In this document: positions 1 through 64,000 of the stretch, in pieces
Layout of the letters: each line of letters starts with the position of its first letter
How positions within the stretch are numbered: position 1 is the stretch's first letter
Assembly (NCBI RefSeq): GCF_001310085.1
Contig: NZ_CP012643.1
Location: 2,139,001-2,203,000, forward strand
Origin: Rufibacter tibetensis
GTDB taxonomy: Bacteria > Bacteroidota > Bacteroidia > Cytophagales > Hymenobacteraceae
Reading direction: 5' to 3'
DNA length: 64,000 nt
Position numbers and translations under genes: made by a program
The notes under the pieces: model-generated
Database searches by the model: none
Told to the model about the DNA's origin: nothing
What the model saw: only the letters and a program-made list of their open reading frames with translations

Positions 1-374
1 ATGATTTTTTCTTAAAAAGAATCTTGTTCGTCATTAGGGCTGTGCAGAAGTGGATAAGATTTCTTGTCCCCACGTTTTCCCCGGCGTTCTGAAATATCCT
101 CTCAGTAGTCCCACTTATTCTCCCAGCTTTGTGGATTCTTCTTTCGTCTCTGTCAAGCACTTACATGGTCTTTCCACTTCTTCACATAAAAAACGGTGGA
201 AACTCTCTAACGTTTATACGCACGTGAATAACTTCTTAGAATTTCTGTTTTTATGAACGCCCACTCACATTTAGGTGTGTGAACGTAGAAATTCTGGTTT
301 TGGGTTTTCCGTTTATCAGACTTGGCCTTACTTTATCCAGATTCTTGTCCACAGTTATCCACTCCGTTTCCACG
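1..374. other. Gene-free region with DnaA-box-like cluster
   Basis: No convincing gene lies here; a 68-codon reading frame at 50-256 has no recognisable protein character. The DNA carries several near matches to the DnaA box TTATCCACA. Three lie head to tail at 333-341 (TTATCCAGA), 345-353 (TTGTCCACA) and 355-363 (TTATCCACT), each 8 of 9. A fourth lies on the other strand at 49-57 (AGTGGATAA, 8 of 9), and a weaker one at 130-138. Three boxes in 31 bp is more than expected by chance and resembles an origin or a DnaA-regulated site. The left neighbour is outside the window, so the role is inference. Confidence 0.45.
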
Positions 375-1964
375 CTAGAATTGGATGACTTGGGACTCTA
401 TTTCCCAATTGGCCCTGATCTCCCAAACATCTTTAGGAAGGATCACGGGCTCAGGTAATCTGCGCTCTTTCAGGAGTCCATTGTCCCAAATACCGTTGCC
501 ATTTTGGTCTACCAGAATCCGGATTTGGTAAGAGGCGGGTTCCAGGTCGTTCCATAAAATGGTTTTTAGGTTTTTTACTTCCTTCACAACTGCGTTCTGG
601 CGGAGGAGCTGCACAATGAAATTTTTCTGGGTAGTGGCTAATTGCACCTTCAAGCTGCCTGCCTCTTCCTTGTCACTAATCAAGACTTTCTTAGTGGTAG
701 CAGCATACGGATCTCCTATGAAAGGCATAACCTTGGTAGTGTCCATGGTGATAGAGATATCTTTTTTTGCAACTAAAGGCAGTTTGATCGTGATCTGGGT
801 ACCGTCTGGAGACAGCTGCAGGTTCTTCGCTTCTTTGGTGGCAACGGTGTTAACTGAATCTAAAGCAAAGGTTAAGGCACCTACTGGGGAAACTATCTTG
901 GTGGGTACTTCAAATTGAAGTCTGATCTCCTCCCCCGGTTTTACAGTGCTTCCATTCATCACTGTGAAACCGTTGTTTTTTCTTACTGCGGGCTTACCGG
1001 TTAACCGTACAGCCACTGTGTCTACCCTACGGTTATAGGCACTGTCCTGCACTTCTACCAACCAGCTTTTTTCTTCTGCATTGCCCGGATAAAGGCTCAA
1101 GGTCTTGCCGTTCTGGGAGAGCAGCCATTTTATGTTGGGGTTATTGTCCTGCGAAGTTACGGTAGCTTTGGCCAATCCTTCGTTATACTCTACTTCATAT
1201 ACATTAGAAAAACTTCTTCTGGAAACCACATTAGGCCTGGTCACATCTTGCCGGTGCAGTTTCATTTGAACGTTTTGTACGGCGGGCCTTACCTGAATTG
1301 AATCTGACGCATAACCGATCAATTCTGATTCACTGTCATACCGCAGGTTGTTGTTAGTTTCTGTTAAGGCGTAGATGTAGTAATTCCCTTCCTTGATGTT
1401 TCTGAAAGAGAAGTTACCGCTTGAGTCTGCGTTGGTCACATACAATGGCCGACCTTTGGTTACCTGGGAAGTGTCAGTAGTGGGGTACAGCAGTACACTT
1501 ACTTCTTTGGGTGGAGTGTTGCTGAACAGTAAACTGGTGGTGCCGCTCACCCTTCCAGAGTCTAACCAGGCGCCTGTACTGAAAGTGATGATGACATTTT
1601 TGGCTGGATTTTTTTCCGTTATGTCTGCAATACTGTTCCGGAAATTCAGGCTATAGGTGGTGTTATCTTCCCAAGGGTCTGTGAAGGTTAATTCTACTCT
1701 TCCGTCTTTGACTCTGCTTTTGTAGGTATTGTCTGTGAAAGGAGCAATGATGAGCTGCCGGGTTAAATCAATGGTCTGGATGGCTTCATCAAACGTGAGC
1801 ACGATTGTCTCAGGTTTCACGTTGGTTTGTCCGTCTTTGGGATTGCTCTCTACTAGTTTGGGAGCCGTAAGATCTCTTGCTCCCCCTTCTGGGCTACTGA
1901 TGCTGGCGCATCCATTCATGAACAGGGTTAAACCCGTTAGTGCGCTTAATAGCTGCTTTTTCAT
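375..1964 (-). CDS. Ig-like (Big_5/SbsA-type) domain lipoprotein
   Basis: A 529-residue exported lipoprotein. The start MKKQLL is followed by a hydrophobic stretch and a lipobox ending in Cys19 (FMNGC), so the mature protein should be anchored in a membrane facing the periplasm or cell surface. Residues of about 33-133 fit the Big_5 (SbsA Ig-like) domain, with the typical SNPKDGQTNV...ETIVLTFDEAI pattern. A carboxypeptidase-regulatory-like segment follows (about 140-215, SGNFSFRNIKEGNYYIYA). The C-terminus carries a VDQNGNGIWDNG stretch common in this Bacteroidota family. A hairpin at 1983-2014 separates it from the upstream methyltransferase, so it probably has its own promoter. Its function is unknown; an adhesive or structural envelope role is inference. 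Confidence 0.8.
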   Translation of the reverse strand: MKKQLLSALTGLTLFMNGCASISSPEGGARDLTAPKLVESNPKDGQTNVKPETIVLTFDEAIQTIDLTRQLIIAPFTDNTYKSRVKDGRVELTFTDPWEDNTTYSLNFRNSIADITEKNPAKNVIITFSTGAWLDSGRVSGTTSLLFSNTPPKEVSVLLYPTTDTSQVTKGRPLYVTNADSSGNFSFRNIKEGNYYIYALTETNNNLRYDSESELIGYASDSIQVRPAVQNVQMKLHRQDVTRPNVVSRRSFSNVYEVEYNEGLAKATVTSQDNNPNIKWLLSQNGKTLSLYPGNAEEKSWLVEVQDSAYNRRVDTVAVRLTGKPAVRKNNGFTVMNGSTVKPGEEIRLQFEVPTKIVSPVGALTFALDSVNTVATKEAKNLQLSPDGTQITIKLPLVAKKDISITMDTTKVMPFIGDPYAATTKKVLISDKEEAGSLKVQLATTQKNFIVQLLRQNAVVKEVKNLKTILWNDLEPASYQIRILVDQNGNGIWDNGLLKERRLPEPVILPKDVWEIRANWEIESQVIQF

Positions 1965-1982
1965 TTTTGGCTTTAAAATGGA

Positions 1983-2014
1983 AATGACCTTACAGTGTGA
2001 ACTGCAAGGTCATT
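1983..2014 (-). terminator. Hairpin between methyltransferase and lipoprotein genes
   Basis: The arms AATGACCTT (1983-1991) and AAGGTCATT (2006-2014) are perfectly complementary, and the stem extends inward with CAGT/ACTG pairing. It lies 18 bp after the stop of the methyltransferase gene on the minus strand and is followed by a short T-rich run. It fits an intrinsic terminator ending the mnmG-side operon. Confidence 0.55.
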
Positions 2015-2031
2015 CCTCTTAGTGTATCGGG

Positions 2032-2919
2032 TTATTTTTTCTGCGCGATGAAGATTTGGCTTGAATAAGAATTGTCATTCTTGGCACCATGTAGGTTAGA
2101 CCTGAAACCGGTAAAGAATGAGTCCAGCATCTTGGTTTGGCCATGCTTGTACTTTCCACTCAGGATACTCACGTAATAAGAATCCCATTTCATGGGCAGT
2201 ACTTCTTTCAACTCCAGTTTGTGCTTCCTGAGAAGTTTCTGCATGCTTGCTTTGTTGAAGTGGTACAGATGTCGCGGAACATCATACGCTGCCCAATCTG
2301 CTCCGTACTTCTTAGCATCATAAGAATCAGCGTTCGGAACGGCAATAACCAGGTAGCCTCCCTTTTTTGTCGCGTTCACCAGAGCCTTGAGCGTTTCATT
2401 CAGTTGATGAATGTGCTCCAGCACATGCCACATGGTGACCACTTCAAATGTTTCCTCACCCAGATTTCCTAAAGGATCTTGGAAGAGCGGCTTGCCAATC
2501 TTTTCCTCGGTTTGTTTACGAGCAGCATCGTTGGGCTCAACTCCCTCTACTGTCCAGCCTTGCTTTTGACAAGCCTGTAGAAAGTACCCTACCCCGCAGC
2601 CATAGTCCAGAATTTTGCCTTTGCCTCCTAAGCGGTTCACCAGTTCCACTTTGTTCTTGATGGCCATGGACCGCACTAACCGGTAGGTTTTATTCAGCAG
2701 CCCTTTGCTGGTATCTGAGTGCGAAATGTACTCTTCTGAAGCATAGTACGGGCCAATACTTTCTTCCGGCGGACGTGGATTCGTGAATTTAAGCTGGCAA
2801 CTGAGGCACTGCACAATCACAAAACTCTCCTGGCTTACGCTTTTGTCTTGTACTACTAAAAAATTCTTAAACTCTGTTTTGGAACAAATGGGGCAATGGT
2901 CTAGCCGTTCGTAGCTCAT
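2032..2919 (-). CDS. Class I SAM-dependent methyltransferase with zinc-ribbon-like N-terminus
   Basis: A 295-residue protein. Two CxxC pairs near the N-terminus (CPIC at 9-12, CLSC near 38-41) form a zinc-ribbon-like module typical of Methyltransf_23 proteins that act on sugars or lipids. The SAM-binding motif I is ILDYGCGVGYF (about 105-115), followed by an acidic motif (VEGVEPND) and the post-motif MWHVLEHI. Its start codon lies one base beyond the stop codon of mnmG, so the two are almost certainly cotranscribed. The substrate cannot be read from the sequence; small-molecule methylation linked to surface glycans is one possibility. Confidence 0.85.
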   Translation of the reverse strand: MSYERLDHCPICSKTEFKNFLVVQDKSVSQESFVIVQCLSCQLKFTNPRPPEESIGPYYASEEYISHSDTSKGLLNKTYRLVRSMAIKNKVELVNRLGGKGKILDYGCGVGYFLQACQKQGWTVEGVEPNDAARKQTEEKIGKPLFQDPLGNLGEETFEVVTMWHVLEHIHQLNETLKALVNATKKGGYLVIAVPNADSYDAKKYGADWAAYDVPRHLYHFNKASMQKLLRKHKLELKEVLPMKWDSYYVSILSGKYKHGQTKMLDSFFTGFRSNLHGAKNDNSYSSQIFIAQKK

Positions 2920-2920
2920 T

Positions 2921-4783
2921 CTATTTTCCTAAATATACCATCAGAATGGAGATATCTGCGGGAGATACGCCACTGATGCGCGATGCTTGTCCTAGTGTTT
3001 CTGGCTGAATTTTGAAAAGTTTCTCACGAGCTTCATTTGAAAGCGCTGTGATGGCCTTGTAGTCCAACCGGTCTTTGATGCGGTAGTTTTCCAGCTCCTC
3101 CATTTTAGAGGCCATCTGGTTTTCTTTATCAATATAGCTCGCATATTTCAAAAGAATAACTGCCTGCTCCAAGCTATCAGGTAAATACTTGCTTAGGAAA
3201 AGTTTGAGGCTCTCTGAAGATTCCAGTAGATGCTCTAGTTCCACGTTAGGGCGCTTCAATAAATTGCCGGCTTTAGCCCGCTCGCTGATAGGCGCCGAGT
3301 CTAATGAAAGCAGCATGCCATTTACTTCTTCCGGTTCAATTCCTTTTTGCTGCAGATACGTGAGCACTTCCTGTGTTTCTTGCTTCTTCCGGTTCACTTT
3401 CTGCAAACGCTCTTCTGAAGCTAAACCTAGTTGGAACCCCTTCTCAGTTAAGCGAAGATCGGCATTGTCCTGGCGGAGCAGGATGCGGTGCTCGGCGCGC
3501 GAGGTGAACATCCGGTATGGTTCGTTTGTGCCCTTGTTTACCAAATCATCTATCAAAACGCCTATGTAGGCCTCTGATCTTTTCAGCACGAATGGTTCTG
3601 AGTTATGCACGTTATTATGGGCATTAATTCCCGCCATAAGGCCTTGACAGGCCGCTTCCTCATATCCGGTGGTACCATTAATTTGCCCTGCAAAGTAGAG
3701 GTTATCCACCAACTTCGTTTCCAAAGTCAGGTTCAGTTGAGTAGGTGGGAAGAAGTCGTATTCAATGGCGTAACCTGGTCTGAACATCTTCGCATTCTCA
3801 AATCCTGGTATCTCGCGGAGTGCTTTGAACTGCACATCTTCTGGCAACGAACTGGAAAAACCGTTCACATAAACTTCTACCGTGCTCCATCCTTCCGGTT
3901 CCACGAAGATCTGGTGACGGTCGCGTTCCGCGAAGCGGTTGATCTTGTCTTCAATGGATGGGCAGTAACGCGGACCTAACCCTTGAATCCGTCCTTGGAA
4001 CATAGGCGATTTCTCAAACCCGGTTTTAAGAATTTCATGAACCTTAGAGTTAGTATAGGTGATATAACAGCTTCTTTGATTGGTGAGCGCTGGAGTGTCT
4101 GTGTAGGAGAACTTAGAAGGATTTTCGTCTCCTTTCTGCTCTTCCATCAGATCATAGTTCAGGCTACGTCCATCTACCCTAGGAGGCGTTCCCGTTTTCA
4201 TGCGGCCGGCTTCAAATCCTAAAGACACTAGTTGCTCAGTAATACCTTTTGCAGATTTCTCGGCGGCTCTGCCGCCGCCTAATTTTTTCTCACCTATGTG
4301 GATGATGCCGTTCAGGAAGGTACCATTGGTTAAGACCACTGCTTTAGCTTTAATCTCAATTCCTAAGCTGGTCTTCACTCCTACTGCTCTACCGTCTTCT
4401 ACCAGAATTTCTGACACCATTTCTTGCCAGAAATCTACGTTAGGCGTTTGCTCCAGGGCCATTCTCCATTCTTCGGCGAAACGCATCCGGTCACTTTGGG
4501 CACGAGGACTCCACATGGCTGGGCCCTTTGACATATTGAGCATCCTGAACTGGATCATGGTTTTGTCCGTGATGATTCCGCTCATACCGCCTAAAGCATC
4601 TACTTCTCTTACTATTTGTCCCTTGGCCACGCCGCCCATAGCTGGGTTGCAAGACATTTGGGCAATGGTGTTCATGTTCATGGTTACGAGTAATACCTTC
4701 GACCCCATGGTGGCGGCCGCATGTGCTGCTTCGCATCCGGCATGTCCCGCCCCAACTACTATTACATCATAACTTGTGAACAT
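2921..4783 (-). CDS. mnmG: tRNA uridine-5-carboxymethylaminomethyl(34) synthesis enzyme MnmG
   Basis: A 620-residue FAD enzyme (also called GidA) that works with MnmE to install carboxymethylaminomethyl groups on wobble uridine 34 of tRNAs, using methylene-tetrahydrofolate. The N-terminal dinucleotide-binding motif is [12 protein letters not shown] (about residues 9-20). Conserved family blocks are visible: [37 protein letters not shown], and [12 protein letters not shown] near the C-terminal helical domain that contacts MnmE and tRNA. Length is normal for the family. The ATG start at 4781-4783 lies 17 bp from a perfect parS site. Downstream it abuts a methyltransferase gene. Confidence 0.98.
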
Positions 4784-4800
4784 AGTGTGGATTAATGTGA

Positions 4801-4816
4801 TGTTTCACGTGAAACA
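4801..4816. other. parS: parS site (ParB/Spo0J binding site)
   Basis: The 16 bp TGTTTCACGTGAAACA is a perfect palindrome and an exact match to the conserved bacterial parS consensus TGTTNCACGTGAAACA. It lies in the 68-bp gap between ybeY and mnmG, just upstream of the mnmG start. parS sites bind ParB, load SMC and cluster near the chromosomal origin in most bacteria that have them. It is the only perfect copy seen in the window. That ParB binds here is inferred from the consensus; parA and parB are not in the window. Confidence 0.85.
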
Positions 4817-4852
4817 TTGTTGATAAGTGAGGATAACTAGAGAAAGAGGTGT

Positions 4853-5284
4853 TTACAACTTGATGAGCTCTAAACACTCATTTTCCTTAAAACGCATTAA
4901 TTCCTTCTTTTCAGGAGTTTTATCATCGAATCCCAGCAAGTGGAGCAATCCATGGGCCATAACCCTGTGGAGCTCCTCTTGTGGAGTAATGTTGAAAGTA
5001 GTTGCATTGTCCACAATGCGATCTATACTAATGAAAACATCACCTTCAATAACTCCTTCAAAGTCGGAATTATCAAAGGTGATGACATCAGTGAGCGTAT
5101 CGTGCTCTAAGTATTCTACATTCATTTGATGAAGATATTCATCGGAACAAAAAATGTAGTTCAAAGATTCTAGTTCGAAGGAATATTTCGAAATAATTTC
5201 AGAAAGCCACGTTTTGACCTTCTCTTTGTTTTTGACTTCAAATTCTACCTCTTCGGTAAAGAACTCAATTGGAAGCTCCTGCAT
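4853..5284 (-). CDS. ybeY: Endoribonuclease YbeY (rRNA maturation)
   Basis: A 143-residue single-domain metalloprotein for 16S rRNA 3' end maturation and ribosome quality control. The zinc site is in the C-terminal part: HRVMAHGLLHLLGFDDKT. Two His ligands are present; where many YbeY proteins have a third His, this one has Asp, as is usual in Bacteroidota (HGxLHLxGxxDKT form). The in-frame TTG at 5288-5290 is a less likely start than the ATG at 5282-5284 (MQELPIEFF) chosen here. The gene begins inside the end of the upstream ATPase gene (20-nt overlap), suggesting translational coupling. Confidence 0.93.
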   Translation of the reverse strand: MQELPIEFFTEEVEFEVKNKEKVKTWLSEIISKYSFELESLNYIFCSDEYLHQMNVEYLEHDTLTDVITFDNSDFEGVIEGDVFISIDRIVDNATTFNITPQEELHRVMAHGLLHLLGFDDKTPEKKELMRFKENECLELIKL

Positions 5285-5684
5285 TCTCAATATTGAAGGT
5301 TAAAGAAACGGTGCGGCCGTCATTGCTGAAAGACACATCGTCACAGAGGTTACGCATTAAAAAGATACCTCTTCCGCCGGGGTTCTCCAGGTTCTCTGGG
5401 GCAGTTGGGTCAGATAAGGTTTCCGGATCAAACCCGTTTCCTTCGTCCTGTACTTCAAACCGCAGTTGGTTGGGCTCTACAAAAAGAGAAAGATAGACGT
5501 TCTTATCTTTATCAAACTTGTTACCGTGTCTGATAGCGTTGTTCACAGATTCCGTCACGGCAACCATGATATTACCATAGATGTCATCCTCAATTTGAAA
5601 TTTCTCCCGTGAGTTGTCAATAAAGCTCTCCACGATGCGGATATTCTCAATGATAGAAGGAATCTGAATTTTTACTTGATTCAT
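5265..5684 (-). CDS. RsbW-like ATP-binding protein (GHKL/HATPase_c_2)
   Basis: A 139-residue standalone GHKL ATPase of the anti-sigma-factor/serine kinase type. The N box is ESVNNAIRHGNK, the G1 box is VQDEGNGFDP, and the G2 box is GGRGIFLMRNLCD. It has no sensor or phosphoacceptor domain. In several phyla such proteins are serine kinases that act on STAS anti-sigma antagonists, but no sigma or STAS partner is encoded nearby, so the target is unknown. It sits 33 bp downstream of the DUF4175 gene and overlaps ybeY; this DUF4175-ATPase-ybeY-mnmG order suggests one operon. Confidence 0.85.
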   Translation of the reverse strand: MNQVKIQIPSIIENIRIVESFIDNSREKFQIEDDIYGNIMVAVTESVNNAIRHGNKFDKDKNVYLSLFVEPNQLRFEVQDEGNGFDPETLSDPTAPENLENPGGRGIFLMRNLCDDVSFSNDGRTVSLTFNIENAGASN

Positions 5685-5717
5685 AATATGTTTACTATAT
5701 CTGAAATGTCTGCAAAT

Positions 5718-8700
5718 CTAATAACCTAATCGCTTAAAATAAGCATCTACTTGCTTTTTATAATAAGGTGTTAAAGCAGGTAGGTTCTGACGGAGCGATT
5801 CTGTTTGCTGTTTCTGGCGTGCCTGGTATTTCTGAAGCGATGGCGGGATACGGGCAGGCAATTCCTTAGCGGTATTAGCCTCACGTTTCTCATCCAGGTC
5901 GCGCTCATTGGCAGCTTTCTCAGCTTGCAGCAAACGAGTCAAGATCTCCTTCTGCCGCATCATGGTCTGCTCTGTAAGACGTTTATTAACGAGATCAGTT
6001 TCGGTTTGTTCCATGAGCTTGCTCAAATTACTGAGTTTCTCCCCTCCTTCTTTGCCTCCTGGTGAAGTAGGCGACGGAGCCAGATCTTTCATGGCGTTAC
6101 GCAGCATTTCCTGCTGGGCTGCTAAGCGGGCCAATTGCTCTGACAATTGCTTGCCACTTTGACCACTTTGCTGCAGCTGCTGGATCTGCTCATTCAACTG
6201 TTGTTGCATTTGTCCTAAGGCCCCAGGCTGGTTCTTCCCGTTCTTGCCTTTGCCCTTCTTCTTTCCCGGTCCACTCTGCTGCATGGCCATCATAGCTTGT
6301 TGCATCTGCTGCTGAACATCACTTAACATCAAGGCCAGGTTGTTCATAGACGTCATGGCCAATTGCTGATGGTTTCCTGTTTTAGGTAGGTTCCTGTCTT
6401 TGATAGCCTCAGAGCTGTTCTGCATCTCCCCTTCCATAGCACCTACCTCACGAGTTACGAACGACTGGATCTGCGGCACGCGCTTGGCCAAGGAGAGCAA
6501 AGAGTCTTCAATGATCTTGGCGTCATCTGACAATTTGATCTGCTGTTGGGCTAATCCAATGAACCTTGGGTCGCTTTGCTGCACGTTCCGGAAGTCTTTC
6601 ATCAGTTTCTCCTGATCAAAGGAAAGCGTTACCAGGTTCTCCAGAATGTCACGGAGATGGTCCAGGTTCTGCTGAGCCTGCTGCATATCGCCTTCCATTT
6701 CCTGGCTCTGCATCTGCTGCGACATCTGCTTCATCTTCTGGGCCGCTGATTTCTGCGATTGACTCGCTTTCTTGTTTTGGCCTTTCTGCATAGATTCCTG
6801 GGCGTTCTCCTGCTCCTGCTCTATCTGCTCTTCCATCTTATCAGTGTCAGGAAGGTCTTCAGGATTCTCCAGTTGCTCGTTCATCTGCTCAGCTTCTTTG
6901 AGTTCTTCCTGCATTTGCTTGAATTCCTCCTGAAGCTGCTTTTGTTCTTGCTGCAGACCTTGGTCAGGTTTATTTTTCTGCTCTGAAGTCTTGTTGGCCA
7001 GATCATCTTGTTTCTTAGCCAAGTCGTCCAGCTTCTGTTGAGCATTGTCCAGCTTCTGCTCTACTTGCAATTGCTTGAACATCTCCAGTAAACGGTCCAG
7101 CTCTTTCTGCAGGTTCTCTTCTTTGTTGTTGAGCTTGTCTAACAAGGGCTGAATCTGGGCCGGATTAGGTTGTTTCTGCTGCAGGAGTTTTTCCAGTTCC
7201 TCATAAAGCTTCTTGGTCTCATCATCCAGCAGTTGATCCATTAACTTCTTCAGCTGGTCCCGTTTCTCGGCTAGTTTTTCGTTTTGCGGCGAGAAACGTT
7301 CCTGTTGCTGGTTCAGCTGCTCGTTCATCTTCTGCAGCTCAGCTAACTCTTCCTGCAAGGCTTTCTTCTTCTCGGCTAGTTCCTGCAGTGCTTTCTTATC
7401 CTGGTAGGACAGCTCTTTCTTCAGCTTGGTCTTCTCCTCGTTTTGCTCCAGTGATTTCTTTAATTCCTCGGCTTTGGTAAGCGAAGATTTCATTTGGGAC
7501 TGTACCTGCTTAGAGGACTCTTCAATGGATTTCTGCACCTCAGACGGGTCTGGGTACTTGAAGATGAAGGTAGAGGTGCGGGCACTCTTTGGCTGAGGTA
7601 CCTGGTCATTATCAGTTACCTGCACATAGTATTCTAATCTATCGCCGGGCTGAAGGTTAAGCGGCTTTAGGTTCAATTGACGGAAATACGATTGGGTGGA
7701 CAATGAACCGCTGAACGGAATGGCTACGGCCCGATAACCTGTAGTGGCTTTGTTTCCTTTCAGAACGCGATAATGGAGCGCTAAGCGGCTGAAGCCATAA
7801 TCATCAGAGATAGTCCCGCCTACTACTAAATAAGAGTACAACACTGAGTCACGGAACTGCTCCAGGGTGATCTCAGGATTTCTGTCCGGAATAACGGTGA
7901 TCTGATGCGAGATCTGCTCTTTGTTTTCTGAGTAGCGGTTCTTCAGGTGCATGCTGTAGCGCTGGCTCTGCACAAACGTCTTATTCACCACATATTCTTC
8001 GTCCCGCGTTTGGGCTTTGATCTTCTGTGCGGGAGCGTCAAACTGGAGCCAAAGCGAGTCTGCATTGTCGGCAGCAAGGCGCCAGGTCACCTGTGTACCT
8101 TCCGGGATGGTTAAATCACCGGTGTTATCCAGCGTTTCAGAAGGACGTTTAGTGTACGCAGGATATCTCAATTGGGCTTTTAGCTGCCGAAGCATGGGCC
8201 GTGCAACCACGTTCAGGTGATTTTCCTCAGAGAAGAACCCGGCACCAGTCAATTGAAACTCCACTGATTCCTGCACTTTCTCAAAATCGTAGACATAGGT
8301 CTGGTCTTTGAGTTTCTTCAGCGGCATCTGGCGTCCGTCAATCACCAAGAAGACTTCTTCCGGGACCGAGCTTCCTTCAATGTTTACCTTCAGCTGAAAG
8401 TCTTCTCCCTTAAAAGCCTGCAAAGAGGAGTTCTGAATCTCAAACTGGAACGGCGCTTTAGGCGCATAATGCGTTTTGAAATTAATGATGCGCTCCGTAC
8501 CCTGCACAAACAGCGCCGGATAGATAAAGGCCAGCACCAATACCAAGGTGAGCGGAAGAAGCAGATACTTGAAATATGATCTGTTCTGCGTGAATTTGAT
8601 ACGCTCCGGGAAACGATAACCCACGAGTTCCTCTGAACGCTGCTCTACGCTGGCGGCCACCAAGTCATTGTTCAGCGCCACGTTTTTTAACTGCAGCAGA

Positions 8701-9038
8701 TTGAGAAGATGATCCTGAATCTCGGGGAAGTAGTGGGAAACCTGCTGAGCGGCCTGTTCATCGGTGAGGAGCTTCTTCAGATTCGTTAAGGCCATAATGG
8801 GTGCCCAGAGCCACCTTACTATGGCAAACGCACTAATGGCCAGAAACGAGAAGAACAGAAAAGCCCGCACCTCCGGCTGAAAATAGAAGAAGTATTCCAG
8901 AACAGTGATGAGCAGATAAGAAGAAAGCACCAACCCCAGTGTGAGTAAAGCGCCTTTAATAAGCAGATTCAGGTAGAATTTGCGCTTAAACGCCTGAAGC
9001 TGCTGTAAAACTGTATCTAAAGAACCGGCAGCCCGCAT
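5718..9038 (-). CDS. DUF4175 family membrane protein with long Gln-rich coiled coil
   Basis: A large membrane-anchored protein, 1106 residues from the chosen ATG at 9038. Two or three hydrophobic helices lie in the first 180 residues (for example LNLLIKGALLTLGLVL). A periplasmic beta-rich part (about 190-500) contains Ig-like segments. From about 510 to 870 it is extremely rich in Gln, Lys and Glu with heptad-like leucines, a clear coiled coil. A Met/Gln/Lys/Gly-rich stretch (SGPGKKKGKGKNGK) follows, then a C-terminal domain. An in-frame ATG at 9071 and a TTG at 9095 are alternative starts, but they would add a hydrophobic leader unlike relatives. The family is conserved in Bacteroidota; its function is not established. 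Confidence 0.88.
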   Translation of the reverse strand: MRAAGSLDTVLQQLQAFKRKFYLNLLIKGALLTLGLVLSSYLLITVLEYFFYFQPEVRAFLFFSFLAISAFAIVRWLWAPIMALTNLKKLLTDEQAAQQVSHYFPEIQDHLLNLLQLKNVALNNDLVAASVEQRSEELVGYRFPERIKFTQNRSYFKYLLLPLTLVLVLAFIYPALFVQGTERIINFKTHYAPKAPFQFEIQNSSLQAFKGEDFQLKVNIEGSSVPEEVFLVIDGRQMPLKKLKDQTYVYDFEKVQESVEFQLTGAGFFSEENHLNVVARPMLRQLKAQLRYPAYTKRPSETLDNTGDLTIPEGTQVTWRLAADNADSLWLQFDAPAQKIKAQTRDEEYVVNKTFVQSQRYSMHLKNRYSENKEQISHQITVIPDRNPEITLEQFRDSVLYSYLVVGGTISDDYGFSRLALHYRVLKGNKATTGYRAVAIPFSGSLSTQSYFRQLNLKPLNLQPGDRLEYYVQVTDNDQVPQPKSARTSTFIFKYPDPSEVQKSIEESSKQVQSQMKSSLTKAEELKKSLEQNEEKTKLKKELSYQDKKALQELAEKKKALQEELAELQKMNEQLNQQQERFSPQNEKLAEKRDQLKKLMDQLLDDETKKLYEELEKLLQQKQPNPAQIQPLLDKLNNKEENLQKELDRLLEMFKQLQVEQKLDNAQQKLDDLAKKQDDLANKTSEQKNKPDQGLQQEQKQLQEEFKQMQEELKEAEQMNEQLENPEDLPDTDKMEEQIEQEQENAQESMQKGQNKKASQSQKSAAQKMKQMSQQMQSQEMEGDMQQAQQNLDHLRDILENLVTLSFDQEKLMKDFRNVQQSDPRFIGLAQQQIKLSDDAKIIEDSLLSLAKRVPQIQSFVTREVGAMEGEMQNSSEAIKDRNLPKTGNHQQLAMTSMNNLALMLSDVQQQMQQAMMAMQQSGPGKKKGKGKNGKNQPGALGQMQQQLNEQIQQLQQSGQSGKQLSEQLARLAAQQEMLRNAMKDLAPSPTSPGGKEGGEKLSNLSKLMEQTETDLVNKRLTEQTMMRQKEILTRLLQAEKAANERDLDEKREANTAKELPARIPPSLQKYQARQKQQTESLRQNLPALTPYYKKQVDAYFKRLGY

Positions 9039-9194
9039 AAGTAAAGGAAGATTAGAGTAGCCTAGAAACATTAGTAACCAGAGAAAGGGTACCAACTGTT
9101 TCTGTTTATTTTCATACGTGTTTAATCAGCAGAGTATTAACTCTTTTGCTTACTAATTTATTGTTATTTCTTTGATTTGGGAGCAAACCACCAT

Positions 9195-9229
9195 GTTTTT
9201 GGGCTATTTTCTTAATTCTGGGCAGAAAC
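9195..9229. repeat. Dispersed palindromic element, copy 1
   Basis: The left arm GTTTTTGGGCTATTTTC matches the window-wide consensus arm GTTTTAGGNCTGTTTTC well. The right arm (CTGGGCAGAAAC) is degenerate. It lies between the DUF4175 and exonuclease genes. Confidence 0.4.
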
Positions 9230-9328
9230 GAAATAGGGTAGAAAAATAGTCTCTATTACAATGTGGTCAAGGGCTATCTCAAGCTATACAATAAAAGGGC
9301 ACTGATGTCCACAGAATGCAGAAAACAA

Positions 9329-9376
9329 AAATGCGTTCTTGACCTGTATTCTAGGAAACAGATCAAGAACGCATTT
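9329..9376 (-). terminator. Terminator of the exonuclease III gene
   Basis: The arms AAATGCGTTCTTGA (9329-9342) and TCAAGAACGCATTT (9363-9376) are perfectly complementary around a loop of about 20 nt. It lies 21 bp past the exonuclease stop codon. Confidence 0.7.
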
Positions 9377-9397
9377 GTAAAGTTAATACCAGATACC

Positions 9398-10171
9398 TCA
9401 GTTTTCCACCGGATGCATCTCCAACAGAACAGGGCAATGGTCAGAGTGCTTGGCCTCAGGTAGAATGGCAGCCCGTTTCATTAACGGTTTTAAATGCTCT
9501 GATACCAGAAGATAATCTATACGCCAGCCCAGATTTTTGGCTCTAACGTTAGCCCGATAGCTCCACCAGGTATACTGGTGTGGCTCGGTGTTGAAGTGAC
9601 GGAACGAATCAATGTATCCATCCTGCAGGAAACCGGAGAACCAGTTCCGTTCCTCGGGCAGAAATCCAGAGGAGTTTGCGTTAGATTTCGGGTTGTGTAT
9701 ATCAATGGGCTGGTGGCAGATGTTGTAGTCTCCGCAAATGACCAAACCAGGTACAGTGTCCTTTAAACCCTGAATATACTGTTGAAAATCGCGGAGCCAT
9801 TCCATCTTAAACCCCTGCCGGTGTTCCCCGCTGGAACCCGATGGCATGTAGACATTTAACACAGAATACCCGTTGTAGTCTGCCCGGATTACTCTTCCTT
9901 CGTGATCATACTGCTCAATGCCGCAGCCAATGCACACGTTTTTTGGCTTCACCTTAGATAAGATGGCTACTCCACTGTAGCCTTTCTTTACCGCCGGATG
10001 GATGTACACATGATAGCCAATTTCCTCAAAGCAGACTTTGTCAAATTTGGTCTCATCTGCCTTGATCTCCTGCAGGCAGAGCACATCTGGGTTTGCGGCT
10101 TTCACCCAATCCAGAAAGCCTTTGGAAATGGCAGACCGGATGCCGTTTACATTATAAGTGATAATCTTCAT
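9398..10171 (-). CDS. xth: Exodeoxyribonuclease III / AP endonuclease
   Basis: A 257-residue member of the endonuclease/exonuclease/phosphatase family, close to the usual 250-270 residues. It acts in base excision repair by cutting at abasic sites and degrading 3' ends. The family blocks are all there: start MKIITYNVNGIRSA, metal-binding Glu in CLQEIKAD, YSGVAILSK, GDYNICHQPIDI, RIDYLLVSE, and the C-terminal SDHCPV with the catalytic His. The start overlaps the stop of the upstream small gene by 4 nt (ATGA), so the two are coupled. Confidence 0.95.
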   Translation of the reverse strand: MKIITYNVNGIRSAISKGFLDWVKAANPDVLCLQEIKADETKFDKVCFEEIGYHVYIHPAVKKGYSGVAILSKVKPKNVCIGCGIEQYDHEGRVIRADYNGYSVLNVYMPSGSSGEHRQGFKMEWLRDFQQYIQGLKDTVPGLVICGDYNICHQPIDIHNPKSNANSSGFLPEERNWFSGFLQDGYIDSFRHFNTEPHQYTWWSYRANVRAKNLGWRIDYLLVSEHLKPLMKRAAILPEAKHSDHCPVLLEMHPVEN

Positions 10172-10512
10172 GAACTCATTTCGTCAAAATACTCCAAGGC
10201 ATGCCATTTAAGCATGCGCTCCTGCTCTTTCAGGTTACAGGCCGGCAATGGCTTCACCGATTTCCAATGAGGCCATCCCTCCTGGTCTAAGCCATCCAAT
10301 TCATAATAACCAGATAAACTCAGGAGTTTACAGGTGGCAATGTGCATTAGATCCTGCTTTTCTTCTTTGGTGAACTCCCGCACGCCTTGCCCAAGTTCCT
10401 GCACGCCTACCAAAAAAAGGATGGCATTCAGGTCAGGCTTTTTTCCAAATCTCTTCTTAATGTCCTGACGCAACGCTGCCCACCTAACATCAAAATCTTC
10501 TTCGTTCTCCAT
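10168..10512 (-). CDS. Conserved hypothetical protein upstream of xth
   Basis: A 114-residue soluble, charged protein with no recognised domain. It is mostly helical in character (DIKKRFGKKPDLNAILFLVGVQ; KEEKQDLMHIATCKLL) and ends in an aromatic-rich part (GYYELDGLDQEGWPHWK). No signal peptide or membrane segment is present. It overlaps the exonuclease start by 4 nt, and an exact DnaA box (10523-10531) lies 11 bp upstream of its start codon. Coupling to a repair enzyme hints at a DNA-related role, but this is only context. Confidence 0.75.
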   Translation of the reverse strand: MENEEDFDVRWAALRQDIKKRFGKKPDLNAILFLVGVQELGQGVREFTKEEKQDLMHIATCKLLSLSGYYELDGLDQEGWPHWKSVKPLPACNLKEQERMLKWHALEYFDEMSS

Positions 10513-10522
10513 TGAAATTCTA

Positions 10523-10690
10523 TGTGGATAAGTGGCATACCGCAGAAGTGGATTTCTCTGCCATATCCACCGTCAATCTTAACTCTTTTTGTTTCTTATT
10601 TTATGAAAACAGCCCTAAGACGCTAGTTTAAGTAAATTTTGTCTTTTGCTATTTCTCGTGATTAGATGGAGCAAAAGGCAGTAATCCACA
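10523..10690. promoter_or_regulatory. DnaA-box-like cluster upstream of the xth operon
   Basis: TGTGGATAA at 10523-10531 is an exact DnaA box on the minus strand. AGTGGATTT (10546-10554) and ATATCCACC (10563-10571) match 7 of 9, and TAATCCACA at 10682-10690 matches 8 of 9. The group lies in the 238-bp gap between the small gene and the AhpD-like gene. It may regulate the repair operon or be a secondary DnaA-binding locus. Confidence 0.35.
10605..10621. repeat. Dispersed palindromic element, half copy
   Basis: Only the right arm, GAAAACAGCCCTAAGAC, is well preserved. The left side is T-rich without the core. Confidence 0.35.
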
Positions 10691-10703
10691 GGTAAAAGCA
10701 AAC

Positions 10704-10740
10704 GGTTTAAGGGCTGATTTCCAGAAAACAGGTTAGAAAC
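10704..10740. repeat. Dispersed palindromic element, copy 2
   Basis: The arms GGTTTAAGGGCTGATTTC and GAAAACAGGTTAGAAAC flank a 2-bp centre. This is one of the best copies. It ends 10 bp before the stop codon of the AhpD-like gene. Confidence 0.65.
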
Positions 10741-10750
10741 AGAAATCGTT

Positions 10751-11107
10751 CTAAGCTTGAGTTTGCCCTTCAGTTTTCAGTTCTTCCCAGTACTCCACGG
10801 CTCTTCTGAAATGTGGAATCACAATGGAGCCCCCAATCAAATTGGCAATGGCGAATACCTCGTATACTTCTTCATCTATTAAACCGCACTCAAAGCATTT
10901 GCCCAAGTGGTACTTGATGCAATCATCGCAACGTAATACCATAGAGCAGGCCAGACCCAGCATCTCCTTTGTTTTAACGTCTAGGGCGCCTTCCGCGTAA
11001 GCATTGGTGTCAAGGTTGAAGAAGCGTTTAATTACTTTATTATCCGCCTCCATGATCTTTTCGTTCATGCGGGTGCGGTAGTCGTTGAATTCTTTTACTT
11101 GGCTCAT
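10751..11107 (-). CDS. Carboxymuconolactone decarboxylase (AhpD-like) family protein
   Basis: A 118-residue all-helical protein of the CMD/AhpD family. The redox or active-site segment is RCDDCIKYHLGKCFECG (about 61-77), with the CxxC pair and His that define the AhpD-type site. The start MSQVKEF is ATG at 11105-11107. Family members act as alkylhydroperoxidases or decarboxylases; the short single-domain form cannot be assigned to one reaction. It is transcribed divergently from comF with a 69-bp spacer. Confidence 0.85.
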   Translation of the reverse strand: MSQVKEFNDYRTRMNEKIMEADNKVIKRFFNLDTNAYAEGALDVKTKEMLGLACSMVLRCDDCIKYHLGKCFECGLIDEEVYEVFAIANLIGGSIVIPHFRRAVEYWEELKTEGQTQA

Positions 11108-11176
11108 TATTATGCTTCATTAATGGCGGCATGCTGCGCCGCTATGTAAAGTTACATCAAAATCCGCAAGTAGGTT

Positions 11177-11890
11177 ATGCCACAGCTGCAGATAGGCCTT
11201 AGGTCGCTTTACCATGATTTTCTTGCCCTGCTTTTCCCGGAGGATTGCCGGGCCTGTGCCGGCGAACTTGCCCTAGGAGAAGAAGTAATTTGCAGCCACT
11301 GCCGTATCAAACTCCCTTACACAGATTTTCACCTCTCCCCTACCCAGAACACCTTGCATGAAGTTTTCTGGGGACGAGTGCCGATCAAGCTAGCCGTGGC
11401 TTACCTGAAGTTCCAGGAGAAAGGGCGCGTACAACGGTTGCTCCACCAATTGAAATACAAAGGACAGCAAGAAGTAGGTGAAGTATTAGGGAGATGGTTC
11501 GGGGCCCAGATACGGGAACAGGAAGATTTCAGATCTGTAGAGCTGGTAGTACCGGTACCTCTGCATAAAAGCAGGTTAAGGCAGCGTGGCTATAACCAGG
11601 TAGAAGGGTTTGCAAAAGCCATTGCAGATGATTTGGAAGTACCCCTGTTAGCAGATGCTTTGAGGAAGAATTTTGTAAGTGGTACCCAAACCACGAAAAA
11701 CCGACAAGCCAGATGGGAAGCCATGCGGCAGCTGTATGAGATTCAAAGACCTGACCTCATCAAAGGAAAACATGTCTTGTTGGTAGATGATGTCATCACC
11801 ACGGGTGCTACCATTGAAGCTTGTGCGGAGATCCTGCTGAAGAATGAGGCTAGTGCGGTTAGTGTTGCCTCTATTGCCTATACTTTATAG
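11177..11890 (+). CDS. comF: ComF family phosphoribosyltransferase-like protein
   Basis: A 237-residue protein of the ComF family, linked to DNA uptake during transformation in other bacteria. The N-terminal zinc finger has Cys pairs CRAC and CSHC (about 21-39). The C-terminal PRTase domain ends with the PRPP loop LLVDDVITTGAT (about 203-214), and the usual VPVPLHKSRLRQRGYNQ block is present. It converges on the GldJ/K-like gene across a strong bidirectional terminator. Confidence 0.92.
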   Translation: MPQLQIGLRSLYHDFLALLFPEDCRACAGELALGEEVICSHCRIKLPYTDFHLSPTQNTLHEVFWGRVPIKLAVAYLKFQEKGRVQRLLHQLKYKGQQEVGEVLGRWFGAQIREQEDFRSVELVVPVPLHKSRLRQRGYNQVEGFAKAIADDLEVPLLADALRKNFVSGTQTTKNRQARWEAMRQLYEIQRPDLIKGKHVLLVDDVITTGATIEACAEILLKNEASAVSVASIAYTL

Positions 11891-11908
11891 GAGTGACCCT
11901 AAACCCTT

Positions 11909-11949
11909 ATAAACAAGAAAGGCCGGATATACCGGCCTTTCTTGTTTAT
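11909..11949. terminator. Bidirectional terminator between comF and GldJ/K-like gene
   Basis: An 18-bp perfect stem has ATAAACAAGAAAGGCCGG (11909-11926) pairing with 11932-11949 around a 5-nt loop. A/T-rich outer arms give a U-tract in both directions, which suits the convergent genes. Confidence 0.85.
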
Positions 11950-11966
11950 GAATATGAGGTGATTTC

Positions 11967-13154
11967 TTATTTGTTTGAGCCAGTGTTGATCATAGCGCAA
12001 CGGAAACCAATAGTAGATGTGGCAGAATCCTGCTCCATGAAACGACGGGTTCCTGGAGATAACCAGTATGCTACGTCTTTCCAAGAACCACCTTTGAATA
12101 CACGAACTGTGTTAGTGATCAAAGACTGGAAGCCAGCTACGTCATATAAAGATGAGTCATCTTGTACCCCGTTTCTACGAACCGGGTTTAAGTCTTCCAC
12201 ATCCTGGAAGGAAAGCGGACGGTACACATCTTGTACCCACTCATTCACGTTACCAGCCATATTGTATAGACCGAAGTCATTTGGTGGGTAAGCGTACACA
12301 TACTCGGTGATCATGGCACCATCATTCAATGAGCCAGCAATACCGGCGTAGTCACCACGGCCACGCTTGAAGTTAGCCAGGAATTGACCTTGTCCTTTAC
12401 CATAAGGGTTACGCACCTGGTGTCCATCCCAAGGATAGATACGCTTGTTGGTTTGGTTTTCTTCTTCATCTAACTGAGTACCAATCAAAGCTTGGGCAGC
12501 GTATTCCCACTCAGCTTCTGTTGGGAGACGGTAGTTCGGAAGAACGGCACCAGACTCAATTGGAGGGGTAGATCCTTCTGCCAATTCGCCATCGAATTTA
12601 CTAGCCAGATTTTTGTTTACCATGGCTGTTCTCCAGGTACAATAATCCTGCGCTTGTAACCAACTCACCCCTACTACCGGGTAGTAGCGGAAACCTGGGT
12701 AACGCAGGTAATAGTTTACATAAGGGTCATTGAAGGAAAGCTCACGCTCCCAAACAGTAGTGTCTGGCAAAGCTTTCGCGTAAATTTCTTCAGAAGAGTC
12801 TTTTCTGATATAGTGCAGGTACTCTAACCAGTGAATGTTGGCAACCTCGGCCTCATCCATGTAGAAAGAAGCCACAGTAACGGTACGCTCAATGTTGTCA
12901 CGGGTCATGGCCACATCTTCCTCAGAAGAACCAAGGGTAGTTCTACCTCCTTCAATAAATACCAAACCTGGACCAGCGGGTACGTTTCTATAGTCTGCTA
13001 CAGCAAAACCCCCTTCTTCTTCATCATAGGAGATGCCGGTAGCAGTACTATTCTTCCCAGGGTCTTGGCTTGTGGGACGTTTGTTCTTGGAACAGGAGGA
13101 AAAAACAATCGCTCCTGCGGCCAACACGTACAGTAAATGTTTAGACAGTTTCAT
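11967..13154 (-). CDS. GldJ/GldK-like SUMF1-domain lipoprotein (gliding/T9SS)
   Basis: A 395-residue lipoprotein from the ATG at 13154: signal peptide MKLSKHLLYVLAAG and lipobox with Cys21 (VFSSC). The rest is a formylglycine-generating-enzyme-like (SUMF1/FGE) domain: GLVFIEGGRTTLGSS, YMDEAEVANIHWLEYL, PVVGVSWLQAQDYC, YRLPTEAEWEYAA, NMAGNVNEWVQD, FKGGSWKD, GFRC. This architecture is that of GldJ and GldK, the outer-membrane lipoproteins of gliding motility and the type IX secretion ring. Which of the two is uncertain. A PorP/SprF gene lies 74 bp upstream in the same orientation, strengthening the T9SS link. Confidence 0.85.
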   Translation of the reverse strand: MKLSKHLLYVLAAGAIVFSSCSKNKRPTSQDPGKNSTATGISYDEEEGGFAVADYRNVPAGPGLVFIEGGRTTLGSSEEDVAMTRDNIERTVTVASFYMDEAEVANIHWLEYLHYIRKDSSEEIYAKALPDTTVWERELSFNDPYVNYYLRYPGFRYYPVVGVSWLQAQDYCTWRTAMVNKNLASKFDGELAEGSTPPIESGAVLPNYRLPTEAEWEYAAQALIGTQLDEEENQTNKRIYPWDGHQVRNPYGKGQGQFLANFKRGRGDYAGIAGSLNDGAMITEYVYAYPPNDFGLYNMAGNVNEWVQDVYRPLSFQDVEDLNPVRRNGVQDDSSLYDVAGFQSLITNTVRVFKGGSWKDVAYWLSPGTRRFMEQDSATSTIGFRCAMINTGSNK

Positions 13155-13228
13155 AAAATCGGTAAATACCAGGTAAAATTGTATTCTTTTGGTCAAATGT
13201 GGCTTTTAACACGCAATTATATAGAAAA

Positions 13229-14305
13229 TTAGAATGCTGGACAAGCAATGCGATTGTATTTTTTGTCGGAACCTAATCTTTTGAAAATCTTTAAGTAATC
13301 CACTTTCTCAAAGGAAAGAACGAGCTCATGAGATGGGCCTATGGCAACGGGGCTTGAAGCCAGTGAGTGCCGGTACCCATATCCTATTTTAAATCCTTTT
13401 AGTGTAACGCCAGCTATACCCTGAATAGTACTAGCTAGTGAAGTATTTTTTAAACCGGGTAACATGGTGACTCCCAGACCTAACGTAACAGGCGTAATAT
13501 TAGCGTATATGCTTGCATCTAAACGGTTAAACGTGCGCTGTTGCGTGTAAGAGAGGGTGGGAATAAAGCTGATTTCCTCAAAATGATCTCTGTCAAAATT
13601 GCTTTTTACATAAAATCTATAGCCTGTTTGTACCTGAAAAACCGGAGCCGCTGTGCTGGCTGACATTTCCCCTACTCTAGGATTATTCACATGAAGTCCG
13701 GAGAGCCCTACCCAGAACTGTCGTGTGAAAAGAAGCATGCCTCCAGATACTGTTAAATAAGAAGTTCTGTCCAATCCAAAAGTTTCAGCGGTTGGTTGCG
13801 TAATGGTACCATCTGGGTTTAGTTGGTCTTCAAAAACTAGTCCGTTAGAAGAAGGGCTTTGAGAGCCGTAGCCCACCTGCATACCGGCACTCAGGTCCAG
13901 GTTTTGCCGTAATTTGTTATGGTAAGCATACAGTAGACCAGCCTGAATTTTCTGATAACCTCCTGCCGGTGCCTTGTCATTCATGAACGTGGCTCCAACA
14001 GCATTTTTGTTTTCCTCAAAACGGTACTCGCCGCTGGCCCATTGGGTACTGTAGCCGCCATTCACCCCAGTCCATTGGGAGCGGTGCCCGGCAGTGACGC
14101 TGTAGTCAGACAATAAACCGGTGTAAGCTGGGTTAAGAAAGAGGCGGTGGGCATACGGCATAACGCTGTAACTTTCCTGTGCCCTTGCTCCCCGGGAAGA
14201 TAAAAAGAACAACGCACTCGCTAAGACAAGCCCATGTATCCCTTTGGGCTTATAAAGGAACCCACGGCACGCAAATTGCAGAAGCTTGCGGAAGAGTATA
14301 TTCAT
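13229..14305 (-). CDS. PorP/SprF family type IX secretion membrane protein
   Basis: A 358-residue outer-membrane beta-barrel protein. The family opening SYSVMPYAHRLFLNPAYTG...TAGHRSQWTG is clear, followed by GATFMNDKAPAG and repeated amphipathic strands ending at DYLKIFKRL. The N-terminus has an unusually long leader before the hydrophobic segment (GLVLASALFFLSS...ARAQ); the mature protein should begin at QESYS. PorP binds the CTD-bearing PorE/PorK complex in T9SS, and SprF is needed for export of gliding adhesin SprB. Which cargo this one serves is unknown. Confidence 0.88.
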   Translation of the reverse strand: MNILFRKLLQFACRGFLYKPKGIHGLVLASALFFLSSRGARAQESYSVMPYAHRLFLNPAYTGLLSDYSVTAGHRSQWTGVNGGYSTQWASGEYRFEENKNAVGATFMNDKAPAGGYQKIQAGLLYAYHNKLRQNLDLSAGMQVGYGSQSPSSNGLVFEDQLNPDGTITQPTAETFGLDRTSYLTVSGGMLLFTRQFWVGLSGLHVNNPRVGEMSASTAAPVFQVQTGYRFYVKSNFDRDHFEEISFIPTLSYTQQRTFNRLDASIYANITPVTLGLGVTMLPGLKNTSLASTIQGIAGVTLKGFKIGYGYRHSLASSPVAIGPSHELVLSFEKVDYLKIFKRLGSDKKYNRIACPAF

Positions 14306-14350
14306 CTGAAAATACCTAAACTTACAAGCTGAAAATACATCATTATCAAC

Positions 14351-17300
14351 ATGAAGAAAATATTTATAGGTCTGGCAATCTTTCTTGTGGTACTGCTGGC
14401 CGCTACGTCTCTTATCCCCGTCTTTTTCAAAGACAAGATAAAAGAGCGCCTTGATAAAGAAATTGCCAAGAGTGTCAACGCCCGGGTTCTATACGAAACA
14501 AATAACGTAAGTCTTTCGCTTTTTCGCACATTCCCGGATCTTGGCTTGAACGTGAAAGAACTGACCATAGTAGGGAAAGATTCTTTCCAGAGAGATACCC
14601 TTGCCTATCTGCCAAACTTCAATCTTGGGTTAGACCTCATGAGTGTCTTAACCGGTGACCAGATTGAAATTAAATCTGTGCAGATGGATGAGCCCCGCCT
14701 GAAGCTGTTGGTGCTCAAAAGCGGAAAAGCCAACTGGGACATTTTCATTCCTGATTCTGCCGCCACTCCTGAAACCCAGGATACCACTGATTTCAAAATG
14801 GGCATTGATGAATGGAAAATCAACAATGGGCAGATTGTGTATCAGGACCTGAGCATTCCCTTTGGAGTAAACGCCTACAATGTACAACATACCGGTAGCG
14901 GTGATTTGGCCAAGGACATCTTTGACATGAAAACATCTACTCAGGCTGAGCGCTTTACCATGACGTACGGCGGGGTCAATTACATTGAGAACAAGAAGCT
15001 GGATGCCGATGTGACCATGGCCATGGACTTGGCTAATGCCAAATACACCTTTAAAGACAACAACTTCCGGATTAATGATTTCGCCTTGGGTATGGCCGGG
15101 GCTATTGCCATGCCCACCGATGACATCAACCTGGATTTAACGTTCAAAGCCTTAGAGACTGATTTCAAAAACATCTTCTCCCTAGTACCGGGAGTGTTTA
15201 CTGACAAGTTTAAAGACGTGAAAACCGATGGTAAAGTAGCTTTCAACGGCTATGTAAAAGGTGTTTTCAATGAAACGACCATGCCCGGGTTTGGAGTAGA
15301 TCTGAAAATAAACAAGGGAACTTTCCAGTACCCAGATCTTCCGCAGGCTGCCCGCAACATCAACATTGACATGAGCGTGAAGAACACCGATGGTAATGTG
15401 GACCACACCATCATAGATTTGCGCAAACTGCACCTTGACTTAGGCAAGAACCCGGTAGATGGAAGAGTACTGATAGACGGGTTAGAGCCCATGAAGATTG
15501 ATGGTAATCTGCAGGCCAAATTAGACCTAGCTGAAGTTACGAAGGTTTTCCCGTTAGAAGGCACTACCCTGCGCGGCCTGTTGGCGGTGAATGCCCAGGC
15601 CAAAGGCGTGTACTTTGAAAAACACATGCCTGTAGTAACGGCTACTTTAAACCTCACCAACGGCTATGTGAAATCTTCTTCGTTTCCGGCACCACTGGAA
15701 CAGGTGACCGTCGCCTCCACCGTAGTGAACCGGACCGGAAACGCAGCAGATACTGACATCCAGATTTCACGTTTCAGGATGCTTTTGGACAAAGAGCCAC
15801 TAGAAGGACGAGTAGCCATCAAGAACCTGGCTCAACCCCAGTTTGATGCCGATGTAAGAGGAGTACTGGATTTGACCAAGTTGACCAAAATCATTCCTAT
15901 TGAAGGTACTACCCTTAGCGGACGCCTGAACGGAAATATCTTAGCTAAAGGTAAGATGACCGACGTGGATGCTGGACGTTATGGTAACGTGCAGGCCAGT
16001 GGAACGGTACAGATCGCTAATCTGAATTATAAGAGTGTAGACTTACCACAGGGCATGCGCATCAACTCAGCCAAAGCTACTTTTAACAATGAGCAGGTGG
16101 CGCTTCAGCAATTGACCGGGTTCTTAGGCAAGAGTGATGTACAGATGAATGGCACCGTGACAAACTACATGGGCTATTTCTTCTCTGAAAACCAGCCTTT
16201 GCGCGGCAATTTTACTTTGCAGTCTAATACCTTCAACGTGAACGAATGGATGGTAGATGAACACACCGGCCAAACGGTTCCTTCTTCCACGCAGGAAGCG
16301 CAAGGCCTAGTGAAGGTTCCTGCAAACTTAGACATGGTGTTAACAACCCAGGCTGGCACAGTCATTTATGACAACCTGAAGCTGCAGAACCTAAGTGGGA
16401 AAGTGACACTTAAAGATCAAATAGCCAAACTGGAAAACGTTTCTTTCAACACCTTAGGAGGTCAGTTTTCCACCACAGGATCTTATGACTCAAGAGACCT
16501 TATCCACCCTAAATTCTCGTTTGGCTTAGATATCAAGAACCTTGATTTTCAACAATCCTTTAACTCTTTTGTGACTATTCAGAAGCTGGCTCCTATCGCT
16601 AGATTGTTGAAAGGTGAGTTCTCCTCCAAATTCAACTTTAGTGGCGAATTAGGCAGTGATATGATGCCTTTGATGAGTTCCCTTACCGGAAAAGGCGTGG
16701 TGGAAGTAGTGGAAGCAGTAGTTACCAACATACAAGCTCTGAGCAAAATCAGCCAGCTGACCAACCTGAAAGAAGTGCAGAACTTCTCGTTGAAAAATCG
16801 GGGCTTTGCCGCTGAAATCATTGGTGGAAACCTGGTGGTGAAACCTTTTGATTTTGCGGTAGGCGACATCAAAATGACAGTAGGTGGCACTAATAACGTC
16901 AGTGGAAAAGTAGATTATGTGGTAGCCATGGATGTACCTTCCGGGAAGGTTGGAAATGCCCTGGCTGGTAAGATTACGAGCCTTACGGGTGTGCAAAACC
17001 TCAACGGTTTGGAGCGGGTAACGTTGCAGTTGGGCGTAACGGGCAATTACAATGACCCTGCTGTAGCCCTCAAAGGCAGCAGTGTAAAAGCGGAAGCCGC
17101 TTCACTGGTAAAACAGGTAGTGACCAATAAATTGGATGATGTAAAAGAGAAGCTGAATGTGAACGTGCCTACCAACACAGACAGCATCAAAGCTGAACTG
17201 ACCAAACGCCAACAGGAAGTGGAATTGAGGGCCCGTCAGGAATTAGACAAGAAAAGACTGGAGGCAGAGCAAAAACTCAGGTCCGAAGCAAAGTCAAGAT

Positions 17301-17365
17301 TAAACAAACTTCTCTTACCTAAAAAGCCAACTGCCTCTCCGCCAGTAGATACCACCAAACAGTAA
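14351..17365 (+). CDS. AsmA-like inner-membrane-anchored protein
   Basis: A 1004-residue protein with one N-terminal membrane helix (IFIGLAIFLVVLLAATSLIPVFF) followed by a very long periplasmic region of repeating beta strands, as in AsmA/TamB/YhdP proteins that bridge the envelope and carry lipids. The AsmA N-terminal motif region includes SLSLFRTFPDLGLNVKEL. Similar modules recur with a KIIPIEGTTLSGRL-type motif at about 395 and 515. The last 100 residues form a charged helix (AELTKRQQEVELRARQ). It is divergent from PorP/SprF with a 45-bp spacer. Confidence 0.88.
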   Translation: MKKIFIGLAIFLVVLLAATSLIPVFFKDKIKERLDKEIAKSVNARVLYETNNVSLSLFRTFPDLGLNVKELTIVGKDSFQRDTLAYLPNFNLGLDLMSVLTGDQIEIKSVQMDEPRLKLLVLKSGKANWDIFIPDSAATPETQDTTDFKMGIDEWKINNGQIVYQDLSIPFGVNAYNVQHTGSGDLAKDIFDMKTSTQAERFTMTYGGVNYIENKKLDADVTMAMDLANAKYTFKDNNFRINDFALGMAGAIAMPTDDINLDLTFKALETDFKNIFSLVPGVFTDKFKDVKTDGKVAFNGYVKGVFNETTMPGFGVDLKINKGTFQYPDLPQAARNINIDMSVKNTDGNVDHTIIDLRKLHLDLGKNPVDGRVLIDGLEPMKIDGNLQAKLDLAEVTKVFPLEGTTLRGLLAVNAQAKGVYFEKHMPVVTATLNLTNGYVKSSSFPAPLEQVTVASTVVNRTGNAADTDIQISRFRMLLDKEPLEGRVAIKNLAQPQFDADVRGVLDLTKLTKIIPIEGTTLSGRLNGNILAKGKMTDVDAGRYGNVQASGTVQIANLNYKSVDLPQGMRINSAKATFNNEQVALQQLTGFLGKSDVQMNGTVTNYMGYFFSENQPLRGNFTLQSNTFNVNEWMVDEHTGQTVPSSTQEAQGLVKVPANLDMVLTTQAGTVIYDNLKLQNLSGKVTLKDQIAKLENVSFNTLGGQFSTTGSYDSRDLIHPKFSFGLDIKNLDFQQSFNSFVTIQKLAPIARLLKGEFSSKFNFSGELGSDMMPLMSSLTGKGVVEVVEAVVTNIQALSKISQLTNLKEVQNFSLKNRGFAAEIIGGNLVVKPFDFAVGDIKMTVGGTNNVSGKVDYVVAMDVPSGKVGNALAGKITSLTGVQNLNGLERVTLQLGVTGNYNDPAVALKGSSVKAEAASLVKQVVTNKLDDVKEKLNVNVPTNTDSIKAELTKRQQEVELRARQELDKKRLEAEQKLRSEAKSRLNKLLLPKKPTASPPVDTTKQ

Positions 17366-17369
17366 TCTG

Positions 17370-17415
17370 AATAGAGCCGTTTTTCGGGAATTGTCCTAAA
17401 AACGGCTCTATTTTT
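17370..17415 (+). terminator. Terminator of the AsmA-like gene (with repeat-like core)
   Basis: The perfect 15-bp arms AATAGAGCCGTTTTT (17370-17384) and AAAAACGGCTCTATT (17398-17412) are followed by TTTG. The inner part (GCCGTTTTTC...GTCCTAAAAAC) resembles the dispersed palindrome, as though one copy was turned into a terminator. Confidence 0.8.
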
Positions 17416-17474
17416 GTATATAAGTTTTCCGCCGCTCTTGTTTTAGGGCGGTTATTAGGAAAATATAACTTTTT

Positions 17475-18266
17475 ATGAAAAACAGATTACTTTTTGGATT
17501 AATGTGGATGGCTGCCCTTGGGTTTGCCTCTTGTTCAGATGAGAGAGACCCTTCTGGTTCTGCCCGCATGGAAGTACGCCTAACTGATGCTCCCGGTAAC
17601 TATGACGAAGTGAACGTGGACATCCGTTCTGTGCAGATTCACCGCGAAACCAATGACGACGGTACTGGCTGGACTACGTTGGACCACATCACGCCCGGCG
17701 TGTACAACCTCTTGGATTTCGCGAATGGCCGTGATACTTTATTAGCCAGTGCTACCCTTCCTGCTGGTCGCATTTCTCAGATACGATTGGTGCTTGGGGA
17801 GAACAACTCTTTAAAGTTAAAAGGGGAAACCTCTACCCGTCCTCTTACTACTCCCAGCGGACAAACTTCGGGGCTGAAGCTTCAGATCAATGCCGATCTG
17901 TTAGCAGACGTAACGTACGTTTTACTGTTAGACTTTGATGCTGCTAAGTCAGTTGTTCCACGTGGTAACAGCGGCCAGTATAACCTTAAACCGGTAATCA
18001 GAACGTTAACGCAGGGAGTGGCCGGTGGCATTAGAGGATCAGTAATCCCTGCCGCTGCCAAGCCAGGAATTTTTGTGATCTCAGCGGCTAACGACACCAT
18101 TGGCGGTTTTGCAGATGATGCCGGCCGGTTCCTGATCAAAGGTGTTCCGGCAGGGACCTACAAGGTGCAATTCAGCACAACCGCACCTTACAAGAACAAA
18201 GAGCTGACCAACATTGTAGTAACCAATGACAGAATCACAGAAATAGCACCCGTTGATTTAAACTAG
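17475..18266 (+). CDS. DUF4382 domain lipoprotein
   Basis: A 263-residue lipoprotein: MKNRLLFGLMWMAALGFASC gives a lipobox at Cys20. Residues of about 30-180 are the DUF4382 domain (ARMEVRLTDAPGNYDEVNVDIRSVQI; YNLLDFANGRD; ATLPAGRISQIRLVLG). The last 80 residues form a carboxypeptidase-regulatory-like beta sandwich (GGIRGSVIPA...GRFLIKGVPAGTYKVQF). DUF4382 proteins are common exported proteins in Bacteroidota with no assigned function. A long bidirectional terminator follows. Confidence 0.88.
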   Translation: MKNRLLFGLMWMAALGFASCSDERDPSGSARMEVRLTDAPGNYDEVNVDIRSVQIHRETNDDGTGWTTLDHITPGVYNLLDFANGRDTLLASATLPAGRISQIRLVLGENNSLKLKGETSTRPLTTPSGQTSGLKLQINADLLADVTYVLLLDFDAAKSVVPRGNSGQYNLKPVIRTLTQGVAGGIRGSVIPAAAKPGIFVISAANDTIGGFADDAGRFLIKGVPAGTYKVQFSTTAPYKNKELTNIVVTNDRITEIAPVDLN

Positions 18267-18279
18267 CTATTTCTATCAC

Positions 18280-18332
18280 AACCATAAAAGAAGAGGGGAA
18301 GCCACGGTGGCTTCCCCTCTTCTTTTATGGTT
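18280..18332. terminator. Bidirectional terminator after DUF4382 gene
   Basis: A long perfect inverted repeat has AACCATAAAAGAAGAGGGG pairing with CCCCTCTTCTTTTATGGTT around a small loop containing CCACGGTGG. It ends the DUF4382 gene and serves the convergent DinB-like gene. Confidence 0.85.
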
Positions 18333-18340
18333 GAACTACT

Positions 18341-18376
18341 GTTTCAAGGCTGATTTTCTGAAAACAGCTTTAAAAC
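18341..18376. repeat. Dispersed palindromic element, copy 3
   Basis: The arms are GTTTCAAGGCTGATTTTC and GAAAACAGCTTTAAAAC. It is a very well preserved copy, 11 bp from the stop codon of the DinB-like gene. Confidence 0.7.
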
Positions 18377-18387
18377 AGCGTTTGTTA

Positions 18388-18873
18388 TCAGATCTCCAGG
18401 TCCTGGCCGTACTGAATGCGCACGTACGTAACGTAGTCAGAGTTGATGGGCTCATGACCAGCTAACCGCAATTCGCGAGCTACCTGACCGCGGTGGTAGG
18501 TGGCGTGGTTGATGGCGTGGGTAAGAATGTCCTGTACCTTGGTAGAATAGGCTTTGCCTTGGGTGTTGGTGTACTCAATGGTACGGTTCAGTTCGGCTTC
18601 ATCAGCGTTGGCGTAGAGCTCAGCTAGCTTGGCAGACGTTTGCTCATGCAGTTGGTGCAGCTCTTGCAGGGAATGTCTTTGCAGAACAGTTACCGGGCTT
18701 TTAGTGCCAGTGATGCGCGCAATCCAGATGGCTTGAGCATTTAAAACGTGGCTGAACATAAGTTGGGCATAATCAGGAAGATCTCCCTGAATGCGATCCA
18801 GGCTTTTGAGTATGCGCCAGTTGGCCCATACGTTATATTCTGTGAGGTTCTTAAGTACGTCGTTTGTAGTCAT
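18388..18873 (-). CDS. DinB family protein
   Basis: A 161-residue four-helix-bundle protein of the DinB/DUF664 superfamily. The metal-binding histidines are in place: one in MFSHVLNAQAIWIARI (about 44-60), and HAINHATYHRGQVARELRLAG near the C-terminus. Members are often bacillithiol- or mycothiol-dependent transferases or hydrolases; which reaction applies here cannot be told. A possible minus-10-type TACTTTTG lies at 18924-18931 upstream. Confidence 0.85.
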   Translation of the reverse strand: MTTNDVLKNLTEYNVWANWRILKSLDRIQGDLPDYAQLMFSHVLNAQAIWIARITGTKSPVTVLQRHSLQELHQLHEQTSAKLAELYANADEAELNRTIEYTNTQGKAYSTKVQDILTHAINHATYHRGQVARELRLAGHEPINSDYVTYVRIQYGQDLEI

Positions 18874-18957
18874 TGGTCAGATAAATTGGGGTACAGGATG
18901 GGCTTCTGCCTTTTAGAATCGGGCAAAAGTAGTAAACGTGGGGGTTAGAAAGAATGT

Positions 18958-19350
18958 TTACGTATACTTTTGCAGCAACTCCCAGAGGTGCGGTATGAAA
19001 ACCAGCAGTCCGGCTGCAGAAGCGGCTAAGGAAGCAATCAGCACCGCACCTGCGGCTATGTCTTTCGCTTTGCCTGCTAACGGGTGGAAGTCCGGAGAAA
19101 CCAAATTTACCACTACTTCTAAAGCGGTATTGAAGAGTTCGGCCATCCAGACCAAGCCAATGGCAAAGCAGATTACTACCCATTCTATTGTAGTCAGGCC
19201 CAGGTAGAACCCAGCCGCTATCACCAACCCAGCTGAAATAACATGCCAGCGCATGTTGACCTCAGATTTAAACGCCGCCGATATTCCTTTCAAAGCGTAG
19301 CCAAAGCTATTCAAACGGCTTCTTATAAAGGTTGGGCGTCTTTTTTCCAT
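18958..19350 (-). CDS. Diacylglycerol kinase family protein
   Basis: A 130-residue integral membrane kinase of the DgkA/undecaprenol kinase family, with the ATG at 19350 (MEKRRPTFIRSR) chosen over a longer frame. Three membrane helices follow an amphipathic N-terminal helix (RLNSFGYALKGISAAFKSE). The catalytic signature is VWMAELFNTALEVVVNLV, with Glu and Asn conserved. It phosphorylates a lipid alcohol such as undecaprenol or diacylglycerol; the substrate is not visible from sequence. Confidence 0.9.
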   Translation of the reverse strand: MEKRRPTFIRSRLNSFGYALKGISAAFKSEVNMRWHVISAGLVIAAGFYLGLTTIEWVVICFAIGLVWMAELFNTALEVVVNLVSPDFHPLAGKAKDIAAGAVLIASLAASAAGLLVFIPHLWELLQKYT

Positions 19351-19446
19351 CTTTAGACCATACGAGATAAAGATACGGCAGATGCAAGTTCTGTTATTCA
19401 GCAATCCTTACCAAACAGATCTTCCACCTCATCTTTATTACGGAAA

Positions 19447-19494
19447 GACCATTACAAGAAAGGCCACTCACCGGTGGCCTTTCTTGTAATGGTC
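19447..19494. terminator. Strong hairpin terminator after acyltransferase gene
   Basis: GACCATTACAAGAAAGGCCAC pairs perfectly with the segment ending at 19494 (arms of about 21 bp, 5-nt loop). It lies 19 bp past the stop codon of the minus-strand acyltransferase gene. Confidence 0.85.
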
Positions 19495-19513
19495 TCAGTG
19501 CAAGTGCTGGAAG

Positions 19514-20689
19514 TTACACCTTGATGATGATATTCTTTTTGTACATGACCCAAAGAATGATCATCCAGAAGAAAATCCACGTTAGGGCCCAGGCCAAAGA
19601 AGCATTGTAGGGACTCAGGTGTGGTGTGTAGAAGGATTCATAAAGGAAGGTTTTACTGTCTACCTCCCCTGCTGGTGTGTTTACTTTGATCATGCCCATA
19701 ATTCTGGGGATTAGGCCAGAAAGGAAGAACACCGTGATGGCATTTACTCCATAGACTAAGAAAGGGGTGGTGAATCTCTGGTATCCTTTTACGTCAATGA
19801 GCCAGTAACACAAACCTAACCCTAGCATGGCCAGGCCTGCGGTATACAGCACATAGGAGCTTGTCCAGAGGCTTTTGTTAATAGGGAAATGAAGATCCCA
19901 TATAAGACCCAGGCAGGTGCAAATGACGCCCCACACCATAAGCCAGGCAATTTTGTTTCCAGCGTCATCTTTCTTTTTAAGCCACTGCCCCGCCAGAACT
20001 CCTATAAGGGCAGTAGCTACCGCTGGTAAGGTGCTTAAGATGCCTTCGGGGTCCCAGACTTTGGTTGATTTCCAGAGATGACCGGGTAGCAAGGTGTTGT
20101 CTAGCCAGGCAGCCAAATTTGTGGTAGGAAGCAGGTTAGATTCTCCAATGCCAGGTACTGGCACAAACATCATAAGAACCCAGTAGCCCACCAGCACGGA
20201 GGAGAGAATGATGATTTGGGTACGTTTTTCTGTTTTCAGGAAGATAATGGCGGCAATGATGAACACTACTCCAATCCGCTGTAATACCCCCGGAATCCGG
20301 ACCGCTTCAAACTCAAATTTCGGAAAAAGGGCCAGAAACAGACCTAAGGCAAACAAGGTAAGCCCCCGCCTGATGATCCTTCCAATTGTTTTAGAGTGAT
20401 TTTCAGGAGCCAGCTTTGCTCCAGATAGGGCATAGGCAATGGATACACCTACTATAAAGAGAAAGAAGGGAAACACAAGATCTGTGGGGGTGCATCCATG
20501 CCAGGCAGCGTGCCTGAGCGGGGCATAGATTTTTCCCCAGTTGCCCGGATTGTTCACCAGGATCATGGAAAGCACTGTGATTCCTCTAAAAACATCTAAT
20601 GACCTGAGTCTTGGCCTGGCAAGAGCGCCGGAAGCTTCATTAGCCGTAAGCTTCTCAGAGGGTTGAGGTGAGGTGGAGGTAGTGTTCAC
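19514..20689 (-). CDS. HGSNAT-like membrane acyltransferase (DUF5009/DUF1624 type)
   Basis: A 391-residue protein with about ten membrane helices. The N-terminal motif RLRSLDVFRGITVLSMILVNNPG and the conserved HGCTPTDLVFPFFLFIVG block are those of bacterial relatives of heparan-alpha-glucosaminide N-acetyltransferase, which move acetyl groups across the membrane onto sugars. The first codon is GTG; no upstream in-frame ATG exists and the first 28 residues are polar. It is divergent from the SusC/SusD pair, and such proteins are frequent next to glycan-use genes, so it may modify a sugar taken up there (inference). Confidence 0.85.
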   Translation of the reverse strand: MNTTSTSPQPSEKLTANEASGALARPRLRSLDVFRGITVLSMILVNNPGNWGKIYAPLRHAAWHGCTPTDLVFPFFLFIVGVSIAYALSGAKLAPENHSKTIGRIIRRGLTLFALGLFLALFPKFEFEAVRIPGVLQRIGVVFIIAAIIFLKTEKRTQIIILSSVLVGYWVLMMFVPVPGIGESNLLPTTNLAAWLDNTLLPGHLWKSTKVWDPEGILSTLPAVATALIGVLAGQWLKKKDDAGNKIAWLMVWGVICTCLGLIWDLHFPINKSLWTSSYVLYTAGLAMLGLGLCYWLIDVKGYQRFTTPFLVYGVNAITVFFLSGLIPRIMGMIKVNTPAGEVDSKTFLYESFYTPHLSPYNASLAWALTWIFFWMIILWVMYKKNIIIKV

Positions 20690-21284
20690 AGCTAGGACAG
20701 GTTGAGGTTGAAAGCATAAATATCAAATGGAAGAGGTCACCAGTTTTAAGCAGGTTTTCAGGAAATACCAGCTAAGCTGTGGCCCATCAGGATAGAAGAA
20801 TCACCCTGCAGGAAATAAATCTACTTCAATTTGGCTCTTTTTTACACACTTTTATAATTAATGAATTCTTTAATAAACATTAGTTATATTTAAAAAATCA
20901 TTTACTGAATAAGCTTAATAAAAAATATTATTAATTATACTTAGGATTATATGGTAATCCTTCTTATATTTTCTAACTTTACTGAGCCTCACAGTTTCTG
21001 ATTAATTTCGCTTTTTATATAAAAGGGTCTACTTTTGGCAGGTTCTTTTATAGTTTTCATTAAACAAGCTGCTTTTATAGCAAAATACGCAAGAAGTGGT
21101 GCATTAAAAAGATAGTGGTTGAATATAGGGTTGATTGGGTTTGTCTTCTCTGTGCACCTACTTACCCGTACTGTCTTCATCTCTGATTCTTCTAACCCTA
21201 ATGTGCCTATGAAATGAGTTCCTCCCCATTTTCAGGTTTCTACAGACCATCAACAAATCAATCAGTTCTACTAACTCCTTTTTT
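20690..21284. other. AT-rich 595-bp divergent promoter region
   Basis: Between the acyltransferase and susC-like genes. It contains a dispersed palindrome at 20743-20778, then a strongly AT-rich stretch at about 20820-20990. A 63-codon minus-strand frame at 20989-21180 is not convincing. A TACTTTTG box occurs at 21030-21037 without a clear upstream TTG. The long leader before susC could hold regulatory sites that I cannot define. Confidence 0.5.
20743..20778. repeat. Dispersed palindromic element, copy 4
   Basis: The arms GTTTTAAGCAGGTTTTC and GAAATACCAGCTAAGC flank a 2-bp centre. It lies 54 bp upstream of the acyltransferase start. Confidence 0.6.
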
Positions 21285-24200
21285 ATGAAAATAATGTTAC
21301 GGCTACTTTTATTTGCCTTGAGCCTCTGCATTGCTCAGGCAGGTTTTGCCCAAAGCAAAACCATTACCGGAAGGGTGACTTCTTCTGATGACGGCTCTGC
21401 CATGCCTGGCGTGAGTGTGGTAGTAAAAGGCACTACCAATGGTACCTCAACAGATACCGATGGGCGGTACTCTATTCAGGCAACACCAGGAAGTGTGCTG
21501 ATTTTTACCTTTATTGGGTCTGTTGCGCAGGAGCATTCTGTAGGTGATGCCAGTACCATAGATGTGAGACTAGGGTCAGATGCCAAGGCACTTGATGAAG
21601 TAGTGGTGGTAGGGTATGGTACTCAGAAGCGAAGTGATGTTACTGGCGCTGTCTCTACCGTTGATACCAAAGTGCTGGAAGCAAGGCCTGTAACGGATGT
21701 GGCTCGTGCTCTGCAAGGAACAACGCCAGGCTTAACTATCACAAGCCCTTCAGGCCAGATTGGGCAAAATCCTGCTATCAGATTACGAGGTATGACTGGT
21801 ACCTTGAGCCCAGGCGGCGGAGGTGCTCAGCCATTGATCTTAGTAGACAACGTGGAGATACCAAGCTTGCAGCTAGTAAACCCTGAAGACATTGAATCTA
21901 TTTCTGTTCTGAAAGATGCCGCCTCTGCTTCTATCTATGGAGCCAGAGCAGCCTGGGGGGTAATTTTGATTACAACTAAATCTGGAAAAAAGGGAGCTCC
22001 TACCCGAGTAAACTACAATAACAACTTCTCCTTTAATAAACCAACCCAAACCCCTGAGTTAGCTTCTGCCGCAGATGCCGGAGCCATGGCACTTGCTACG
22101 GCCAGAAGAAGAAACCCTAACTTAACCGAGATGGGTATAGTGGGTGTTTACTTTGATGACCTCGCTATCCAGAAGATGCGTGACTGGGAAACACAGTACG
22201 GTGGACAGGATTTAGGAAACGAAATGGTGATGGGCCGTGACTTTGAAGTAAGAAATGGCCGCCTGTTCTTCTACAGATCTTGGGACATTTCTGAAATGTA
22301 CATGCGTGAATGGACGCCTATGCAGAAGCATGACCTGTCTGTTTCTGGCGGAAGCGAGAAAACCACATTCCACATTGGTGCGGGTTACTTGGGCCAAAAA
22401 GGTGTGTTGAAAGTAAACCCAGATGAATTCAACCGGTACACCTTGAATCTTAATGTTACTACTAGTGTAACCGATTGGCTAGATACAAGAGCCAGAGTTC
22501 TGTATGCAAATACCTTAACAACTGAGCCTTTCAACTTTGGTTCTGCTACGTATGATCCTTGGTATTATTTATACAGATGGCCAACTAACTTCCCTTATGG
22601 TACCTATGAAGGCAAGCCTTTCAGAAGTGCCATTACAGAAGTAGAGCAGGCTAAAATGAATGAAAACCGGAACTCTCTTTCAAGAATAGCGGTAGGTGGT
22701 ACTCTTAAGCCCCTACCAGGTCTGACCATAGACGGTGACTTTACTTATAATAACTACAACGGACAGGTTCACCAAACAGGTGGGTCAGTAACTGCCTACA
22801 ACTACTGGACCGGGGGAGGAACCTGGCCATACGGCCCGTACACCACAGCGGCCTATGACAAAGTTAGGTATGAGACTTCCCGTAGAGAGCAATTAACAGG
22901 TAAGGCATTTGCAACTTATAAGAAAGACATCAATGATCACTCCTTTAAAGTGATAGTAGGAGGTGACATTGAGGAAATGGAGTACTGGTGGCATGCGTCT
23001 GAAAGAAGAGGCTTACTAAACCCTAACCAAGGAGAGCTTCCCCTTGCCACTGGAGACCAGTTAGTGTTTGGTGACCGTGACACCTGGGCAACCCTTGGAA
23101 CGTTTGGTCGTCTTAACTATACCTTTAAAAACAAGTACCTTTTAGAGGTGAACGGCCGTTATGACGGTTCTTCCCGATTGTCTAAAGATAAGAAATGGGG
23201 CTTTTTCCCTTCTATGTCTGCCGGTTACGTAATCACTGAAGAGCCATTCATGCAGTTTACCCAGCCTGTTCTATCCTTCTTAAAATTAAGAGGATCTTGG
23301 GGAGCGATTGGTAATCAAAACGCCAACATCAACAATATTTACTCTACCATGGCTTCTGGTAACTCAGGTTGGGTAATGGGCGGAGTAAATACCCTTCAGG
23401 TTGGAACTCCTGCCTATATTGCAGACCTTACCTGGGAAACCGTTTCTACCCTTGACCTTGGGTTTGACTCCAGATTCTTAAAAGACAAACTTGGTGTGAC
23501 CTTTGATTGGTATGAAAGAAAGACTACTGATATGCACAGCCCGGGTCTTGTGTTACCAGTTACTTTAGGGGCTGGAGTTCCTTTGAGAAACTTTGGTGAG
23601 TTAACTACTACTGGATGGGAAGTAGCCGTTGATTTCAACCATACTTTCAAAAATGACTTCAGGATTAATGCTACTGCTACTCTCTCTGATTTCAAAGAAG
23701 TGGTTACTGAGTACGCCGACAACACCGGTATCAACGCAAACAGACCAGGCAGAAGACTTGGTGACATCTGGGGCTTTGAGACAGACCGTTACTTCACCAA
23801 AGCAGACTTTGAGCAAGATGCTAGTGGCAAATTGGTTTTAAAAAATGGGAAGTATGTTCTGAAAGAAGGTATCCCTACCCAGGCATTGTTTGAGAGTGGC
23901 TGGTTCTTCTATGGCCCAGGTGATATTAAATACAAAGACCTGAATGGCGACGGTAAAATCACGCGTGGTGCCGGAACAGTAACCGACCCAGGTGATATGA
24001 AAGTGATTGGTAACTCTACTCCTCGTTATCAATACGGTCTACGCTTAGGTGCAGAATGGAAAGGATTTGACTTAGGTGTGTTCTTCCAAGGGGTGGGCAA
24101 ACGTGACTTCTGGGGATCTGGTGCCATCATCATCCCAGGTTTCAGAGCGGGTGAAGCAACGTACTTTGCACATCAGTTAGACTACTGGACAGAAGAAAAT

Positions 24201-24539
24201 CCTAATGCCTTCTACCCACGCTTGACAGACGCTGAGCAGTCAAATAACGGCAGAAACTTCCTGCCTCAAACCAAATACCTGCTTGACTTATCTTACATGA
24301 GAGTAAAGAACCTGTCTGTTGGCTATACTTTACCTAAAGCCCTTACCCAGAGGGCTAAAATAGAGAGAGTGCGCGTTTACTTCAGCGGTGAGAACCTCTT
24401 CACCTTTGATAAATTAGGCGATATCCCAATGGATCCTGAAGTAGACTATACTACTGCCGGATTGAATGACGGAGCAACTTTCGGTCGTGTTTACCCTTAC
24501 CAAACCAATCTGTCATTTGGTCTACAGGTAACCCTATAA
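21285..24539 (+). CDS. SusC/RagA family TonB-linked outer membrane protein
   Basis: A 1084-residue TonB-dependent transporter. It has a signal peptide (LLLFALSLCIAQAGFAQ), an N-terminal carboxypeptidase-D regulatory-like domain (about 25-100, ITGRVTSSDDGSAMPGVSVVVKG), the SusC signature LDEVVVVGYGTQKRSDVTGAV at the start of the plug (about 104-124), the LRGMTGT and VLKDAASASIYGARAAWGVI plug motifs, and a long beta barrel ending in SFGLQVTL. It pairs with the downstream SusD homologue to import an oligosaccharide or other nutrient. No hydrolase, anti-sigma or hybrid sensor is linked, so the substrate is unknown. Confidence 0.96.
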   Translation: MKIMLRLLLFALSLCIAQAGFAQSKTITGRVTSSDDGSAMPGVSVVVKGTTNGTSTDTDGRYSIQATPGSVLIFTFIGSVAQEHSVGDASTIDVRLGSDAKALDEVVVVGYGTQKRSDVTGAVSTVDTKVLEARPVTDVARALQGTTPGLTITSPSGQIGQNPAIRLRGMTGTLSPGGGGAQPLILVDNVEIPSLQLVNPEDIESISVLKDAASASIYGARAAWGVILITTKSGKKGAPTRVNYNNNFSFNKPTQTPELASAADAGAMALATARRRNPNLTEMGIVGVYFDDLAIQKMRDWETQYGGQDLGNEMVMGRDFEVRNGRLFFYRSWDISEMYMREWTPMQKHDLSVSGGSEKTTFHIGAGYLGQKGVLKVNPDEFNRYTLNLNVTTSVTDWLDTRARVLYANTLTTEPFNFGSATYDPWYYLYRWPTNFPYGTYEGKPFRSAITEVEQAKMNENRNSLSRIAVGGTLKPLPGLTIDGDFTYNNYNGQVHQTGGSVTAYNYWTGGGTWPYGPYTTAAYDKVRYETSRREQLTGKAFATYKKDINDHSFKVIVGGDIEEMEYWWHASERRGLLNPNQGELPLATGDQLVFGDRDTWATLGTFGRLNYTFKNKYLLEVNGRYDGSSRLSKDKKWGFFPSMSAGYVITEEPFMQFTQPVLSFLKLRGSWGAIGNQNANINNIYSTMASGNSGWVMGGVNTLQVGTPAYIADLTWETVSTLDLGFDSRFLKDKLGVTFDWYERKTTDMHSPGLVLPVTLGAGVPLRNFGELTTTGWEVAVDFNHTFKNDFRINATATLSDFKEVVTEYADNTGINANRPGRRLGDIWGFETDRYFTKADFEQDASGKLVLKNGKYVLKEGIPTQALFESGWFFYGPGDIKYKDLNGDGKITRGAGTVTDPGDMKVIGNSTPRYQYGLRLGAEWKGFDLGVFFQGVGKRDFWGSGAIIIPGFRAGEATYFAHQLDYWTEENPNAFYPRLTDAEQSNNGRNFLPQTKYLLDLSYMRVKNLSVGYTLPKALTQRAKIERVRVYFSGENLFTFDKLGDIPMDPEVDYTTAGLNDGATFGRVYPYQTNLSFGLQVTL

Positions 24540-24550
24540 TTTGTAAAAGC

Positions 24551-26266
24551 ATGAAAACAAGAATAGTTACAGTTTTATTCTTAGCACTGACATTTTTTGG
24601 GTGCGAAGATTTTCTTGAGACACCTCCAGCAGACACCTTGACGGATGAAACCTACTGGACAAATGAAACAAGCGTAAGAACCTTCTCTTACGGGTTCTAC
24701 ACTGCTTATTTCTCTGGCTACGGTTCTGGTAATACCTGGGGAAGATACTTCTCTGGCCAAGGCTTGAACGATGACTTTGCCCCTACTGCCCCGGCGCAGT
24801 TTACCCCAAATGCTGTTCCTGCTTCTGGTGGTGGTTGGTCTTTCACCTGGGTGAGAAAAGCCAACATCTTCATTAACCGTGTCCAAACGGTGCCTATGGA
24901 TCAAGCTGCCATTAACCACTGGAGAGGAATTGGACGTTTCTTCAGAGCAATGGAGTACCATGACCTGACAAAGAGCTTTGGTGATGTTCCATGGTATAGC
25001 AATGCACTGACTGAAACTGAAGTAGAGCAGCTGTACAAACCACGTGATTCCCGCACACTGGTAATGGATAGCGTTTTGGCTGACTTCAAATATGCCGCTG
25101 AGCACGTGCGCCTTGAAAATGGCCCAAAGGGCTTAACGGTAAACAAAGACGTAGTTTTGGCTTATATGTCACGGGTGTTCTTGTTTGAGGGAACCTGGCA
25201 GAAGTACCACAATAACAACACCGCCAAAGCGGCAGAATACTTAGAGGCTGCTAAGTGGGCCGCTAATGAGGTGATCAAGTCTGGCAGATACCGTTTAGGC
25301 AACTACAGAGAAGTATTCAACTCTCTTTCTCTGGCAGGTAACACAGAAGTGATTCTTTATAGAGAATATGTAGCCGGTACCCTTACCCACGCTCTTAATA
25401 GCTACAACAACAAAGAGCCACAGACCGGACCTTCTAAAGACCTGATTGATTCTTACCTGGCCAATGACGGGCTTCCAATCAGAGTTTCAACTGTCTACCA
25501 AGGTGACCAAGGTATTGCGAAAGTAATGGCGAACAGAGACCCAAGAATTAGCCAGACGTTTGTAACGAACCAGCTTAGATTGAACGGAATTGCAGGTAAC
25601 TACTCCACCACTGGGTATGCTACTCACAAATTCCTGAACGAAGCCATCAAAGACCTGCCTGAAGGAAGCCTGAGCGGTAACCCAACCGATGCTCCTGTGA
25701 TTCGGTACGGAGAAGTGCTTGTTAACTACGCTGAAGCTGCAGCAGAATTAGCCACAGTAGGTGGACCAGCCGTAACCCAGAATGATCTGAACATTTCTGT
25801 GAATGTGCTGAGAAGCAGACCAGGAATTAACATCCCGCATCTACAGGTGATGGGTGGTCTACCAGCAGTGGCTGGCAAGGTGTATGATGACCCAGAAAGA
25901 GACCCTTCAGTTCCGTCTTTGATTTGGGAAATCCGCCGTGAAAGAAGAATTGAACTGGTGTTTGAAGGCTTCAGACTAGACGACCTGAAGAGATGGAAGA
26001 AATTAGAGTACACCAATACGCTAACGAACCCAGAAATCAACATGGGCGCCTGGATCAGAAAAGCTGATCATCCGGGAATCAGTGCTGCAGTGGTACTTGA
26101 TAAGAGCCAGAACGATCCAGAAGGTTATATCACTCCAGCCTGGACTGCTGCCACTCAGAGAACCATCACAGATCCTAAGTTCTTTTTGAACCCACTTCCG
26201 CTGGACCAGATCGTGCTTTACAAAGAAAAAGGGGTAACCCTTACTCAGAACCCAGGTTGGCAATAA
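24551..26266 (+). CDS. SusD/RagB family nutrient-binding outer membrane lipoprotein
   Basis: A 571-residue surface lipoprotein with lipobox Cys18 (LTFFGC) followed by the SusD start EDFLETPPADTLTDETYWTNE. Family blocks are visible: VRTFSYGFYTAYF, FFRAMEYHDLTKSFGDVPW, VLAYMSRVFLFEGTWQKYH, PVIRYGEVLVNYAEAAAEL and RRERRIELVFEGFRLDDLKRWK. It starts 11 bp after the susC-like stop, so the pair is one operon. It should cap the transporter and bind the ligand. The region from RRERRIEL to the C-terminus is typical. Confidence 0.95.
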   Translation: MKTRIVTVLFLALTFFGCEDFLETPPADTLTDETYWTNETSVRTFSYGFYTAYFSGYGSGNTWGRYFSGQGLNDDFAPTAPAQFTPNAVPASGGGWSFTWVRKANIFINRVQTVPMDQAAINHWRGIGRFFRAMEYHDLTKSFGDVPWYSNALTETEVEQLYKPRDSRTLVMDSVLADFKYAAEHVRLENGPKGLTVNKDVVLAYMSRVFLFEGTWQKYHNNNTAKAAEYLEAAKWAANEVIKSGRYRLGNYREVFNSLSLAGNTEVILYREYVAGTLTHALNSYNNKEPQTGPSKDLIDSYLANDGLPIRVSTVYQGDQGIAKVMANRDPRISQTFVTNQLRLNGIAGNYSTTGYATHKFLNEAIKDLPEGSLSGNPTDAPVIRYGEVLVNYAEAAAELATVGGPAVTQNDLNISVNVLRSRPGINIPHLQVMGGLPAVAGKVYDDPERDPSVPSLIWEIRRERRIELVFEGFRLDDLKRWKKLEYTNTLTNPEINMGAWIRKADHPGISAAVVLDKSQNDPEGYITPAWTAATQRTITDPKFFLNPLPLDQIVLYKEKGVTLTQNPGWQ

Positions 26267-26284
26267 GTACACTCTGTGATCTCT

Positions 26285-26333
26285 AAACTAAAACAGAAAG
26301 GCCCGCAAGTTGCGGGCCTTTCTGTTTTAGTTT
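26285..26333 (+). terminator. Terminator of the susCD operon
   Basis: AAACTAAAACAGAAAGGCCCGCAA and its complement form a near-perfect stem of more than 20 bp with a minimal loop, followed by a T tract. Confidence 0.88.
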
Positions 26334-26407
26334 TTTTAGGAAACTGCTCTGAAAATAAATTATGAGTATCTCTTCGCTAAAGGATTTTTAAGCTATAAGC
26401 TTCCTGT

Positions 26408-26451
26408 AAACAGAGATGCCCTTCCGCAGCAGCAAAAGGGCATCTCTGTTT
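26408..26451 (-). terminator. Terminator of fumC
   Basis: The arms AAACAGAGATGCCCTT and AAGGGCATCTCTGTTT form a perfect 16-bp stem 36 bp past the fumC stop codon. Confidence 0.8.
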
Positions 26452-26486
26452 GAATTACATTTTAGCCAAAAGAGGCTATAAACAAA

Positions 26487-27884
26487 TTATTTCTTTAAGC
26501 TTCCAATCATGTCTTCAGGACGTACCCACTCCGTGAACTGCTCATCGGTGAGTAAGCCTAAGTCAAGAGCGGCTTGACGCAGGGTAGTACCTTCTTTATG
26601 GGCCTTCTTCGCGATTTTAGCGGCGTTGTCATAGCCTACGTGCGGGTTCAGGGCAGTTACCAGCATGAGGGAGTTCTCCAGTTGGCGCTTGATCACCTCA
26701 TAGTTCGGCTCAATACCTACCGCGCAGTGCTTGTCAAACGAGTCACAGGCGTCGCCTAATAAGCGGGCGCTCATGAGCAGGTTGAAAATCATCATCGGTT
26801 TGAACACGTTCAGCTCGAAGTGGCCGTTCATGCCCCCTACTGAGATAGCCACGTCATTCCCGATTACCTGCGCGCATACCATGGTCATGGCTTCGGCCTG
26901 GGTTGGGTTTACTTTACCGGGCATGATGGATGAACCCGGCTCGTTCTCTGGGATGATGATTTCCCCGATACCTGAACGCGGACCAGAAGCCAGTAAACGG
27001 ATGTCATTGGCAATTTTCATTAAGCTTACCGCCAGTTGCTTCAACGCACCGGAAGTTTCCACAATGGCGTCATGGGCGGCCAGAGACTCAAACTTGTTTT
27101 CAGCAGTTCTCAAAGGCAAACCAGAGAATTCTGCAATCTTCTGGGCTACTAATTCGGCATAGCCTTGTGGGGTGTTCAGACCAGTTCCTACGGCAGAACC
27201 ACCTAAAGCAAGTTCGCTCAGGTGATCTAAGGTATTTTTAAGGGCACGCATGCCATGGTCCAGTTGAGACACATAACCAGAAAGCTCTTGGCCTAAAGTC
27301 AACGGCGTGGCGTCCATTAAGTGCGTACGGCCAATCTTCACCACGTTCATGTACTCCTGTGACTTGGCGTGCAGCGTATCGCGCAGTTTCTGCACCATAG
27401 GCAGGGTATGCTCAGCCACTACCTTGTAACCTGCAATGTGCATGGCGGTCGGGAAGGTGTCGTTAGAAGACTGGGATTTGTTTACGTCGTCATTCGGGTG
27501 GATTTTCTTTTTCTCATCCATCAGGTCGCCGCCCAGCAATACGTGCGCGCGGTTGGCTACCACCTCGTTCACGTTCATGTTGCTTTGTGTACCAGAACCG
27601 GTCTGCCAAACTACCAGTGGAAACTCATCAAAAAGCTCACCAGCTAAAATCTCGTCGCACACGCGGCCGATGATCTCGGCTTTGTCTTGGGGCAGAACGC
27701 CTAGTTCAGAGTTGGTGTAAGCAGCAGCTTTCTTCAGAATGGCGAAAGCCTCTACAACTTCGCGGGGCATCAACTGGCCCCCAATGGTGAAGTTTTCTTT
27801 GGACCGTTGGGTCTGGGCACCCCAGTATTTATCGGCGGGCACCTCTACCGGGCCCATAGTGTCTTTCTCTATACGTACGCTCAT
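26487..27884 (-). CDS. fumC: Class II fumarate hydratase
   Basis: A 465-residue cytosolic enzyme that interconverts fumarate and malate in the TCA cycle; class II, no iron-sulfur cluster. The start [16 protein letters not shown] and blocks [36 protein letters not shown] and the superfamily signature [13 protein letters not shown] (about 317-329) are all intact. Length is standard. A TAGTTTTG box at 27919-27926 on the minus strand, about 35 bp upstream of the start, is a candidate promoter element. Confidence 0.98.
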
Positions 27885-27966
27885 GTCTGTTAGAAAATGG
27901 TGAATAGGTTAGATGCTTCAAAACTACGGAATTATTCAGAAAAGCGGACGTTCATTCTTCCGCCCG

Positions 27967-28001
27967 CTTTGAGTCTGTTTTCTGGAAAAGAGACTTATAA
28001 C
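27967..28001. repeat. Dispersed palindromic element, copy 5
   Basis: The arms CTTTGAGTCTGTTTTC and GAAAAGAGACTTATAAC flank a 2-bp centre, in the gap between fumC and the GH10-like gene. Confidence 0.65.
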
Positions 28002-28066
28002 TGCTCTAAAGTAGAAAACCTGCAAGACGCTCTACACCCCTGCACTTACTCATCAGCTTCTGCCAC

Positions 28067-29611
28067 TTACTTCTTCCGCCTCCCTCCTACTTTATAGGAC
28101 AAGGCACTTTCATTGTGCAGCCTGTCAACGGCAGTAACGGCATAGATGTAGTTTTCCCCTGGTTTGGCCGAAGTGTCTGTATACGTGGTGCCTCCATGAT
28201 GGATGGCCAATAAATGCGCAGGGTTTTCGGGGTTCAGGATTCGGTCGCTTTGCACACGATAGATGGCGTAGTAGCGGGCTTCATTCCCGTCTGCGGCTTT
28301 GGCTGGAGCGGTCCAGCGTAATGATACTCCCTCTGTAGTATTCTGTACTATCAGGTGCGTGGGAACCAAAGGCGGAATGCTGTCCAGCCAGGGCATGGTA
28401 GGTAACAGGGCTGAGTTGGCGTAATAGAACTGCCGAAGGCTGTCCTGAACGCCATTGGGGTTGGCCATGACTGATTTTGAACTGAAGTACACACTGCCGT
28501 GCACATCCGGCGTCTGGCGATTTAAGCGGATTTGCCGGCCGGTCTCCCTAGGGTCTGACCATTGCTTGTACACGCGGTCATTGTTGATTTTGTAAGGCCC
28601 GTGCCCCACGTACAAATGCTTCCCGAAGCTGTTTTTGCTCCACCAGTCCAGCAGTTTGCCATAATCGGCTACAGGGTGACCTAAGTGGAAGTAAATCTGC
28701 GGCACGTTGTAGTCAATCCAACCTTTCTCCAGCCAGCCTCTGATGTCGGCGTAGAGATGGTCATAGTTGGTGATGCCGCCTTTGGAGTCTGAACCGCGGG
28801 GTTCCTCCTCGGTTTTGTTTCGCCATATGCCAAACGGACTAATCCCGAATTTCACATACGGCTTTTCTTTCTTGATTCGCTCAGACAAGACCCTGATCAC
28901 CTCGTCTACGTTGTAGCGGCGCCAGTCGTCTTTGTTAGTGAAGTTCGTGCCGTATTTGGCAAAATCCTCATCATCTGGAAACGGGTCTTTGGTGGGGTAT
29001 GGGTAGAAGTAATCATCAAAGTGGACGGCGTCAATGTCATAGTGGCGTACCACGTCCATGATCACGTCTATGATATACGCCCGTACCTCAGGCAAGCCCG
29101 GTTTGAAGTAGTATTTGCCCCCGTACTGGATAAACCACTCGGGCCGGGTTTTGGTGATGTGCTGCGGCGAGATGTTGGCGCTAATAGTGTCATGGGTGGC
29201 GCGGTACGGGTTGAACCACGCGTGGAACTCCATGCCGCGCTTGTGCGCCTCCTCAATTTGGAAGGCCAAGGGGTCATACGGCGGGTTAGGCTCCTGCCCT
29301 TGCTTGCCCGTGAGCCAGTGTGACCAAAGCTCCTTCTTGCTGCGGTACAGGGCATCGGTGGTAGGGCGTACCTGCACCACCACGGCGTTAATGCCGGTTT
29401 TCTGATGCTCATCCAGAATATAGCGGAACTCCTCCATCTGAGTGACGGGCGAAAGGCCTTTTTGGCTGGGCCAGTCAATGTTAGCAACCGTGGCAATCCA
29501 GACGCCGCGGAACTCACGTTTCGGGGAAGGTTGGGCGTGAACAAAGAAAATCAAAAGGCAGAGCAGCGCTGTCAGTAACCCAGACTTCGGCAAGGGGAAA
29601 GGCTTTTTCAT
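28067..29611 (-). CDS. GH10-like (GHL10/DUF187, YngK-type) secreted glycoside hydrolase
   Basis: A 514-residue exported protein with signal peptide (LLTALLCLLIFFVHAQ). Residues of about 32-360 form the GHL10 TIM barrel: EFRGVWIATVANIDWPS, GINAVVVQVRPTTDALY, AWFNPYRA, DAVHFDDYFYPYPT and KFGISPFGIWRN. A fibronectin-III-like domain follows (about 420-510, HLIVQNTTEGVSLRWTAP). YngK-type enzymes are linked to peptidoglycan or related glycan cleavage. The D-Ala-D-Ala dipeptidase gene next door supports a cell-wall role (inference). Confidence 0.88.
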   Translation of the reverse strand: MKKPFPLPKSGLLTALLCLLIFFVHAQPSPKREFRGVWIATVANIDWPSQKGLSPVTQMEEFRYILDEHQKTGINAVVVQVRPTTDALYRSKKELWSHWLTGKQGQEPNPPYDPLAFQIEEAHKRGMEFHAWFNPYRATHDTISANISPQHITKTRPEWFIQYGGKYYFKPGLPEVRAYIIDVIMDVVRHYDIDAVHFDDYFYPYPTKDPFPDDEDFAKYGTNFTNKDDWRRYNVDEVIRVLSERIKKEKPYVKFGISPFGIWRNKTEEEPRGSDSKGGITNYDHLYADIRGWLEKGWIDYNVPQIYFHLGHPVADYGKLLDWWSKNSFGKHLYVGHGPYKINNDRVYKQWSDPRETGRQIRLNRQTPDVHGSVYFSSKSVMANPNGVQDSLRQFYYANSALLPTMPWLDSIPPLVPTHLIVQNTTEGVSLRWTAPAKAADGNEARYYAIYRVQSDRILNPENPAHLLAIHHGGTTYTDTSAKPGENYIYAVTAVDRLHNESALSYKVGGRRKK

Positions 29612-29692
29612 AAGAAGGATGAGAGGGAAAGGTCTGAATAAACAAATATCGACCTTTCAGTATTCTCTGCAAGTTTTTTCCTTCTGGCCTGC

Positions 29693-29729
29693 GTTTTTGA
29701 AGCTGTTTTTTGAAAATAGGTCCTAAAAT
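29693..29729. repeat. Dispersed palindromic element, copy 6
   Basis: The arms GTTTTTGAAGCTGTTTTTT and GAAAATAGGTCCTAAAAT. A very good copy, 12 bp from the dipeptidase stop codon. Confidence 0.65.
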
Positions 29730-29741
29730 AAAGACGATGTG

Positions 29742-30458
29742 CTACTTTTTTAGCGCTTTCAGGTCTTCAAACCTGATATCCATGAGTGGGTACTGGCGCC
29801 AGTCTTTGAAGTCAAAGTGCCACCATTCATTGTGGAAAACAGTAAAACCATGGCGTTGCATAGTGTTGATAAGCAAGGCTCGGTTTTTCTTCACCTGCTC
29901 AGATACATGTGGATAATCTGGGTGGGACTGTACCACCGTGGCATCATAAGGAGTGGGCATCTCCAGCTCTTTTCCATCTTTGAGTTGGATAAGGGTCAAA
30001 TCAATGGCGCACCCTCGGTTATGGCGAGAGCCTTCTTTGGGATTAGCCACGTAGGCTTTCTTCTTCACCTTTTTAAAGAATAGCACCGTCACGTGGTAAG
30101 GACGATACCCATCATAAATTTTCAGACCTAGACCCAATGGCTTTAAATCTGCCTGAACTTTCTTCAGGGCATCTGCCACAGGTTTTCGGGCGTACGCCGT
30201 AGCAATTTTATACACCGGCTCTTTTATAAAATTATCAACAGTGGCATATTTAATATCCAGCACCAACCCCGGAATGTAAGAGGCTAGCTCCACCAGTTCC
30301 TGTTTGGGGTTCTGATTCACCATCTGCTTATACAACGCACTGGAAGTTACCACTGGTAACCCATACTGGTTTTTAGGGATGGGCGGTTGCGCCGGCGTTT
30401 GGGCCCACGCAACCGCACTTATCCACAACAAAAAGGCGGTGCTGAGTATCTTTTTCAT
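29742..30458 (-). CDS. M15 family D-alanyl-D-alanine dipeptidase (VanX/DdpX-like)
   Basis: A 238-residue exported zinc peptidase with a signal peptide ending near AVAWAQ. VanX-family blocks are present: YATVDNFIKEPVY, ARKPVADALKKVQ, LKIYDGYRP, the zinc motif SRHNRGCAIDLTLI (His and Asp ligands) and the C-terminal EWWHFDF with catalytic Glu and the third His ligand. It hydrolyses D-Ala-D-Ala; the exported form suggests peptidoglycan recycling or nutrient use, not vancomycin resistance, since no vanHA genes are present. Its ATG overlaps the stop of a 54-codon membrane-protein gene (ATGA). Confidence 0.9.
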   Translation of the reverse strand: MKKILSTAFLLWISAVAWAQTPAQPPIPKNQYGLPVVTSSALYKQMVNQNPKQELVELASYIPGLVLDIKYATVDNFIKEPVYKIATAYARKPVADALKKVQADLKPLGLGLKIYDGYRPYHVTVLFFKKVKKKAYVANPKEGSRHNRGCAIDLTLIQLKDGKELEMPTPYDATVVQSHPDYPHVSEQVKKNRALLINTMQRHGFTVFHNEWWHFDFKDWRQYPLMDIRFEDLKALKK

Positions 30459-30619
30459 TTACGTCTGTACACTACATAGGCCAAAATACCAGAGGCCAGA
30501 AAGGTGAGTAACCTCAGCCACTCAATGCGACCAGTGGTGAAGTAGGTGAGGCAAAGGGCGGTCCAGGCCAAAAGGGCTCCTAAACAAAAAAGGAATAAAA
30601 TGAGCTTTCTATTTTTCAT
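30455..30619 (-). CDS. Small two-helix membrane protein upstream of dipeptidase
   Basis: A 54-codon gene from ATG at 30619 to TGA at 30455, overlapping the dipeptidase start by 4 nt. The product begins MKNRKLILFLFCLGALLAW and has two hydrophobic segments (about 6-24 and 36-51) separated by a short polar loop (TTGRIEW), ending in basic YRRK. A positive-inside pattern, clean coding frame and ATGA coupling argue that it is real. No family is recognised. It could help place or regulate the dipeptidase at the membrane; this is inference. Confidence 0.65.
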   Translation of the reverse strand: MKNRKLILFLFCLGALLAWTALCLTYFTTGRIEWLRLLTFLASGILAYVVYRRK

Positions 30620-30710
30620 GAAGGTGTTTCGTAAAGGCTAGAGCGATAAGTTGCTCAGAACAGGCTTTTCTTTTCCATTGCCTCAACAACTAATTCCTCC
30701 AAAAAAATCA

Positions 30711-30745
30711 TTTTACGTCTCCTTTTCTAAAATAGTGGCTGAAAC
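30711..30745. repeat. Dispersed palindromic element, copy 7
   Basis: The arms TTTTACGTCTCCTTTTC and AAATAGTGGCTGAAAC flank a 2-bp centre. It lies about 90 bp upstream of the small membrane-protein gene. Confidence 0.55.
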
Positions 30746-30921
30746 AGGGTTTGATCTTAGACTATAAATATAGTTAAGTTTTAATATTATGGATCTCTTG
30801 GTGCAGAAGGGCCGTGAAATTTGAACAAAGGTGAGAGTAGATGAAGTTTTAGCCTCGTTTGGGAAAAGGAGCTTTGAGACCCATTTACCTCTAAGAAAAG
30901 CAGGCAAAGCTGTGTAATAAA

Positions 30922-31236
30922 GTGCCTTTGTCTTCTACAAATACAGGAAGAAGGCCAACTTTACACAGGCAAAAACAGAACTTTCTAGGATATGAGACCC
31001 TGGGTAGCTTGGTAGGCCTATTGGAAGCTATCAACACTTATAACCTACCTGCTGTTTACCTGAAACGTGACGAGCAAGCCATTCAGCGCTTAAGCTATGC
31101 CCAGGCCAAAAGTCTTATCAACAACTACATTGATCCTAGCAAAATGGTCTACGTGGTGGTAGGCGATGCTAAAACCCAGTTAGCTGGTCTCAAAGACTTA
31201 GGATTAGAAAAGCCGGTAATACTGCAGAACAGATAA
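30922..31236 (+). pseudogene. C-terminal remnant of an M16 zinc protease
   Basis: From about 30982 the frame encodes a stretch typical of the end of M16 (insulinase-like) peptidases: FLGYETLGSLVGLLEAI, a YNLPAVYLKRDEQAI segment, NNYIDPSKMVYVVVGDA and a final LGLEKPVILQNR. The catalytic HxxEH domain and everything before is missing. The open frame begins with a GTG preceded by stops and ordinary intergenic DNA, with no promoter or leader. The real gene was therefore cut by deletion. A terminator at 31262-31290 still follows it. Confidence 0.75.
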
Positions 31237-31261
31237 CAGGAAACTTAATCCTCTTCAACAG

Positions 31262-31290
31262 AAAGCCCATTGCCTCAGCAGCGGGCTTTT
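31262..31290 (+). terminator. Terminator after M16 remnant
   Basis: AAAGCCC (31262-31268) pairs with GGGCTTT (31283-31289), followed by TTTGCTTT. It is a weak to moderate hairpin, 25 bp past the stop codon of the remnant. Confidence 0.5.
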
Positions 31291-31291
31291 G

Positions 31292-31328
31292 CTTTAGAGC
31301 CTGTTTTTAGAAAATACCCCTGAAAGAC
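31292..31328. repeat. Dispersed palindromic element, copy 8
   Basis: The arms CTTTAGAGCCTGTTTTTA and GAAAATACCCCTGAAAGAC, directly after the terminator of the M16 remnant. Confidence 0.6.
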
Positions 31329-31452
31329 CTGCACCTAAACTGCTGCCCAGTGATGTGAGAAAGGTAAGTCCTGTCAATGATTTTGTGATTAAACCCTGTA
31401 AGCCCCATCTTTGTTAGACAGAAGGGTAGTGCCCTTGGTGAACGTAAAACAC

Positions 31453-32157
31453 ATGAGTACACAGAAGATATACCTGGTTTGGCTACCTTTCAGCCTGTTC
31501 TTTTTGGCCTGTGAGCCGGAAAAACTGGAGCGGGGCAAAGAAATGGCCGTGGAAGCGGAGCGCCACAAAGTAAAGCGCATTACCGAGGAAGACATGGAGA
31601 AACAGGCCGTAGCCGCCGGAGACACCATTGTGCGCTTAGTGGAAGGTGCGTTCCTGCAGCTAGCCGAGAGCCAACCCAAGGAGCAGGCCCTTTTTGTCTC
31701 CGAACCTGATAAATTGCCTACGGTGAGCAGCATCCTGCAGCGCTACAATGCCACCCTCACCCGCAAAACCTTCGCCTCGGAAGCCGAAGCCAAACAATAC
31801 CTTACCCAAGCTGGTCTAATGTCAGAGAAAGGGGCTACTCAACCTAAAGCAGAGCTACAGGTGCGCGAAGCCATGGTACAGTACCAGCGGCCTATTGAGA
31901 TCAGGAGAAGGAACTGCGCCAGCTGTGATGAACCAAGCCTGCTGGACTACACCTCCTCTTCCCTGGACCAGCTGCGGGTATTCTCCGCGCAAGGCAAACC
32001 CGATGGGGTTGAGGTAGGACAGGTACGTGGCCTATGGCTGATCTCATTTCCAAGGCAAAAAATTATTGAGCAAATCACATTGAAGACTAAACCCTCCAGA
32101 CGTGGTCGGGGAGGGTTTTTCGGCAAGAAGCCTGCTCCTACTCAGCCCGAACAATAA
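31453..32157 (+). CDS. Lipoprotein, possibly Tll0287-like (DUF3365)
   Basis: A 234-residue protein from ATG 31453 with signal peptide MSTQKIYLVWLPFSLFFLAC (lipobox Cys20). A helical N-terminal half (GKEMAVEAERHKVKRITEED) is followed by a PIEIRRRNCASCDEPSLLDY segment and a QVRGLWLISFPRQKIIEQ end, arranged as in Tll0287-like sensor domains where a CxxCH haem motif precedes a beta hairpin. Here the motif is CASCD, without the His, so c-type haem binding is doubtful. The C-terminus is basic and Gly-rich. The family call is tentative. Confidence 0.6.
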   Translation: MSTQKIYLVWLPFSLFFLACEPEKLERGKEMAVEAERHKVKRITEEDMEKQAVAAGDTIVRLVEGAFLQLAESQPKEQALFVSEPDKLPTVSSILQRYNATLTRKTFASEAEAKQYLTQAGLMSEKGATQPKAELQVREAMVQYQRPIEIRRRNCASCDEPSLLDYTSSSLDQLRVFSAQGKPDGVEVGQVRGLWLISFPRQKIIEQITLKTKPSRRGRGGFFGKKPAPTQPEQ

Positions 32158-32171
32158 CCATATATTTCCTA

Positions 32172-32206
32172 TTTCTTAGTTGTTTTCTGAAAAGTGCATC
32201 AGAAGC
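32172..32206. repeat. Dispersed palindromic element, copy 9
   Basis: The arms TTTCTTAGTTGTTTTC and GAAAAGTGCATCAGAAGC. The 3' edge lies 2 bp from a TAAATTTG box at 32209-32216 that fits the Bacteroidota minus-7 element for the thioredoxin gene. Confidence 0.5.
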
Positions 32207-32208
32207 GT

Positions 32209-32216
32209 TAAATTTG
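32209..32216 (+). promoter_or_regulatory. Candidate minus-7 box of the thioredoxin gene
   Basis: TAAATTTG matches the Bacteroidota TAnnTTTG element, 38 bp before the ATG. No TTG is present at the expected distance upstream; that position is filled by the dispersed palindrome. Confidence 0.35.
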
Positions 32217-32254
32217 CGTAATTATTCAATTGATGTACCTACATATATAAGTTT

Positions 32255-32572
32255 ATGGCTATCATTCAAGCTACTGATACAGATTTCCAGGAAGTGTTGA
32301 AAAACAACGAGCGCGTTGTAGTGAAGTATTTTGCTGATTGGTGTGGCAACTGCCGTCTGTTTTCCCCTAAGTTCAAGCGCATGGCCGCTAATGAAGAGTT
32401 TGCCAATGTAGCGTTTTTAGACGTGAATGCTGAAACCAGCCCTGAAGCCCGTAAACTGGCCGGTGTTACTAACCTGCCTTTCTTCGCGGTGTTCAAGAAT
32501 GGCGAGTTGGTGGAAGGCGCCGCCACCAGCAAAGAAGATTATGTTACTGAAATGGTTCGTAAAATAGCGTAA
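32255..32572 (+). CDS. Thioredoxin family protein
   Basis: A 105-residue cytosolic thioredoxin fold. The active site is WCGNC in a KYFADWCGNCRLFSPKF context, and the cis-Pro loop is TNLPFFAVFKNGE. The C-terminal half is shortened but normal for this Bacteroidota subgroup. It reduces disulfides or serves a peroxiredoxin. The DUF6952 gene follows 8 bp downstream, the usual pairing in this phylum, and the two should be cotranscribed. Confidence 0.93.
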   Translation: MAIIQATDTDFQEVLKNNERVVVKYFADWCGNCRLFSPKFKRMAANEEFANVAFLDVNAETSPEARKLAGVTNLPFFAVFKNGELVEGAATSKEDYVTEMVRKIA

Positions 32573-32580
32573 CAGTTCCC

Positions 32581-32823
32581 ATGAAAATACCTGCCATCAA
32601 GAAACTGGTTGAAACGCAAAGCATTGAAGCCCTGCGCGAAGCCGAAGAACAACTGATCAACGAAGAAACGCCTTCCTTTGAGATTGAAGGGGCCGACGAA
32701 GGTGAGCAACTGACCCACGTGTTCGGGGCCATTTGGATCTTAAACCACATGGGAGACCACAACGTTGATTTCAAAACCGCCCTGCGCGAATTCACCCAAA
32801 AGGTCAGAATCTCTATCAACTAA
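32581..32823 (+). CDS. DUF6952 family small protein
   Basis: An 80-residue acidic soluble protein with the family pattern MKIPAIKKLVETQSIEAL...EGEQLTHVFGAIWIL...FKTALREFTQKVR. It has no catalytic motif. It forms an operon with thioredoxin (8-bp gap), which suggests an oxidative-stress or redox link, but the role is unknown. The convergent terminator at 32839-32890 ends the operon. Confidence 0.85.
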   Translation: MKIPAIKKLVETQSIEALREAEEQLINEETPSFEIEGADEGEQLTHVFGAIWILNHMGDHNVDFKTALREFTQKVRISIN

Positions 32824-32838
32824 CTCCTAGAGAATACC

Positions 32839-32890
32839 CTATAAACAAGAAGGCCTGCCAATCTACATTGGCAGGCCTTCTTGTTTATAG
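32839..32890. terminator. Bidirectional terminator between DUF6952 and TetR genes
   Basis: A perfect 24-bp stem runs from CTATAAACAAGAAGGCCTGC to its complement, with a 4-nt loop (CTAC). It serves convergent genes. Confidence 0.9.
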
Positions 32891-32901
32891 CATCTAAAAT
32901 T

Positions 32902-33510
32902 CTATTTCAGCTTAGAAAAAAATTCATCGGCTTTCTTCATCCCCTCATCGGCGCAGATTCCTCTGATGTAATACAGGAACACACTGCGGAATACCTCAGC
33001 TATGTCAAATCTTTCCGGCGGAAAAATAGCGGGATTGACCATCAGGGAAAGTTGCTCCATCATGATCTTGGTCACCAGCTGAATGTTCAGGTCTTGCCGC
33101 AGCTCTTTTTGGAGTACCCCCTGGTTGATGAGGTCATTGAGCAAATGCGTGGAATATTCATTGGAATGGCTCCAGTAAAGCGCCCAAGCCTTAGGGTATT
33201 TCTCCTGAATTTCCATCAGGACAGTAGGCTGTGACATTCTAAGGGTCTCAAAGCCTAGTTGCACTACTAAAAGCAAACGCCGCAACGGACTAGGTTCACC
33301 AGCAAAAAGGCGTTGATGCTCTTGCTTACGGGTCTCCAGGTCAAACTCCACCACTTGGGTAACCACGTCATCCATGCCCTTAAAGAATTCCTTAAACGTA
33401 GCAGAGGAGATATCAACCCGTTTAATTATTTCCTGTTCATTTAAATGAGAAAGGCCCTCTACTCTGATAAGGGTGAGCAATTCCTGTAAAACGGTTTGCT
33501 TAAAAGTCAT
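32902..33510 (-). CDS. TetR/AcrR family transcriptional regulator
   Basis: A 202-residue protein from ATG 33510 (MTFKQTVLQEL). The helix-turn-helix is in residues of about 10-50 (LLTLIRVEGLSHLNEQEIIKRVDISSATFKEFFKG), slightly diverged from the classic TetR pattern. The all-helical ligand and dimer domain follows. A TATCTTTG box lies at 33575-33582. It has no adjacent transporter, so the target is unclear; autoregulation is likely. Confidence 0.85.
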   Translation of the reverse strand: MTFKQTVLQELLTLIRVEGLSHLNEQEIIKRVDISSATFKEFFKGMDDVVTQVVEFDLETRKQEHQRLFAGEPSPLRRLLLVVQLGFETLRMSQPTVLMEIQEKYPKAWALYWSHSNEYSTHLLNDLINQGVLQKELRQDLNIQLVTKIMMEQLSLMVNPAIFPPERFDIAEVFRSVFLYYIRGICADEGMKKADEFFSKLK

Positions 33511-33838
33511 TTTAAGTGGGAGTTCTATTTGATAATAACCAACAAGTATATATGATTTCCTCACTTGCAGTCTGCAAAGATACTATTTTCCACAATGTAA
33601 ACAGGACGTAAATCTTTGGACGTAACTAAGAATAGGTCATCTAGGAAGGAAGAGAAAATGAGTTCAAAAAGTTCTTCCAGATTAGGACTCTTTTCACCTC
33701 AAGTAGATCCTTGTTTTATAGAATGGAATTTGATTTTAGCACAGGCTTAGAGAGGTTCCAGTACTCACTCTTTCTACTTATATTTTTACCAATTTGCTCT
33801 TCAAAATCAGCCCAGCTCTCAAGTAACATCTATGAAGA
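33511..33838. other. Gene-free gap upstream of the TetR gene
   Basis: A 328-bp region. It contains the TetR promoter candidate (TATCTTTG, 33575-33582, minus strand). A plus-strand frame at 33711-33923 overlaps the end of the glycosyltransferase-like gene and is not supported. No repeat with both arms intact was seen. Confidence 0.5.
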
Positions 33839-35260
33839 CTACCTGTCCGGACGAGCATACAACTTCATGTACACCTGGCCTTTTTTCAACTCATGCACTA
33901 TCCTCCAGTGTTGCTGCAGATAAGCTAGTTCCTGGTCTGTGAAGCCATTGAACACGTTTGAATAAAGAATGTAAGGCTGAGTGGATAAATCTTTCAGCGG
34001 GAAACGGCGCTGGTCCTGGTTCAGGTCAGTATCTGCGGGGGAAGCTAAGTTAGGAAAGTCACTTCCCACCTCCTGCCAGGGTATTTGCTTTTGGTCCAGG
34101 TATGAAAGCATCTGGTGCCGGAGGTTGAAATAAGGCAAGTGAGCGAGGGTAGCATCCCAGCCTTTCGCGATTCCCTCTGGGTACACCCAAAAGTGCCCAC
34201 TTACTAGGCTGATTAGTGAAAGAACTAGTATGCCCACCCTAATCTTCAGCCTTGGTAAGAATTGCAATAAATGAGCGGCTAGTAAGCCAAGCAGCACATA
34301 CACCACTAACCAGTACCGGTGCCCAATGGGGTTGGTAAACCAAACCAGCACTACGCTAAGCGTAAATAGGGGCACTAGCAGGAGAATCAGGAGTTGTTTA
34401 GTTTGTAGAGTGTAGTGTTGCCTGAATTGCCACAGTAAAATGCCAGCAGTCAGCCATACCGCTACTCTTCCAAAATCCAGCAAGCGCCAAAGGATAATAC
34501 CTGCGTTTTGCAGAAATCCTTTGGGAGTGACAAACGCAGCATACTGTCCCCAATCAGAAGATCGGGAAAAGCCAACCCAACCAAAGTGGTTGTAATGAAA
34601 CCCTAACCAAACCAGTAGCACCACTCCTGCGGGGAGGAACGGCACCATCAGTTTGCCTAAAGCTGAGAAGGAGATTCTGCCGTTTTCCAGCCAGAACAGA
34701 AGCAGTTGGGAAAAGAATACAGCACTTAGCAGGATCTGGCTTCTGGGAGTATGAATAGCCATAAACACTAAAGCAAGCGCTAAGAGGACGGGTCGGTGCT
34801 GCAGAAGAGCGTTTAAGCAAACCAAATACAGGAACAACAGCACTATATCTGGGACCACCTGGGCAGCTTGCGCTAACAAGGTTGGGTCCAAAAACACCAG
34901 GAGCATGCCTGCAAAAATCCAGGAAGAGGGTAAGAAGCGCCTGGCTAAAAGATACACCTGCCAGACAAAGCCCAGGAGAAAAGGCAGCATCAAGAAGTGG
35001 CTCACGGGCAAGGTCTTCCCAAACAGGTGCCACCCCGCAGCCAGGTACATCCCAAACAATGGTGGGTAACCCGCTATTTCATGTGGAACAAATAAGGTAG
35101 AAAAGCGGGTAATATAGTACCATTGCCCGTACTTAGAGGCGAGCAGAATGCTGTCCCAAAAGAAGCCGTTGTCTTTGACGTACCACGTTAACCCTACCAG
35201 CAAACCCATAATAGGCAACACCACAGGTAAGGCTTGACGAAGGTATGAAGCTTGTGGCAT
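33839..35260 (-). CDS. GT-C-type multi-pass membrane glycosyltransferase-like protein
   Basis: A 473-residue protein with about ten membrane helices, from ATG 35260 (MPQASYLRQALPVVLPIMG); an upstream frame extension would add a polar region and was not used. An early periplasmic loop contains WDSILLASKYGQWYYITRF and HEIAGYPPLFGMYLAAGWHLFG, the layout of dolichyl-phosphate-mannose or ArnT-like (PMT_2) transferases. The C-terminal part is soluble (KQIPWQEVGSDFPNLASPAD). It probably uses a lipid-linked sugar donor. The acceptor is unknown and no glycan cluster is adjacent. Confidence 0.75.
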   Translation of the reverse strand: MPQASYLRQALPVVLPIMGLLVGLTWYVKDNGFFWDSILLASKYGQWYYITRFSTLFVPHEIAGYPPLFGMYLAAGWHLFGKTLPVSHFLMLPFLLGFVWQVYLLARRFLPSSWIFAGMLLVFLDPTLLAQAAQVVPDIVLLFLYLVCLNALLQHRPVLLALALVFMAIHTPRSQILLSAVFFSQLLLFWLENGRISFSALGKLMVPFLPAGVVLLVWLGFHYNHFGWVGFSRSSDWGQYAAFVTPKGFLQNAGIILWRLLDFGRVAVWLTAGILLWQFRQHYTLQTKQLLILLLVPLFTLSVVLVWFTNPIGHRYWLVVYVLLGLLAAHLLQFLPRLKIRVGILVLSLISLVSGHFWVYPEGIAKGWDATLAHLPYFNLRHQMLSYLDQKQIPWQEVGSDFPNLASPADTDLNQDQRRFPLKDLSTQPYILYSNVFNGFTDQELAYLQQHWRIVHELKKGQVYMKLYARPDR

Positions 35261-35356
35261 CCTATCTTTTCTGGTGAAATGGGGGGGCAGTTCTAGTGTG
35301 AAAACCTTGAGTGCAGGCTTACAAAGAACAGCAATTGCACTAGAAAACCCACCACG

Positions 35357-35390
35357 CTTTGGAGGTATCTTTCGCAAAAGACCTGTAAAA
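35357..35390. repeat. Dispersed palindromic element, copy 10
   Basis: The arms CTTTGGAGGTATCTTTC and AAAAGACCTGTAAAA, between the carotenoid desaturase and the GT-C-like gene. Confidence 0.5.
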
Positions 35391-35443
35391 TGGACCTTCC
35401 AGGAAGGAAGTTGCTCAAGATATCTTAGGAGGAGCAGCAGTTC

Positions 35444-36931
35444 TTAGGCTGAAACGGCAGAGGAAACTTCGGGTACCAGATCAGAGGCTATTTTAGCGGA
35501 GAGCAGGCAAAGCGGAATGCCTCCGCCAGGGTGTACGCTGCCGCCTACAAAGTATAAGCCTTTCAGTTTGCCGGTAAAGTTGGGGTGCCGCAGGAAAGCC
35601 GCCATCCGGTTATTAGAGGAGCTGCCGTACAAGGCACCGGCAAAGGAAGACGTATCTGCCTCTATGCCCCGCGGGTCCCAGACCTTCTCAGTCGTGATCA
35701 GCGCTTCTACGTCAACGCCCAGTGCTTGACTTACTTTTCTAAGCACGCTTTGCCGGGTTTGCTGGATAAAACGGTCCCAGTCTTGCCCGGCGTTGTGGGG
35801 CACGTTTACCATCACAAACCAATTCTCATGACCCAAAGGTGCATCTTCAGGGGAGTATTTGGAGGTGATGTTCACATACACCGTTGGGTCCTCGGCCACG
35901 GTACCTTTCTGGAAGATGTGCTCAAACTCCTGCTTGTAGTCTTGGCTGAAGAAGATGTTATGTAAATCCAGCTCGGGGAACGTGCGCCTGATACCCCAAT
36001 AGTAAATCAACGCCGAACTGCTGCGGGGTTGGCGCAGGGTTCTTTCGGGGGCGGGTTGCTTGGGCAGCAGTTTTCGGTAGGTGGGTACTACGTCCATGTT
36101 GCTCACTACTACTTCAGCCAGATAGGTGTTTTGTGCGGTCTTTACTCCGGTGGCCTTGTCTCCTTGGGTGAGGATCTCCTGCACCGGCTCATTGTACCTG
36201 AACGTTACACCCAACTCCTCTCCTAGCTTCACTAGACTTTGAGCAATGGCATAAATGCCGCCCTCGGGGTAAAACGCCCCAATGTTGAACTCCAAATGCG
36301 GAATCAGATTTAAGGTGCCGGGCGCTTGGTAAGGGTCAGAGCCGTTGTAGGTGGCGTAACGGTCCAGCAACTGTACCAGGCGCGGGTCTGAGAAGGCACG
36401 GGCGTTGGCGGCGTGCATGGTGGTGGTTAAGCCCAACTCAGGCAAAGCCGGGAGTGTTTTCAGTACATCTGCACTCAAGTAGGTATCCAGCTTATGCAGC
36501 GACTTGTGTAGAAACGTATTAGCAGTGGCATGGTACAGCCTTGAGACTTTCCGGAGGTGCCGGTGCAACTGGTCCTGCGGAATGCCTAGTTTGGTTTCCA
36601 CTTCCTTGGCAAAGGCATCGGCGGAAGCGTGGGCAGTAAGGCGGGTGCCGTCTGGCCAGAAGTACTGCGTGACAATGGGCAGGCGCTGGTACCGGAAGTA
36701 GTCTTGCGGGTTCCGGCCGGCCAAGGAGAAAAGATCGTCTACTAATTGAGGCAGAGTGAACAGAGACGGACCGGCATCAAAGCGGTAGCCGCCGGGCAAG
36801 GTGAACTGCGTCATTTTGCCACCATAAGAAGCATTCGCTTCCAACACGGTGACCGCATAGCCTTTAACAGCCAGCCTAATGGCCGCCGCAATGCCGCCAA
36901 TACCAGAACCTATCACTACTGCTTTTGCCAT
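35444..36931 (-). CDS. Phytoene desaturase family protein (CrtI/CrtD-like)
   Basis: A 495-residue FAD-dependent amine-oxidase-fold enzyme of carotenoid synthesis. The N-terminal dinucleotide motif is VIGSGIGGIAAAIRLA with the following YAVTVLEANASYGGKM. The C-terminal bacterial carotenoid desaturase signature is GLYFVGGSVHPGGGIPLCLLSAKI. It could introduce double bonds into phytoene (CrtI) or desaturate a 1-hydroxycarotenoid (CrtD); sequence reading cannot separate these. Only an SRPBCC protein accompanies it; crtB, crtY and crtZ are not in the window. Likely contributes to a pink or red pigment. Confidence 0.92.
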   Translation of the reverse strand: MAKAVVIGSGIGGIAAAIRLAVKGYAVTVLEANASYGGKMTQFTLPGGYRFDAGPSLFTLPQLVDDLFSLAGRNPQDYFRYQRLPIVTQYFWPDGTRLTAHASADAFAKEVETKLGIPQDQLHRHLRKVSRLYHATANTFLHKSLHKLDTYLSADVLKTLPALPELGLTTTMHAANARAFSDPRLVQLLDRYATYNGSDPYQAPGTLNLIPHLEFNIGAFYPEGGIYAIAQSLVKLGEELGVTFRYNEPVQEILTQGDKATGVKTAQNTYLAEVVVSNMDVVPTYRKLLPKQPAPERTLRQPRSSSALIYYWGIRRTFPELDLHNIFFSQDYKQEFEHIFQKGTVAEDPTVYVNITSKYSPEDAPLGHENWFVMVNVPHNAGQDWDRFIQQTRQSVLRKVSQALGVDVEALITTEKVWDPRGIEADTSSFAGALYGSSSNNRMAAFLRHPNFTGKLKGLYFVGGSVHPGGGIPLCLLSAKIASDLVPEVSSAVSA

Positions 36932-37020
36932 GGTCTCAATCTACGCAGTTTCTGCTTTTTTTCCTGAACATAACCCTCCCGCAGTGTAAAAGTTTGATTG
37001 CACCTTATATCGCGAGATAT

Positions 37021-37056
37021 GTTTAGAGACCTTTTTCTACAAACCAGCCCTGAAAC
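37021..37056. repeat. Dispersed palindromic element, copy 11
   Basis: The arms GTTTAGAGACCTTTTTC and AAACCAGCCCTGAAAC. The right arm ends directly against the stop codon of the SRPBCC gene (37058). Confidence 0.65.
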
Positions 37057-37057
37057 C

Positions 37058-37501
37058 CTAGTGTACTTTCCCGAAAAACTTTCGGTACACTGGTCCTCTT
37101 AAAGAAAATTGAGCATACATAACAGGGTACAGCAGCAGGTCCAGGATACGGGAGTTGGTGCGGAACTCAATCAATTCATGAATCACGCTGTGCGAGCCTT
37201 CCTGCGTGATAAGGTGTTTGTGCCGCCAATAGGTAAGCGGGGCCGGTAACTCCTGCCCTACGTCTACAAACCAGGCTTCCTGGTTATGTTCCTCCCGCTC
37301 GGTGATCAGGCTGGTCCACCGTGGCTTGATTGGGCCGGCTTGTAACTCAATTTCCACGCGGTCTCCGGGAAAGCTTCCATCAAATCGTAAAATTTTTAAC
37401 CGGGGGAATGGGGGTGAAAGGGCCTGAAACAGGTCTACTGTAAAACCTTCTAAAACAGCCCGGTGATTCTGGGCGACAGGTATCTGAAGATGGAGTTTCA
37501 T
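37058..37501 (-). CDS. SRPBCC family protein linked to carotenoid desaturase
   Basis: A 147-residue START/Bet v1-like (SRPBCC) protein from ATG 37501 (MKLHLQIPVAQNH). The fold pattern is visible: an N-terminal strand, two short helices (FTVDLFQALSPPFPRLKILRFDG), and a C-terminal helix (LLYPVMYAQFSLRGPVYRKFFG). These proteins bind hydrophobic ligands and are often annotated as cell division inhibitors next to crt genes in Bacteroidota. It probably assists carotenoid handling (inference). It lies 126 bp upstream of the desaturase in the same direction. Confidence 0.8.
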   Translation of the reverse strand: MKLHLQIPVAQNHRAVLEGFTVDLFQALSPPFPRLKILRFDGSFPGDRVEIELQAGPIKPRWTSLITEREEHNQEAWFVDVGQELPAPLTYWRHKHLITQEGSHSVIHELIEFRTNSRILDLLLYPVMYAQFSLRGPVYRKFFGKVH

Positions 37502-37607
37502 GCAGGCGCTATTGGTACAAAAGGGTAACCTGTTCTGCTGGCTTATGTTGCCGCCAAGGGCCTGCAAAGTAGAAAAGGATATATAAAAGTAAGGATCAAC
37601 GGTGAAT

Positions 37608-38285
37608 ATGAAGATGAGACGTGCGTTTTTGATGATGATGGTTCTAGTGGTACTGGGGTTAGGCAGCTGTAACTACTCCCGCAACATGTACACAAGCCCT
37701 GCTTTTTCGGCGGCGGCCAAACATCACAAGACCATTGCAATTTTACCCTTTGATGTACAGGTTGGCCTCCGGCCGAACCAGATGCGCAGACTAACGCCTG
37801 AAGGCCTGTATGCCCTGGAACTGCAGCACGGGCGGGCGGTGCAAAGCGCTTTTCAGATCCATTTTCTGAAAAAGGTGAACAAAAAGGAGGAGAAGGTTCT
37901 GGTGCAGGATGTGAATGTAACCAACTCCATCCTGAAAGAGCATGACATTCAGCCGGAAGAACTCAGCTCTTATCCGGCCACTGAACTGGCGCAAATGCTG
38001 GGAGTGGATGCCGTACTAGTAGGTTCGCTTACCACCGACAAACCGGTATCTACCGCCGTTGCGGCCCTGTATGCGGTTTACACGTTTCTCTACACCCCCT
38101 ATGTAGGTGGCATAGGTCCTACCAATACCGGGAACACCGTGATGAGAATATATGACGGAGCATCTGGTGACCTGCTCTGGAGTTATGACAAGGTTTTGTC
38201 CAGAGGCTTGGGCAGCGACACGCATCACATCATCAGGGCCATCACCCGCAAAGCCTCAAAGAAAATACCTTACTCCCAGAAGTAG
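37608..38285 (+). CDS. Exported lipoprotein, tandem paralogue A
   Basis: A 225-residue lipoprotein (start MKMRRAFLMMMVLVVLGLGSC; the GTG six bases upstream is less likely). The mature part begins with an MYTSPAFSAAAKHHKTIAILPFDVQVGLRPNQM block, a fold reminiscent of CsgG or TolB N-terminal-like outer-membrane proteins that carry IAILPF. It ends with the MRIYDGASGDLLWSYDKVLSRGLGSDT block. It is about half identical to the next gene. Function unknown; the IAILPF...GVDAVLVGSL pattern resembles proteins that build or guard secretion pores. Confidence 0.8.
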   Translation: MKMRRAFLMMMVLVVLGLGSCNYSRNMYTSPAFSAAAKHHKTIAILPFDVQVGLRPNQMRRLTPEGLYALELQHGRAVQSAFQIHFLKKVNKKEEKVLVQDVNVTNSILKEHDIQPEELSSYPATELAQMLGVDAVLVGSLTTDKPVSTAVAALYAVYTFLYTPYVGGIGPTNTGNTVMRIYDGASGDLLWSYDKVLSRGLGSDTHHIIRAITRKASKKIPYSQK

Positions 38286-38405
38286 CCATACACTTCTTTC
38301 TCAAAGCCAAGGCTGGGTTTTAAACTCCAGTTGGGAAGAATATGCCTAAAATTTCATAAAGTACCCTATAAACTAGTTTCCACTCTTCATTTAAATTCAA
38401 GTATC

Positions 38406-39065
38406 ATGAAACGTACTTCCGTATTCCTCCTGCTGGTTGCCTTGTTCTTAAGCGTAGGAGCCTCAGCCCAGACAAAAGAAATCTACACCAATCCGGCCTT
38501 TGAGACGCTCGCGAAGCAGCACAAGACCATTGCCATTCTGCCTTTCGAGGCCCGCGTGGGCTTACGCCCGAACCAGATGAAAAGCATGACCCCTGAGCGC
38601 ATCAAAGAGATGGAGAAGAATGAGGGACTGGCTGTGCAGAGCGCCTTACAAACCTACTTCCTGAAAGTAAGCAGCAAAGATGACTACACCGTTTCTTTCC
38701 AGGATGCTGCCACTACCAATGCCCTGTTGTTGAAGAACAACATCACCCCAGAAAATATCAAAAGCTTCACCCCTGCTGAGCTGTCTAAAGTACTAGGTGT
38801 AGATGGGATCATCTCTGGCACCTTCTCTACCGACAAGCCGATGTCTGAAGGGGCCTCCTTAGCTCTTGGCCTGGCCGTTGGTTTCTACGGAGCTACTAAC
38901 TCTGGTAAAACAGCCATCAATATCCATGATGGAGCCTCAGGGGAACTGCTTTGGAAATACGAGAAGAGCCTTTCCAGAGGTTTAGGCAGCGACACCGGTA
39001 CCATCATTACCACCATCATGCGCAAAGCCTCTAAGAAATTCCCTTACTCTAAAATCAAGGCCTAA
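38406..39065 (+). CDS. Exported protein, tandem paralogue B
   Basis: A 219-residue protein (ATG 38406) with a type I signal peptide (LLLVALFLSVGASAQ) and no lipobox. It is paralogous to the preceding lipoprotein: shared IYTNPAFETLAKQHKTIAILPFEARVGLRPNQM, GVDGIISGTFSTDKPMS and INIHDGASGELLWKYEKSLSRGLGSDT. The lipoprotein and soluble versions in tandem suggest duplication followed by a change in location. A long terminator follows at 39082-39131. Confidence 0.82.
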   Translation: MKRTSVFLLLVALFLSVGASAQTKEIYTNPAFETLAKQHKTIAILPFEARVGLRPNQMKSMTPERIKEMEKNEGLAVQSALQTYFLKVSSKDDYTVSFQDAATTNALLLKNNITPENIKSFTPAELSKVLGVDGIISGTFSTDKPMSEGASLALGLAVGFYGATNSGKTAINIHDGASGELLWKYEKSLSRGLGSDTGTIITTIMRKASKKFPYSKIKA

Positions 39066-39081
39066 GCTGAAGTTAACCCTT

Positions 39082-39131
39082 AAACAGCATCGCCTACTGA
39101 TACATAGCTATCAGTAGGCGATGCTGCTTTT
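39082..39131 (+). terminator. Terminator of the tandem paralogue pair
   Basis: AAACAGCATCGCCTACTGATA pairs with the segment 39111-39131 around a 6-nt loop, and ends in TTTT. Confidence 0.85.
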
Positions 39132-39304
39132 ATGCTGTTTTTGAGAAACCGATGAGTAAACAACTTCAAAACAGGATTTTGTAGAGCTACTTTTATATAG
39201 TGAAGAAGAAATACGAAATATTTTTAGTAGTATTACTAACCTGTATTTCTGTACAAGGTGCTTTATATGTAATACGAACTCAAGATTTAATTATATCTTC
39301 TTAC

Positions 39305-39934
39305 ATGAAAAAAGTACTTCTTCTTTTGTTAGCAGTGGCTGTTTGCGCCGGTGGTTATTGGTTTTATAACAGGGCAACCACAGGCCCTGAAGCATCTCTT
39401 GTTGAGATACGTGCAGCCCTGGAGGCCAAAGACATGGAGAAGCTGCAAAAGTATGTAGACTTCAAGCACACCTCTAACAGCCTGGTAGAGCAAAGCCAGG
39501 ACATGGCTGTTGGCTTATTGCCGCAGGAACTGCAAGGAGCCGCCAATTTGCTTAGAACGGGCTTAAAAGCAAAGAAGCAGTTAACCTCTGCTGTGCGTAG
39601 CCAATTGATTCAAAGTGTAGAGACTGTTTCTGGCCAGAAAGTACCTGAAGTAGCCGACGTGGTAAAACTGCTTCCTGTTGGAAAACTGATCAACACCAAG
39701 CTGTTGCCCAAGCTCGAGTTTGAGGGTGTAGACCACATAGACCGCCAAGATTCCATCTCTCTGGTTGGCCTGAAAGTACGCCCAGTGAACAGTGAGCAGT
39801 CTATGGTTCTGGAACTGCGGATGATTCAGAAAGAAGATTACTGGCAGGTTGTGGGCGTAGAGAACTTCGGGGAAGTATTGCCTAAGCTGATCTCTATTGG
39901 CAAGAAGAACAAAGACCAGGTTGCGCAGGAATAG
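39305..39934 (+). CDS. DUF2939 family protein
   Basis: A 209-residue protein from ATG 39305 (MKKVLLLLLAVAVCAGGYWFYN): signal anchor, then the DUF2939 pattern (EASLVEIRAALEAKDMEKLQKYVDFKHTSNSLVEQ). The rest is soluble and periplasmic, ending in a beta-rich WQVVGVENFGEVLPKL. An upstream frame with a second hydrophobic start (39200) was rejected in favour of the typical family start. Function unknown. Confidence 0.82.
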   Translation: MKKVLLLLLAVAVCAGGYWFYNRATTGPEASLVEIRAALEAKDMEKLQKYVDFKHTSNSLVEQSQDMAVGLLPQELQGAANLLRTGLKAKKQLTSAVRSQLIQSVETVSGQKVPEVADVVKLLPVGKLINTKLLPKLEFEGVDHIDRQDSISLVGLKVRPVNSEQSMVLELRMIQKEDYWQVVGVENFGEVLPKLISIGKKNKDQVAQE

Positions 39935-39971
39935 GTTTTGCTGCCGTTTTCCTGAAAAGATGCTCATAAAG
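39934..39971. repeat. Dispersed palindromic element, copy 12
   Basis: The arms GGTTTTGCTGCCGTTTTC and GAAAAGATGCTCATAAAG. It begins at the stop codon of the DUF2939 gene. Confidence 0.6.
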
Positions 39972-40014
39972 AGAAAGGGTACCATTCTGCTGGATGGTAC
40001 CCTTTCTCTTTTTA
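39968..40014. terminator. Bidirectional terminator after DUF2939 gene
   Basis: AAAGAGAAAGGGTACCAT pairs with ATGGTACCCTTTCTCTTT around an 8-nt loop. It serves the convergent DUF2939 and PLDc_N genes. Confidence 0.85.
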
Positions 40015-40039
40015 AAAATTAGGTGCAAAAAGCTTTTTA

Positions 40040-40285
40040 CTAAACCCCTGCAGTTCTTATTTTTTGTTTTCTCCCGATAATTAAATAGAGAATAGCCCCT
40101 AGTACTGGGATGAAGACAACCGCTATCAACCAAATTAGTTTTTCTATGGTATTTGCGAATTTGCTGGTGAGTAAATCTACCAGAGACCAAATCCATAAAA
40201 TGGCCGGAATACCTGCAAAAAGCAGAAGGATTATCAATTCACCGAATCCGAGATTTCCCATGAACAGGAAGATGTTGTTTTGCAT
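40040..40285 (-). CDS. PLDc_N domain small membrane protein
   Basis: An 81-residue protein with two membrane helices (ELIILLLFAGIPAILWIWSLV and LIWLIAVVFIPVLGAILYLIIG) joined by the DLLTSKFANTIEK loop, and a basic tail. This is the phospholipase D nuclease N-terminal (PLDc_N) domain alone, without any catalytic domain. Such orphans are common in Bacteroidota. Function unknown. Confidence 0.85.
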   Translation of the reverse strand: MQNNIFLFMGNLGFGELIILLLFAGIPAILWIWSLVDLLTSKFANTIEKLIWLIAVVFIPVLGAILYLIIGRKQKIRTAGV

Positions 40286-40442
40286 TTTTTGGAGTTAGAA
40301 ATGTGGAATACTGTATTTGGATTTGATATTCGATAAGTAGTGAATCAGTTTATGGTGCTTTCATAAACCTGTCTGACCTAGCAAGCCCTATTTTGTTATC
40401 ACTAATAGATAACTTACTCAAGTATAGGTTAATTAATTGTAA

Positions 40443-40823
40443 TTAGTCTCTCAAAAAAAACTCCATGGTATACTCATGGTATTCTGGTTGGGTAATTCCT
40501 TTCACATAAATGAGATTATGTTCCTGGGTATACTTCTCTTGGTACGCTTTGTCTATCAATAAATTCATCTGAGAGTCCTTTAATGGTTTGCCAGTCACTG
40601 CTATGACGTTATCGTCGTACTTTAGCTCACCTACTCCTTGTTCAAGGAAAGCTGTGAACCAGCTTCTGTTGCTTTTTCCCCAGCTTCTGGCAAATACTCT
40701 TCCGGCTACCTCTACCATCCAAATATCTAAGAATGTGTCTCGGTCTTTTCCACCCTTTATGCCTGCCAAGGTTTGCGTTCCTAAGTATTTGATGAAGTCT
40801 TGAGGGAGTTGATGGGTGTTCAC
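40443..40823 (-). CDS. DUF2255 family protein
   Basis: A 126-residue soluble protein. The DUF2255 pattern is clear: FLDIWMVEVAGRVFARSWGKSNRSWF...GVGELKYDDNVIAVTG. The first codon is GTG (40821-40823) with no in-frame ATG upstream. This is a flavin-reductase-like or nitroreductase-associated fold of unknown role. It starts 34 bp after an attC-like fold at 40857-40923, on the same strand as the immunity-like gene, so it may be a captured cassette. Confidence 0.8.
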   Translation of the reverse strand: MNTHQLPQDFIKYLGTQTLAGIKGGKDRDTFLDIWMVEVAGRVFARSWGKSNRSWFTAFLEQGVGELKYDDNVIAVTGKPLKDSQMNLLIDKAYQEKYTQEHNLIYVKGITQPEYHEYTMEFFLRD

Positions 40824-40856
40824 GATTCGATGGATATGGTGCTTGTTCTTTCTATT

Positions 40857-40923
40857 ATATAACGCCTTGGCTAAACGGCGGATACAGCCGTTGGCTGGAG
40901 ATGACGTTTAGCTGTTGTTGTAT
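40857..40923. repeat. attC-like nested palindrome
   Basis: Nested inverted repeats: outer ATATAAC (40857-40863) with GTTGTAT (40917-40923; 6 of 7 pairs), middle GCTAAACG (40870-40877) with CGTTTAGC (40905-40912), inner CAGCC/GGCTG (40885-40897). The outer pair has the AAC...GTT layout of integron attC ends (RYYYAAC/GTTRRRY), with partial consensus match. GTTGTATGG at 40917-40925 recurs inverted at 41415-41423 upstream of the immunity-like gene. No integrase is seen. Confidence 0.4.
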
Positions 40924-40966
40924 GGTGTTGTTCTTCTGCGCTTGCCACGCGCATTTCTTTTTTCTG

Positions 40967-41001
40967 TTTCTGACCTGTTTTTCTAAAATCGAGGCAAAAA
41001 C
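40967..41001. repeat. Dispersed palindromic element, copy 13
   Basis: The arms TTTCTGACCTGTTTTTC and AAATCGAGGCAAAAAC, 17 bp past the end of the immunity-like gene. Confidence 0.55.
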
Positions 41002-41017
41002 GTCTATTACAAAAGTC

Positions 41018-41398
41018 TTATTTCCCGTGTGTGAGTTTGATGACTTTTCCGTCTGTCGAGTTTATTATTATTAGGAATGTGCCGCCAACCCAACCTTGTG
41101 GCAAAGTCCCGTTGATTACCCAATAGCCGTCAATTAGGTAATATTCATAAGGTCGCTGTTTCACTATGTTCTCTTTACCATAGATGCTGAACAGCATTGC
41201 TTCTGCTACACCGATTGCTGTAGATTTGTCTTTAATTACCTTGTCTACAAATATCTGTTTCTTGTCGGTGTTTTTGAGCGCTTCATCAAGTTCCTTTTTT
41301 GAGAATTCTAATCCAAGTATTGTTCTTTTCTCTCCATCATGTGCAAAGGAGCAAGAAAGGATGAAACAGCAAAAGAAAATTAGTAAAGCTTCTTTCAT
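41018..41398 (-). CDS. NTF2-fold immunity-protein-like lipoprotein (YbbC/YhhH type)
   Basis: A 126-residue protein from ATG 41398 (MKEALLIFFCCFILSC, lipobox Cys16). The mature part fits the NTF2-like immunity family: KVIKDKSTAIGVAEAMLFSIYGKENIVKQRPYEYYLIDGYWVINGTLPQGWVGGTFLIIIN...GKVIKLTHGK. Relatives neutralise polymorphic toxins. No toxin is nearby. It could be a stray immunity gene, or a periplasmic NTF2-fold protein of other function. Confidence 0.75.
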   Translation of the reverse strand: MKEALLIFFCCFILSCSFAHDGEKRTILGLEFSKKELDEALKNTDKKQIFVDKVIKDKSTAIGVAEAMLFSIYGKENIVKQRPYEYYLIDGYWVINGTLPQGWVGGTFLIIINSTDGKVIKLTHGK

Positions 41399-41535
41399 TT
41401 TAAATTTATCAATGCCATACAACTACTAGATAAATGGAGTAGAGTTCCGGTTATTAGGATTATGGATGAAGTAAAACGACTAATAGCCGAAGCTGCACTA
41501 AAGTACAACTACAGTAAATCTTCCAGCAAGTGCTT

Positions 41536-41572
41536 TGGTTCTATGGGTCTTTTCGCAAAACAGCCCCAAAAC
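41536..41572. repeat. Dispersed palindromic element, copy 14
   Basis: The arms TGGTTCTATGGGTCTTTTC and AAAACAGCCCCAAAAC. It ends 2 bp from the stop codon of the SNF2 gene. Confidence 0.55.
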
Positions 41573-41574
41573 TC

Positions 41575-44514
41575 CTAACTCAACAAGCTTTCAATATCCT
41601 CTTTGGTGAGGCGCTTGATGACGGCTTCATCAGTGGAGATGAGGTCTGAGACCATCTGAAGTTTTTTGTCCTGTAGGGCCAGGATCTTTTCTTCCACGCT
41701 GTTTTTGGTGATGAACTTGTAGGTGAAGACGGTGTTCTGCTGGCCTATGCGGTGCGCCCGGTCAACGGCCTGAGCTTCCACAGCGGGGTTCCACCAAGGG
41801 TCCAGAATGAACACGTAGTCAGCGGCAGTGAGGTTGAGACCTACGCCCCCGGCTTTGAGAGAGATCAGGAAGACAGGCAGTTTAGGGTCGTTCTGGAAAT
41901 TGGTTACCTGTGCCTGACGGTCTTTGGTAGAGCCGTCTAAGTAGGCGTATTTGATCTTGCGCTCATCCAGCGCCTCCCGAACAATGTCCAGGTGCTTTAC
42001 GAATTGGCTGAAAATTAAAACCTTATGCCCTTCGCTGACCACGTTTCTGGTAAGGCGCAGCACTTCACCTAATTTCCCAGATTCAGCTTCATAGGCCGGA
42101 TCTGCCATGCGCGGATGGTTCGCGATCTGGCGTAACTTCATGAGGCCCTGCAAGAGCATGAACTGCGACTTGGCCGCGCCCTGCTCCTCAATGTTCTTCA
42201 GGATCTTGTTGCGGTAATATGACTTTGTTTCCTCGTAGGCGTGCTCCTGCTCCTCCGTCATCTTGCAGAAGGTAACGTGCTCAATCTTCTCAGGCAGTTC
42301 TTTGGCTACCTGGCTTTTGTGGCGGCGCAGAATGAACGGCTTAATGAGGGCATGCAGGCGTCTGGTTTTATGCTCGTCCTTCAGTTTCTCAATGGGGCGC
42401 AGGAATTCCTTCTTGAAGAAGTTCTGGGTTCCCAGCAAACCGGGGTTGATAAACGACATTTGGCTCCACAAGTCCAGGGTGCTGTTTTCTACGGGCGTAC
42501 CTGTTAAGATAAGCCGGTGTTTAGACTTCAACTCCCGTATGCTGATGGACGTGTTGGAGTTAGGGTTCTTGATGGCTTGGCTCTCATCCAGAATCACGTA
42601 GTCAAACATGTACTTCTTCAGGATCTCGTGGTCCAAGCGCACAATGCCGTAAGACGTGAGAATGAGATCATAGTGCTTGAACTGCGCCACGCTTTTGTTT
42701 CGGTACGTGCCCGTGTAGGTGAGAATGCGTAGCTGGGGCGTGAACTTCTGCGCCTCGGCCAGCCAGTTATACACCAGGGAAGTAGGCATGACCAGCAGCG
42801 AAGCCGTCTGGGCGCCATTCTCTTTTCTGTGTTGCAGCATGGCCAACGTCTGGACGGTTTTCCCCAAACCCATGTCATCTGCCAGGCAACCACCAAAGTG
42901 ATAGTCCTGCACAAAATGTAGCCAGTTATACCCCGCCTTTTGGTACGGCCGCAGTTCACCTTTAAAACCTACAGGCAACGGTTGGTCTTCCACAGCTTCA
43001 AACTCACGGAGTTTCTCCAGTTTGCGGCTCATGGTGACATGTGCCAGGTTACCGTTCTGCAGATCACTTACCAAAGAAAGGTGGTGCTTGCGCAGCTTCA
43101 GCTCGTCATCGCCTTCAGAGAATGCAAATAACTCCAGGTACTGCGTAAACCATTCCTCAGGAATGATAGCAATCTGACCATTGGGCAACTTGTACTCGCG
43201 GCGTTTGGTGAGAATATGGTTCCTGAGTTTGATGAATGGAATCTCATATGGCCCAAACCGAACGGTTCCGTAGATGTCAAACCAGTCGTTGGTTTCGTTG
43301 ATGCCTACGTTGACCGAGGTCTCTCCTATAAAGTAGTTTTTGTCTGACTGGCTTTGCTTCAGGGTAAAGCCCATCTCCTCTAAAGTCTTGGCATAGCTGT
43401 TCAACCAGCCAAAAGCCTTTGGCCTATCCATCACGGCCTTGCCGTTTCTGATGTCCATACCTCGGCTGGAAAGCTCCTTAAGAAAAGAGGTTTCCTGCTC
43501 CACATCGCGGTGCAGCCTATGGAAGATGTAAGAGTCAGGAGTTTTCTCCACGCTTACGCTGATCTTCTTTGCTTCCTGCGTGCCCACCGTATAGGTGCCG
43601 TACTTGAAACTGAGCTGGAAGACAATCTTATCATCCTCTGAAGAGTTTCTGATCTCTTCTTCCTCGTCGTCTTCCCCGGCAGTGGCAAACAACGCGGGCG
43701 AGGGCTCGGCCACGGCCAATTCTGAGAACTGCAGTTGCGGCTGAGGGGTGTACCGCTCAGACTTAATATCAAACCCTTTGGCGTACACATCAAACTGTTC
43801 TACCAGCGGGGCTACAAATTTTTGGTAATAGCTTTCCTCTACGTTGCGCGGCACCACAATGAACTTCTTGTTCAGGAAAGGTTGCAGTTTTTTGCCGTCT
43901 ACCTGTTTCTCAAAGCTGTACAGGCAGTCATTGAGGAGAAGCCAGGCCGGCTCTTTGCAGACCAACACCGCATCCTGGTACTGGAACTCCAGCTTCTCGC
44001 CTTTGTACTTGATGGTGGGGAAGTAATGGGTATTGTCATCGTTCCGCCGGAAGTGGAAGAGCACCGTAGCTTTTTCAGTGGCCATGTTCAGGCGCTTCCA
44101 GGTGGGTTCGCCGTCTTTGCCCATCACAAACACCATCTTGTCTTGCAGCAGGTCCAGGATCTTAGACATGCGGCTCTGTACATAATGGTCTATGGTTTCC
44201 TGCAAAAGCTTATCGCCTTTGGCCGGGTCATAGGTCTTGAAGAAAAAATCAGCGAGGGTGGTCTTCTTTACCGCGAACTTCTTGAACACTGCATCCTGCT
44301 GGATCTGGTCCATGAGCTCAATAAGGGCAAAGTCCGTTTCGTTCAGGCGGGAGGCAAACTCTTCAGCGTTCTTGATGGAGATGTTCTGGTGCTGGAGCGT
44401 AAGTTGACGTTTGGAGTTCACCTGCACCACAAAAGACTCAAACAAATAGCCTAAGTATTCATGCTCAAAGAGCGAATAAATGACTTGAAAAGGCTGTGTA
44501 GTGTATACTTTCAT
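41575..44514 (-). CDS. SNF2-family DEAD/DEAH-box helicase
   Basis: A 979-residue ATP-dependent DNA translocase. The N-terminal half is a SWIM-less bacterial extension with an acidic patch (AGEDDEEEEIRNSSEDD, about 275-290). The C-terminal half carries Walker A in DDMGLGKTVQTLAML (about 547-561), motif II DESQ (YVILDESQAIKN), motif III LTGTPVEN, motif V GVGLNLTAADYV and motif VI AVDRAHRIGQ. Bacterial SNF2 proteins of this form are linked to RNA polymerase recycling or DNA remodelling; the role here is not defined. No methyltransferase or restriction gene is adjacent, so a defence function is not supported. Confidence 0.93.
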   Translation of the reverse strand: MKVYTTQPFQVIYSLFEHEYLGYLFESFVVQVNSKRQLTLQHQNISIKNAEEFASRLNETDFALIELMDQIQQDAVFKKFAVKKTTLADFFFKTYDPAKGDKLLQETIDHYVQSRMSKILDLLQDKMVFVMGKDGEPTWKRLNMATEKATVLFHFRRNDDNTHYFPTIKYKGEKLEFQYQDAVLVCKEPAWLLLNDCLYSFEKQVDGKKLQPFLNKKFIVVPRNVEESYYQKFVAPLVEQFDVYAKGFDIKSERYTPQPQLQFSELAVAEPSPALFATAGEDDEEEEIRNSSEDDKIVFQLSFKYGTYTVGTQEAKKISVSVEKTPDSYIFHRLHRDVEQETSFLKELSSRGMDIRNGKAVMDRPKAFGWLNSYAKTLEEMGFTLKQSQSDKNYFIGETSVNVGINETNDWFDIYGTVRFGPYEIPFIKLRNHILTKRREYKLPNGQIAIIPEEWFTQYLELFAFSEGDDELKLRKHHLSLVSDLQNGNLAHVTMSRKLEKLREFEAVEDQPLPVGFKGELRPYQKAGYNWLHFVQDYHFGGCLADDMGLGKTVQTLAMLQHRKENGAQTASLLVMPTSLVYNWLAEAQKFTPQLRILTYTGTYRNKSVAQFKHYDLILTSYGIVRLDHEILKKYMFDYVILDESQAIKNPNSNTSISIRELKSKHRLILTGTPVENSTLDLWSQMSFINPGLLGTQNFFKKEFLRPIEKLKDEHKTRRLHALIKPFILRRHKSQVAKELPEKIEHVTFCKMTEEQEHAYEETKSYYRNKILKNIEEQGAAKSQFMLLQGLMKLRQIANHPRMADPAYEAESGKLGEVLRLTRNVVSEGHKVLIFSQFVKHLDIVREALDERKIKYAYLDGSTKDRQAQVTNFQNDPKLPVFLISLKAGGVGLNLTAADYVFILDPWWNPAVEAQAVDRAHRIGQQNTVFTYKFITKNSVEEKILALQDKKLQMVSDLISTDEAVIKRLTKEDIESLLS

Positions 44515-44703
44515 GGCAAAGGCTTCCTAACCCAATACTGAAAGTACAACAAAATCTCTTTTCACCGAAGTAAAAGACAAAAATTTTAGCACATCTTACA
44601 AAATTTAACATAAACAGAACAGTTTACCTGCCAGTTTTTGAAAGATGTGGTTAAAATAGGAGCCAAAGTGGTAGCGAAATGCCAGTATACTCTGCTAAAC
44701 CTG

Positions 44704-44738
44704 TTGTTAGGGTCTTTTGGTGAAAACAGGCTGAAAGC
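44704..44738. repeat. Dispersed palindromic element, copy 15
   Basis: The arms TTGTTAGGGTCTTTTG and GAAAACAGGCTGAAAGC, 4 bp from the stop codon of the permease gene. Confidence 0.55.
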
Positions 44739-44742
44739 CGAT

Positions 44743-45966
44743 CTACAGGTTGTCTCTGATAGATAGTGCCGCTGCCCGCCGGGCTGGCCTGATAGAGACA
44801 ATAAGCGTGATGAGGATGATAGCCACGGCCGTAAACAGGAAGTCTGTGGGGCGCATTAAAACCGGATACGCTTCTACCACCGAGGTGCTCATGCCCATAG
44901 ATACCCAACCATAGGTTTGCTGCAGCCAGCAAATGGTACCCCCTACTACTAAGCCCACCACAGCCCCGGAGAAAGCCACAATGGCTCCTTCCATTAAGAA
45001 AATACGCCTGATTGTGGCTGGGTCCGCGCCCAATGAGGCAAGAATGGCAATGTCTTTTTGCTTGTCCAGCACCAGCATAGAAAGCGAGAAGAAGATATTG
45101 ATGGAAGCAATCAGCAACACAAATGTGAAGGTGACAAAGACGAAGAGCTTCTCTACTTTCACGGCCCTTAAAAGGCTTACGTGCTGCTCTTCGCTGTTCT
45201 GTACGTTAAATTCCTTTCCTAATACTTTCTGCAGTTCGTTCTTGACCCGGTCAATGTCTTCCACGTTTATGGTTTTAACTTCCAGGGAGGTGCGCTTGTT
45301 TCCGTAGCTCAGGAGCTCTTCGGCGAAAGTTAGGGGCACAAACACATATTGGTCATCATACTGCCGCTCAATGGCGAAGATGCCTCCGGCCTGGATGCCC
45401 AACTGACGGAACGCATTTTCTGGGTTGATGATGGTTTTCTTGCCTGCTTTGGGGTACAGGAATTGTAGCGGAGAAAACGGGTTCTCTGGCCTAATGGAAA
45501 GCTGGTACTGCACGCCACGCCCAATCAACGCGAACTGCTTGCCGTCCCGTTTCAGGCGGTAATCACCGTCTACAATAGCAGAGTCAATCTGGTTCTGCTG
45601 GAAGAAGTTGTCACTTACGCCTTTTACTTTTACCACCATCTGGCGGTCGTTGTAGCGGAGCAGGGCGTTGTCTTCAATTACTTCAGTAAGCAGCGCTACC
45701 CCAGGTGTCTTCCTGATTCTCTCCAGCTGTTGGGCATTCGTCTCAAAGGATTTGCCTTCAACCGTAGTGATCTTGATTTCAGGGTCAAATTTGCCATATA
45801 ACGAGCGAATCAGGTCTTCTAACCCATTAAACACGGAGAGTACCACAATGAGCGCCATGGTGCCCACGCCCACGCCAATCATGGCAATGATGGAAATGAT
45901 GTTGATGATGTTGCGCTTCTTCTTGGAGAAAAAGTACCGCCGGGCGATAAAAAGGGCAACGTTCAT
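44743..45966 (-). CDS. FtsX/LolC-LolE-like ABC transporter permease
   Basis: A 407-residue inner-membrane protein with the MacB/LolC architecture: helix 1 near 25-45 (IIAMIGVGVGTMALIVVLSVFNGLEDLIRSLYG), a large periplasmic domain (about 50-270), then three helices (FVFVTFTFVLLIASINIFFSLSML; GAIVAFSGAVVGLVVGG; FTAVAIILITLIVSIRP). KQKDIAILASLGADPATIRRIFLMEG is the classic FtsX coupling motif. It likely extracts lipoproteins for the outer membrane together with an ATPase encoded elsewhere. Confidence 0.9.
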   Translation of the reverse strand: MNVALFIARRYFFSKKKRNIINIISIIAMIGVGVGTMALIVVLSVFNGLEDLIRSLYGKFDPEIKITTVEGKSFETNAQQLERIRKTPGVALLTEVIEDNALLRYNDRQMVVKVKGVSDNFFQQNQIDSAIVDGDYRLKRDGKQFALIGRGVQYQLSIRPENPFSPLQFLYPKAGKKTIINPENAFRQLGIQAGGIFAIERQYDDQYVFVPLTFAEELLSYGNKRTSLEVKTINVEDIDRVKNELQKVLGKEFNVQNSEEQHVSLLRAVKVEKLFVFVTFTFVLLIASINIFFSLSMLVLDKQKDIAILASLGADPATIRRIFLMEGAIVAFSGAVVGLVVGGTICWLQQTYGWVSMGMSTSVVEAYPVLMRPTDFLFTAVAIILITLIVSIRPARRAAALSIRDNL

Positions 45967-46058
45967 CTTTGGGTAATGCGTGAATGAGTGGTTGAATGAA
46001 TAAGCGAGTAAAAAACTTTTCTACTCACTCAGGTCACCTTTACTGTTCTCCGGGCAAA

Positions 46059-46090
46059 GGGTTCTGTTTTCTGATTAAAAGGCCTAAACA
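46059..46090. repeat. Dispersed palindromic element, copy 16
   Basis: The left arm GGGTTCTGTTTTC is followed by TTAAAAGGCCTAAAC. A shortened copy between the GNAT and permease genes. Confidence 0.4.
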
Positions 46091-46120
46091 GCCTGTTCCC
46101 AGCAGAGGAAAGCCGCCGTC

Positions 46121-46591
46121 TTATTTAGCTACTTTGCCCAAAGAGACGGCTTTTTTCATGCAAACGCTGCTCTCAATGTTTTCGTACTGCCCAAAATTAG
46201 GGATCACCTTGAAATCACTTTTGGTGTAAAGCCTGATGGCCTCAGGCTGTGCCTTGCCTGTTTCCAGAATTAGGTCTTTGTATTCCAGTTCAGCGGCCCA
46301 GTTTTCCAGTTCCTGAAGAATTCTCCCGGCTATGCCTTGCCCCCGGTACTCAGGCAGTACAAACATTCTTTTTACTTCAGCGGTTTCTTGCGTGTAAGCC
46401 TTGATGGCGCCGCACCCTACTGGAAACCGGTCATGATAGGCTACTACCACGTGTCTGATGCCGATTATTTTGTTAAACTGAGCGAAGAAAGAGTGATCAT
46501 CTCCATCTCTCACGTGCAGATCAGCGTCTAAGAGAGAAACAAGTTCTACAAAGTCTTGGTTGTCTGAATCTGTCCTGACTAAATCTATCAT
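46121..46591 (-). CDS. GNAT family N-acetyltransferase
   Basis: A 156-residue acetyl-CoA-dependent transferase. The acetyl-CoA binding motif is VLPEYRGQGIAGRILQELENWA (motif A, RGQGIAG), after the KRMF strand, and the C-terminal FKVIPNFGQYENIESSVCM strand and loop. The substrate is unknown. A candidate promoter (TTG at 46657-46659 and TACCTTCA at 46630-46637, 19-bp spacing) lies upstream. Confidence 0.88.
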   Translation of the reverse strand: MIDLVRTDSDNQDFVELVSLLDADLHVRDGDDHSFFAQFNKIIGIRHVVVAYHDRFPVGCGAIKAYTQETAEVKRMFVLPEYRGQGIAGRILQELENWAAELEYKDLILETGKAQPEAIRLYTKSDFKVIPNFGQYENIESSVCMKKAVSLGKVAK

Positions 46592-46682
46592 TTTGCTGGA
46601 GTGAACACGTGAAACAGGTTTCTTTCCGGTGAAGGTAGCTTTTCTTTGAAAGTTGCCAAAATCAAAGATTTAGCCTTCGTTC

Positions 46683-46715
46683 TTGCCCTGTTTTTCAGAA
46701 ACAGATCAGAAACAC
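46683..46715. repeat. Dispersed palindromic element, copy 17
   Basis: The arms TTGCCCTGTTTTTC and AAACAGATCAGAAAC, 21 bp past the methyltransferase stop codon. Confidence 0.55.
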
Positions 46716-46736
46716 ACGTTTCACCCTCTTCAGCTT

Positions 46737-47546
46737 TTATTTCCAGGCTTTCACAATCAGTCCGGTGCCGGTCTCATGTTTCCCGTTAGTGTCCAGCCAG
46801 TTCAGCAGAAGACAGAAAGGGTACACAATAAGGTAGTAAAAAGGCAGAACAAGGAAGAACAGCTTGGTGGTGCCCAGCATTAAAATGGGGTACTTCATGC
46901 TCAGCCTCCAGGAGATTTTACCGGGTGCTCCGTAAGAATAATGGGCTTCTGTGCGGCTGAATCCTGCGCTTTTCAGCTTTAGCTGTATTTCCTGAATGTT
47001 GTAACCGTCACGCACGTGCTCCTCAATGAAAGAGCTTTCTTCATCGCCGTGCACATCTGAACCACCCTGGTCTGAAGGGGTAGAGATCAGTAACATGCCT
47101 CCCGGGCGCATGGAAGCGTGGAAGTTTTTGAAAACCTCTACATCTTCCAGAATATGCTCCATCACGTCTACCGAGAGTACCAGATCAAAAGCCTGAGGTT
47201 CTTGGTAAGTTACCAAATCCTCTTTCCGGAACATGACGTTGTGCCGCTTGATCTTCTGGAAGAAATTAGCGCAGTCAGCAATCTGTTCGTCTTTCACGTC
47301 TACGGCCAGAATGCGCCATTTGGGACTCATGCCAGAGAGATAGTAGCTGTACTGTCCAAAGCCAGAACCAGCGTCCAGAATTTGGATAGGTTGTTGTCGT
47401 TTGTTTTTAGCCCAGGCCCGTAATTCCTTGTGAATGTGCCACGTACGCAGCAGAAGCAGGTCTAAGAGGTTGTAAAAAAGCTTGCGTAGAAAAGGTGTTT
47501 TGTTGAACGCCTCGCCCAGAACGCGTTTAATTGGATCGTACTGCAT
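46737..47546 (-). CDS. Class I SAM-dependent methyltransferase with C-terminal membrane segment
   Basis: A 269-residue enzyme. Motif I is ILDAGSGFGQYSYYL, followed by ILAVDVKDEQIADC and the catalytic-face DLVLSVDVMEHI. After the Rossmann fold a hydrophobic stretch near the end (LFFLVLPFYYLIVYPFCLLLNW) suggests membrane association, so the substrate may be a lipid or a membrane-linked molecule. It begins 38 bp after rbfA and probably shares its transcript. Confidence 0.85.
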   Translation of the reverse strand: MQYDPIKRVLGEAFNKTPFLRKLFYNLLDLLLLRTWHIHKELRAWAKNKRQQPIQILDAGSGFGQYSYYLSGMSPKWRILAVDVKDEQIADCANFFQKIKRHNVMFRKEDLVTYQEPQAFDLVLSVDVMEHILEDVEVFKNFHASMRPGGMLLISTPSDQGGSDVHGDEESSFIEEHVRDGYNIQEIQLKLKSAGFSRTEAHYSYGAPGKISWRLSMKYPILMLGTTKLFFLVLPFYYLIVYPFCLLLNWLDTNGKHETGTGLIVKAWK

Positions 47547-47584
47547 GAGTGGGGTTAGTAGCTGGCTTACGTAGCAGGTTCAGA

Positions 47585-48058
47585 TTAGCGCTTTTCGGTA
47601 TCTTCTTCGTCCTCGTCCATGTCTTCCTCATCCTCGTCAAGGTCTTCGTCCTCAGAATAATCCTCATCATCGCTCTTGAAAGGATTAGAAGGGTCTTCTT
47701 TGGATTCTGCCGGGATGTCAAGTTCTGAAAGGATTTTGTCCATCTTGGCGGCATACTCTGCAGTATCATCCAGATAGAAGATCAACTCAGGGATAACCCG
47801 CACCTGGTTTTTGATGCGTTTGGCCAGTTCATGCCGAATAGTCTTGGTGTGGAACTTGATTTCCTTCAGCAAGTCACGCCCGTTGGGGTTGAGCAGCAGA
47901 CTTAAGTGTACTTTGGCCACGCCTAAGTCTGGAGATACGGCTACTCCACTTACAGATATATAGGTGCTCTGAAACAAATGCGAAACATCACGCTGAAATA
48001 TTTCAGCAAGCTCCTTTTGAATCAGTCTAGCGAATTTTTGTTGGCGTTTACTTTCCAT
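47585..48058 (-). CDS. rbfA: 30S ribosome-binding factor RbfA with acidic tail
   Basis: A 157-residue ribosome maturation factor. The KH-like domain (about 1-110) is typical: ESKRQQKFARLIQKELAEIF, VTHLF-like strand and VRVIPELIFYLDDTAEYAAKMDKIL. It binds the 30S subunit during late 16S processing. The last 35 residues are almost entirely Asp, Glu and Ser with Lys/Arg at the end, a disordered acidic tail seen in several Bacteroidota RbfA proteins. The methyltransferase follows at 38 bp. Confidence 0.93.
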   Translation of the reverse strand: MESKRQQKFARLIQKELAEIFQRDVSHLFQSTYISVSGVAVSPDLGVAKVHLSLLLNPNGRDLLKEIKFHTKTIRHELAKRIKNQVRVIPELIFYLDDTAEYAAKMDKILSELDIPAESKEDPSNPFKSDDEDYSEDEDLDEDEEDMDEDEEDTEKR

Positions 48059-48153
48059 GGTTCCGCAAATATCGTATTAATTTCACATTTTTACCCCACA
48101 AACCGTCCTCCTCTTTGCCGTAAGGTCAGAGCGAAGGCTAAGCCGCGCATTGC

Positions 48154-49563
48154 TTGATACGATTCTTCCGCAGTTTGTTTCCGTCCAGGTGGGTGGTGTT
48201 GGTACTGCTGTTTCTCCTCATCCGGCTTCCGTTGCTCATTTTTGGGCTTCCTGCTACACTCTCAGAGCTGCATCATGTGCTGCTTGGCGAGCGCTTGCAC
48301 CAGGGTTTTACGCTTTACCAGGATGTATATGACACCACCGCTCCGCTGTCTGCCGCGGTGTACTGGCTCCTGGATATTATAGTGCCCCGCTCTTATCTGG
48401 CGCATCGCTTGCTGGCTACGTTCCTGCTGGGCTACCAGGCGTTTCTATTGAATTTTATTTTCAACCGTAACCAGGTTCATCCTTACAAGTCATTCGTTCC
48501 TGCGCTGCTGTATATGCTGTTTGGGAGCATCTTCTTTGAGCTGGATGTGCTTTCTTCTTTATTGATTGGGCACACGTTTGTCTTGCTGGCCGTTTCCAGC
48601 CTCACCGCCATCTCTAAAGAAGCCTCAAACGCTGGTCGCTTGTTCAAGGCTGGTTTCATGCTGGGGCTAGCTGCTCTCTGTTACCTGCCTCTAATCTGGT
48701 TTTTAGTGCTGGGCTTCTTTGCGGTCATTTACTTTGCCTCTGGTGCCTTTAGAAGCACGTTATTGATGCTGACGGGCTTTTTGTTCCCATTCAGCGTGGT
48801 GCTCACCTATTTCCTGTACCAGAATTCCCTGGGGGCCTTCCTGGAACAGGGGCTTACGTGGTCCTGGCGGTTTGCCTTTGCCTTTGGATTGCCTTTCGGG
48901 CAGGTGATGACCATTGCAGCACTTCCCCTGGGTATGTTGGTATTGTCTTTCCTGAGCTTGCCCCTCATCAACCTGGGGCCTAATTACCAGGCACGTTTCC
49001 TGCAGTTCATGCTGATCTGGACCATCATTGTAGTATTGGTACTCATTAGTGGGCACGATGCTTCTGTGAAGGGCTTGATTGTGCTGTTGCCTCTGCTCTC
49101 CTACTTCGGGATTTTTCTGTTTAGCTGGTGGGGAAACCGCCTTTGGATTGCAGAACTCCTGTTCCTGGTAGTTATAGTGGGAGTAGTGGCAGTACGGTAC
49201 AACCCACTGGGGCTGGTCTATACCGCCTTGAAGATTGAACCGAAACGGGTACAGGTACAAGACCATCCAAAATACCAGCAGGTGCAAGGAGAACGGCTGT
49301 TGGTGCTTGGGCCAGACCTTAATTACTACCAGAACAACAGCTTGGGCTCCCCTTACCTGCGCTGGGATTTAGCAAGTCCTTACTTTGGGCGATTGAATTC
49401 CTACGAATCACTTTTTACCATTCTGCAGGATTTACGGAATAATCCTCCCTCCTACATTGTAGACCAGCAGAACCTCATGCCAGAACTGCAATACAAGCTG
49501 CCATTAATATTCCAACGCTACGAAAAGGTGGAGAATGGACCATTCTACCGCCGGGTGCGGTAA
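48154..49563 (+). CDS. Multi-pass membrane protein (DUF6427-like / GT-C-like)
   Basis: A 469-residue protein with about ten membrane helices and a soluble C-terminal part (KRVQVQDHPKYQQVQGERLLVLG). The start is TTG (48154, MIRFFRSLFPSRW), with no ATG in frame before the first helix. The early loop LLGERLHQGFTLYQDVYDTTAPLSAAVYWL resembles the acceptor-facing loop of GT-C glycosyltransferases, and the overall layout is that of the Bacteroidota DUF6427 family. The exact role is unknown. Confidence 0.7.
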   Translation: MIRFFRSLFPSRWVVLVLLFLLIRLPLLIFGLPATLSELHHVLLGERLHQGFTLYQDVYDTTAPLSAAVYWLLDIIVPRSYLAHRLLATFLLGYQAFLLNFIFNRNQVHPYKSFVPALLYMLFGSIFFELDVLSSLLIGHTFVLLAVSSLTAISKEASNAGRLFKAGFMLGLAALCYLPLIWFLVLGFFAVIYFASGAFRSTLLMLTGFLFPFSVVLTYFLYQNSLGAFLEQGLTWSWRFAFAFGLPFGQVMTIAALPLGMLVLSFLSLPLINLGPNYQARFLQFMLIWTIIVVLVLISGHDASVKGLIVLLPLLSYFGIFLFSWWGNRLWIAELLFLVVIVGVVAVRYNPLGLVYTALKIEPKRVQVQDHPKYQQVQGERLLVLGPDLNYYQNNSLGSPYLRWDLASPYFGRLNSYESLFTILQDLRNNPPSYIVDQQNLMPELQYKLPLIFQRYEKVENGPFYRRVR

Positions 49564-49575
49564 GTGACTATTTTT

Positions 49576-49610
49576 GTTTTCAGCCTGTTCTCAGGAAAGA
49601 AGCCCTAAAG
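49576..49610. repeat. Dispersed palindromic element, copy 18
   Basis: The arms GTTTTCAGCCTGTTCTC and GAAAGAAGCCCTAAAG flank a 2-bp centre. It lies 12 bp past the stop codon of the plus-strand gene. Confidence 0.65.
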
Positions 49611-49799
49611 CCAGGATTTGCCTGTCTTCAGCCTCCTGCAACCTCAATGTAATGGTTATCCCTTGTGGTTGCTAATTGCTGATCACTCTTATTTATATCG
49701 GTTACTTCCCTGATTAATGTCTTTAATCTTTGATGCTGTTTAACTCAGCAAAAGGGATTATTCCGTTTATGGCCTTGCTTACTGAAAATGACTTTTAAA

Positions 49800-49826
49800 C
49801 AGAAAGGGCACCTACAAGAGGTGCCC
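49800..49826 (-). terminator. Terminator of the glyA-tatC-rpiB operon
   Basis: The hairpin GGGCACCT (49806-49813) with AGGTGCCC (49819-49826) has a 5-nt loop. On the minus strand it is followed by TTTCTGTTT. Confidence 0.65.
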
Positions 49827-49860
49827 CTACATTATCTATTAAGATTTACTCTACTTGCTT

Positions 49861-50292
49861 TTAGGAGCAGGCAATCTTACTTACCCTGGTCTGGTGCCGG
49901 CCGCCTTCAAATGGAGTGGTTAGGAAAGCTTCCACCATCTCTTGGGCTACTTCTTCACTAACAAATCTCGCAGGCACACATAACACATTGGCGTTGTTGT
50001 GTGAGCGGGCCAAGACGGCTAACTCTTTTTGCCAGCAAAGGGCCGCTCTGATGCCTGCGTGTTTATTGGCCGTAATGGCTACCCCGTTACCGCTTCCGCA
50101 GAGCAGGATGCCCAGTTCGTATTCTTTGTTTTCTACCGCGGTTGATAAGGGATGCACGTAATCTGGATAGTCTACTGAGGCGTCTGAGAAAGGTCCGAAA
50201 TCCTTTACTTCATGGCCTAGTGCCTCCAGTTGTTTCCTTACTATTCCTTTGTATTGGTATCCGGCGTGGTCGCCGCCCAGTGCTATTTTCAT
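49861..50292 (-). CDS. rpiB: Ribose 5-phosphate isomerase B
   Basis: A 143-residue RpiB/LacA-type isomerase that interconverts ribose 5-phosphate and ribulose 5-phosphate in the pentose phosphate pathway. Family blocks: MKIALGGDHAGYQYKGIV, YPDYVHPL, LCGSGNGVAITANKHAGIRAALC (with active-site Cys) and SHNNANVLCVPARFV. It lies 12 bp after tatC in the same direction. Confidence 0.96.
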   Translation of the reverse strand: MKIALGGDHAGYQYKGIVRKQLEALGHEVKDFGPFSDASVDYPDYVHPLSTAVENKEYELGILLCGSGNGVAITANKHAGIRAALCWQKELAVLARSHNNANVLCVPARFVSEEVAQEMVEAFLTTPFEGGRHQTRVSKIACS

Positions 50293-50304
50293 CTTAGATT
50301 CTCT

Positions 50305-51159
50305 TTAAGAAGTAGCTTGTTCATTCAATTTAGCCAAATCGCGCTTGCGTACCCACCAAGAGATGTTGATACTTACCTCATAAAGCAGCAGAAGCGGAAT
50401 GCCCATCAGGGTCATACTTAACACATCTGGCGGAGAAAGCACCGCCGCAATAAAGGCAATCACTACAATCGCGTGCTTCCGGTAAATGCGCATGAGCTCC
50501 GGAGACAGAATGCCCGCCCGTGACAAGAAGTACACAATCATGGGCAACTCAAACATAATCCCACAGGACAACACGAGCGTGACCAGAGTGGAAATGTAAG
50601 ACGAAAGGTCAAACTCATTGGCGATACTTGGGTCTACCTGGTAAGACGCCAAAAAGTTAATAGAGAGCGGCGAGACAATAAAATACCCAAACAACGAACC
50701 CAGCAGGAACAGGAACGACACAAAGAACACTGCCCCGCGCGAGTTTTCCCGCTCATTTGGGTAAAGGCCTGGTTTTATAAAGCTCCAGATCTCCCAGAAC
50801 AGATACGGGAAGCCCAGCAACAACCCAATCACAAATGAACTGGTCAGGTGCATGGTAAACTGAGAGGAAAGCTCACGGCTTTGCAGCGTGAAGTCCAACT
50901 TGTTGATGCATAGACCCGCCGAGTTGATGGCGGCTCCTACCTCGCAGAGTTTCCGGTAGGTAAAAAAATCGGTGCGAGAGGGCCCTAGGATAATGTCATG
51001 AAAGACGATCTCCTTGTTGGCCATGGCAATACCCGTGAATACCACAATAGCTGCCGCCGAACGAATCAAGTGCCACCTGAGAATCTCCAGGTGGTCCAAA
51101 AAGGTCATTTCATGCTCTTCTCCGCCGTGCGCTGCCACCTCTCCGGAACGTTGTGCCAT
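50305..51159 (-). CDS. tatC: Sec-independent (Tat) translocase subunit TatC
   Basis: A 284-residue membrane protein with six helices. The N-terminal EMTFLDHLEILRWHLIRSA and the conserved Glu in FPYLFWEIWSFIKPGLYPNE are typical of TatC, the signal-peptide receptor of the twin-arginine pathway. The insert between helices 1 and 2 (FTYRKLCEVGAAINSAGLCINK) is typical of Bacteroidota. Genes for TatA are not adjacent. It lies 15 bp downstream of glyA, with rpiB following at 12 bp. Confidence 0.95.
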   Translation of the reverse strand: MAQRSGEVAAHGGEEHEMTFLDHLEILRWHLIRSAAAIVVFTGIAMANKEIVFHDIILGPSRTDFFTYRKLCEVGAAINSAGLCINKLDFTLQSRELSSQFTMHLTSSFVIGLLLGFPYLFWEIWSFIKPGLYPNERENSRGAVFFVSFLFLLGSLFGYFIVSPLSINFLASYQVDPSIANEFDLSSYISTLVTLVLSCGIMFELPMIVYFLSRAGILSPELMRIYRKHAIVVIAFIAAVLSPPDVLSMTLMGIPLLLLYEVSINISWWVRKRDLAKLNEQATS

Positions 51160-51174
51160 GTACTTTCTTAGTGC

Positions 51175-52449
51175 TTAGTAACTGAACAACGGGAACTGTT
51201 GCATCCAGTTGTTGATTTCTTTTCTGGTCTCAGAAAGAATGGTTTCATTGTCATGATTCATGAGCACGCGGTCAATGTAGTCCACAATGCGATCCATGTC
51301 CTGTTCCTTCAGACCACGGGTAGTTACGGCAGCAGAGCCGATTCGGATTCCGGAGGTCACGAAAGGAGATTTATCGTCAAACGGCACCATGTTCTTGTTG
51401 ATGGTGATGTCTGCTTTGATCAAGGTGTTTTCGGCCAGTTTTCCGGTAAGGTCCTTAGAACGGAGGTCAATCAGCATCAGGTGGTTATCAGTCCCTGATG
51501 AAATGATCTTGTACCCACGGTCTACAAATGACTTCGCCAACACCTGTGCGTTTTTCTGCACCTGCGCCGTGTACTCTTTGTAAGAAGGAGAAAGTGCTTC
51601 GTGGAACGCTACCGCTTTGGCCGCGATCACGTGCTCCAAGGGTCCGCCCTGAGTACCGGGGAAAACGCCGCTGTCCAGCAAAGAAGACATCATGCGCAAC
51701 TCGCCTTTCGGGGTTTTCAGGCCATATGGGTTTTCGAAGTCTTTCCGCATCATGATCATTCCGCCACGAGGTCCACGCAATGTTTTGTGGGTAGTGGTGG
51801 TCACAATGTGGCAGAACTCAAATGGGTCGTTCAACAAGCCCGTGGCAATTAAACCAGCCGGGTGAGAAATATCTGCTAACAGTAATGCCCCCACCGCATC
51901 GGCGGCTTCGCGCAAGGCCTGGTAGTTCCAGTCACGGGAATACGCTGAAGCACCGCAGATGATCAGTTTCGGTTTTTCGCGTTCCGCTACTTCCCTAACT
52001 TTTGCCCAGTTGATCTCGCCGGTCTCAGGCTCCACGCCATAGAACGAAGGCTGGTACAATTTACCCGAGAAGTTCACCAAAGATCCGTGGGTTAAGTGCC
52101 CGCCATGCGATAAATCAAAGCCAAGGATCTTGTCACCCGGGTTCAGAATTGCCAACATCACCGCGGCATTTGCCTGTGCTCCTGAGTGCGGCTGCACGTT
52201 CACCCACTCCGCTCCAAATAATTGCTTTGCCCGGTCAATGGCCAACTGCTCAGATTGGTCTACAATCTCGCAGCCACCGTAGTAGCGTTTTGAAGGAAGC
52301 CCCTCAGCGTATTTATTAGTAAGCACACTGCCCATGGCTTCCATCACCTGGTCTGAAACAAAGTTCTCTGAGGCAATAAGTTCTATACCATGCAGCTGGC
52401 GCTGATGCTCTTTTTGGATAAGGTCAAAGATTTGAGAATCGCGTTGCAT
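51175..52449 (-). CDS. glyA: Serine hydroxymethyltransferase
   Basis: A 424-residue PLP enzyme that makes glycine and methylene-THF from serine and THF, the carbon donor also used by MnmG in this window. The start is ATG 52449 ([19 protein letters not shown]); a longer frame upstream lacks homology. Motifs: [46 protein letters not shown], the PLP lysine in [14 protein letters not shown] (about 220-233), and [16 protein letters not shown] well formed promoter lies upstream, and tatC and rpiB follow. Confidence 0.97.
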
Positions 52450-52471
52450 TTGTGTTCTGTTAGTAGGTCCC

Positions 52472-52502
52472 CAAAAGTACTGCCAATGCAGCAAATAACC
52501 AA
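52472..52502 (-). promoter_or_regulatory. Promoter of the glyA-tatC-rpiB operon
   Basis: On the minus strand a TTG (52502-52500) is followed by exactly 20 bp and then TACTTTTG (52479-52472), matching the Bacteroidota TTG-N19/20-TAnnTTTG promoter. It ends 22 bp upstream of the glyA start, so the leader is very short. Confidence 0.55.
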
Positions 52503-52546
52503 TGGTTTAGGTGGACAAGGCGGAATAGATTAAGCTGCTGGTTTTT

Positions 52547-52582
52547 GTTTTAGGACCGTTTCCCAGAAAACGAACAAAAAAC
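52547..52582. repeat. Dispersed palindromic element, copy 19
   Basis: The arms GTTTTAGGACCGTTTCC and GAAAACGAACAAAAAAC flank a 2-bp centre. Confidence 0.6.
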
Positions 52583-52696
52583 TATAGGCAAGGCTGAGGG
52601 TTTTTACCAAGGCTCTGTTATTATATTTGAATCTGTTTTTACAAAAAAAGCATTTAAACCCACCTTTCTTTTCTATAGAAAACATAGAGTTTAGAG

Positions 52697-52734
52697 CATA
52701 AAAAAAGGGAAGCTACTGCTTCCCTTTTTTTATG
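52697..52734 (-). terminator. Terminator of the T9SS cargo gene
   Basis: CATAAAAAAAGGGAAGC and GCTTCCCTTTTTTTATG form a perfect 17-bp stem with a 4-nt loop (TACT), 14 bp past the stop codon. Confidence 0.88.
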
Positions 52735-52747
52735 GAGTTGAGTTTGG

Positions 52748-55285
52748 TTATTGCTTCACAACTCGTGTGGTAGTGGTTTCGCCGTTTAATTCAGTTGATA
52801 AGATGAACATTCCTTTGCTTAAGGTAGTGATGCTCAAAGGAAGCTCAATGTAAGAAACTCCGCTTTCAACTGAGAACACTTGTTCAAAGGCTTTCTTGCC
52901 AGTTACATAATAGAGTACTACTGTCATGTTGCCTGCGTTTTCAGCCTCTACTCTAATGTTCAGGTTCTGATTCTCTCCAAATGGATTTGGATATGCCTTC
53001 ACTAGAATAGGAGTGTTAGTTGAGGCAATGTTCTTCACTGCAATGGTTTTGGTGTACTCAGAAGTACCATTCAAATCAACTTGCTTCAAGCGGTAGTAGG
53101 TCACAACACCTTTTGCAGCAGTAGCATCTAAAGCTTCATAAGAAGTTACTGAACTGCTGTTAGTCACCTTGCTGTTCACACGCTGAATTGTTCTGAACTC
53201 TTCTTTAGCAGGGTTCTGGCTAGCTTGAACTTCAAAGTAAGCGTTGTCCTGCTCAGAAGCTGTCTTCCAGGTTAACGTGATTCCTTTCGCATTGCTCTTT
53301 CCGGTGAATTCTACTAATTCAACTGGAAGGGTAGTTGACTCAAGTACGGTGAAAGCTGCACTATCAGATCCTGCTGCTGTTGTTTTTACTACTATAAATC
53401 CATCACCAATTGTAGCTCCTGTTGGAACCGTTAAGACTATAGTGTTGATATCAGTATTTGTATATGTAGCCACCGCGCCATTAACTGTGACACTAGAGAT
53501 GTTCTCTAAGTTTTGTCCTTTTACTGTGATTTCATCACCTCTTTTACCAGTGTTTGGAGAAAGAGAGGTAATGTTTGGTGACACATAGAACATTGCTTGA
53601 GTAGATCCTTCAAGATTGGTCAATACAACTGGGCCTGAAGTAGCACCCGCTGGTACTGTTGTTTCTACAGTGTATTGATCTATGTTCTTAACAGTGGCTG
53701 TGATTCCATTGAAGGTAATCGTACTCGTTCCGTTTAAGTTGCTTCCTTTAATCCGCACGGTTGCTCCAACAGGAGCGTAGGGAGGTGAGAATTCAGTGAT
53801 TTTAGGAGTTACTACAAATGTAGTTTCCGTTACTGCTTGTCCAAGGTTGTTCATCACCGTGATGGTGCTGGTCACAGCCCCGTAAGGCACTGCTGCCCGC
53901 ACCCGCGTAGGGCTTTCTACAATCAATAAGTCAGAGAATACAAATGCGCCGGCCGAGTCCTTGAAAGCCACGCCCATGTCATTAGAAAAGCCAGATCCGT
54001 TGATAATGACTTCCGTTCCTACTGGGCCTTTCGCGGGACTAAAGGATGTAATGGTAAGCACCACAAATTGCGTGGTGCTCTCTGCTTGTCCAAGGTTATT
54101 CATCACCGTGATGGTGCTGGTCACGGCCCCGTAAGGCACTGCTACCCGCACCCGCGTAGGGCTTTCTACAATCAATAGGTCAGAGAATACAAATTCGCCA
54201 TTCACGTTTTTGAAGGCCACACCCATGTCATTAGAGAAGCCAGACCCGTTGACAATGACTTCCGTTCCTATTATACCTTCCCCAGGGGTGAAGGAGGTGA
54301 TTGAGATTGTTTCTGCTACTGTACCCGTAAGTTGAATAGTATAAGAACCTTCGTCACCATCGTTGTTAGGGATGGTTAATGTCGCCGTTTTTACAGTTGA
54401 TGCAGGATCTGTAGGTTTAAAAACAACGGAAAAGGTAGTTGAATCTCCTGCTGCTATACTACTTGTGCCTGGAGGAGTTTTTATAGCAAACTCACCTTGG
54501 TTGGTTCCAGAAATAACCAAAGAGCTTGTTATATTGAGTACTCCTTTTCCAGTATTTTTAATGGTGAAAACAGCTGGAGTGCTTTCAGTATTTAGAGTTT
54601 GGCTACCAAAGTCAAAAGGCGTTGGAGAACCTGATGCATAAAGCAATCTGTTTTGGAAAACATCTATTTCTGGAGCACCATTTATTGACACGTTATCAAA
54701 AATAACATTGACATTTGTGTTATCTCCTTTTGATGCATATCTAAACCTTACGTATCTCGTGTCTTGATGTGTAGTAAAAGTGCGTTGCGTTGTATTGGCG
54801 TTAGTGGCGGTTAGATCCGCGCTAGTAAGTGAAAGTTTAGGAAGGGTATGAAAGGTTGTGCCATCTGTAGATTGTTCTATCACAAATAGTCCCCCTGTCC
54901 AAGCTGTGGTCGCATTTTGGTGCTTAGCGTAGAAGGTTATGACGCCTGGTGATTCTGAGAATCTTATTGAGATATTGTCCCCGTCATCAGAGCTCGCTCC
55001 AGTTCCTCCTGTATCAAACTTTGCGGATTTATTTGGTGAGATGGCAGGGCCTGCGTCTCCAAATGTTTCAGTTGTACCGTTACCTCTCCATCCGGCAGGA
55101 AATGGAGCAGTTGAACTTCCCCAATTGCTGTGGTTAGTAGATGGTACTGTTGCAGAAGTTGTTGCAAACTGCGCTTGCGCTTCTAAAATGGGGGCTACTC
55201 CCAGTAGAATCAAAACTAATAATAGCCAGACCCTGCTTTCATTGTTTTTCCCGGAAGCAATTCTTCTGAGTAAATTTTTTTCCAT
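52748..55285 (-). CDS. Secreted protein with IPT/TIG repeats and T9SS C-terminal sorting domain
   Basis: An 845-residue secreted protein. A signal peptide (about 18-43, VWLLLVLILLGVAPILEAQAQ) is followed by a beta-sandwich region (about 45-215), a choice-of-anchor-D-like Ig domain (about 220-325, FDFGSQTLNTESTPAVFTIKNTG) and four IPT/TIG domains (about 328-650). Two of these are encoded by near-identical 249-bp DNA repeats. An FN3-like segment (about 653-745) precedes the T9SS type A sorting domain (KAYPNPFGENQNLNIRVE...KGMFILSTELNGETTTTRVVKQ). The protein should cross the outer membrane by T9SS and stay at the surface. Ligand unknown; an adhesin-like role is inference. Confidence 0.9.
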   Translation of the reverse strand: MEKNLLRRIASGKNNESRVWLLLVLILLGVAPILEAQAQFATTSATVPSTNHSNWGSSTAPFPAGWRGNGTTETFGDAGPAISPNKSAKFDTGGTGASSDDGDNISIRFSESPGVITFYAKHQNATTAWTGGLFVIEQSTDGTTFHTLPKLSLTSADLTATNANTTQRTFTTHQDTRYVRFRYASKGDNTNVNVIFDNVSINGAPEIDVFQNRLLYASGSPTPFDFGSQTLNTESTPAVFTIKNTGKGVLNITSSLVISGTNQGEFAIKTPPGTSSIAAGDSTTFSVVFKPTDPASTVKTATLTIPNNDGDEGSYTIQLTGTVAETISITSFTPGEGIIGTEVIVNGSGFSNDMGVAFKNVNGEFVFSDLLIVESPTRVRVAVPYGAVTSTITVMNNLGQAESTTQFVVLTITSFSPAKGPVGTEVIINGSGFSNDMGVAFKDSAGAFVFSDLLIVESPTRVRAAVPYGAVTSTITVMNNLGQAVTETTFVVTPKITEFSPPYAPVGATVRIKGSNLNGTSTITFNGITATVKNIDQYTVETTVPAGATSGPVVLTNLEGSTQAMFYVSPNITSLSPNTGKRGDEITVKGQNLENISSVTVNGAVATYTNTDINTIVLTVPTGATIGDGFIVVKTTAAGSDSAAFTVLESTTLPVELVEFTGKSNAKGITLTWKTASEQDNAYFEVQASQNPAKEEFRTIQRVNSKVTNSSSVTSYEALDATAAKGVVTYYRLKQVDLNGTSEYTKTIAVKNIASTNTPILVKAYPNPFGENQNLNIRVEAENAGNMTVVLYYVTGKKAFEQVFSVESGVSYIELPLSITTLSKGMFILSTELNGETTTTRVVKQ
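53836..54300. repeat. Two in-frame 249-bp direct repeats (IPT/TIG modules)
   Basis: The segment starting at 53836 and that starting at 54085 are near-identical over about 190 bp and homologous across the full 249-bp (83-codon) unit. They encode the adjacent modules with shared GSGFSNDMGVAFK, IVESPTRVR and SVTSTITVMNNLGQ-type strings. It is a recent in-frame duplication or gene-conversion tract. Confidence 0.85.
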
Positions 55286-55681
55286 AAACGCTACTTTAAA
55301 AATTAATAAACTTATTAGACTGACATTCTTTTACTTACTACTAATTGGGTACAACCCCTTTTGCTTTCTTGTATTTAAATATTACTACTAGGTAAACAAG
55401 CTTAAGTACAACGGAGAGCGTAGTAAAGGGCGCTCCTTACGGGTAAAATTAATATAAAGTTTTACATAGGCGAAATTAATTTTATAAATTTCTTGACATA
55501 TCTCTTCTATAATATTATCCTTTATAAATATTTAAAAGTACTGATATATGCCTTTACTTCAAAATGAAACGGGTTTTATGATAAGTAGCTAGAGGCAAGG
55601 TGTATGAATCCTTTAATTATAAATTGTATTTAAGTTATTCAATGGTTTATAAGTTTAATATTATAACTAAAAAATTATATA
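55286..55681. other. AT-rich gap upstream of T9SS gene
   Basis: About 396 bp, notably AT-rich (especially 55480-55680). No gene or hairpin could be supported. It should hold the promoter of the T9SS gene, but no clear TAnnTTTG box with spacing was found, apart from a TAAGTTTA-like match. Confidence 0.5.
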
Positions 55682-56377
55682 TTATTTAACCTTGATATAA
55701 TACGGTTGGTCTAGATTAGATAAGAAGAAAAGTGAAAGTTTGTCCAGATTTAGGCTGCAAAGATTTCCAAATTCTTTGTTTAAAAAATAAACGCAGCCTC
55801 CATCTATATTTATAGAAAGTCTTTTTTTTTGGACTGCTCTTTCAATAACAGGTTGGGGAAGAGGTAAATGGCCGTGCACCAATCTTCGTTCGCCTAATTT
55901 GGCAAGGGAAGGTTGCATGTGTTTGGTGTTTAGCAGGAGGTGATTGCTGGAGAGGAGGGGGTTGGAGTGACTGAAGTCTAAACCGGCGTGCACCAGAATG
56001 AAGTCATCCAGCAGAACTAAGAGAGGGAGTGATCTGATAAAGGCAATGTAGTTAGAGGGAATGTCTTTGAAATGAGAGACACCAAAGTTCTGAAGCGTCT
56101 TCTGCTTGTCTTCTTCAGAAAGCCAAACGGTATGCTCTCCTTTGTCTATGGCGTCTAATAGTAGTTGGTCATGGTTGCCTCGGAGGCAGGTGAGTTGGAA
56201 GCCCTGGCGTTGCAGGGAAAAGATGTAGTCCAGTACGCCCTTGCTATCCGGGCCCTTGTTGATGTAATCTCCTAGCAGATATAAATGGTCGGTTGGCTCA
56301 AGCTGTATTACTTCTTCCACCATCTTTTTAAAAGTGGCTAGGCAGCCATGAATGTCGGAGATTGCGTAACGAGCCAT
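55682..56377 (-). CDS. Metallophosphoesterase (PrpA/ApaH-like protein phosphatase)
   Basis: A 231-residue calcineurin-like phosphoesterase. The five metal-binding blocks are readable: DIHGCLATF, LGDYINKGPDSKGV, LRGNHDQLL, VHAGLDFSH and VHGHLPLPQP. It resembles bacterial serine/threonine phosphatases or diadenosine tetraphosphatases of the ApaH/PrpA group. Substrate not defined. The end of the gene runs into an AT-rich gap with no clear terminator. Confidence 0.88.
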   Translation of the reverse strand: MARYAISDIHGCLATFKKMVEEVIQLEPTDHLYLLGDYINKGPDSKGVLDYIFSLQRQGFQLTCLRGNHDQLLLDAIDKGEHTVWLSEEDKQKTLQNFGVSHFKDIPSNYIAFIRSLPLLVLLDDFILVHAGLDFSHSNPLLSSNHLLLNTKHMQPSLAKLGERRLVHGHLPLPQPVIERAVQKKRLSINIDGGCVYFLNKEFGNLCSLNLDKLSLFFLSNLDQPYYIKVK

Positions 56378-56461
56378 AGCAGTGTTGTTGAGCGTGTTAG
56401 TTTAAGTGGGTTCCATTTAATGAGCCGGAGCCAAGAACGCCTAAAAGCATGAAGGCTTAGC

Positions 56462-56497
56462 GTTTTAAGGTAAATTTTTGTAAAACAGCAGATAAGC
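56462..56497. repeat. Dispersed palindromic element, copy 20
   Basis: The arms GTTTTAAGGTAAATTTTTG and AAAACAGCAGATAAGC, between the phosphoesterase and the small disordered protein gene. Confidence 0.5.
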
Positions 56498-56502
56498 GGC
56501 AT

Positions 56503-56536
56503 AAAAAAGCACCTTCTGCTAGGAAGGTGCTTTTTC
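56503..56536 (-). terminator. Terminator of the small hydrophilic protein gene
   Basis: AAAAAAGCACCTT (56503-56515) pairs with AAGGTGCTTTTT (56524-56535) around an 8-nt loop, with a T tract on the minus strand, 21 bp past the stop codon. Confidence 0.75.
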
Positions 56537-56556
56537 TCTTCTACTGAAGAACCAAA

Positions 56557-56799
56557 TTAAGAGCCGCCGTAGCTAGGCTTATTGATATCTGGTTTATGCA
56601 GGTTGCGGTTTGGATGGGTGATGGCCTCTGGGGCCGGATCGCCGTTTTCATCCAGGAATTTTTCCGCTATTTCCTCACTACGCTGAATGTCCTCTGGGCT
56701 TCCGGCAGTTTTCATACCAGCTTTGCTGATACCTTCATCCGTAGGCTGGCCCTTTTGTGATTTAGAGTCGTGGCTGGTGTTTTTGCTTTTATATGGCAT
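56557..56799 (-). CDS. Small hydrophilic disordered protein A
   Basis: An 80-residue protein very rich in Lys, Ser, Asp, Glu, Pro and Gly (MPYKSKNTSHDSKSQKGQPTDEG...HKPDINKPSYGGS). It has no hydrophobic core and no known domain. A central short helix (EDIQRSEEIAEKFLDENGD) is the only structured piece. Together with the next two genes it suggests a stress-linked group. Real by codon composition and clean terminator; function unknown. Confidence 0.7.
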   Translation of the reverse strand: MPYKSKNTSHDSKSQKGQPTDEGISKAGMKTAGSPEDIQRSEEIAEKFLDENGDPAPEAITHPNRNLHKPDINKPSYGGS

Positions 56800-56855
56800 A
56801 ATCCCTCCTTTTCTAGTTTAAAATAGATATTCAAAAAATTGGCCTGAAACGGCTA

Positions 56856-57143
56856 TCAGGTGCCGCGGCCTTCCTCTTCTGTGCGCATGTTGTCTTTAGG
56901 TGGCTCAGTGCTGTCAGCCTCCTCATTTACACTTACGCCAGTTGGTCCGTCAGAGGAGTCTGAGCCGTAGCCTTCCTTGCCATCCCGGTTTCCGAAACCA
57001 CCACGCTGGGCTTCATTCTTGGGCGGATCAGCACCTGGTATGATGTGTCCGGCCATCATGTCTTCCATGTTAGTGGCAGTATCGTCAATCACCCGTATCG
57101 GACGATCATGCCCGTTAGGATGGTCTTTATTGTCAGTTGCCAT
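56856..57143 (-). CDS. Small hydrophilic disordered protein B
   Basis: A 95-residue protein rich in Asp, Glu, Gly, Asn and Pro (MATDNKDHPNGHDRPIRVIDDTATNMEDMMAGHIIPGADPPKN...RTEEEGRGT). No domain is recognised. It is probably intrinsically disordered and of LEA- or hydrophilin-like composition. It lies 56 bp upstream of protein A, same strand. Confidence 0.65.
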   Translation of the reverse strand: MATDNKDHPNGHDRPIRVIDDTATNMEDMMAGHIIPGADPPKNEAQRGGFGNRDGKEGYGSDSSDGPTGVSVNEEADSTEPPKDNMRTEEEGRGT

Positions 57144-57206
57144 AGGCGTTTGTGGTTAGTTGGTGTGTCTCCCTTTTTACTGTTTTCCACGTGGAAAGGT
57201 TGAGCA

Positions 57207-58064
57207 TTATCCGCCTATCTGTTCGCCGCCATTCACGTGAATGGTTTGCCCGGTTATATAAGAACCGTCCTCTGATGCCAGGAAAACATAAGCTGGCGCC
57301 ACCTCTGCAGGCTGACCTAAGCGGCCCATTGGCTGGTCTTTCCCGAAATCGCCTACTTTTTCCAAAGTAGCCGGAATAAGCGGCGTCCAGATTGGTCCCG
57401 GAGCCACAGCATTCACCCTGATGCCTCCTTCTGCCAGGTTCTGCGACAGGGACCGGGTAAAGGAAGTAATAGCGCCTTTAGTAGAAGCGTAGTCCATCAG
57501 ATGGCTGGAGCCGCGGTAAGACGTAATGGAGGTGGTGTTGATAATACAGTCCCCTTCTTTCAGGTGGTTCAGCGCTGCTTGGGCCACGTAGATGTACGCG
57601 AAGATGTTTGTCTTGAAAGTTTTCTCCAGTTGCTCAGAAGTAATCTCGCGCAGATCGTTTTTCTCGTGCTGCTCGGCGGCATTGTTCACCAGAATGTTGA
57701 GACCGCCTAGTTCCTGTACTGCCCGTTCCACAGATTGCTTGCAGAAGTTTTCGTCACGTAAGTCGCCGGGAATGAGCACGCACTTCTGCCCTTCCGCTTC
57801 TACTAATTTGCGGGTGTCTTGCGCATCCTGCTCCTCGTCCAGGTACACAATGGCTACATCTGCCCCTTCCCGGGCGAAATGCACCGCCACCGACCTGCCA
57901 ATGCCGCTGTCTCCGCCGGTGATTAACGCTTTCTTGCCTTTCAGTTTTTCACTGCCTTTGTAGTTTTTCCTGATCACGATGGGCTCCTGAATCATCTCGT
58001 GTTCAAGGCCGGGTTGGTGCTCTTGGTGCTGATCTGGAACTTCCTGCGGATATTCTGTTGCCAT
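57207..58064 (-). CDS. SDR family oxidoreductase (general-stress YhdF/YghA type)
   Basis: A 285-residue NAD(P)-dependent dehydrogenase with a long polar N-terminal extension (about 1-40, EYPQEVPDQHQEHQPG), the glycine-rich ALITGGDSGIGRSVAVHFAREG cofactor site (about 46-67), LNILVNNAAEQ, the catalytic Ser-Tyr-Lys in NTTSITSYRG...YASTKGAI, and the C-terminal GQTIHVNGGEQIGG. The extension places it in the sub-group of stress-induced SDR proteins (YghA, YdaD, YhdF). It sits beside two hydrophilin-like genes. Confidence 0.9.
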   Translation of the reverse strand: MATEYPQEVPDQHQEHQPGLEHEMIQEPIVIRKNYKGSEKLKGKKALITGGDSGIGRSVAVHFAREGADVAIVYLDEEQDAQDTRKLVEAEGQKCVLIPGDLRDENFCKQSVERAVQELGGLNILVNNAAEQHEKNDLREITSEQLEKTFKTNIFAYIYVAQAALNHLKEGDCIINTTSITSYRGSSHLMDYASTKGAITSFTRSLSQNLAEGGIRVNAVAPGPIWTPLIPATLEKVGDFGKDQPMGRLGQPAEVAPAYVFLASEDGSYITGQTIHVNGGEQIGG

Positions 58065-58169
58065 TTCTTTAGTAGTTTTTGTCTTTAGTAATTTGATTTA
58101 TTTCACTGAATCCAGCCTTGGCTTAAGAAACAGATTATGAAATACGAGGAAGTGTTTAGAGAAAGCTAC

Positions 58170-58205
58170 GTTTTAGCATCGTTTTACAAAAAACAGAGTA
58201 CAAAC
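58170..58205. repeat. Dispersed palindromic element, copy 21
   Basis: The arms GTTTTAGCATCGTTTTA and AAAAAACAGAGTACAAAC, in the divergent gap between the SDR and pterin dehydratase genes. Confidence 0.55.
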
Positions 58206-58268
58206 ACGGAGGCGCAGAAAAATACGAAGCCCTGCCATTCAGCTAATTCACTTACCTAGACAAACTTT

Positions 58269-58514
58269 ATGTGGACCGAACAAGACAACCAGCTTAGCCA
58301 GAACTTCCAATTCAAAGATTTCAAAGAGGCTTTCGCCTTCATGACCGAGGTCGCCATAGTAGCCGAGGAGCTGAACCACCACCCGTGGTGGAGCAACAGT
58401 TACAACAAAGTAGAGATGCGGCTCACCACCCATGATGCTGGCAACACCGTCACAGACAAAGACCATGTGTTGGCGCAGCGCATTAGTGTCTTAGCCGAGC
58501 GGTACGGGGTCTGA
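58269..58514 (+). CDS. 4a-hydroxytetrahydrobiopterin dehydratase
   Basis: An 81-residue pterin-4a-carbinolamine dehydratase. The active-site block is [36 protein letters not shown] (His-His...His-Asp). It recycles the pterin product of aromatic amino acid hydroxylases. It lies 94 bp upstream of rsmI in the same direction, with a dispersed palindrome between. Confidence 0.93.
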
Positions 58515-58520
58515 CGTTTA

Positions 58521-58554
58521 TTTTGAGGTCCTTTTCTGAAAAGAGCCCCCAAAC
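58521..58554. repeat. Dispersed palindromic element, copy 22
   Basis: The arms TTTTGAGGTCCTTTTC and GAAAAGAGCCCCCAAAC. It starts 7 bp past the stop codon of the pterin dehydratase gene. Confidence 0.65.
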
Positions 58555-58596
58555 ACCTGCTAACTTAGAAGGCAAGTCTCAGAACTCAATTTTCCG

Positions 58597-58604
58597 TATC
58601 TTTG
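58597..58604 (+). promoter_or_regulatory. Candidate minus-7 box of rsmI
   Basis: TATCTTTG matches TAnnTTTG and lies 4 bp before the rsmI ATG, which implies a nearly leaderless transcript. No TTG is seen at the usual distance. Confidence 0.3.
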
Positions 58605-58608
58605 ACCT

Positions 58609-59298
58609 ATGGCCGAGCCTATAGAAGAAACCAGTTTGTATTTAGTGCCCACACCTATCGGGAACCTGGAGGACATCACCCTCCGGGCAATTCGTATCCT
58701 GAAAGAGGTAGACGTGGTGCTTGCCGAAGATACCCGCACCAGCGGAAAGCTCCTGAACCATTTGGGCATTGACAAACGCATGCACAGCCACCACCTGCAC
58801 AATGAGCACAAAGCCGTGGCGCATTTAGTGGAGCGCCTGAAGAAAGGCGAGAAAATGGCCATGGTCTCAGATGCCGGAACCCCCGGAATCTCTGATCCTG
58901 GCTTTTTGTTAGTGCGAGCATGCGTGCAGGAAGGCATCAAGATTGAGTGCCTCCCTGGCCCTACCGCGTTTGTGCCGGCACTGGTAAAATCTGGCTTCAG
59001 TACCGATCGTTTCACGTTTGAAGGATTCCTGCCCATTAAGAAAGGACGCCAGACGCGATTGCAGAGCCTGGCGCAGGAAGAACGCACCATGATTTTCTAT
59101 GAGTCGCCGCATCGGGTGCTCAAGACGCTGGAGCAGTTCAAAGAAGTGTTCGGGGCAGAGCGCATGGTCTCGGTGAGCCGTGAAATAAGTAAGATGTTTG
59201 AGGAAACTCTAAACGGCACCTTGGAAGAGATGGTGCAGACGTTTACTACCAAAGCAATCAAAGGAGAATTTGTCATTGTTGTTCAAGGAAACAAATAA
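58609..59298 (+). CDS. rsmI: 16S rRNA (cytidine(1402)-2'-O)-methyltransferase RsmI
   Basis: A 229-residue member of the tetrapyrrole methylase fold. Family motifs: LYLVPTPIGNLEDITLRAI, VLAEDTRTSGKLL, MAMVSDAGTPGISDPGFLLVRAC, CLPGPTAFVPALVKSG and MIFYESPHRVLKTLEQ. It adds the ribose methyl on C1402 in the ribosomal P site together with RsmH. It ends inside the start of lnt, so the two are translationally coupled. Confidence 0.97.
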   Translation: MAEPIEETSLYLVPTPIGNLEDITLRAIRILKEVDVVLAEDTRTSGKLLNHLGIDKRMHSHHLHNEHKAVAHLVERLKKGEKMAMVSDAGTPGISDPGFLLVRACVQEGIKIECLPGPTAFVPALVKSGFSTDRFTFEGFLPIKKGRQTRLQSLAQEERTMIFYESPHRVLKTLEQFKEVFGAERMVSVSREISKMFEETLNGTLEEMVQTFTTKAIKGEFVIVVQGNK

Positions 59299-60904
59299 TC
59301 GTTTTTACCTCCCTTTGTTGGCGTTTCTGAGCGCCTTCTTATTGTGGTTGGGTTGGCCGGTGAAACCACTGGCTATTTTCTTGTTTATAGGCTGGGTGCC
59401 GTTCCTATTCATGGAGCGGGCCATCTCGGCTAAAAATGAGCCTAAGCGCGGACGCACGTTCTTCAAGAACGCGTACTTGATGCTACTGCTCTGGAACATC
59501 TTCACCACGTATTGGGTGAGTTACTCCACGCTGGGCGGCGGTATAGCAGCCGTGGTGTTCAATGCGCTGTTCATGTCAGTGCCCATGATGGCGTTCTTCT
59601 GGACCAAACGAGCCGCGGGTAACACCATTGGGTACTTAAGTTTGCCCGTGTACTGGATCGCGTTTGAGCAGTTTCACCTCAACTGGGACTTAAGCTGGCC
59701 CTGGCTTACGCTGGGCAACGGCTTTGCGTCTTTGCCAAGCTGGGTGCAGTGGTATGAATATACCGGCTTCTTGGGCGGCTCGCTTTGGGTGTGGGTTGTG
59801 AACCTGCTGGTGTTTTTCGCTATTACTTCTCCGAAGAAAAAAGCGAGTAAATGGGTTGCGCCAGCGTTGGTGCTCCTGCTACCCATAGCGCTGTCGTTTT
59901 ATATTGGCAGTCAATACCAGGAACAAGGCGATGCCGCCGAGATTGTAGTGGTGCAGCCCAACGTAGATCCGTACAAAGAGAAGTTTGAGGGTGGTGAAGG
60001 CTACATTCCGTTTGAGCAACAGTTTGAACGGTTAATCAAGTTGTCAGAAGAGCAGATTACGCCTAACACCAGGTTTGTGCTCTGGCCCGAAACGTCTATC
60101 AGCAACGGCATTAACTGGGAAGAAGGCTTTGAGCGGACGCCCATCAGTTACACCTTACGCGATTTCCTGAACCGGCATCCGGGTTTGGAGTTGGTATCTG
60201 GGATTACCTCTGCCCGGTTGTATCCAGATTCTACCAAGAAAAGCGCCACCGCTCGTTTCCACGAGCAGATTGGCTATTATGACGTGTACAACGCTGGTCT
60301 GCACTTCAAACCAACTGGTCAGCACGAGTTCTACCACAAATCAAAACTGGTGCCGGGCGTAGAGAAGACACCTTATCCGGGGATGTTCAAAGCCTTGAAG
60401 ATGTTCGCCATTGATTTGGGCGGCATTGCCGGGAACATGGGCACGCAGGAAACCCGAGCCGTTTTCAAGCACAGCCAGAACCCAGATCTGGTGGGAGCGC
60501 CGGTGGTGTGTTACGAATCCATCTATGGCGAGTACGTGAGCGAATACATCCGGAACGGAGCCAGCGCCATTTTCATCATCACCAATGATGCCTGGTGGAG
60601 CGATTCGCCGGGATACAAGCAGCACCTGGCATATGCCTCTTTGCGGGCCATTGAAACCAGACGGTCGGTGGCGCGTTCAGCCAATACAGGTATCTCGGGG
60701 TTCATCAACCAGAAAGGTGAGTTGTTGCAGAAATCAGGTTGGTGGGTGCCTGCCGCCTTGCGCGGAGAAATCAGGTTTAACCAAGAGCAGACATTCTACA
60801 CTCGCCACGGCGAGTTCATTGGGCACGGGACACAGTGGTTAGCCATTGGGTTGGTGGCAGTGGCTATTGTGCTCGGGCTTATCCGACGTACCGCCAAAAG
60901 ATAA
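59270..60904 (+). CDS. lnt: Apolipoprotein N-acyltransferase
   Basis: A 544-residue inner-membrane enzyme that adds the third acyl chain to lipoproteins. It has N-terminal membrane helices (about 8-200) followed by a nitrilase-fold domain. The catalytic triad is visible: Glu in VLWPETSISN, Lys in YHKSKLVPGVE and Cys in VVCYESIYGEYV. The start must be non-ATG: TTG codons lie at 59270, 59276 and 59279, and an AAGGAG at 59261-59266 is best spaced for the one at 59276. It overlaps rsmI by up to 29 nt. The window encodes many lipoproteins that Lnt would mature. Confidence 0.93.
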   Translation: MSLLFKETNNRFYLPLLAFLSAFLLWLGWPVKPLAIFLFIGWVPFLFMERAISAKNEPKRGRTFFKNAYLMLLLWNIFTTYWVSYSTLGGGIAAVVFNALFMSVPMMAFFWTKRAAGNTIGYLSLPVYWIAFEQFHLNWDLSWPWLTLGNGFASLPSWVQWYEYTGFLGGSLWVWVVNLLVFFAITSPKKKASKWVAPALVLLLPIALSFYIGSQYQEQGDAAEIVVVQPNVDPYKEKFEGGEGYIPFEQQFERLIKLSEEQITPNTRFVLWPETSISNGINWEEGFERTPISYTLRDFLNRHPGLELVSGITSARLYPDSTKKSATARFHEQIGYYDVYNAGLHFKPTGQHEFYHKSKLVPGVEKTPYPGMFKALKMFAIDLGGIAGNMGTQETRAVFKHSQNPDLVGAPVVCYESIYGEYVSEYIRNGASAIFIITNDAWWSDSPGYKQHLAYASLRAIETRRSVARSANTGISGFINQKGELLQKSGWWVPAALRGEIRFNQEQTFYTRHGEFIGHGTQWLAIGLVAVAIVLGLIRRTAKR

Positions 60905-60945
60905 TCCTACACAAGTTCCGCGCAGGCGGGCTTTACGCTAAAACT

Positions 60946-61746
60946 ATGACAGACATATCATCGCTTCGGGACCAGGTAGTAGTCCTTACCAAAGAAGTAG
61001 GCAAGTTCATCTTTCAGGAAGCCTCTAACTTTGACGTGTCCAAACTGGAGCACAAAGGGCTGAACAACCTGGTTTCCTACGTAGACAAAGAAGCCGAACT
61101 GCGTTTAGTGGCCGGTTTAGAGAAATTGATCCCAGAGGCAGGTTTCATAACTGAAGAAGAAACCAAAACAGAGCAAGCCGAGGAGTTCAACTGGATCATT
61201 GACCCACTAGACGGCACTACCAACTTTATCCATGGCTTGCCGGTGTACTCGGTAAGCATTGCCCTTATGCAGCGGGATGAACTTATGATAGGCGTAGTCT
61301 ATGATATTACTCGCGATGAGTGCTACCACGCGGTGAAAGGCGGCGGTGCCTTCTGCAATGACCGTAAGATATCAGTTTCTGATGCTCCTACCCTGGGTGA
61401 TTCGCTTATTGCCACTGGGTTCCCTTACTACAGCTTTGACGCTATGCAGAAATACCTGCAGGTGATGGGTGCCTTTATGCAGGGTTGCCATGGTGTACGC
61501 CGCCTAGGGTCTGCCGCCCTGGACTTGGCCTACGTAGCGGCCGGAAAGTTTGAAGGATATTTTGAGTTCAACATCAATTCGTATGACGTGGCCGGGGGTG
61601 CCCTGCTGGTGCAGGAGGCCGGTGGTCAGGTAACAGACTTCAGGGGAGGCAAAGATTACGTATTCGGACGGCAGATCTGCGTGAGCAACAACCCTACCGT
61701 GCAACAAGAGATGCTAAAACTGATTGAGCCTTTCTGGAAAGAATAG
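60946..61746 (+). CDS. Inositol monophosphatase family protein
   Basis: A 266-residue Mg-dependent phosphatase, start ATG 60946 (MTDISSLRDQVVVL). The signature FNWIIDPLDGTTNFIHGLPVYSVSIAL carries the metal-binding Asp pair, GFITEEE gives the metal-binding Glu, and SYDVAGGALLVQEAGGQVTDF is the C-terminal signature. It may act on inositol phosphate, fructose 1,6-bisphosphate or PAP (CysQ-like); sequence alone does not decide. It is 41 bp downstream of lnt and likely in its operon. Confidence 0.93.
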   Translation: MTDISSLRDQVVVLTKEVGKFIFQEASNFDVSKLEHKGLNNLVSYVDKEAELRLVAGLEKLIPEAGFITEEETKTEQAEEFNWIIDPLDGTTNFIHGLPVYSVSIALMQRDELMIGVVYDITRDECYHAVKGGGAFCNDRKISVSDAPTLGDSLIATGFPYYSFDAMQKYLQVMGAFMQGCHGVRRLGSAALDLAYVAAGKFEGYFEFNINSYDVAGGALLVQEAGGQVTDFRGGKDYVFGRQICVSNNPTVQQEMLKLIEPFWKE

Positions 61747-61760
61747 AAGCAGAAGCTCTG

Positions 61761-61795
61761 CTTTAGCCCTGTTTTCCTGAAAGCGGACCTAAAAC
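61761..61795. repeat. Dispersed palindromic element, copy 23
   Basis: The arms CTTTAGCCCTGTTTTC and GAAAGCGGACCTAAAAC flank a 2-bp centre. This is among the closest copies to the consensus. Confidence 0.7.
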
Positions 61796-61854
61796 GGCTT
61801 TTCTAGTATCATAGATTATACCTATCTAAATCAAGCAGCCGGTTAAACTATTTC

Positions 61855-61862
61855 TACCTTTG
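61855..61862 (+). promoter_or_regulatory. Candidate minus-7 box of the Cys-rich protein gene
   Basis: TACCTTTG fits TAnnTTTG, 19 bp before the ATG at 61882. No TTG lies at the standard distance upstream. Confidence 0.35.
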
Positions 61863-61881
61863 CCAGCGTTAAGAATCTGTT

Positions 61882-62064
61882 ATGGTACAGGAAATCATTG
61901 TTTTTTTAGTCTTCGCTTTAGCGGCAGTTTACCTGCTTCGGATGGGGTACAAAAGCTTCTTTTCCAAAAACGCTGGTTGTGACAAGGGCTGCGGCGGAGC
62001 CTGCTCTACCATTGATCTGGCTAAGATTGAACGCGAAATGAAGGCAAAGCAAGCCTATAAATAG
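61882..62064 (+). CDS. FeoB-associated Cys-rich membrane protein
   Basis: A 60-residue protein with one N-terminal membrane helix (IIVFLVFALAAVYLLRMG), then a Cys-rich segment (NAGCDKGCGGACST) and a charged helix (DLAKIEREMKAKQ). It matches the FeoB-associated Cys-rich family, which usually lies beside feoB and may assist ferrous iron uptake. No feo gene is in the window. A strong terminator follows. Confidence 0.85.
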   Translation: MVQEIIVFLVFALAAVYLLRMGYKSFFSKNAGCDKGCGGACSTIDLAKIEREMKAKQAYK

Positions 62065-62082
62065 TATCTTCTTATTTAATTG

Positions 62083-62124
62083 AAAGCGAAGGGCCGTTTC
62101 CAAAAGGAACGGCCCTTCGCTTTT
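62083..62124 (+). terminator. Terminator of the Cys-rich protein gene
   Basis: AAAGCGAAGGGCCGTT (62083-62098) pairs with AACGGCCCTTCGCTTT (62108-62123), with a T tract after. Confidence 0.88.
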
Positions 62125-62135
62125 AAGACTTCCCT

Positions 62136-62170
62136 GTTTTAGTTTGTTTTTCCTAAAACAGCCAGGAAAC
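62136..62170. repeat. Dispersed palindromic element, copy 24
   Basis: The arms GTTTTAGTTTGTTTTTC and AAAACAGCCAGGAAAC flank a 2-bp centre, directly after the terminator of the Cys-rich gene. Confidence 0.65.
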
Positions 62171-62319
62171 GGTTTTATAAAGGGAAGTCTGCTGCCCAGT
62201 AGAATCTAATCTGTCAAAAGGAATATTATTTTCTCTGAATACAACTGGCAACTAAGGCGGTTTTTTACGTATAGTCCAGATACCAGCATTTGATATTATT
62301 ACATCTAACATATTTGGTT

Positions 62320-62649
62320 ATGCAAGACAAGGAAGAATTAACCAGCCAGGTACAGGTTGAAGCAAAGCTCAGAAAAGAAGGCTATACAGAAGATTTCAGA
62401 GTAGGTGAAGATACTCGGCTTAGGACCTTGAGTGGTGACAAAACCTATGGAATAGAGGAAGTGAAAATAGTGGACTTCTACCGGTTTGAAGGAGAAACAA
62501 ACCCAGATGATATGGCCATTCTTTATGCCATTGAATGCAATGACGGCACCAAAGGCACTATCTCAAACTCTTATGGTCCTTACGCTGACCAGAACATTGA
62601 CGCTTTCCTGAGGCAAGTAGAAGACTTAGGCAAAAAGATAGATGACTAA
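62320..62649 (+). CDS. Conserved hypothetical (family often labelled phosphoribosylpyrophosphate synthetase)
   Basis: A 109-residue soluble acidic protein from ATG 62320 (MQDKEELTSQVQVEAKLRKEGYTEDFRV). The pattern KLRKEGYTEDFRV...YRFEGETNPDDMAILYAIECNDGTKGTISNSYGPYADQN is that of a Bacteroidota family often annotated as PRPP synthetase, but it is far too short and lacks the PRPP and ATP motifs of that enzyme. Function unknown. Confidence 0.8.
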   Translation: MQDKEELTSQVQVEAKLRKEGYTEDFRVGEDTRLRTLSGDKTYGIEEVKIVDFYRFEGETNPDDMAILYAIECNDGTKGTISNSYGPYADQNIDAFLRQVEDLGKKIDD

Positions 62650-62678
62650 GTGACGTAGATTATACTGCTTTCCTATTC

Positions 62679-62714
62679 CAAAAGAGGCCGAAGATTATTC
62701 TTCGGCCTCTTTTG
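62679..62714. terminator. Bidirectional terminator at end of MscS gene
   Basis: CAAAAGAGGCCGAAGA pairs with TCTTCGGCCTCTTTTG around a 4-nt loop. The MscS stop codon (62695-62697) sits in the loop, so the stem overlaps the end of that gene. Confidence 0.85.
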
Positions 62715-63669
62715 TTTTGTCCTCTCCATTGGTATTCTCTCTAGCCCCCACTTTCAGTTCCAGCGGTTGGTCAAGTTTCGGAACAGCCTCTTTTAGAGCT
62801 ATAGACAAATCTTTGCCGCCCTTCACCCCAAAGTTGAGCGTAGTGATGGGGAACGGAATTTCAATGTTGTTCGCGTCAAAGGCTTTTTTGATCTTGATAA
62901 TGGCGTCACTCTTGGCGTACACAAAGTCTGTCTGGCGCTTGTAACTGATCCAGTAGCGCACCAAAAAGTTGATGCTGCTGTCTCCAAACTCTTCGTATAC
63001 CACTTCCACCTCTTTGCCTGAAATCATGTTCCGGATATCCACCATGGCCTCTTTCACCACCTGCTGCACCCGCTCCAGGTCCTCGGCATAGGAAACGCCT
63101 ACCTTCAGATCAATCCTCCTGATGCCGTAATGCGAGAAGTTGGTCAAGGCAGATTCAAAGACTTTACGGTTAGGCACCTTTACCAACTCGCCCGTTTGAC
63201 GTCTGATATCTACCGTCCGTAGGTTAATCCGCTCAATTGTCCCGAAATGATCATTGGTGTCTATTACATCGCCTACCACAAAGGGCTTTCTGAAGGCGAT
63301 GATCACCCCGGAGATGAAGTTGGCGGCAATGTCTTGGAAGGCAAAACCCAGGGCCAAACCGATGATACCAGCACCCGCCAACAACGTGGTGACCGTTTTA
63401 TCCAGCTTTAGGATACTTAAGGTAAAGAAAATGCCCAGGGTAAGGGTGCCTACATAAACGGTGGTGCCCACCAGGTTATTGAGGGCGCTGCTATGGGTGA
63501 ACCGAATGAGCAATTTATCGGACGTGCGGCGAAAAAGCCGGGCAGCCACAAAGGTGAGCACCAGCACCAGCATGGCCAGGAACAGGTTAGGCAGCATGAG
63601 CACAATCTGCTTCATCCAGATCTCAAGCTTGCGCCATAAGAGTTGAAACGCTTCGTTTATATCAGTCAC
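62695..63669 (-). CDS. Small-conductance mechanosensitive channel (MscS) family protein
   Basis: A 324-residue membrane protein with three helices in the first 140 residues; the pore helix is GAGIIGLALGFAFQDIAANFISG, followed by the MscS beta domain (FVVGDVIDTNDHFGTIERINLRTVDIRRQTGELVKVPN) and an alpha/beta C-terminal part. It releases solutes under hypo-osmotic stress. The first codon is GTG (63667-63669), with no in-frame ATG nearby. The C-terminal tail is charged and possibly disordered. Confidence 0.93.
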   Translation of the reverse strand: MTDINEAFQLLWRKLEIWMKQIVLMLPNLFLAMLVLVLTFVAARLFRRTSDKLLIRFTHSSALNNLVGTTVYVGTLTLGIFFTLSILKLDKTVTTLLAGAGIIGLALGFAFQDIAANFISGVIIAFRKPFVVGDVIDTNDHFGTIERINLRTVDIRRQTGELVKVPNRKVFESALTNFSHYGIRRIDLKVGVSYAEDLERVQQVVKEAMVDIRNMISGKEVEVVYEEFGDSSINFLVRYWISYKRQTDFVYAKSDAIIKIKKAFDANNIEIPFPITTLNFGVKGGKDLSIALKEAVPKLDQPLELKVGARENTNGEDKTKEAEE

Positions 63670-63780
63670 GGGATTGGGGATAAATTAACACAGGACCGCA
63701 CCTGGGCCTGATTGGCCTAGGCGCTAAATTCCTACTACGGAAGATTGGCTAATCTAGCTACAGAAAGTAACGGAATCTCC

Positions 63781-64000
63781 TTATCCCCACACCTTGGTGC
63801 CTTCTGAGCAGTTTCGGCACATTTCTATCTGGCTGCGGCCTTTGAGCAAAGAACCTCTGAACTTCTTATAGGAGTCACTCTTCCAAAGGGCTTTAAAACT
63901 TTGCTGTTGCAGATTGCCTAATCTATAATGGGCGTCTTTGTCAAAACAGCACGGAACCACCAGGCCATCCCAGGTGATGACGCAGGAGTACCACATCTTC
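63781..64000 (-). CDS. Radical SAM protein, C-terminal SPASM part (truncated by window edge)
   Basis: Only the last 73 residues or so are in the window; the frame stays open past 64000. The visible part is a SPASM-type auxiliary iron-sulfur domain: a first Cys (MWYSC), then WDGLVVPCCFDKDAHYRLGNL, then CRNC near the end. SPASM proteins modify peptides or other substrates with a radical SAM core, which would lie to the right. Substrate not visible. Confidence 0.75.
   Translation of the reverse strand, partial: KMWYSCVITWDGLVVPCCFDKDAHYRLGNLQQQSFKALWKSDSYKKFRGSLLKGRSQIEMCRNCSEGTKVWG

Follow-up and report, generated by a model that had tools for sequence, protein, structure and literature searches.

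REP sequences are described as extragenic palindromes found mostly where neighbouring genes are unidirectional or convergent (PMC3733652), and they are defined by a GTAG/GTGG or CGTC tetranucleotide tag at one hairpin end (PMC3733652, PMC6006769). RAYTs of subclass 2.6 are reported to have atypical structures on their flanks that recur at other places in the genome (PMC6006769), and a role in supercoiling has been proposed for gyrase on E. coli REPs (PMC3733652). DNA uptake sequences (DUS) are single 10-mer units, common within genes, for which dialects, counts of 2,245–5,918 and inverted pairs associated with terminators are described (PMC3630211). A DNA-bound protein such as LacI can halt RNA polymerase as a roadblock (PMC4132739, PMC10310618). 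A literature search found no roadblock sites that stand at gene ends throughout a genome. To our knowledge, no genome-wide protein-based mark of gene ends has been described in bacteria.

The 36-bp palindrome of Rufibacter considered here resembles each of these systems in part. Like the REP/BIME/REPIN elements with their RAYTs, it is a short, high-copy extragenic palindrome of unidirectional and convergent gaps (PMC3733652), but it carries no GTAG/CGTC tag, is symmetric with a near-fixed 2-bp centre, and is kept at orthologous ends throughout the genus with no RAYT dependence seen. With DUS/USS it shares thousands of copies, species dialects and an association with terminators (PMC3630211), whereas the Rufibacter element is a palindrome with few strong solo halves, mostly intergenic and present about once per end. 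The genomes' own bidirectional intrinsic terminators are likewise palindromic and located at gene ends, but the palindrome is without their GC-rich stem and T-tract, and its arms barely co-vary. The likeness to LacI-type transcriptional roadblocks is that a bound protein, putative here, could stop RNA polymerase.

Results

Sequence and geometry of the palindrome

A position-weight scan of the window, which is the whole stretch of 64,000 nucleotides of Rufibacter tibetensis that was analysed, called 32 palindrome copies, 29 of them intergenic (Table 1), and of the 40 gaps that measure 60 bp or more, 22 are occupied. The recurring intergenic palindrome proposed in an earlier note, with about 25 copies in roughly half of the gaps, is real, and all ten of its "best" copies are among the 32, with starts within 2 bases. 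Its dimensions, given as 35 bp with a centre of 2–3 bp, had to be corrected to 36 bp with arms of 17 bp; of 122 copies, 115 have a centre of 2 bp and 7 have one of 1 bp (gaps of 0–6 tried). The statement that no copy lies inside a gene did not hold either, as three window copies fall within predicted ORFs (20304, 37850 and 51427, with scores of 25.3, 19.0 and 17.7).

The consensus is GTTTTnGGSCTGTTTTY-nn-RAAAACAGSCCnAAAAC. It contains four YGTTTT-like boxes, two in each half as a head-to-tail direct repeat 11 bp apart, and the halves are mutually inverted (box > box > / < box < box). With up to 3 mismatches, the half-arm matched the window 19 times, whereas 100 dinucleotide shuffles gave 0.96 matches on average and 4 at most. 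The whole palindrome with up to 10 mismatches gave 31 rows, each a register so that one site can give several, against 0 in 5 single-base shuffles; the shuffles behind the whole-palindrome, consensus, information/pairing and solo-half tests preserve single-base composition only. An Rfam scan of the window returned no family at the gathering score and a literature search no named family, in agreement with the earlier note. A directional site was rejected, as the centre-oriented arms are alike in the larger sets (G012, G013, G000), the other sets holding only 7–18 copies.

There are 98 solo halves with half scores above the median, compared with 958 such halves within palindromes and 23 in shuffled DNA; 74 of the 98 belong to G000, and 15 of the 16 genomes hold 0–7 each. 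Solo half-sites or transposon ends were rejected on these counts. Information content across the genus is 26–51 bits, while about 2,000 sites would arithmetically need just 11–12 bits to be located; this excess hints at some further constraint or at a process that copies the sites.

Table 1 Palindrome copies in the window (no strand assigned)
Position	Grade	Score	Context
9195..9230	weak	19.6	between two minus genes
9335..9370		22.9	centre 45 bp from end of right-hand minus gene
10586..10621		22.9	
10705..10740	strong	37.7	centre 28 bp from stop, minus gene 10751-11107
18341..18376	strong	39.5	convergent gap; adjoins inverted repeat 18279-18333; end of gene 18388-18873, copy at 9/9 orthologs found
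27966..28001	strong	31.0	
29694..29729	strong	30.5	copy at 11/12 orthologous ends
30710..30745		21.7	divergent gap
30845..30880	weak	19.1	divergent gap
31291..31326		29.5	copy at 11/12 orthologous ends
32171..32206		22.5	copy at 10/14 orthologous ends
35356..35391		21.1	
37021..37056	strong	30.1	adjoins stop of 37058-37501
39126..39161		21.5	
39935..39970		21.2	begins immediately after stop codon
40966..41001	strong	33.6	
41537..41572		24.4	
44703..44738		25.5	
46678..46713	weak	19.8	
49576..49611	strong	31.8	centre 30 bp past stop of 48193-49563
49765..49800		22.7	
52547..52582	strong	30.7	
52624..52659		24.8	
56462..56497		24.7	
56815..56850	weak	18.4	
58170..58205		25.1	divergent gap
58519..58554		23.9	
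61760..61795	strong	35.7	centre 31 bp past stop of 60946-61746
62135..62170		26.5	

Position relative to genes and terminators

Across the 16 Rufibacter genomes, 441 of 512 copies are wholly intergenic; 452 copy centres lie outside predicted ORFs and 60 inside, in DNA that is 82% coding (genes were called with our own codon-score caller, the codon scores of G000 being applied to all genomes). The centres peak 20–40 bp past stop codons, and occupied gaps usually carry one copy. Convergent gaps of 80–140 bp held none, one, or two or more copies in 10, 48 and 0 cases, compared with 25.6, 20.6 and 11.8 expected from a Poisson model by length that treats copies as taking no room. Longer gaps often carry two or more. 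Divergent gaps contained copies in 6 of 33 cases at 70–200 bp and in 40 of 82 at 200–400 bp; in a first set, divergent gaps below 200 bp were emptier (1 of 15 occupied) than in the larger one. Nine tRNA genes occur in the 58 loci scanned, and a copy lies within 250 nt of three of the seven 3' ends inspected; at one of these three, no terminator was evident by eye.

In co-directional gaps, the palindrome lies 0–5 nt past the stem in 13 of 83 terminator-palindrome pairs (3.3% expected from a control that disallowed overlap), and 9 more overlap the stem. Convergent gaps showed 7.5% and 4.3% at 0–5 nt from the terminator against 4.7% and 4.5% expected, with overlap in 21 of 93 pairs; non-overlapping closeness is here within chance. 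Palindromes occur before or after terminators and also without any, and terminators are commoner beside them (134 of 223 convergent ends with a palindrome vs 34 of 112 without). Among ortholog pairs discordant for the palindrome, a terminator was present only beside the palindrome in 33 and only where the palindrome is missing in 27, and 103 pairs were alike. As palindrome-less orthologs thus gain no intrinsic terminators, the palindrome is not a simple terminator substitute. Ortholog pairs with other genera numbered 14, too few for the terminator test.

Distribution across genomes

Sampling 1.84 Mb from the 16 Rufibacter genomes, with the named Rufibacter stretches left out of the counts, yielded 924 copies at 3.1–6.6 per 10 kb, which corresponds to roughly 2,000 palindromes per genome. 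The pattern GTTT-N9-TTT-N4-AAA-N9-AAAC has 186–1561 matches in each of the 16 genomes and 0–2 in the backward control, whereas each of 104 other genomes of the family has at most 3. It is not clearly present in 147 other genomes of the order (10 of them from the family), where the highest counts were 15 (control 8) and 6 (controls 1 and 2). The strict consensus with up to 3 mismatches, a weak test that finds 5 places in G000, was absent from 118 other genomes of the class. Gapped 4-mer enrichment in 21 stretches from 5 other genera of the family, all small samples, gave no peak like GTTT-17/28-AAAC. Nineteen chromosomal stretches of 20 kb carry 0–11 copies each (mean 8), while a 235-kb second contig, of which 100 kb was sampled, is nearly empty (2 of 35 eligible gaps vs 104 of 171).

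Retention at orthologous ends

For 777 ortholog pairs (14 of 791 were dropped as close to a stretch end), the palindrome is present in both members in 420, compared with 340 expected under independence; these pairs are non-independent, as they come from 54 different gene ends with up to 15 genomes per end. Between orthologous copies, the median difference in distance to the stop is 4 nt (18.5 when shuffled), and the flanks are 0.36–0.39 identical against a background of 0.26. While the sites stay at orthologous ends, their spelling shifts genome-wide between species and forms dialects that are uniform within several genomes. At 13 orthologous loci, for instance, position 12 of the half-sites is C in 92% in G012 and in 12% in the partners. 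Arm identity is 0.676 at the same locus and 0.647 between different loci, and centre identity is 0.396 vs 0.295, or 0.342 vs 0.305 when each locus is counted once.

Discussion

Judged from the sequences, the palindrome is probably a DNA-level protein site kept by selection. Orthologous retention, dialects, near-equal arm complementarity within and between copies and the scarcity of strong halves point to a double-stranded dimer site instead of an RNA hairpin or a REP/MITE. The half-sites are inverted at near-fixed spacing, both appear to be needed and each is conserved mostly independently, as for the site of a dimer. Of the readings offered in the earlier note, that of a site bound by a nucleoid or regulatory protein is therefore the best supported. 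If such a site is granted, we would give a job as boundary or roadblock somewhat better than even chances; taken as a whole, a dimeric protein marking the ends of transcription units in this way is our tentative first choice.

We hypothesize that a sequence-specific protein binds the palindrome, either as a dimer or as a dimer of dimers, at some 2,000 sites in each Rufibacter genome, mostly at transcription-unit ends, behind a stop codon or against an intrinsic terminator and usually once each. The bound protein would stall RNA polymerase that overruns the gene end or arrives from the opposite gene, and the boundary would act beside terminators or where no terminator is evident. Dialects would follow changes in the specificity of this putative protein. 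Copies in divergent gaps are not predicted by a pure gene-end marker, unless unannotated ends lie there. A bolder version, which we regard as possible, is that a protein special to the genus uses the palindromes as a chromosome-wide two-way punctuation beside or instead of terminators, its specificity drifting while the sites are re-spelled in place. If true, a gene-end protein would join hairpins and Rho as a means of delimiting transcription units, related genera that do not have the palindrome would be a natural control, and the dialects would make it possible to test how a single binding specificity evolves along with its roughly 2,000 sites. Even under duller readings, the palindrome represents a very abundant sequence family, re-spelled between species and present in all 16 sampled genomes of the genus, to which the Rfam scan of the window and the literature search gave no name.

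Instead of halting polymerase, the site might serve DNA topology: a nucleoid protein or topoisomerase would relieve or confine supercoiling behind genes, and the palindrome would be an architectural boundary. This is unlikely, although it deserves serious attention. The REP/gyrase precedent (PMC3733652) favors it. So do the location at gene ends, the spread along the chromosome and the nearly empty second contig. Nucleoid proteins usually require less specific sites than a 36-bp four-box palindrome, and the near-fixed centre together with the four boxes exceeds that usual specificity. Moreover, co-directional copies lie within a few nucleotides of terminators above chance, which is tighter than topology requires.

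A DNA uptake (self-recognition) sequence, spread through biased transformation as the DUS of Neisseriaceae are, would explain thousands of copies with species dialects, the excess information content and the depletion on a non-chromosomal contig. We nevertheless consider it improbable. Uptake sequences, which also reach 12 bases, act as single oriented units and DUS are common within genes, whereas here strong halves are rare outside the palindrome and most copy centres avoid ORFs; the even spread with about one copy per end would also be unexpected.

That a REP/REPIN- or MITE-like repeat was spread by a Y1 (RAYT) transposase and later partly domesticated is quite improbable. The extragenic placement, mainly in unidirectional and convergent gaps, resembles that of REPs (PMC3733652), and Pfam detects Y1 proteins in 15 of the 16 genus genomes. 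Twelve aligned proteins, mostly of ~182 aa, have WQ in 12/12 and NHxH in 8/12 and resemble the Bacteroidetes subclass 2.6. However, Y1 does not track the copies: in G007, a one-contig genome that is 99% complete, neither Pfam nor a 12-row profile detects a Y1 protein, yet its palindromes are of high fidelity, and 9 Y1 proteins occur in G021, which belongs to a different genus of the family and has no palindromes. Counted by eye within 600 bp, palindromes lie on both sides of 5 of 15 RAYT genes and on at least one side of 12, no more than for 77 isolated short genes (0.39 and 0.79). The GTAG/GTGG or CGTC tag is absent from the consensus and flank profile. Orthologous retention at positions shared across the genus, the over-even spread and the near-empty second contig likewise disfavor the mobile element suggested earlier.

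An RNA hairpin at 3' ends, serving as terminator, processing or stability signal, is very improbable. Copies do lie behind stops; near-perfect copies are slightly in excess (0.30 vs 0.19 in G005, 0.15 vs 0.05 in G001), as are compensated pairs at positions 5–7 and in the flanks (z up to about 6; 6.0 at position 5 and 4.7 at position 6), and paired positions overall exceed expectation weakly (10115 vs 9886, with z of 5.8 and 4.7 at positions 5 and 6 in this count). Beyond this, arm complementarity within a copy hardly exceeds that between arms taken from different copies, with 9.60 vs 9.29 of 17 pairs in the window genome and differences of −0.26 to +0.65 of 17 across 16 genomes. The claim that the arms vary compensatingly is thus mostly untrue, and of the suggested 3'-end RNA signal the location stands while the RNA stem does not. 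The oriented profile of 155 copies has no GC-rich stem followed by a T-tract; its 3' side has an A-tract instead, so the reported absence of a fixed T-tract is borne out. The same element also occurs before or after terminators, and the window is without an Rfam match. Homogenisation of the copies, whether gene conversion or a different copying mechanism brings it about, would leave dialects without any need for per-site selection. It is the least credible explanation: the weak locus memory of the arms, the excess information content and the uniform dialects would fit, but centre and flanks retain some locus memory and a homology of 36 bp is little for gene conversion.

By the fumC tree, genus g2 may lie inside or outside Rufibacter, so loss of the palindrome in g2 is possible. 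Site fidelity is lower in larger genomes (Spearman −0.80, rounded sizes), a trend that perhaps reflects one event, because all but one of the nine genomes with the lowest fidelity form a single, weakly supported group in this tree.

Abundance and genus range

Among the named genomes of the collection, all 12 stretches containing an exact consensus palindrome belong to Rufibacter (R. sediminis, R. roseus, R. ruber and R. sp. XAAS-G3-1). The window spans positions 2139001-2203000 of contig C1 in the 5.4-Mb genome G000. Half-arms with up to three mismatches occur 19 times in the window versus 0.96 expected, and 884 times in the whole of G000 versus 90 in a backward control. With up to two mismatches, each of the 16 genus genomes holds between 121 and 2474 half-arms, compared with 10 or fewer in the control. 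In 23 genomes from other genera the counts are 0-23, similar to their controls; a mismatch scan for the palindrome in 20 kb of another genus found none. A symmetric weight matrix, iterated on 1.14 Mb from the 16 genus genomes with a score threshold that one position of shuffled DNA passes, yielded a first set of 512 copies. A larger set, obtained from more sequence with a separate matrix for each genome, comprises 924 copies in 1.84 Mb, and every genome carries 3.1-6.6 copies per 10 kb. The 187 copies in 444 kb of the G000 chromosome scale up to about 2,200. The second contig, which measures 235 kb and is presumably a plasmid, had copies in 2 of 35 eligible gaps (100 kb sampled) compared with 104 of 171 on the chromosome. 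Site fidelity, which ranges from 26 to 51 bits, drops with rising genome size (Spearman -0.80, 16 genus genomes), a correlation that is confounded with one species group.

Position relative to genes and terminators

Of the 512 copies in the first set, 441 are wholly intergenic, in DNA of which 82% is coding, and copy centres peak 20-40 bp past stop codons. The 371 occupied gaps contain one copy in 306 cases, two in 60 and three in 5. Copies are evenly spread over convergent gaps of 80-140 bp (larger set), where exactly one copy is present in 48 of 58 gaps and two never occur; a length-based Poisson placement, which takes no account of the room occupied by a copy, predicts 25.6 empty gaps and 11.8 with two or more. 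Co-directional gaps of up to 400 bp are equally even, but longer ones are not. Of the divergent gaps, 6 of 33 at 70-200 bp contain a copy versus 40 of 82 at 200-400 bp. Copies also lie behind three of seven inspected tRNA genes.

Where a co-directional gap contains a terminator hairpin, the copy follows the stem by 0-5 nt in 13 of 83 pairs (3.3% expected) and precedes it by 0-5 nt in three (1.0% expected); a further nine and six, respectively, overlap the stem, an arrangement that the control disallowed. In convergent gaps the palindrome overlaps the terminator in 21 of 93 pairs, and in the non-overlapping pairs the two are no closer than by chance. Judged by hairpin score, terminators are about as frequent in the genus as in five other genera: they occur at 127 of 524 versus 39 of 129 co-directional ends, and at 168 of 335 versus 19 of 57 convergent ends. 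In the ortholog comparison they are neither lost nor gained along with the palindrome.

Conservation and dialects

The 3' side of fumC carries a scoring copy in all 15 other genus genomes, 21-27 nt past the stop in 14 of them and 80 nt past it in G012. By eye, the palindrome touches the terminator stem in the 15 genomes in which the palindrome was called there, on the upstream side in 14 and on the downstream side in G012. The window's own fumC copy is weak (score 14.9) and is not one of the 32 copies called in the window. The closest fumC genes in nine genomes of other genera have no copy within 250 nt, even though the FumC of G016 is 93% identical. Across 777 ortholog pairs, a copy is present in both members in 420 (340 expected), in one in 188 and in none in 169; the stop-to-copy distance differs by a median of 4 nt, while the flanks are nearly randomised.

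Individual genomes have their own spelling, namely GTTTTcGGgCTCATTTC in G012, GTTTAGGGGCTgTTTTT in G005 and GTTTTTGGCCTGTTTTC in G007 and G013, and at orthologous loci the spelling follows the genome. C occupies position 12 in 92% of the half-sites of G012 versus 12% of their orthologues (13 loci), and A occupies position 5 in 79% of those of G005 versus 7% of their orthologues (19 loci). These patterns amount to re-spelling in place, due either to selection site by site after a change in the putative protein or to a homogenising process.

Anatomy and proposed function

In 115 of 122 copies a 2-bp centre separates the 17-bp arms. The T-tracts at positions 3-4 and 14-16 and their mirror images hardly vary, whereas position 6 is unconstrained; position 9 is mainly C or G. 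Aligned half-sites reveal a head-to-tail pair of boxes, YGTTTT and CTGTTTT, with a spacing of 11 bp; in G001 each of the two reads CTGTTTT. In the 16 genomes the self-complementary centre CG is avoided (55 seen, 133 expected) and CA/TG is favoured (288 versus 192), most strongly in G012 and G013. Whether copies are oriented by centre (larger sets) or by transcription, both arms look alike.

We infer that the palindrome is bound by a putative dimeric DNA-binding protein that would stand at the ends of transcription units and touch each half at two points separated by one helical turn. Polymerases coming out of either gene could be stalled by it. Stalling in both directions would fit the symmetry of the site, the approximately one copy per short convergent gap, the closeness to terminators, the copies behind some tRNA genes and the scarcity in short divergent gaps, which contain promoters. 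The main rival is an architectural role of the palindrome.

Two known families were also considered. REP elements have a similar distribution, but the palindrome matches them neither in tag nor in transposase (PMC3733652, PMC6006769). DNA uptake sequences (PMC3630211) resemble it in copy number and dialects but differ in unit and location. Literature searches on Rufibacter palindromes matched other genera only, and no paper on Rufibacter intergenic repeats was found.

If the palindrome functioned as an RNA hairpin, pairing would be expected to be better between the two arms of a copy than between arms taken from different copies, but there is hardly any such difference. Of 17 positions, 9.60 pair within and 9.29 between copies in G000, 12.52 and 12.78 in G005, and 13.62 and 13.63 in G013; the greatest within-copy excess is that of G014 (10.60 versus 9.95). 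Permutation within genomes gave a total excess of 2.3% (10115 versus 9886 paired positions), concentrated at positions 5-7 and the first flanking bases, and near-perfect copies are in slight excess. Among halves scoring above the median half, 98 are partnerless and 958 lie inside palindromes, and 74 of the 98 come from G000, the most degenerate genome. Each half is thus conserved mostly on its own with both usually present, a pattern characteristic of a dimer bound to double-stranded DNA.

Minor observations

Several further features were noted (table). Four perfect inverted repeats of the window have arms, 22-27 bp long and separated by 1-6 nt, that exceed the length a terminator should require.

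Additional features, with location and reading
Feature	Location	Observation	Reading
Perfect inverted repeat	window 18279-18333		probably intrinsic terminator
Perfect inverted repeat	window 19446-19495		probably intrinsic terminator
Perfect inverted repeat	window 26285-26333		probably intrinsic terminator
Perfect inverted repeat	window 32839-32890		probably intrinsic terminator
tRNA-SeC call (ARAGORN)	L097:14179-14255 (G015, Rufibacter)	overlaps a predicted gene	may be false
Chromosomal stretch L009	G000:C1:1500001-1520000	zero copies across 20 kb	possibly a recently acquired island
Small third contig, L164	G000:C3 (7.5 kb)	three copies, in contrast to the 235-kb contig	
Different repeated palindrome	G222 (same order), e.g. 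C634:3716-3751	approximately GTTTTGGGCAAATTTTGCCCAAAAC, among 15 geometry hits (control 8)
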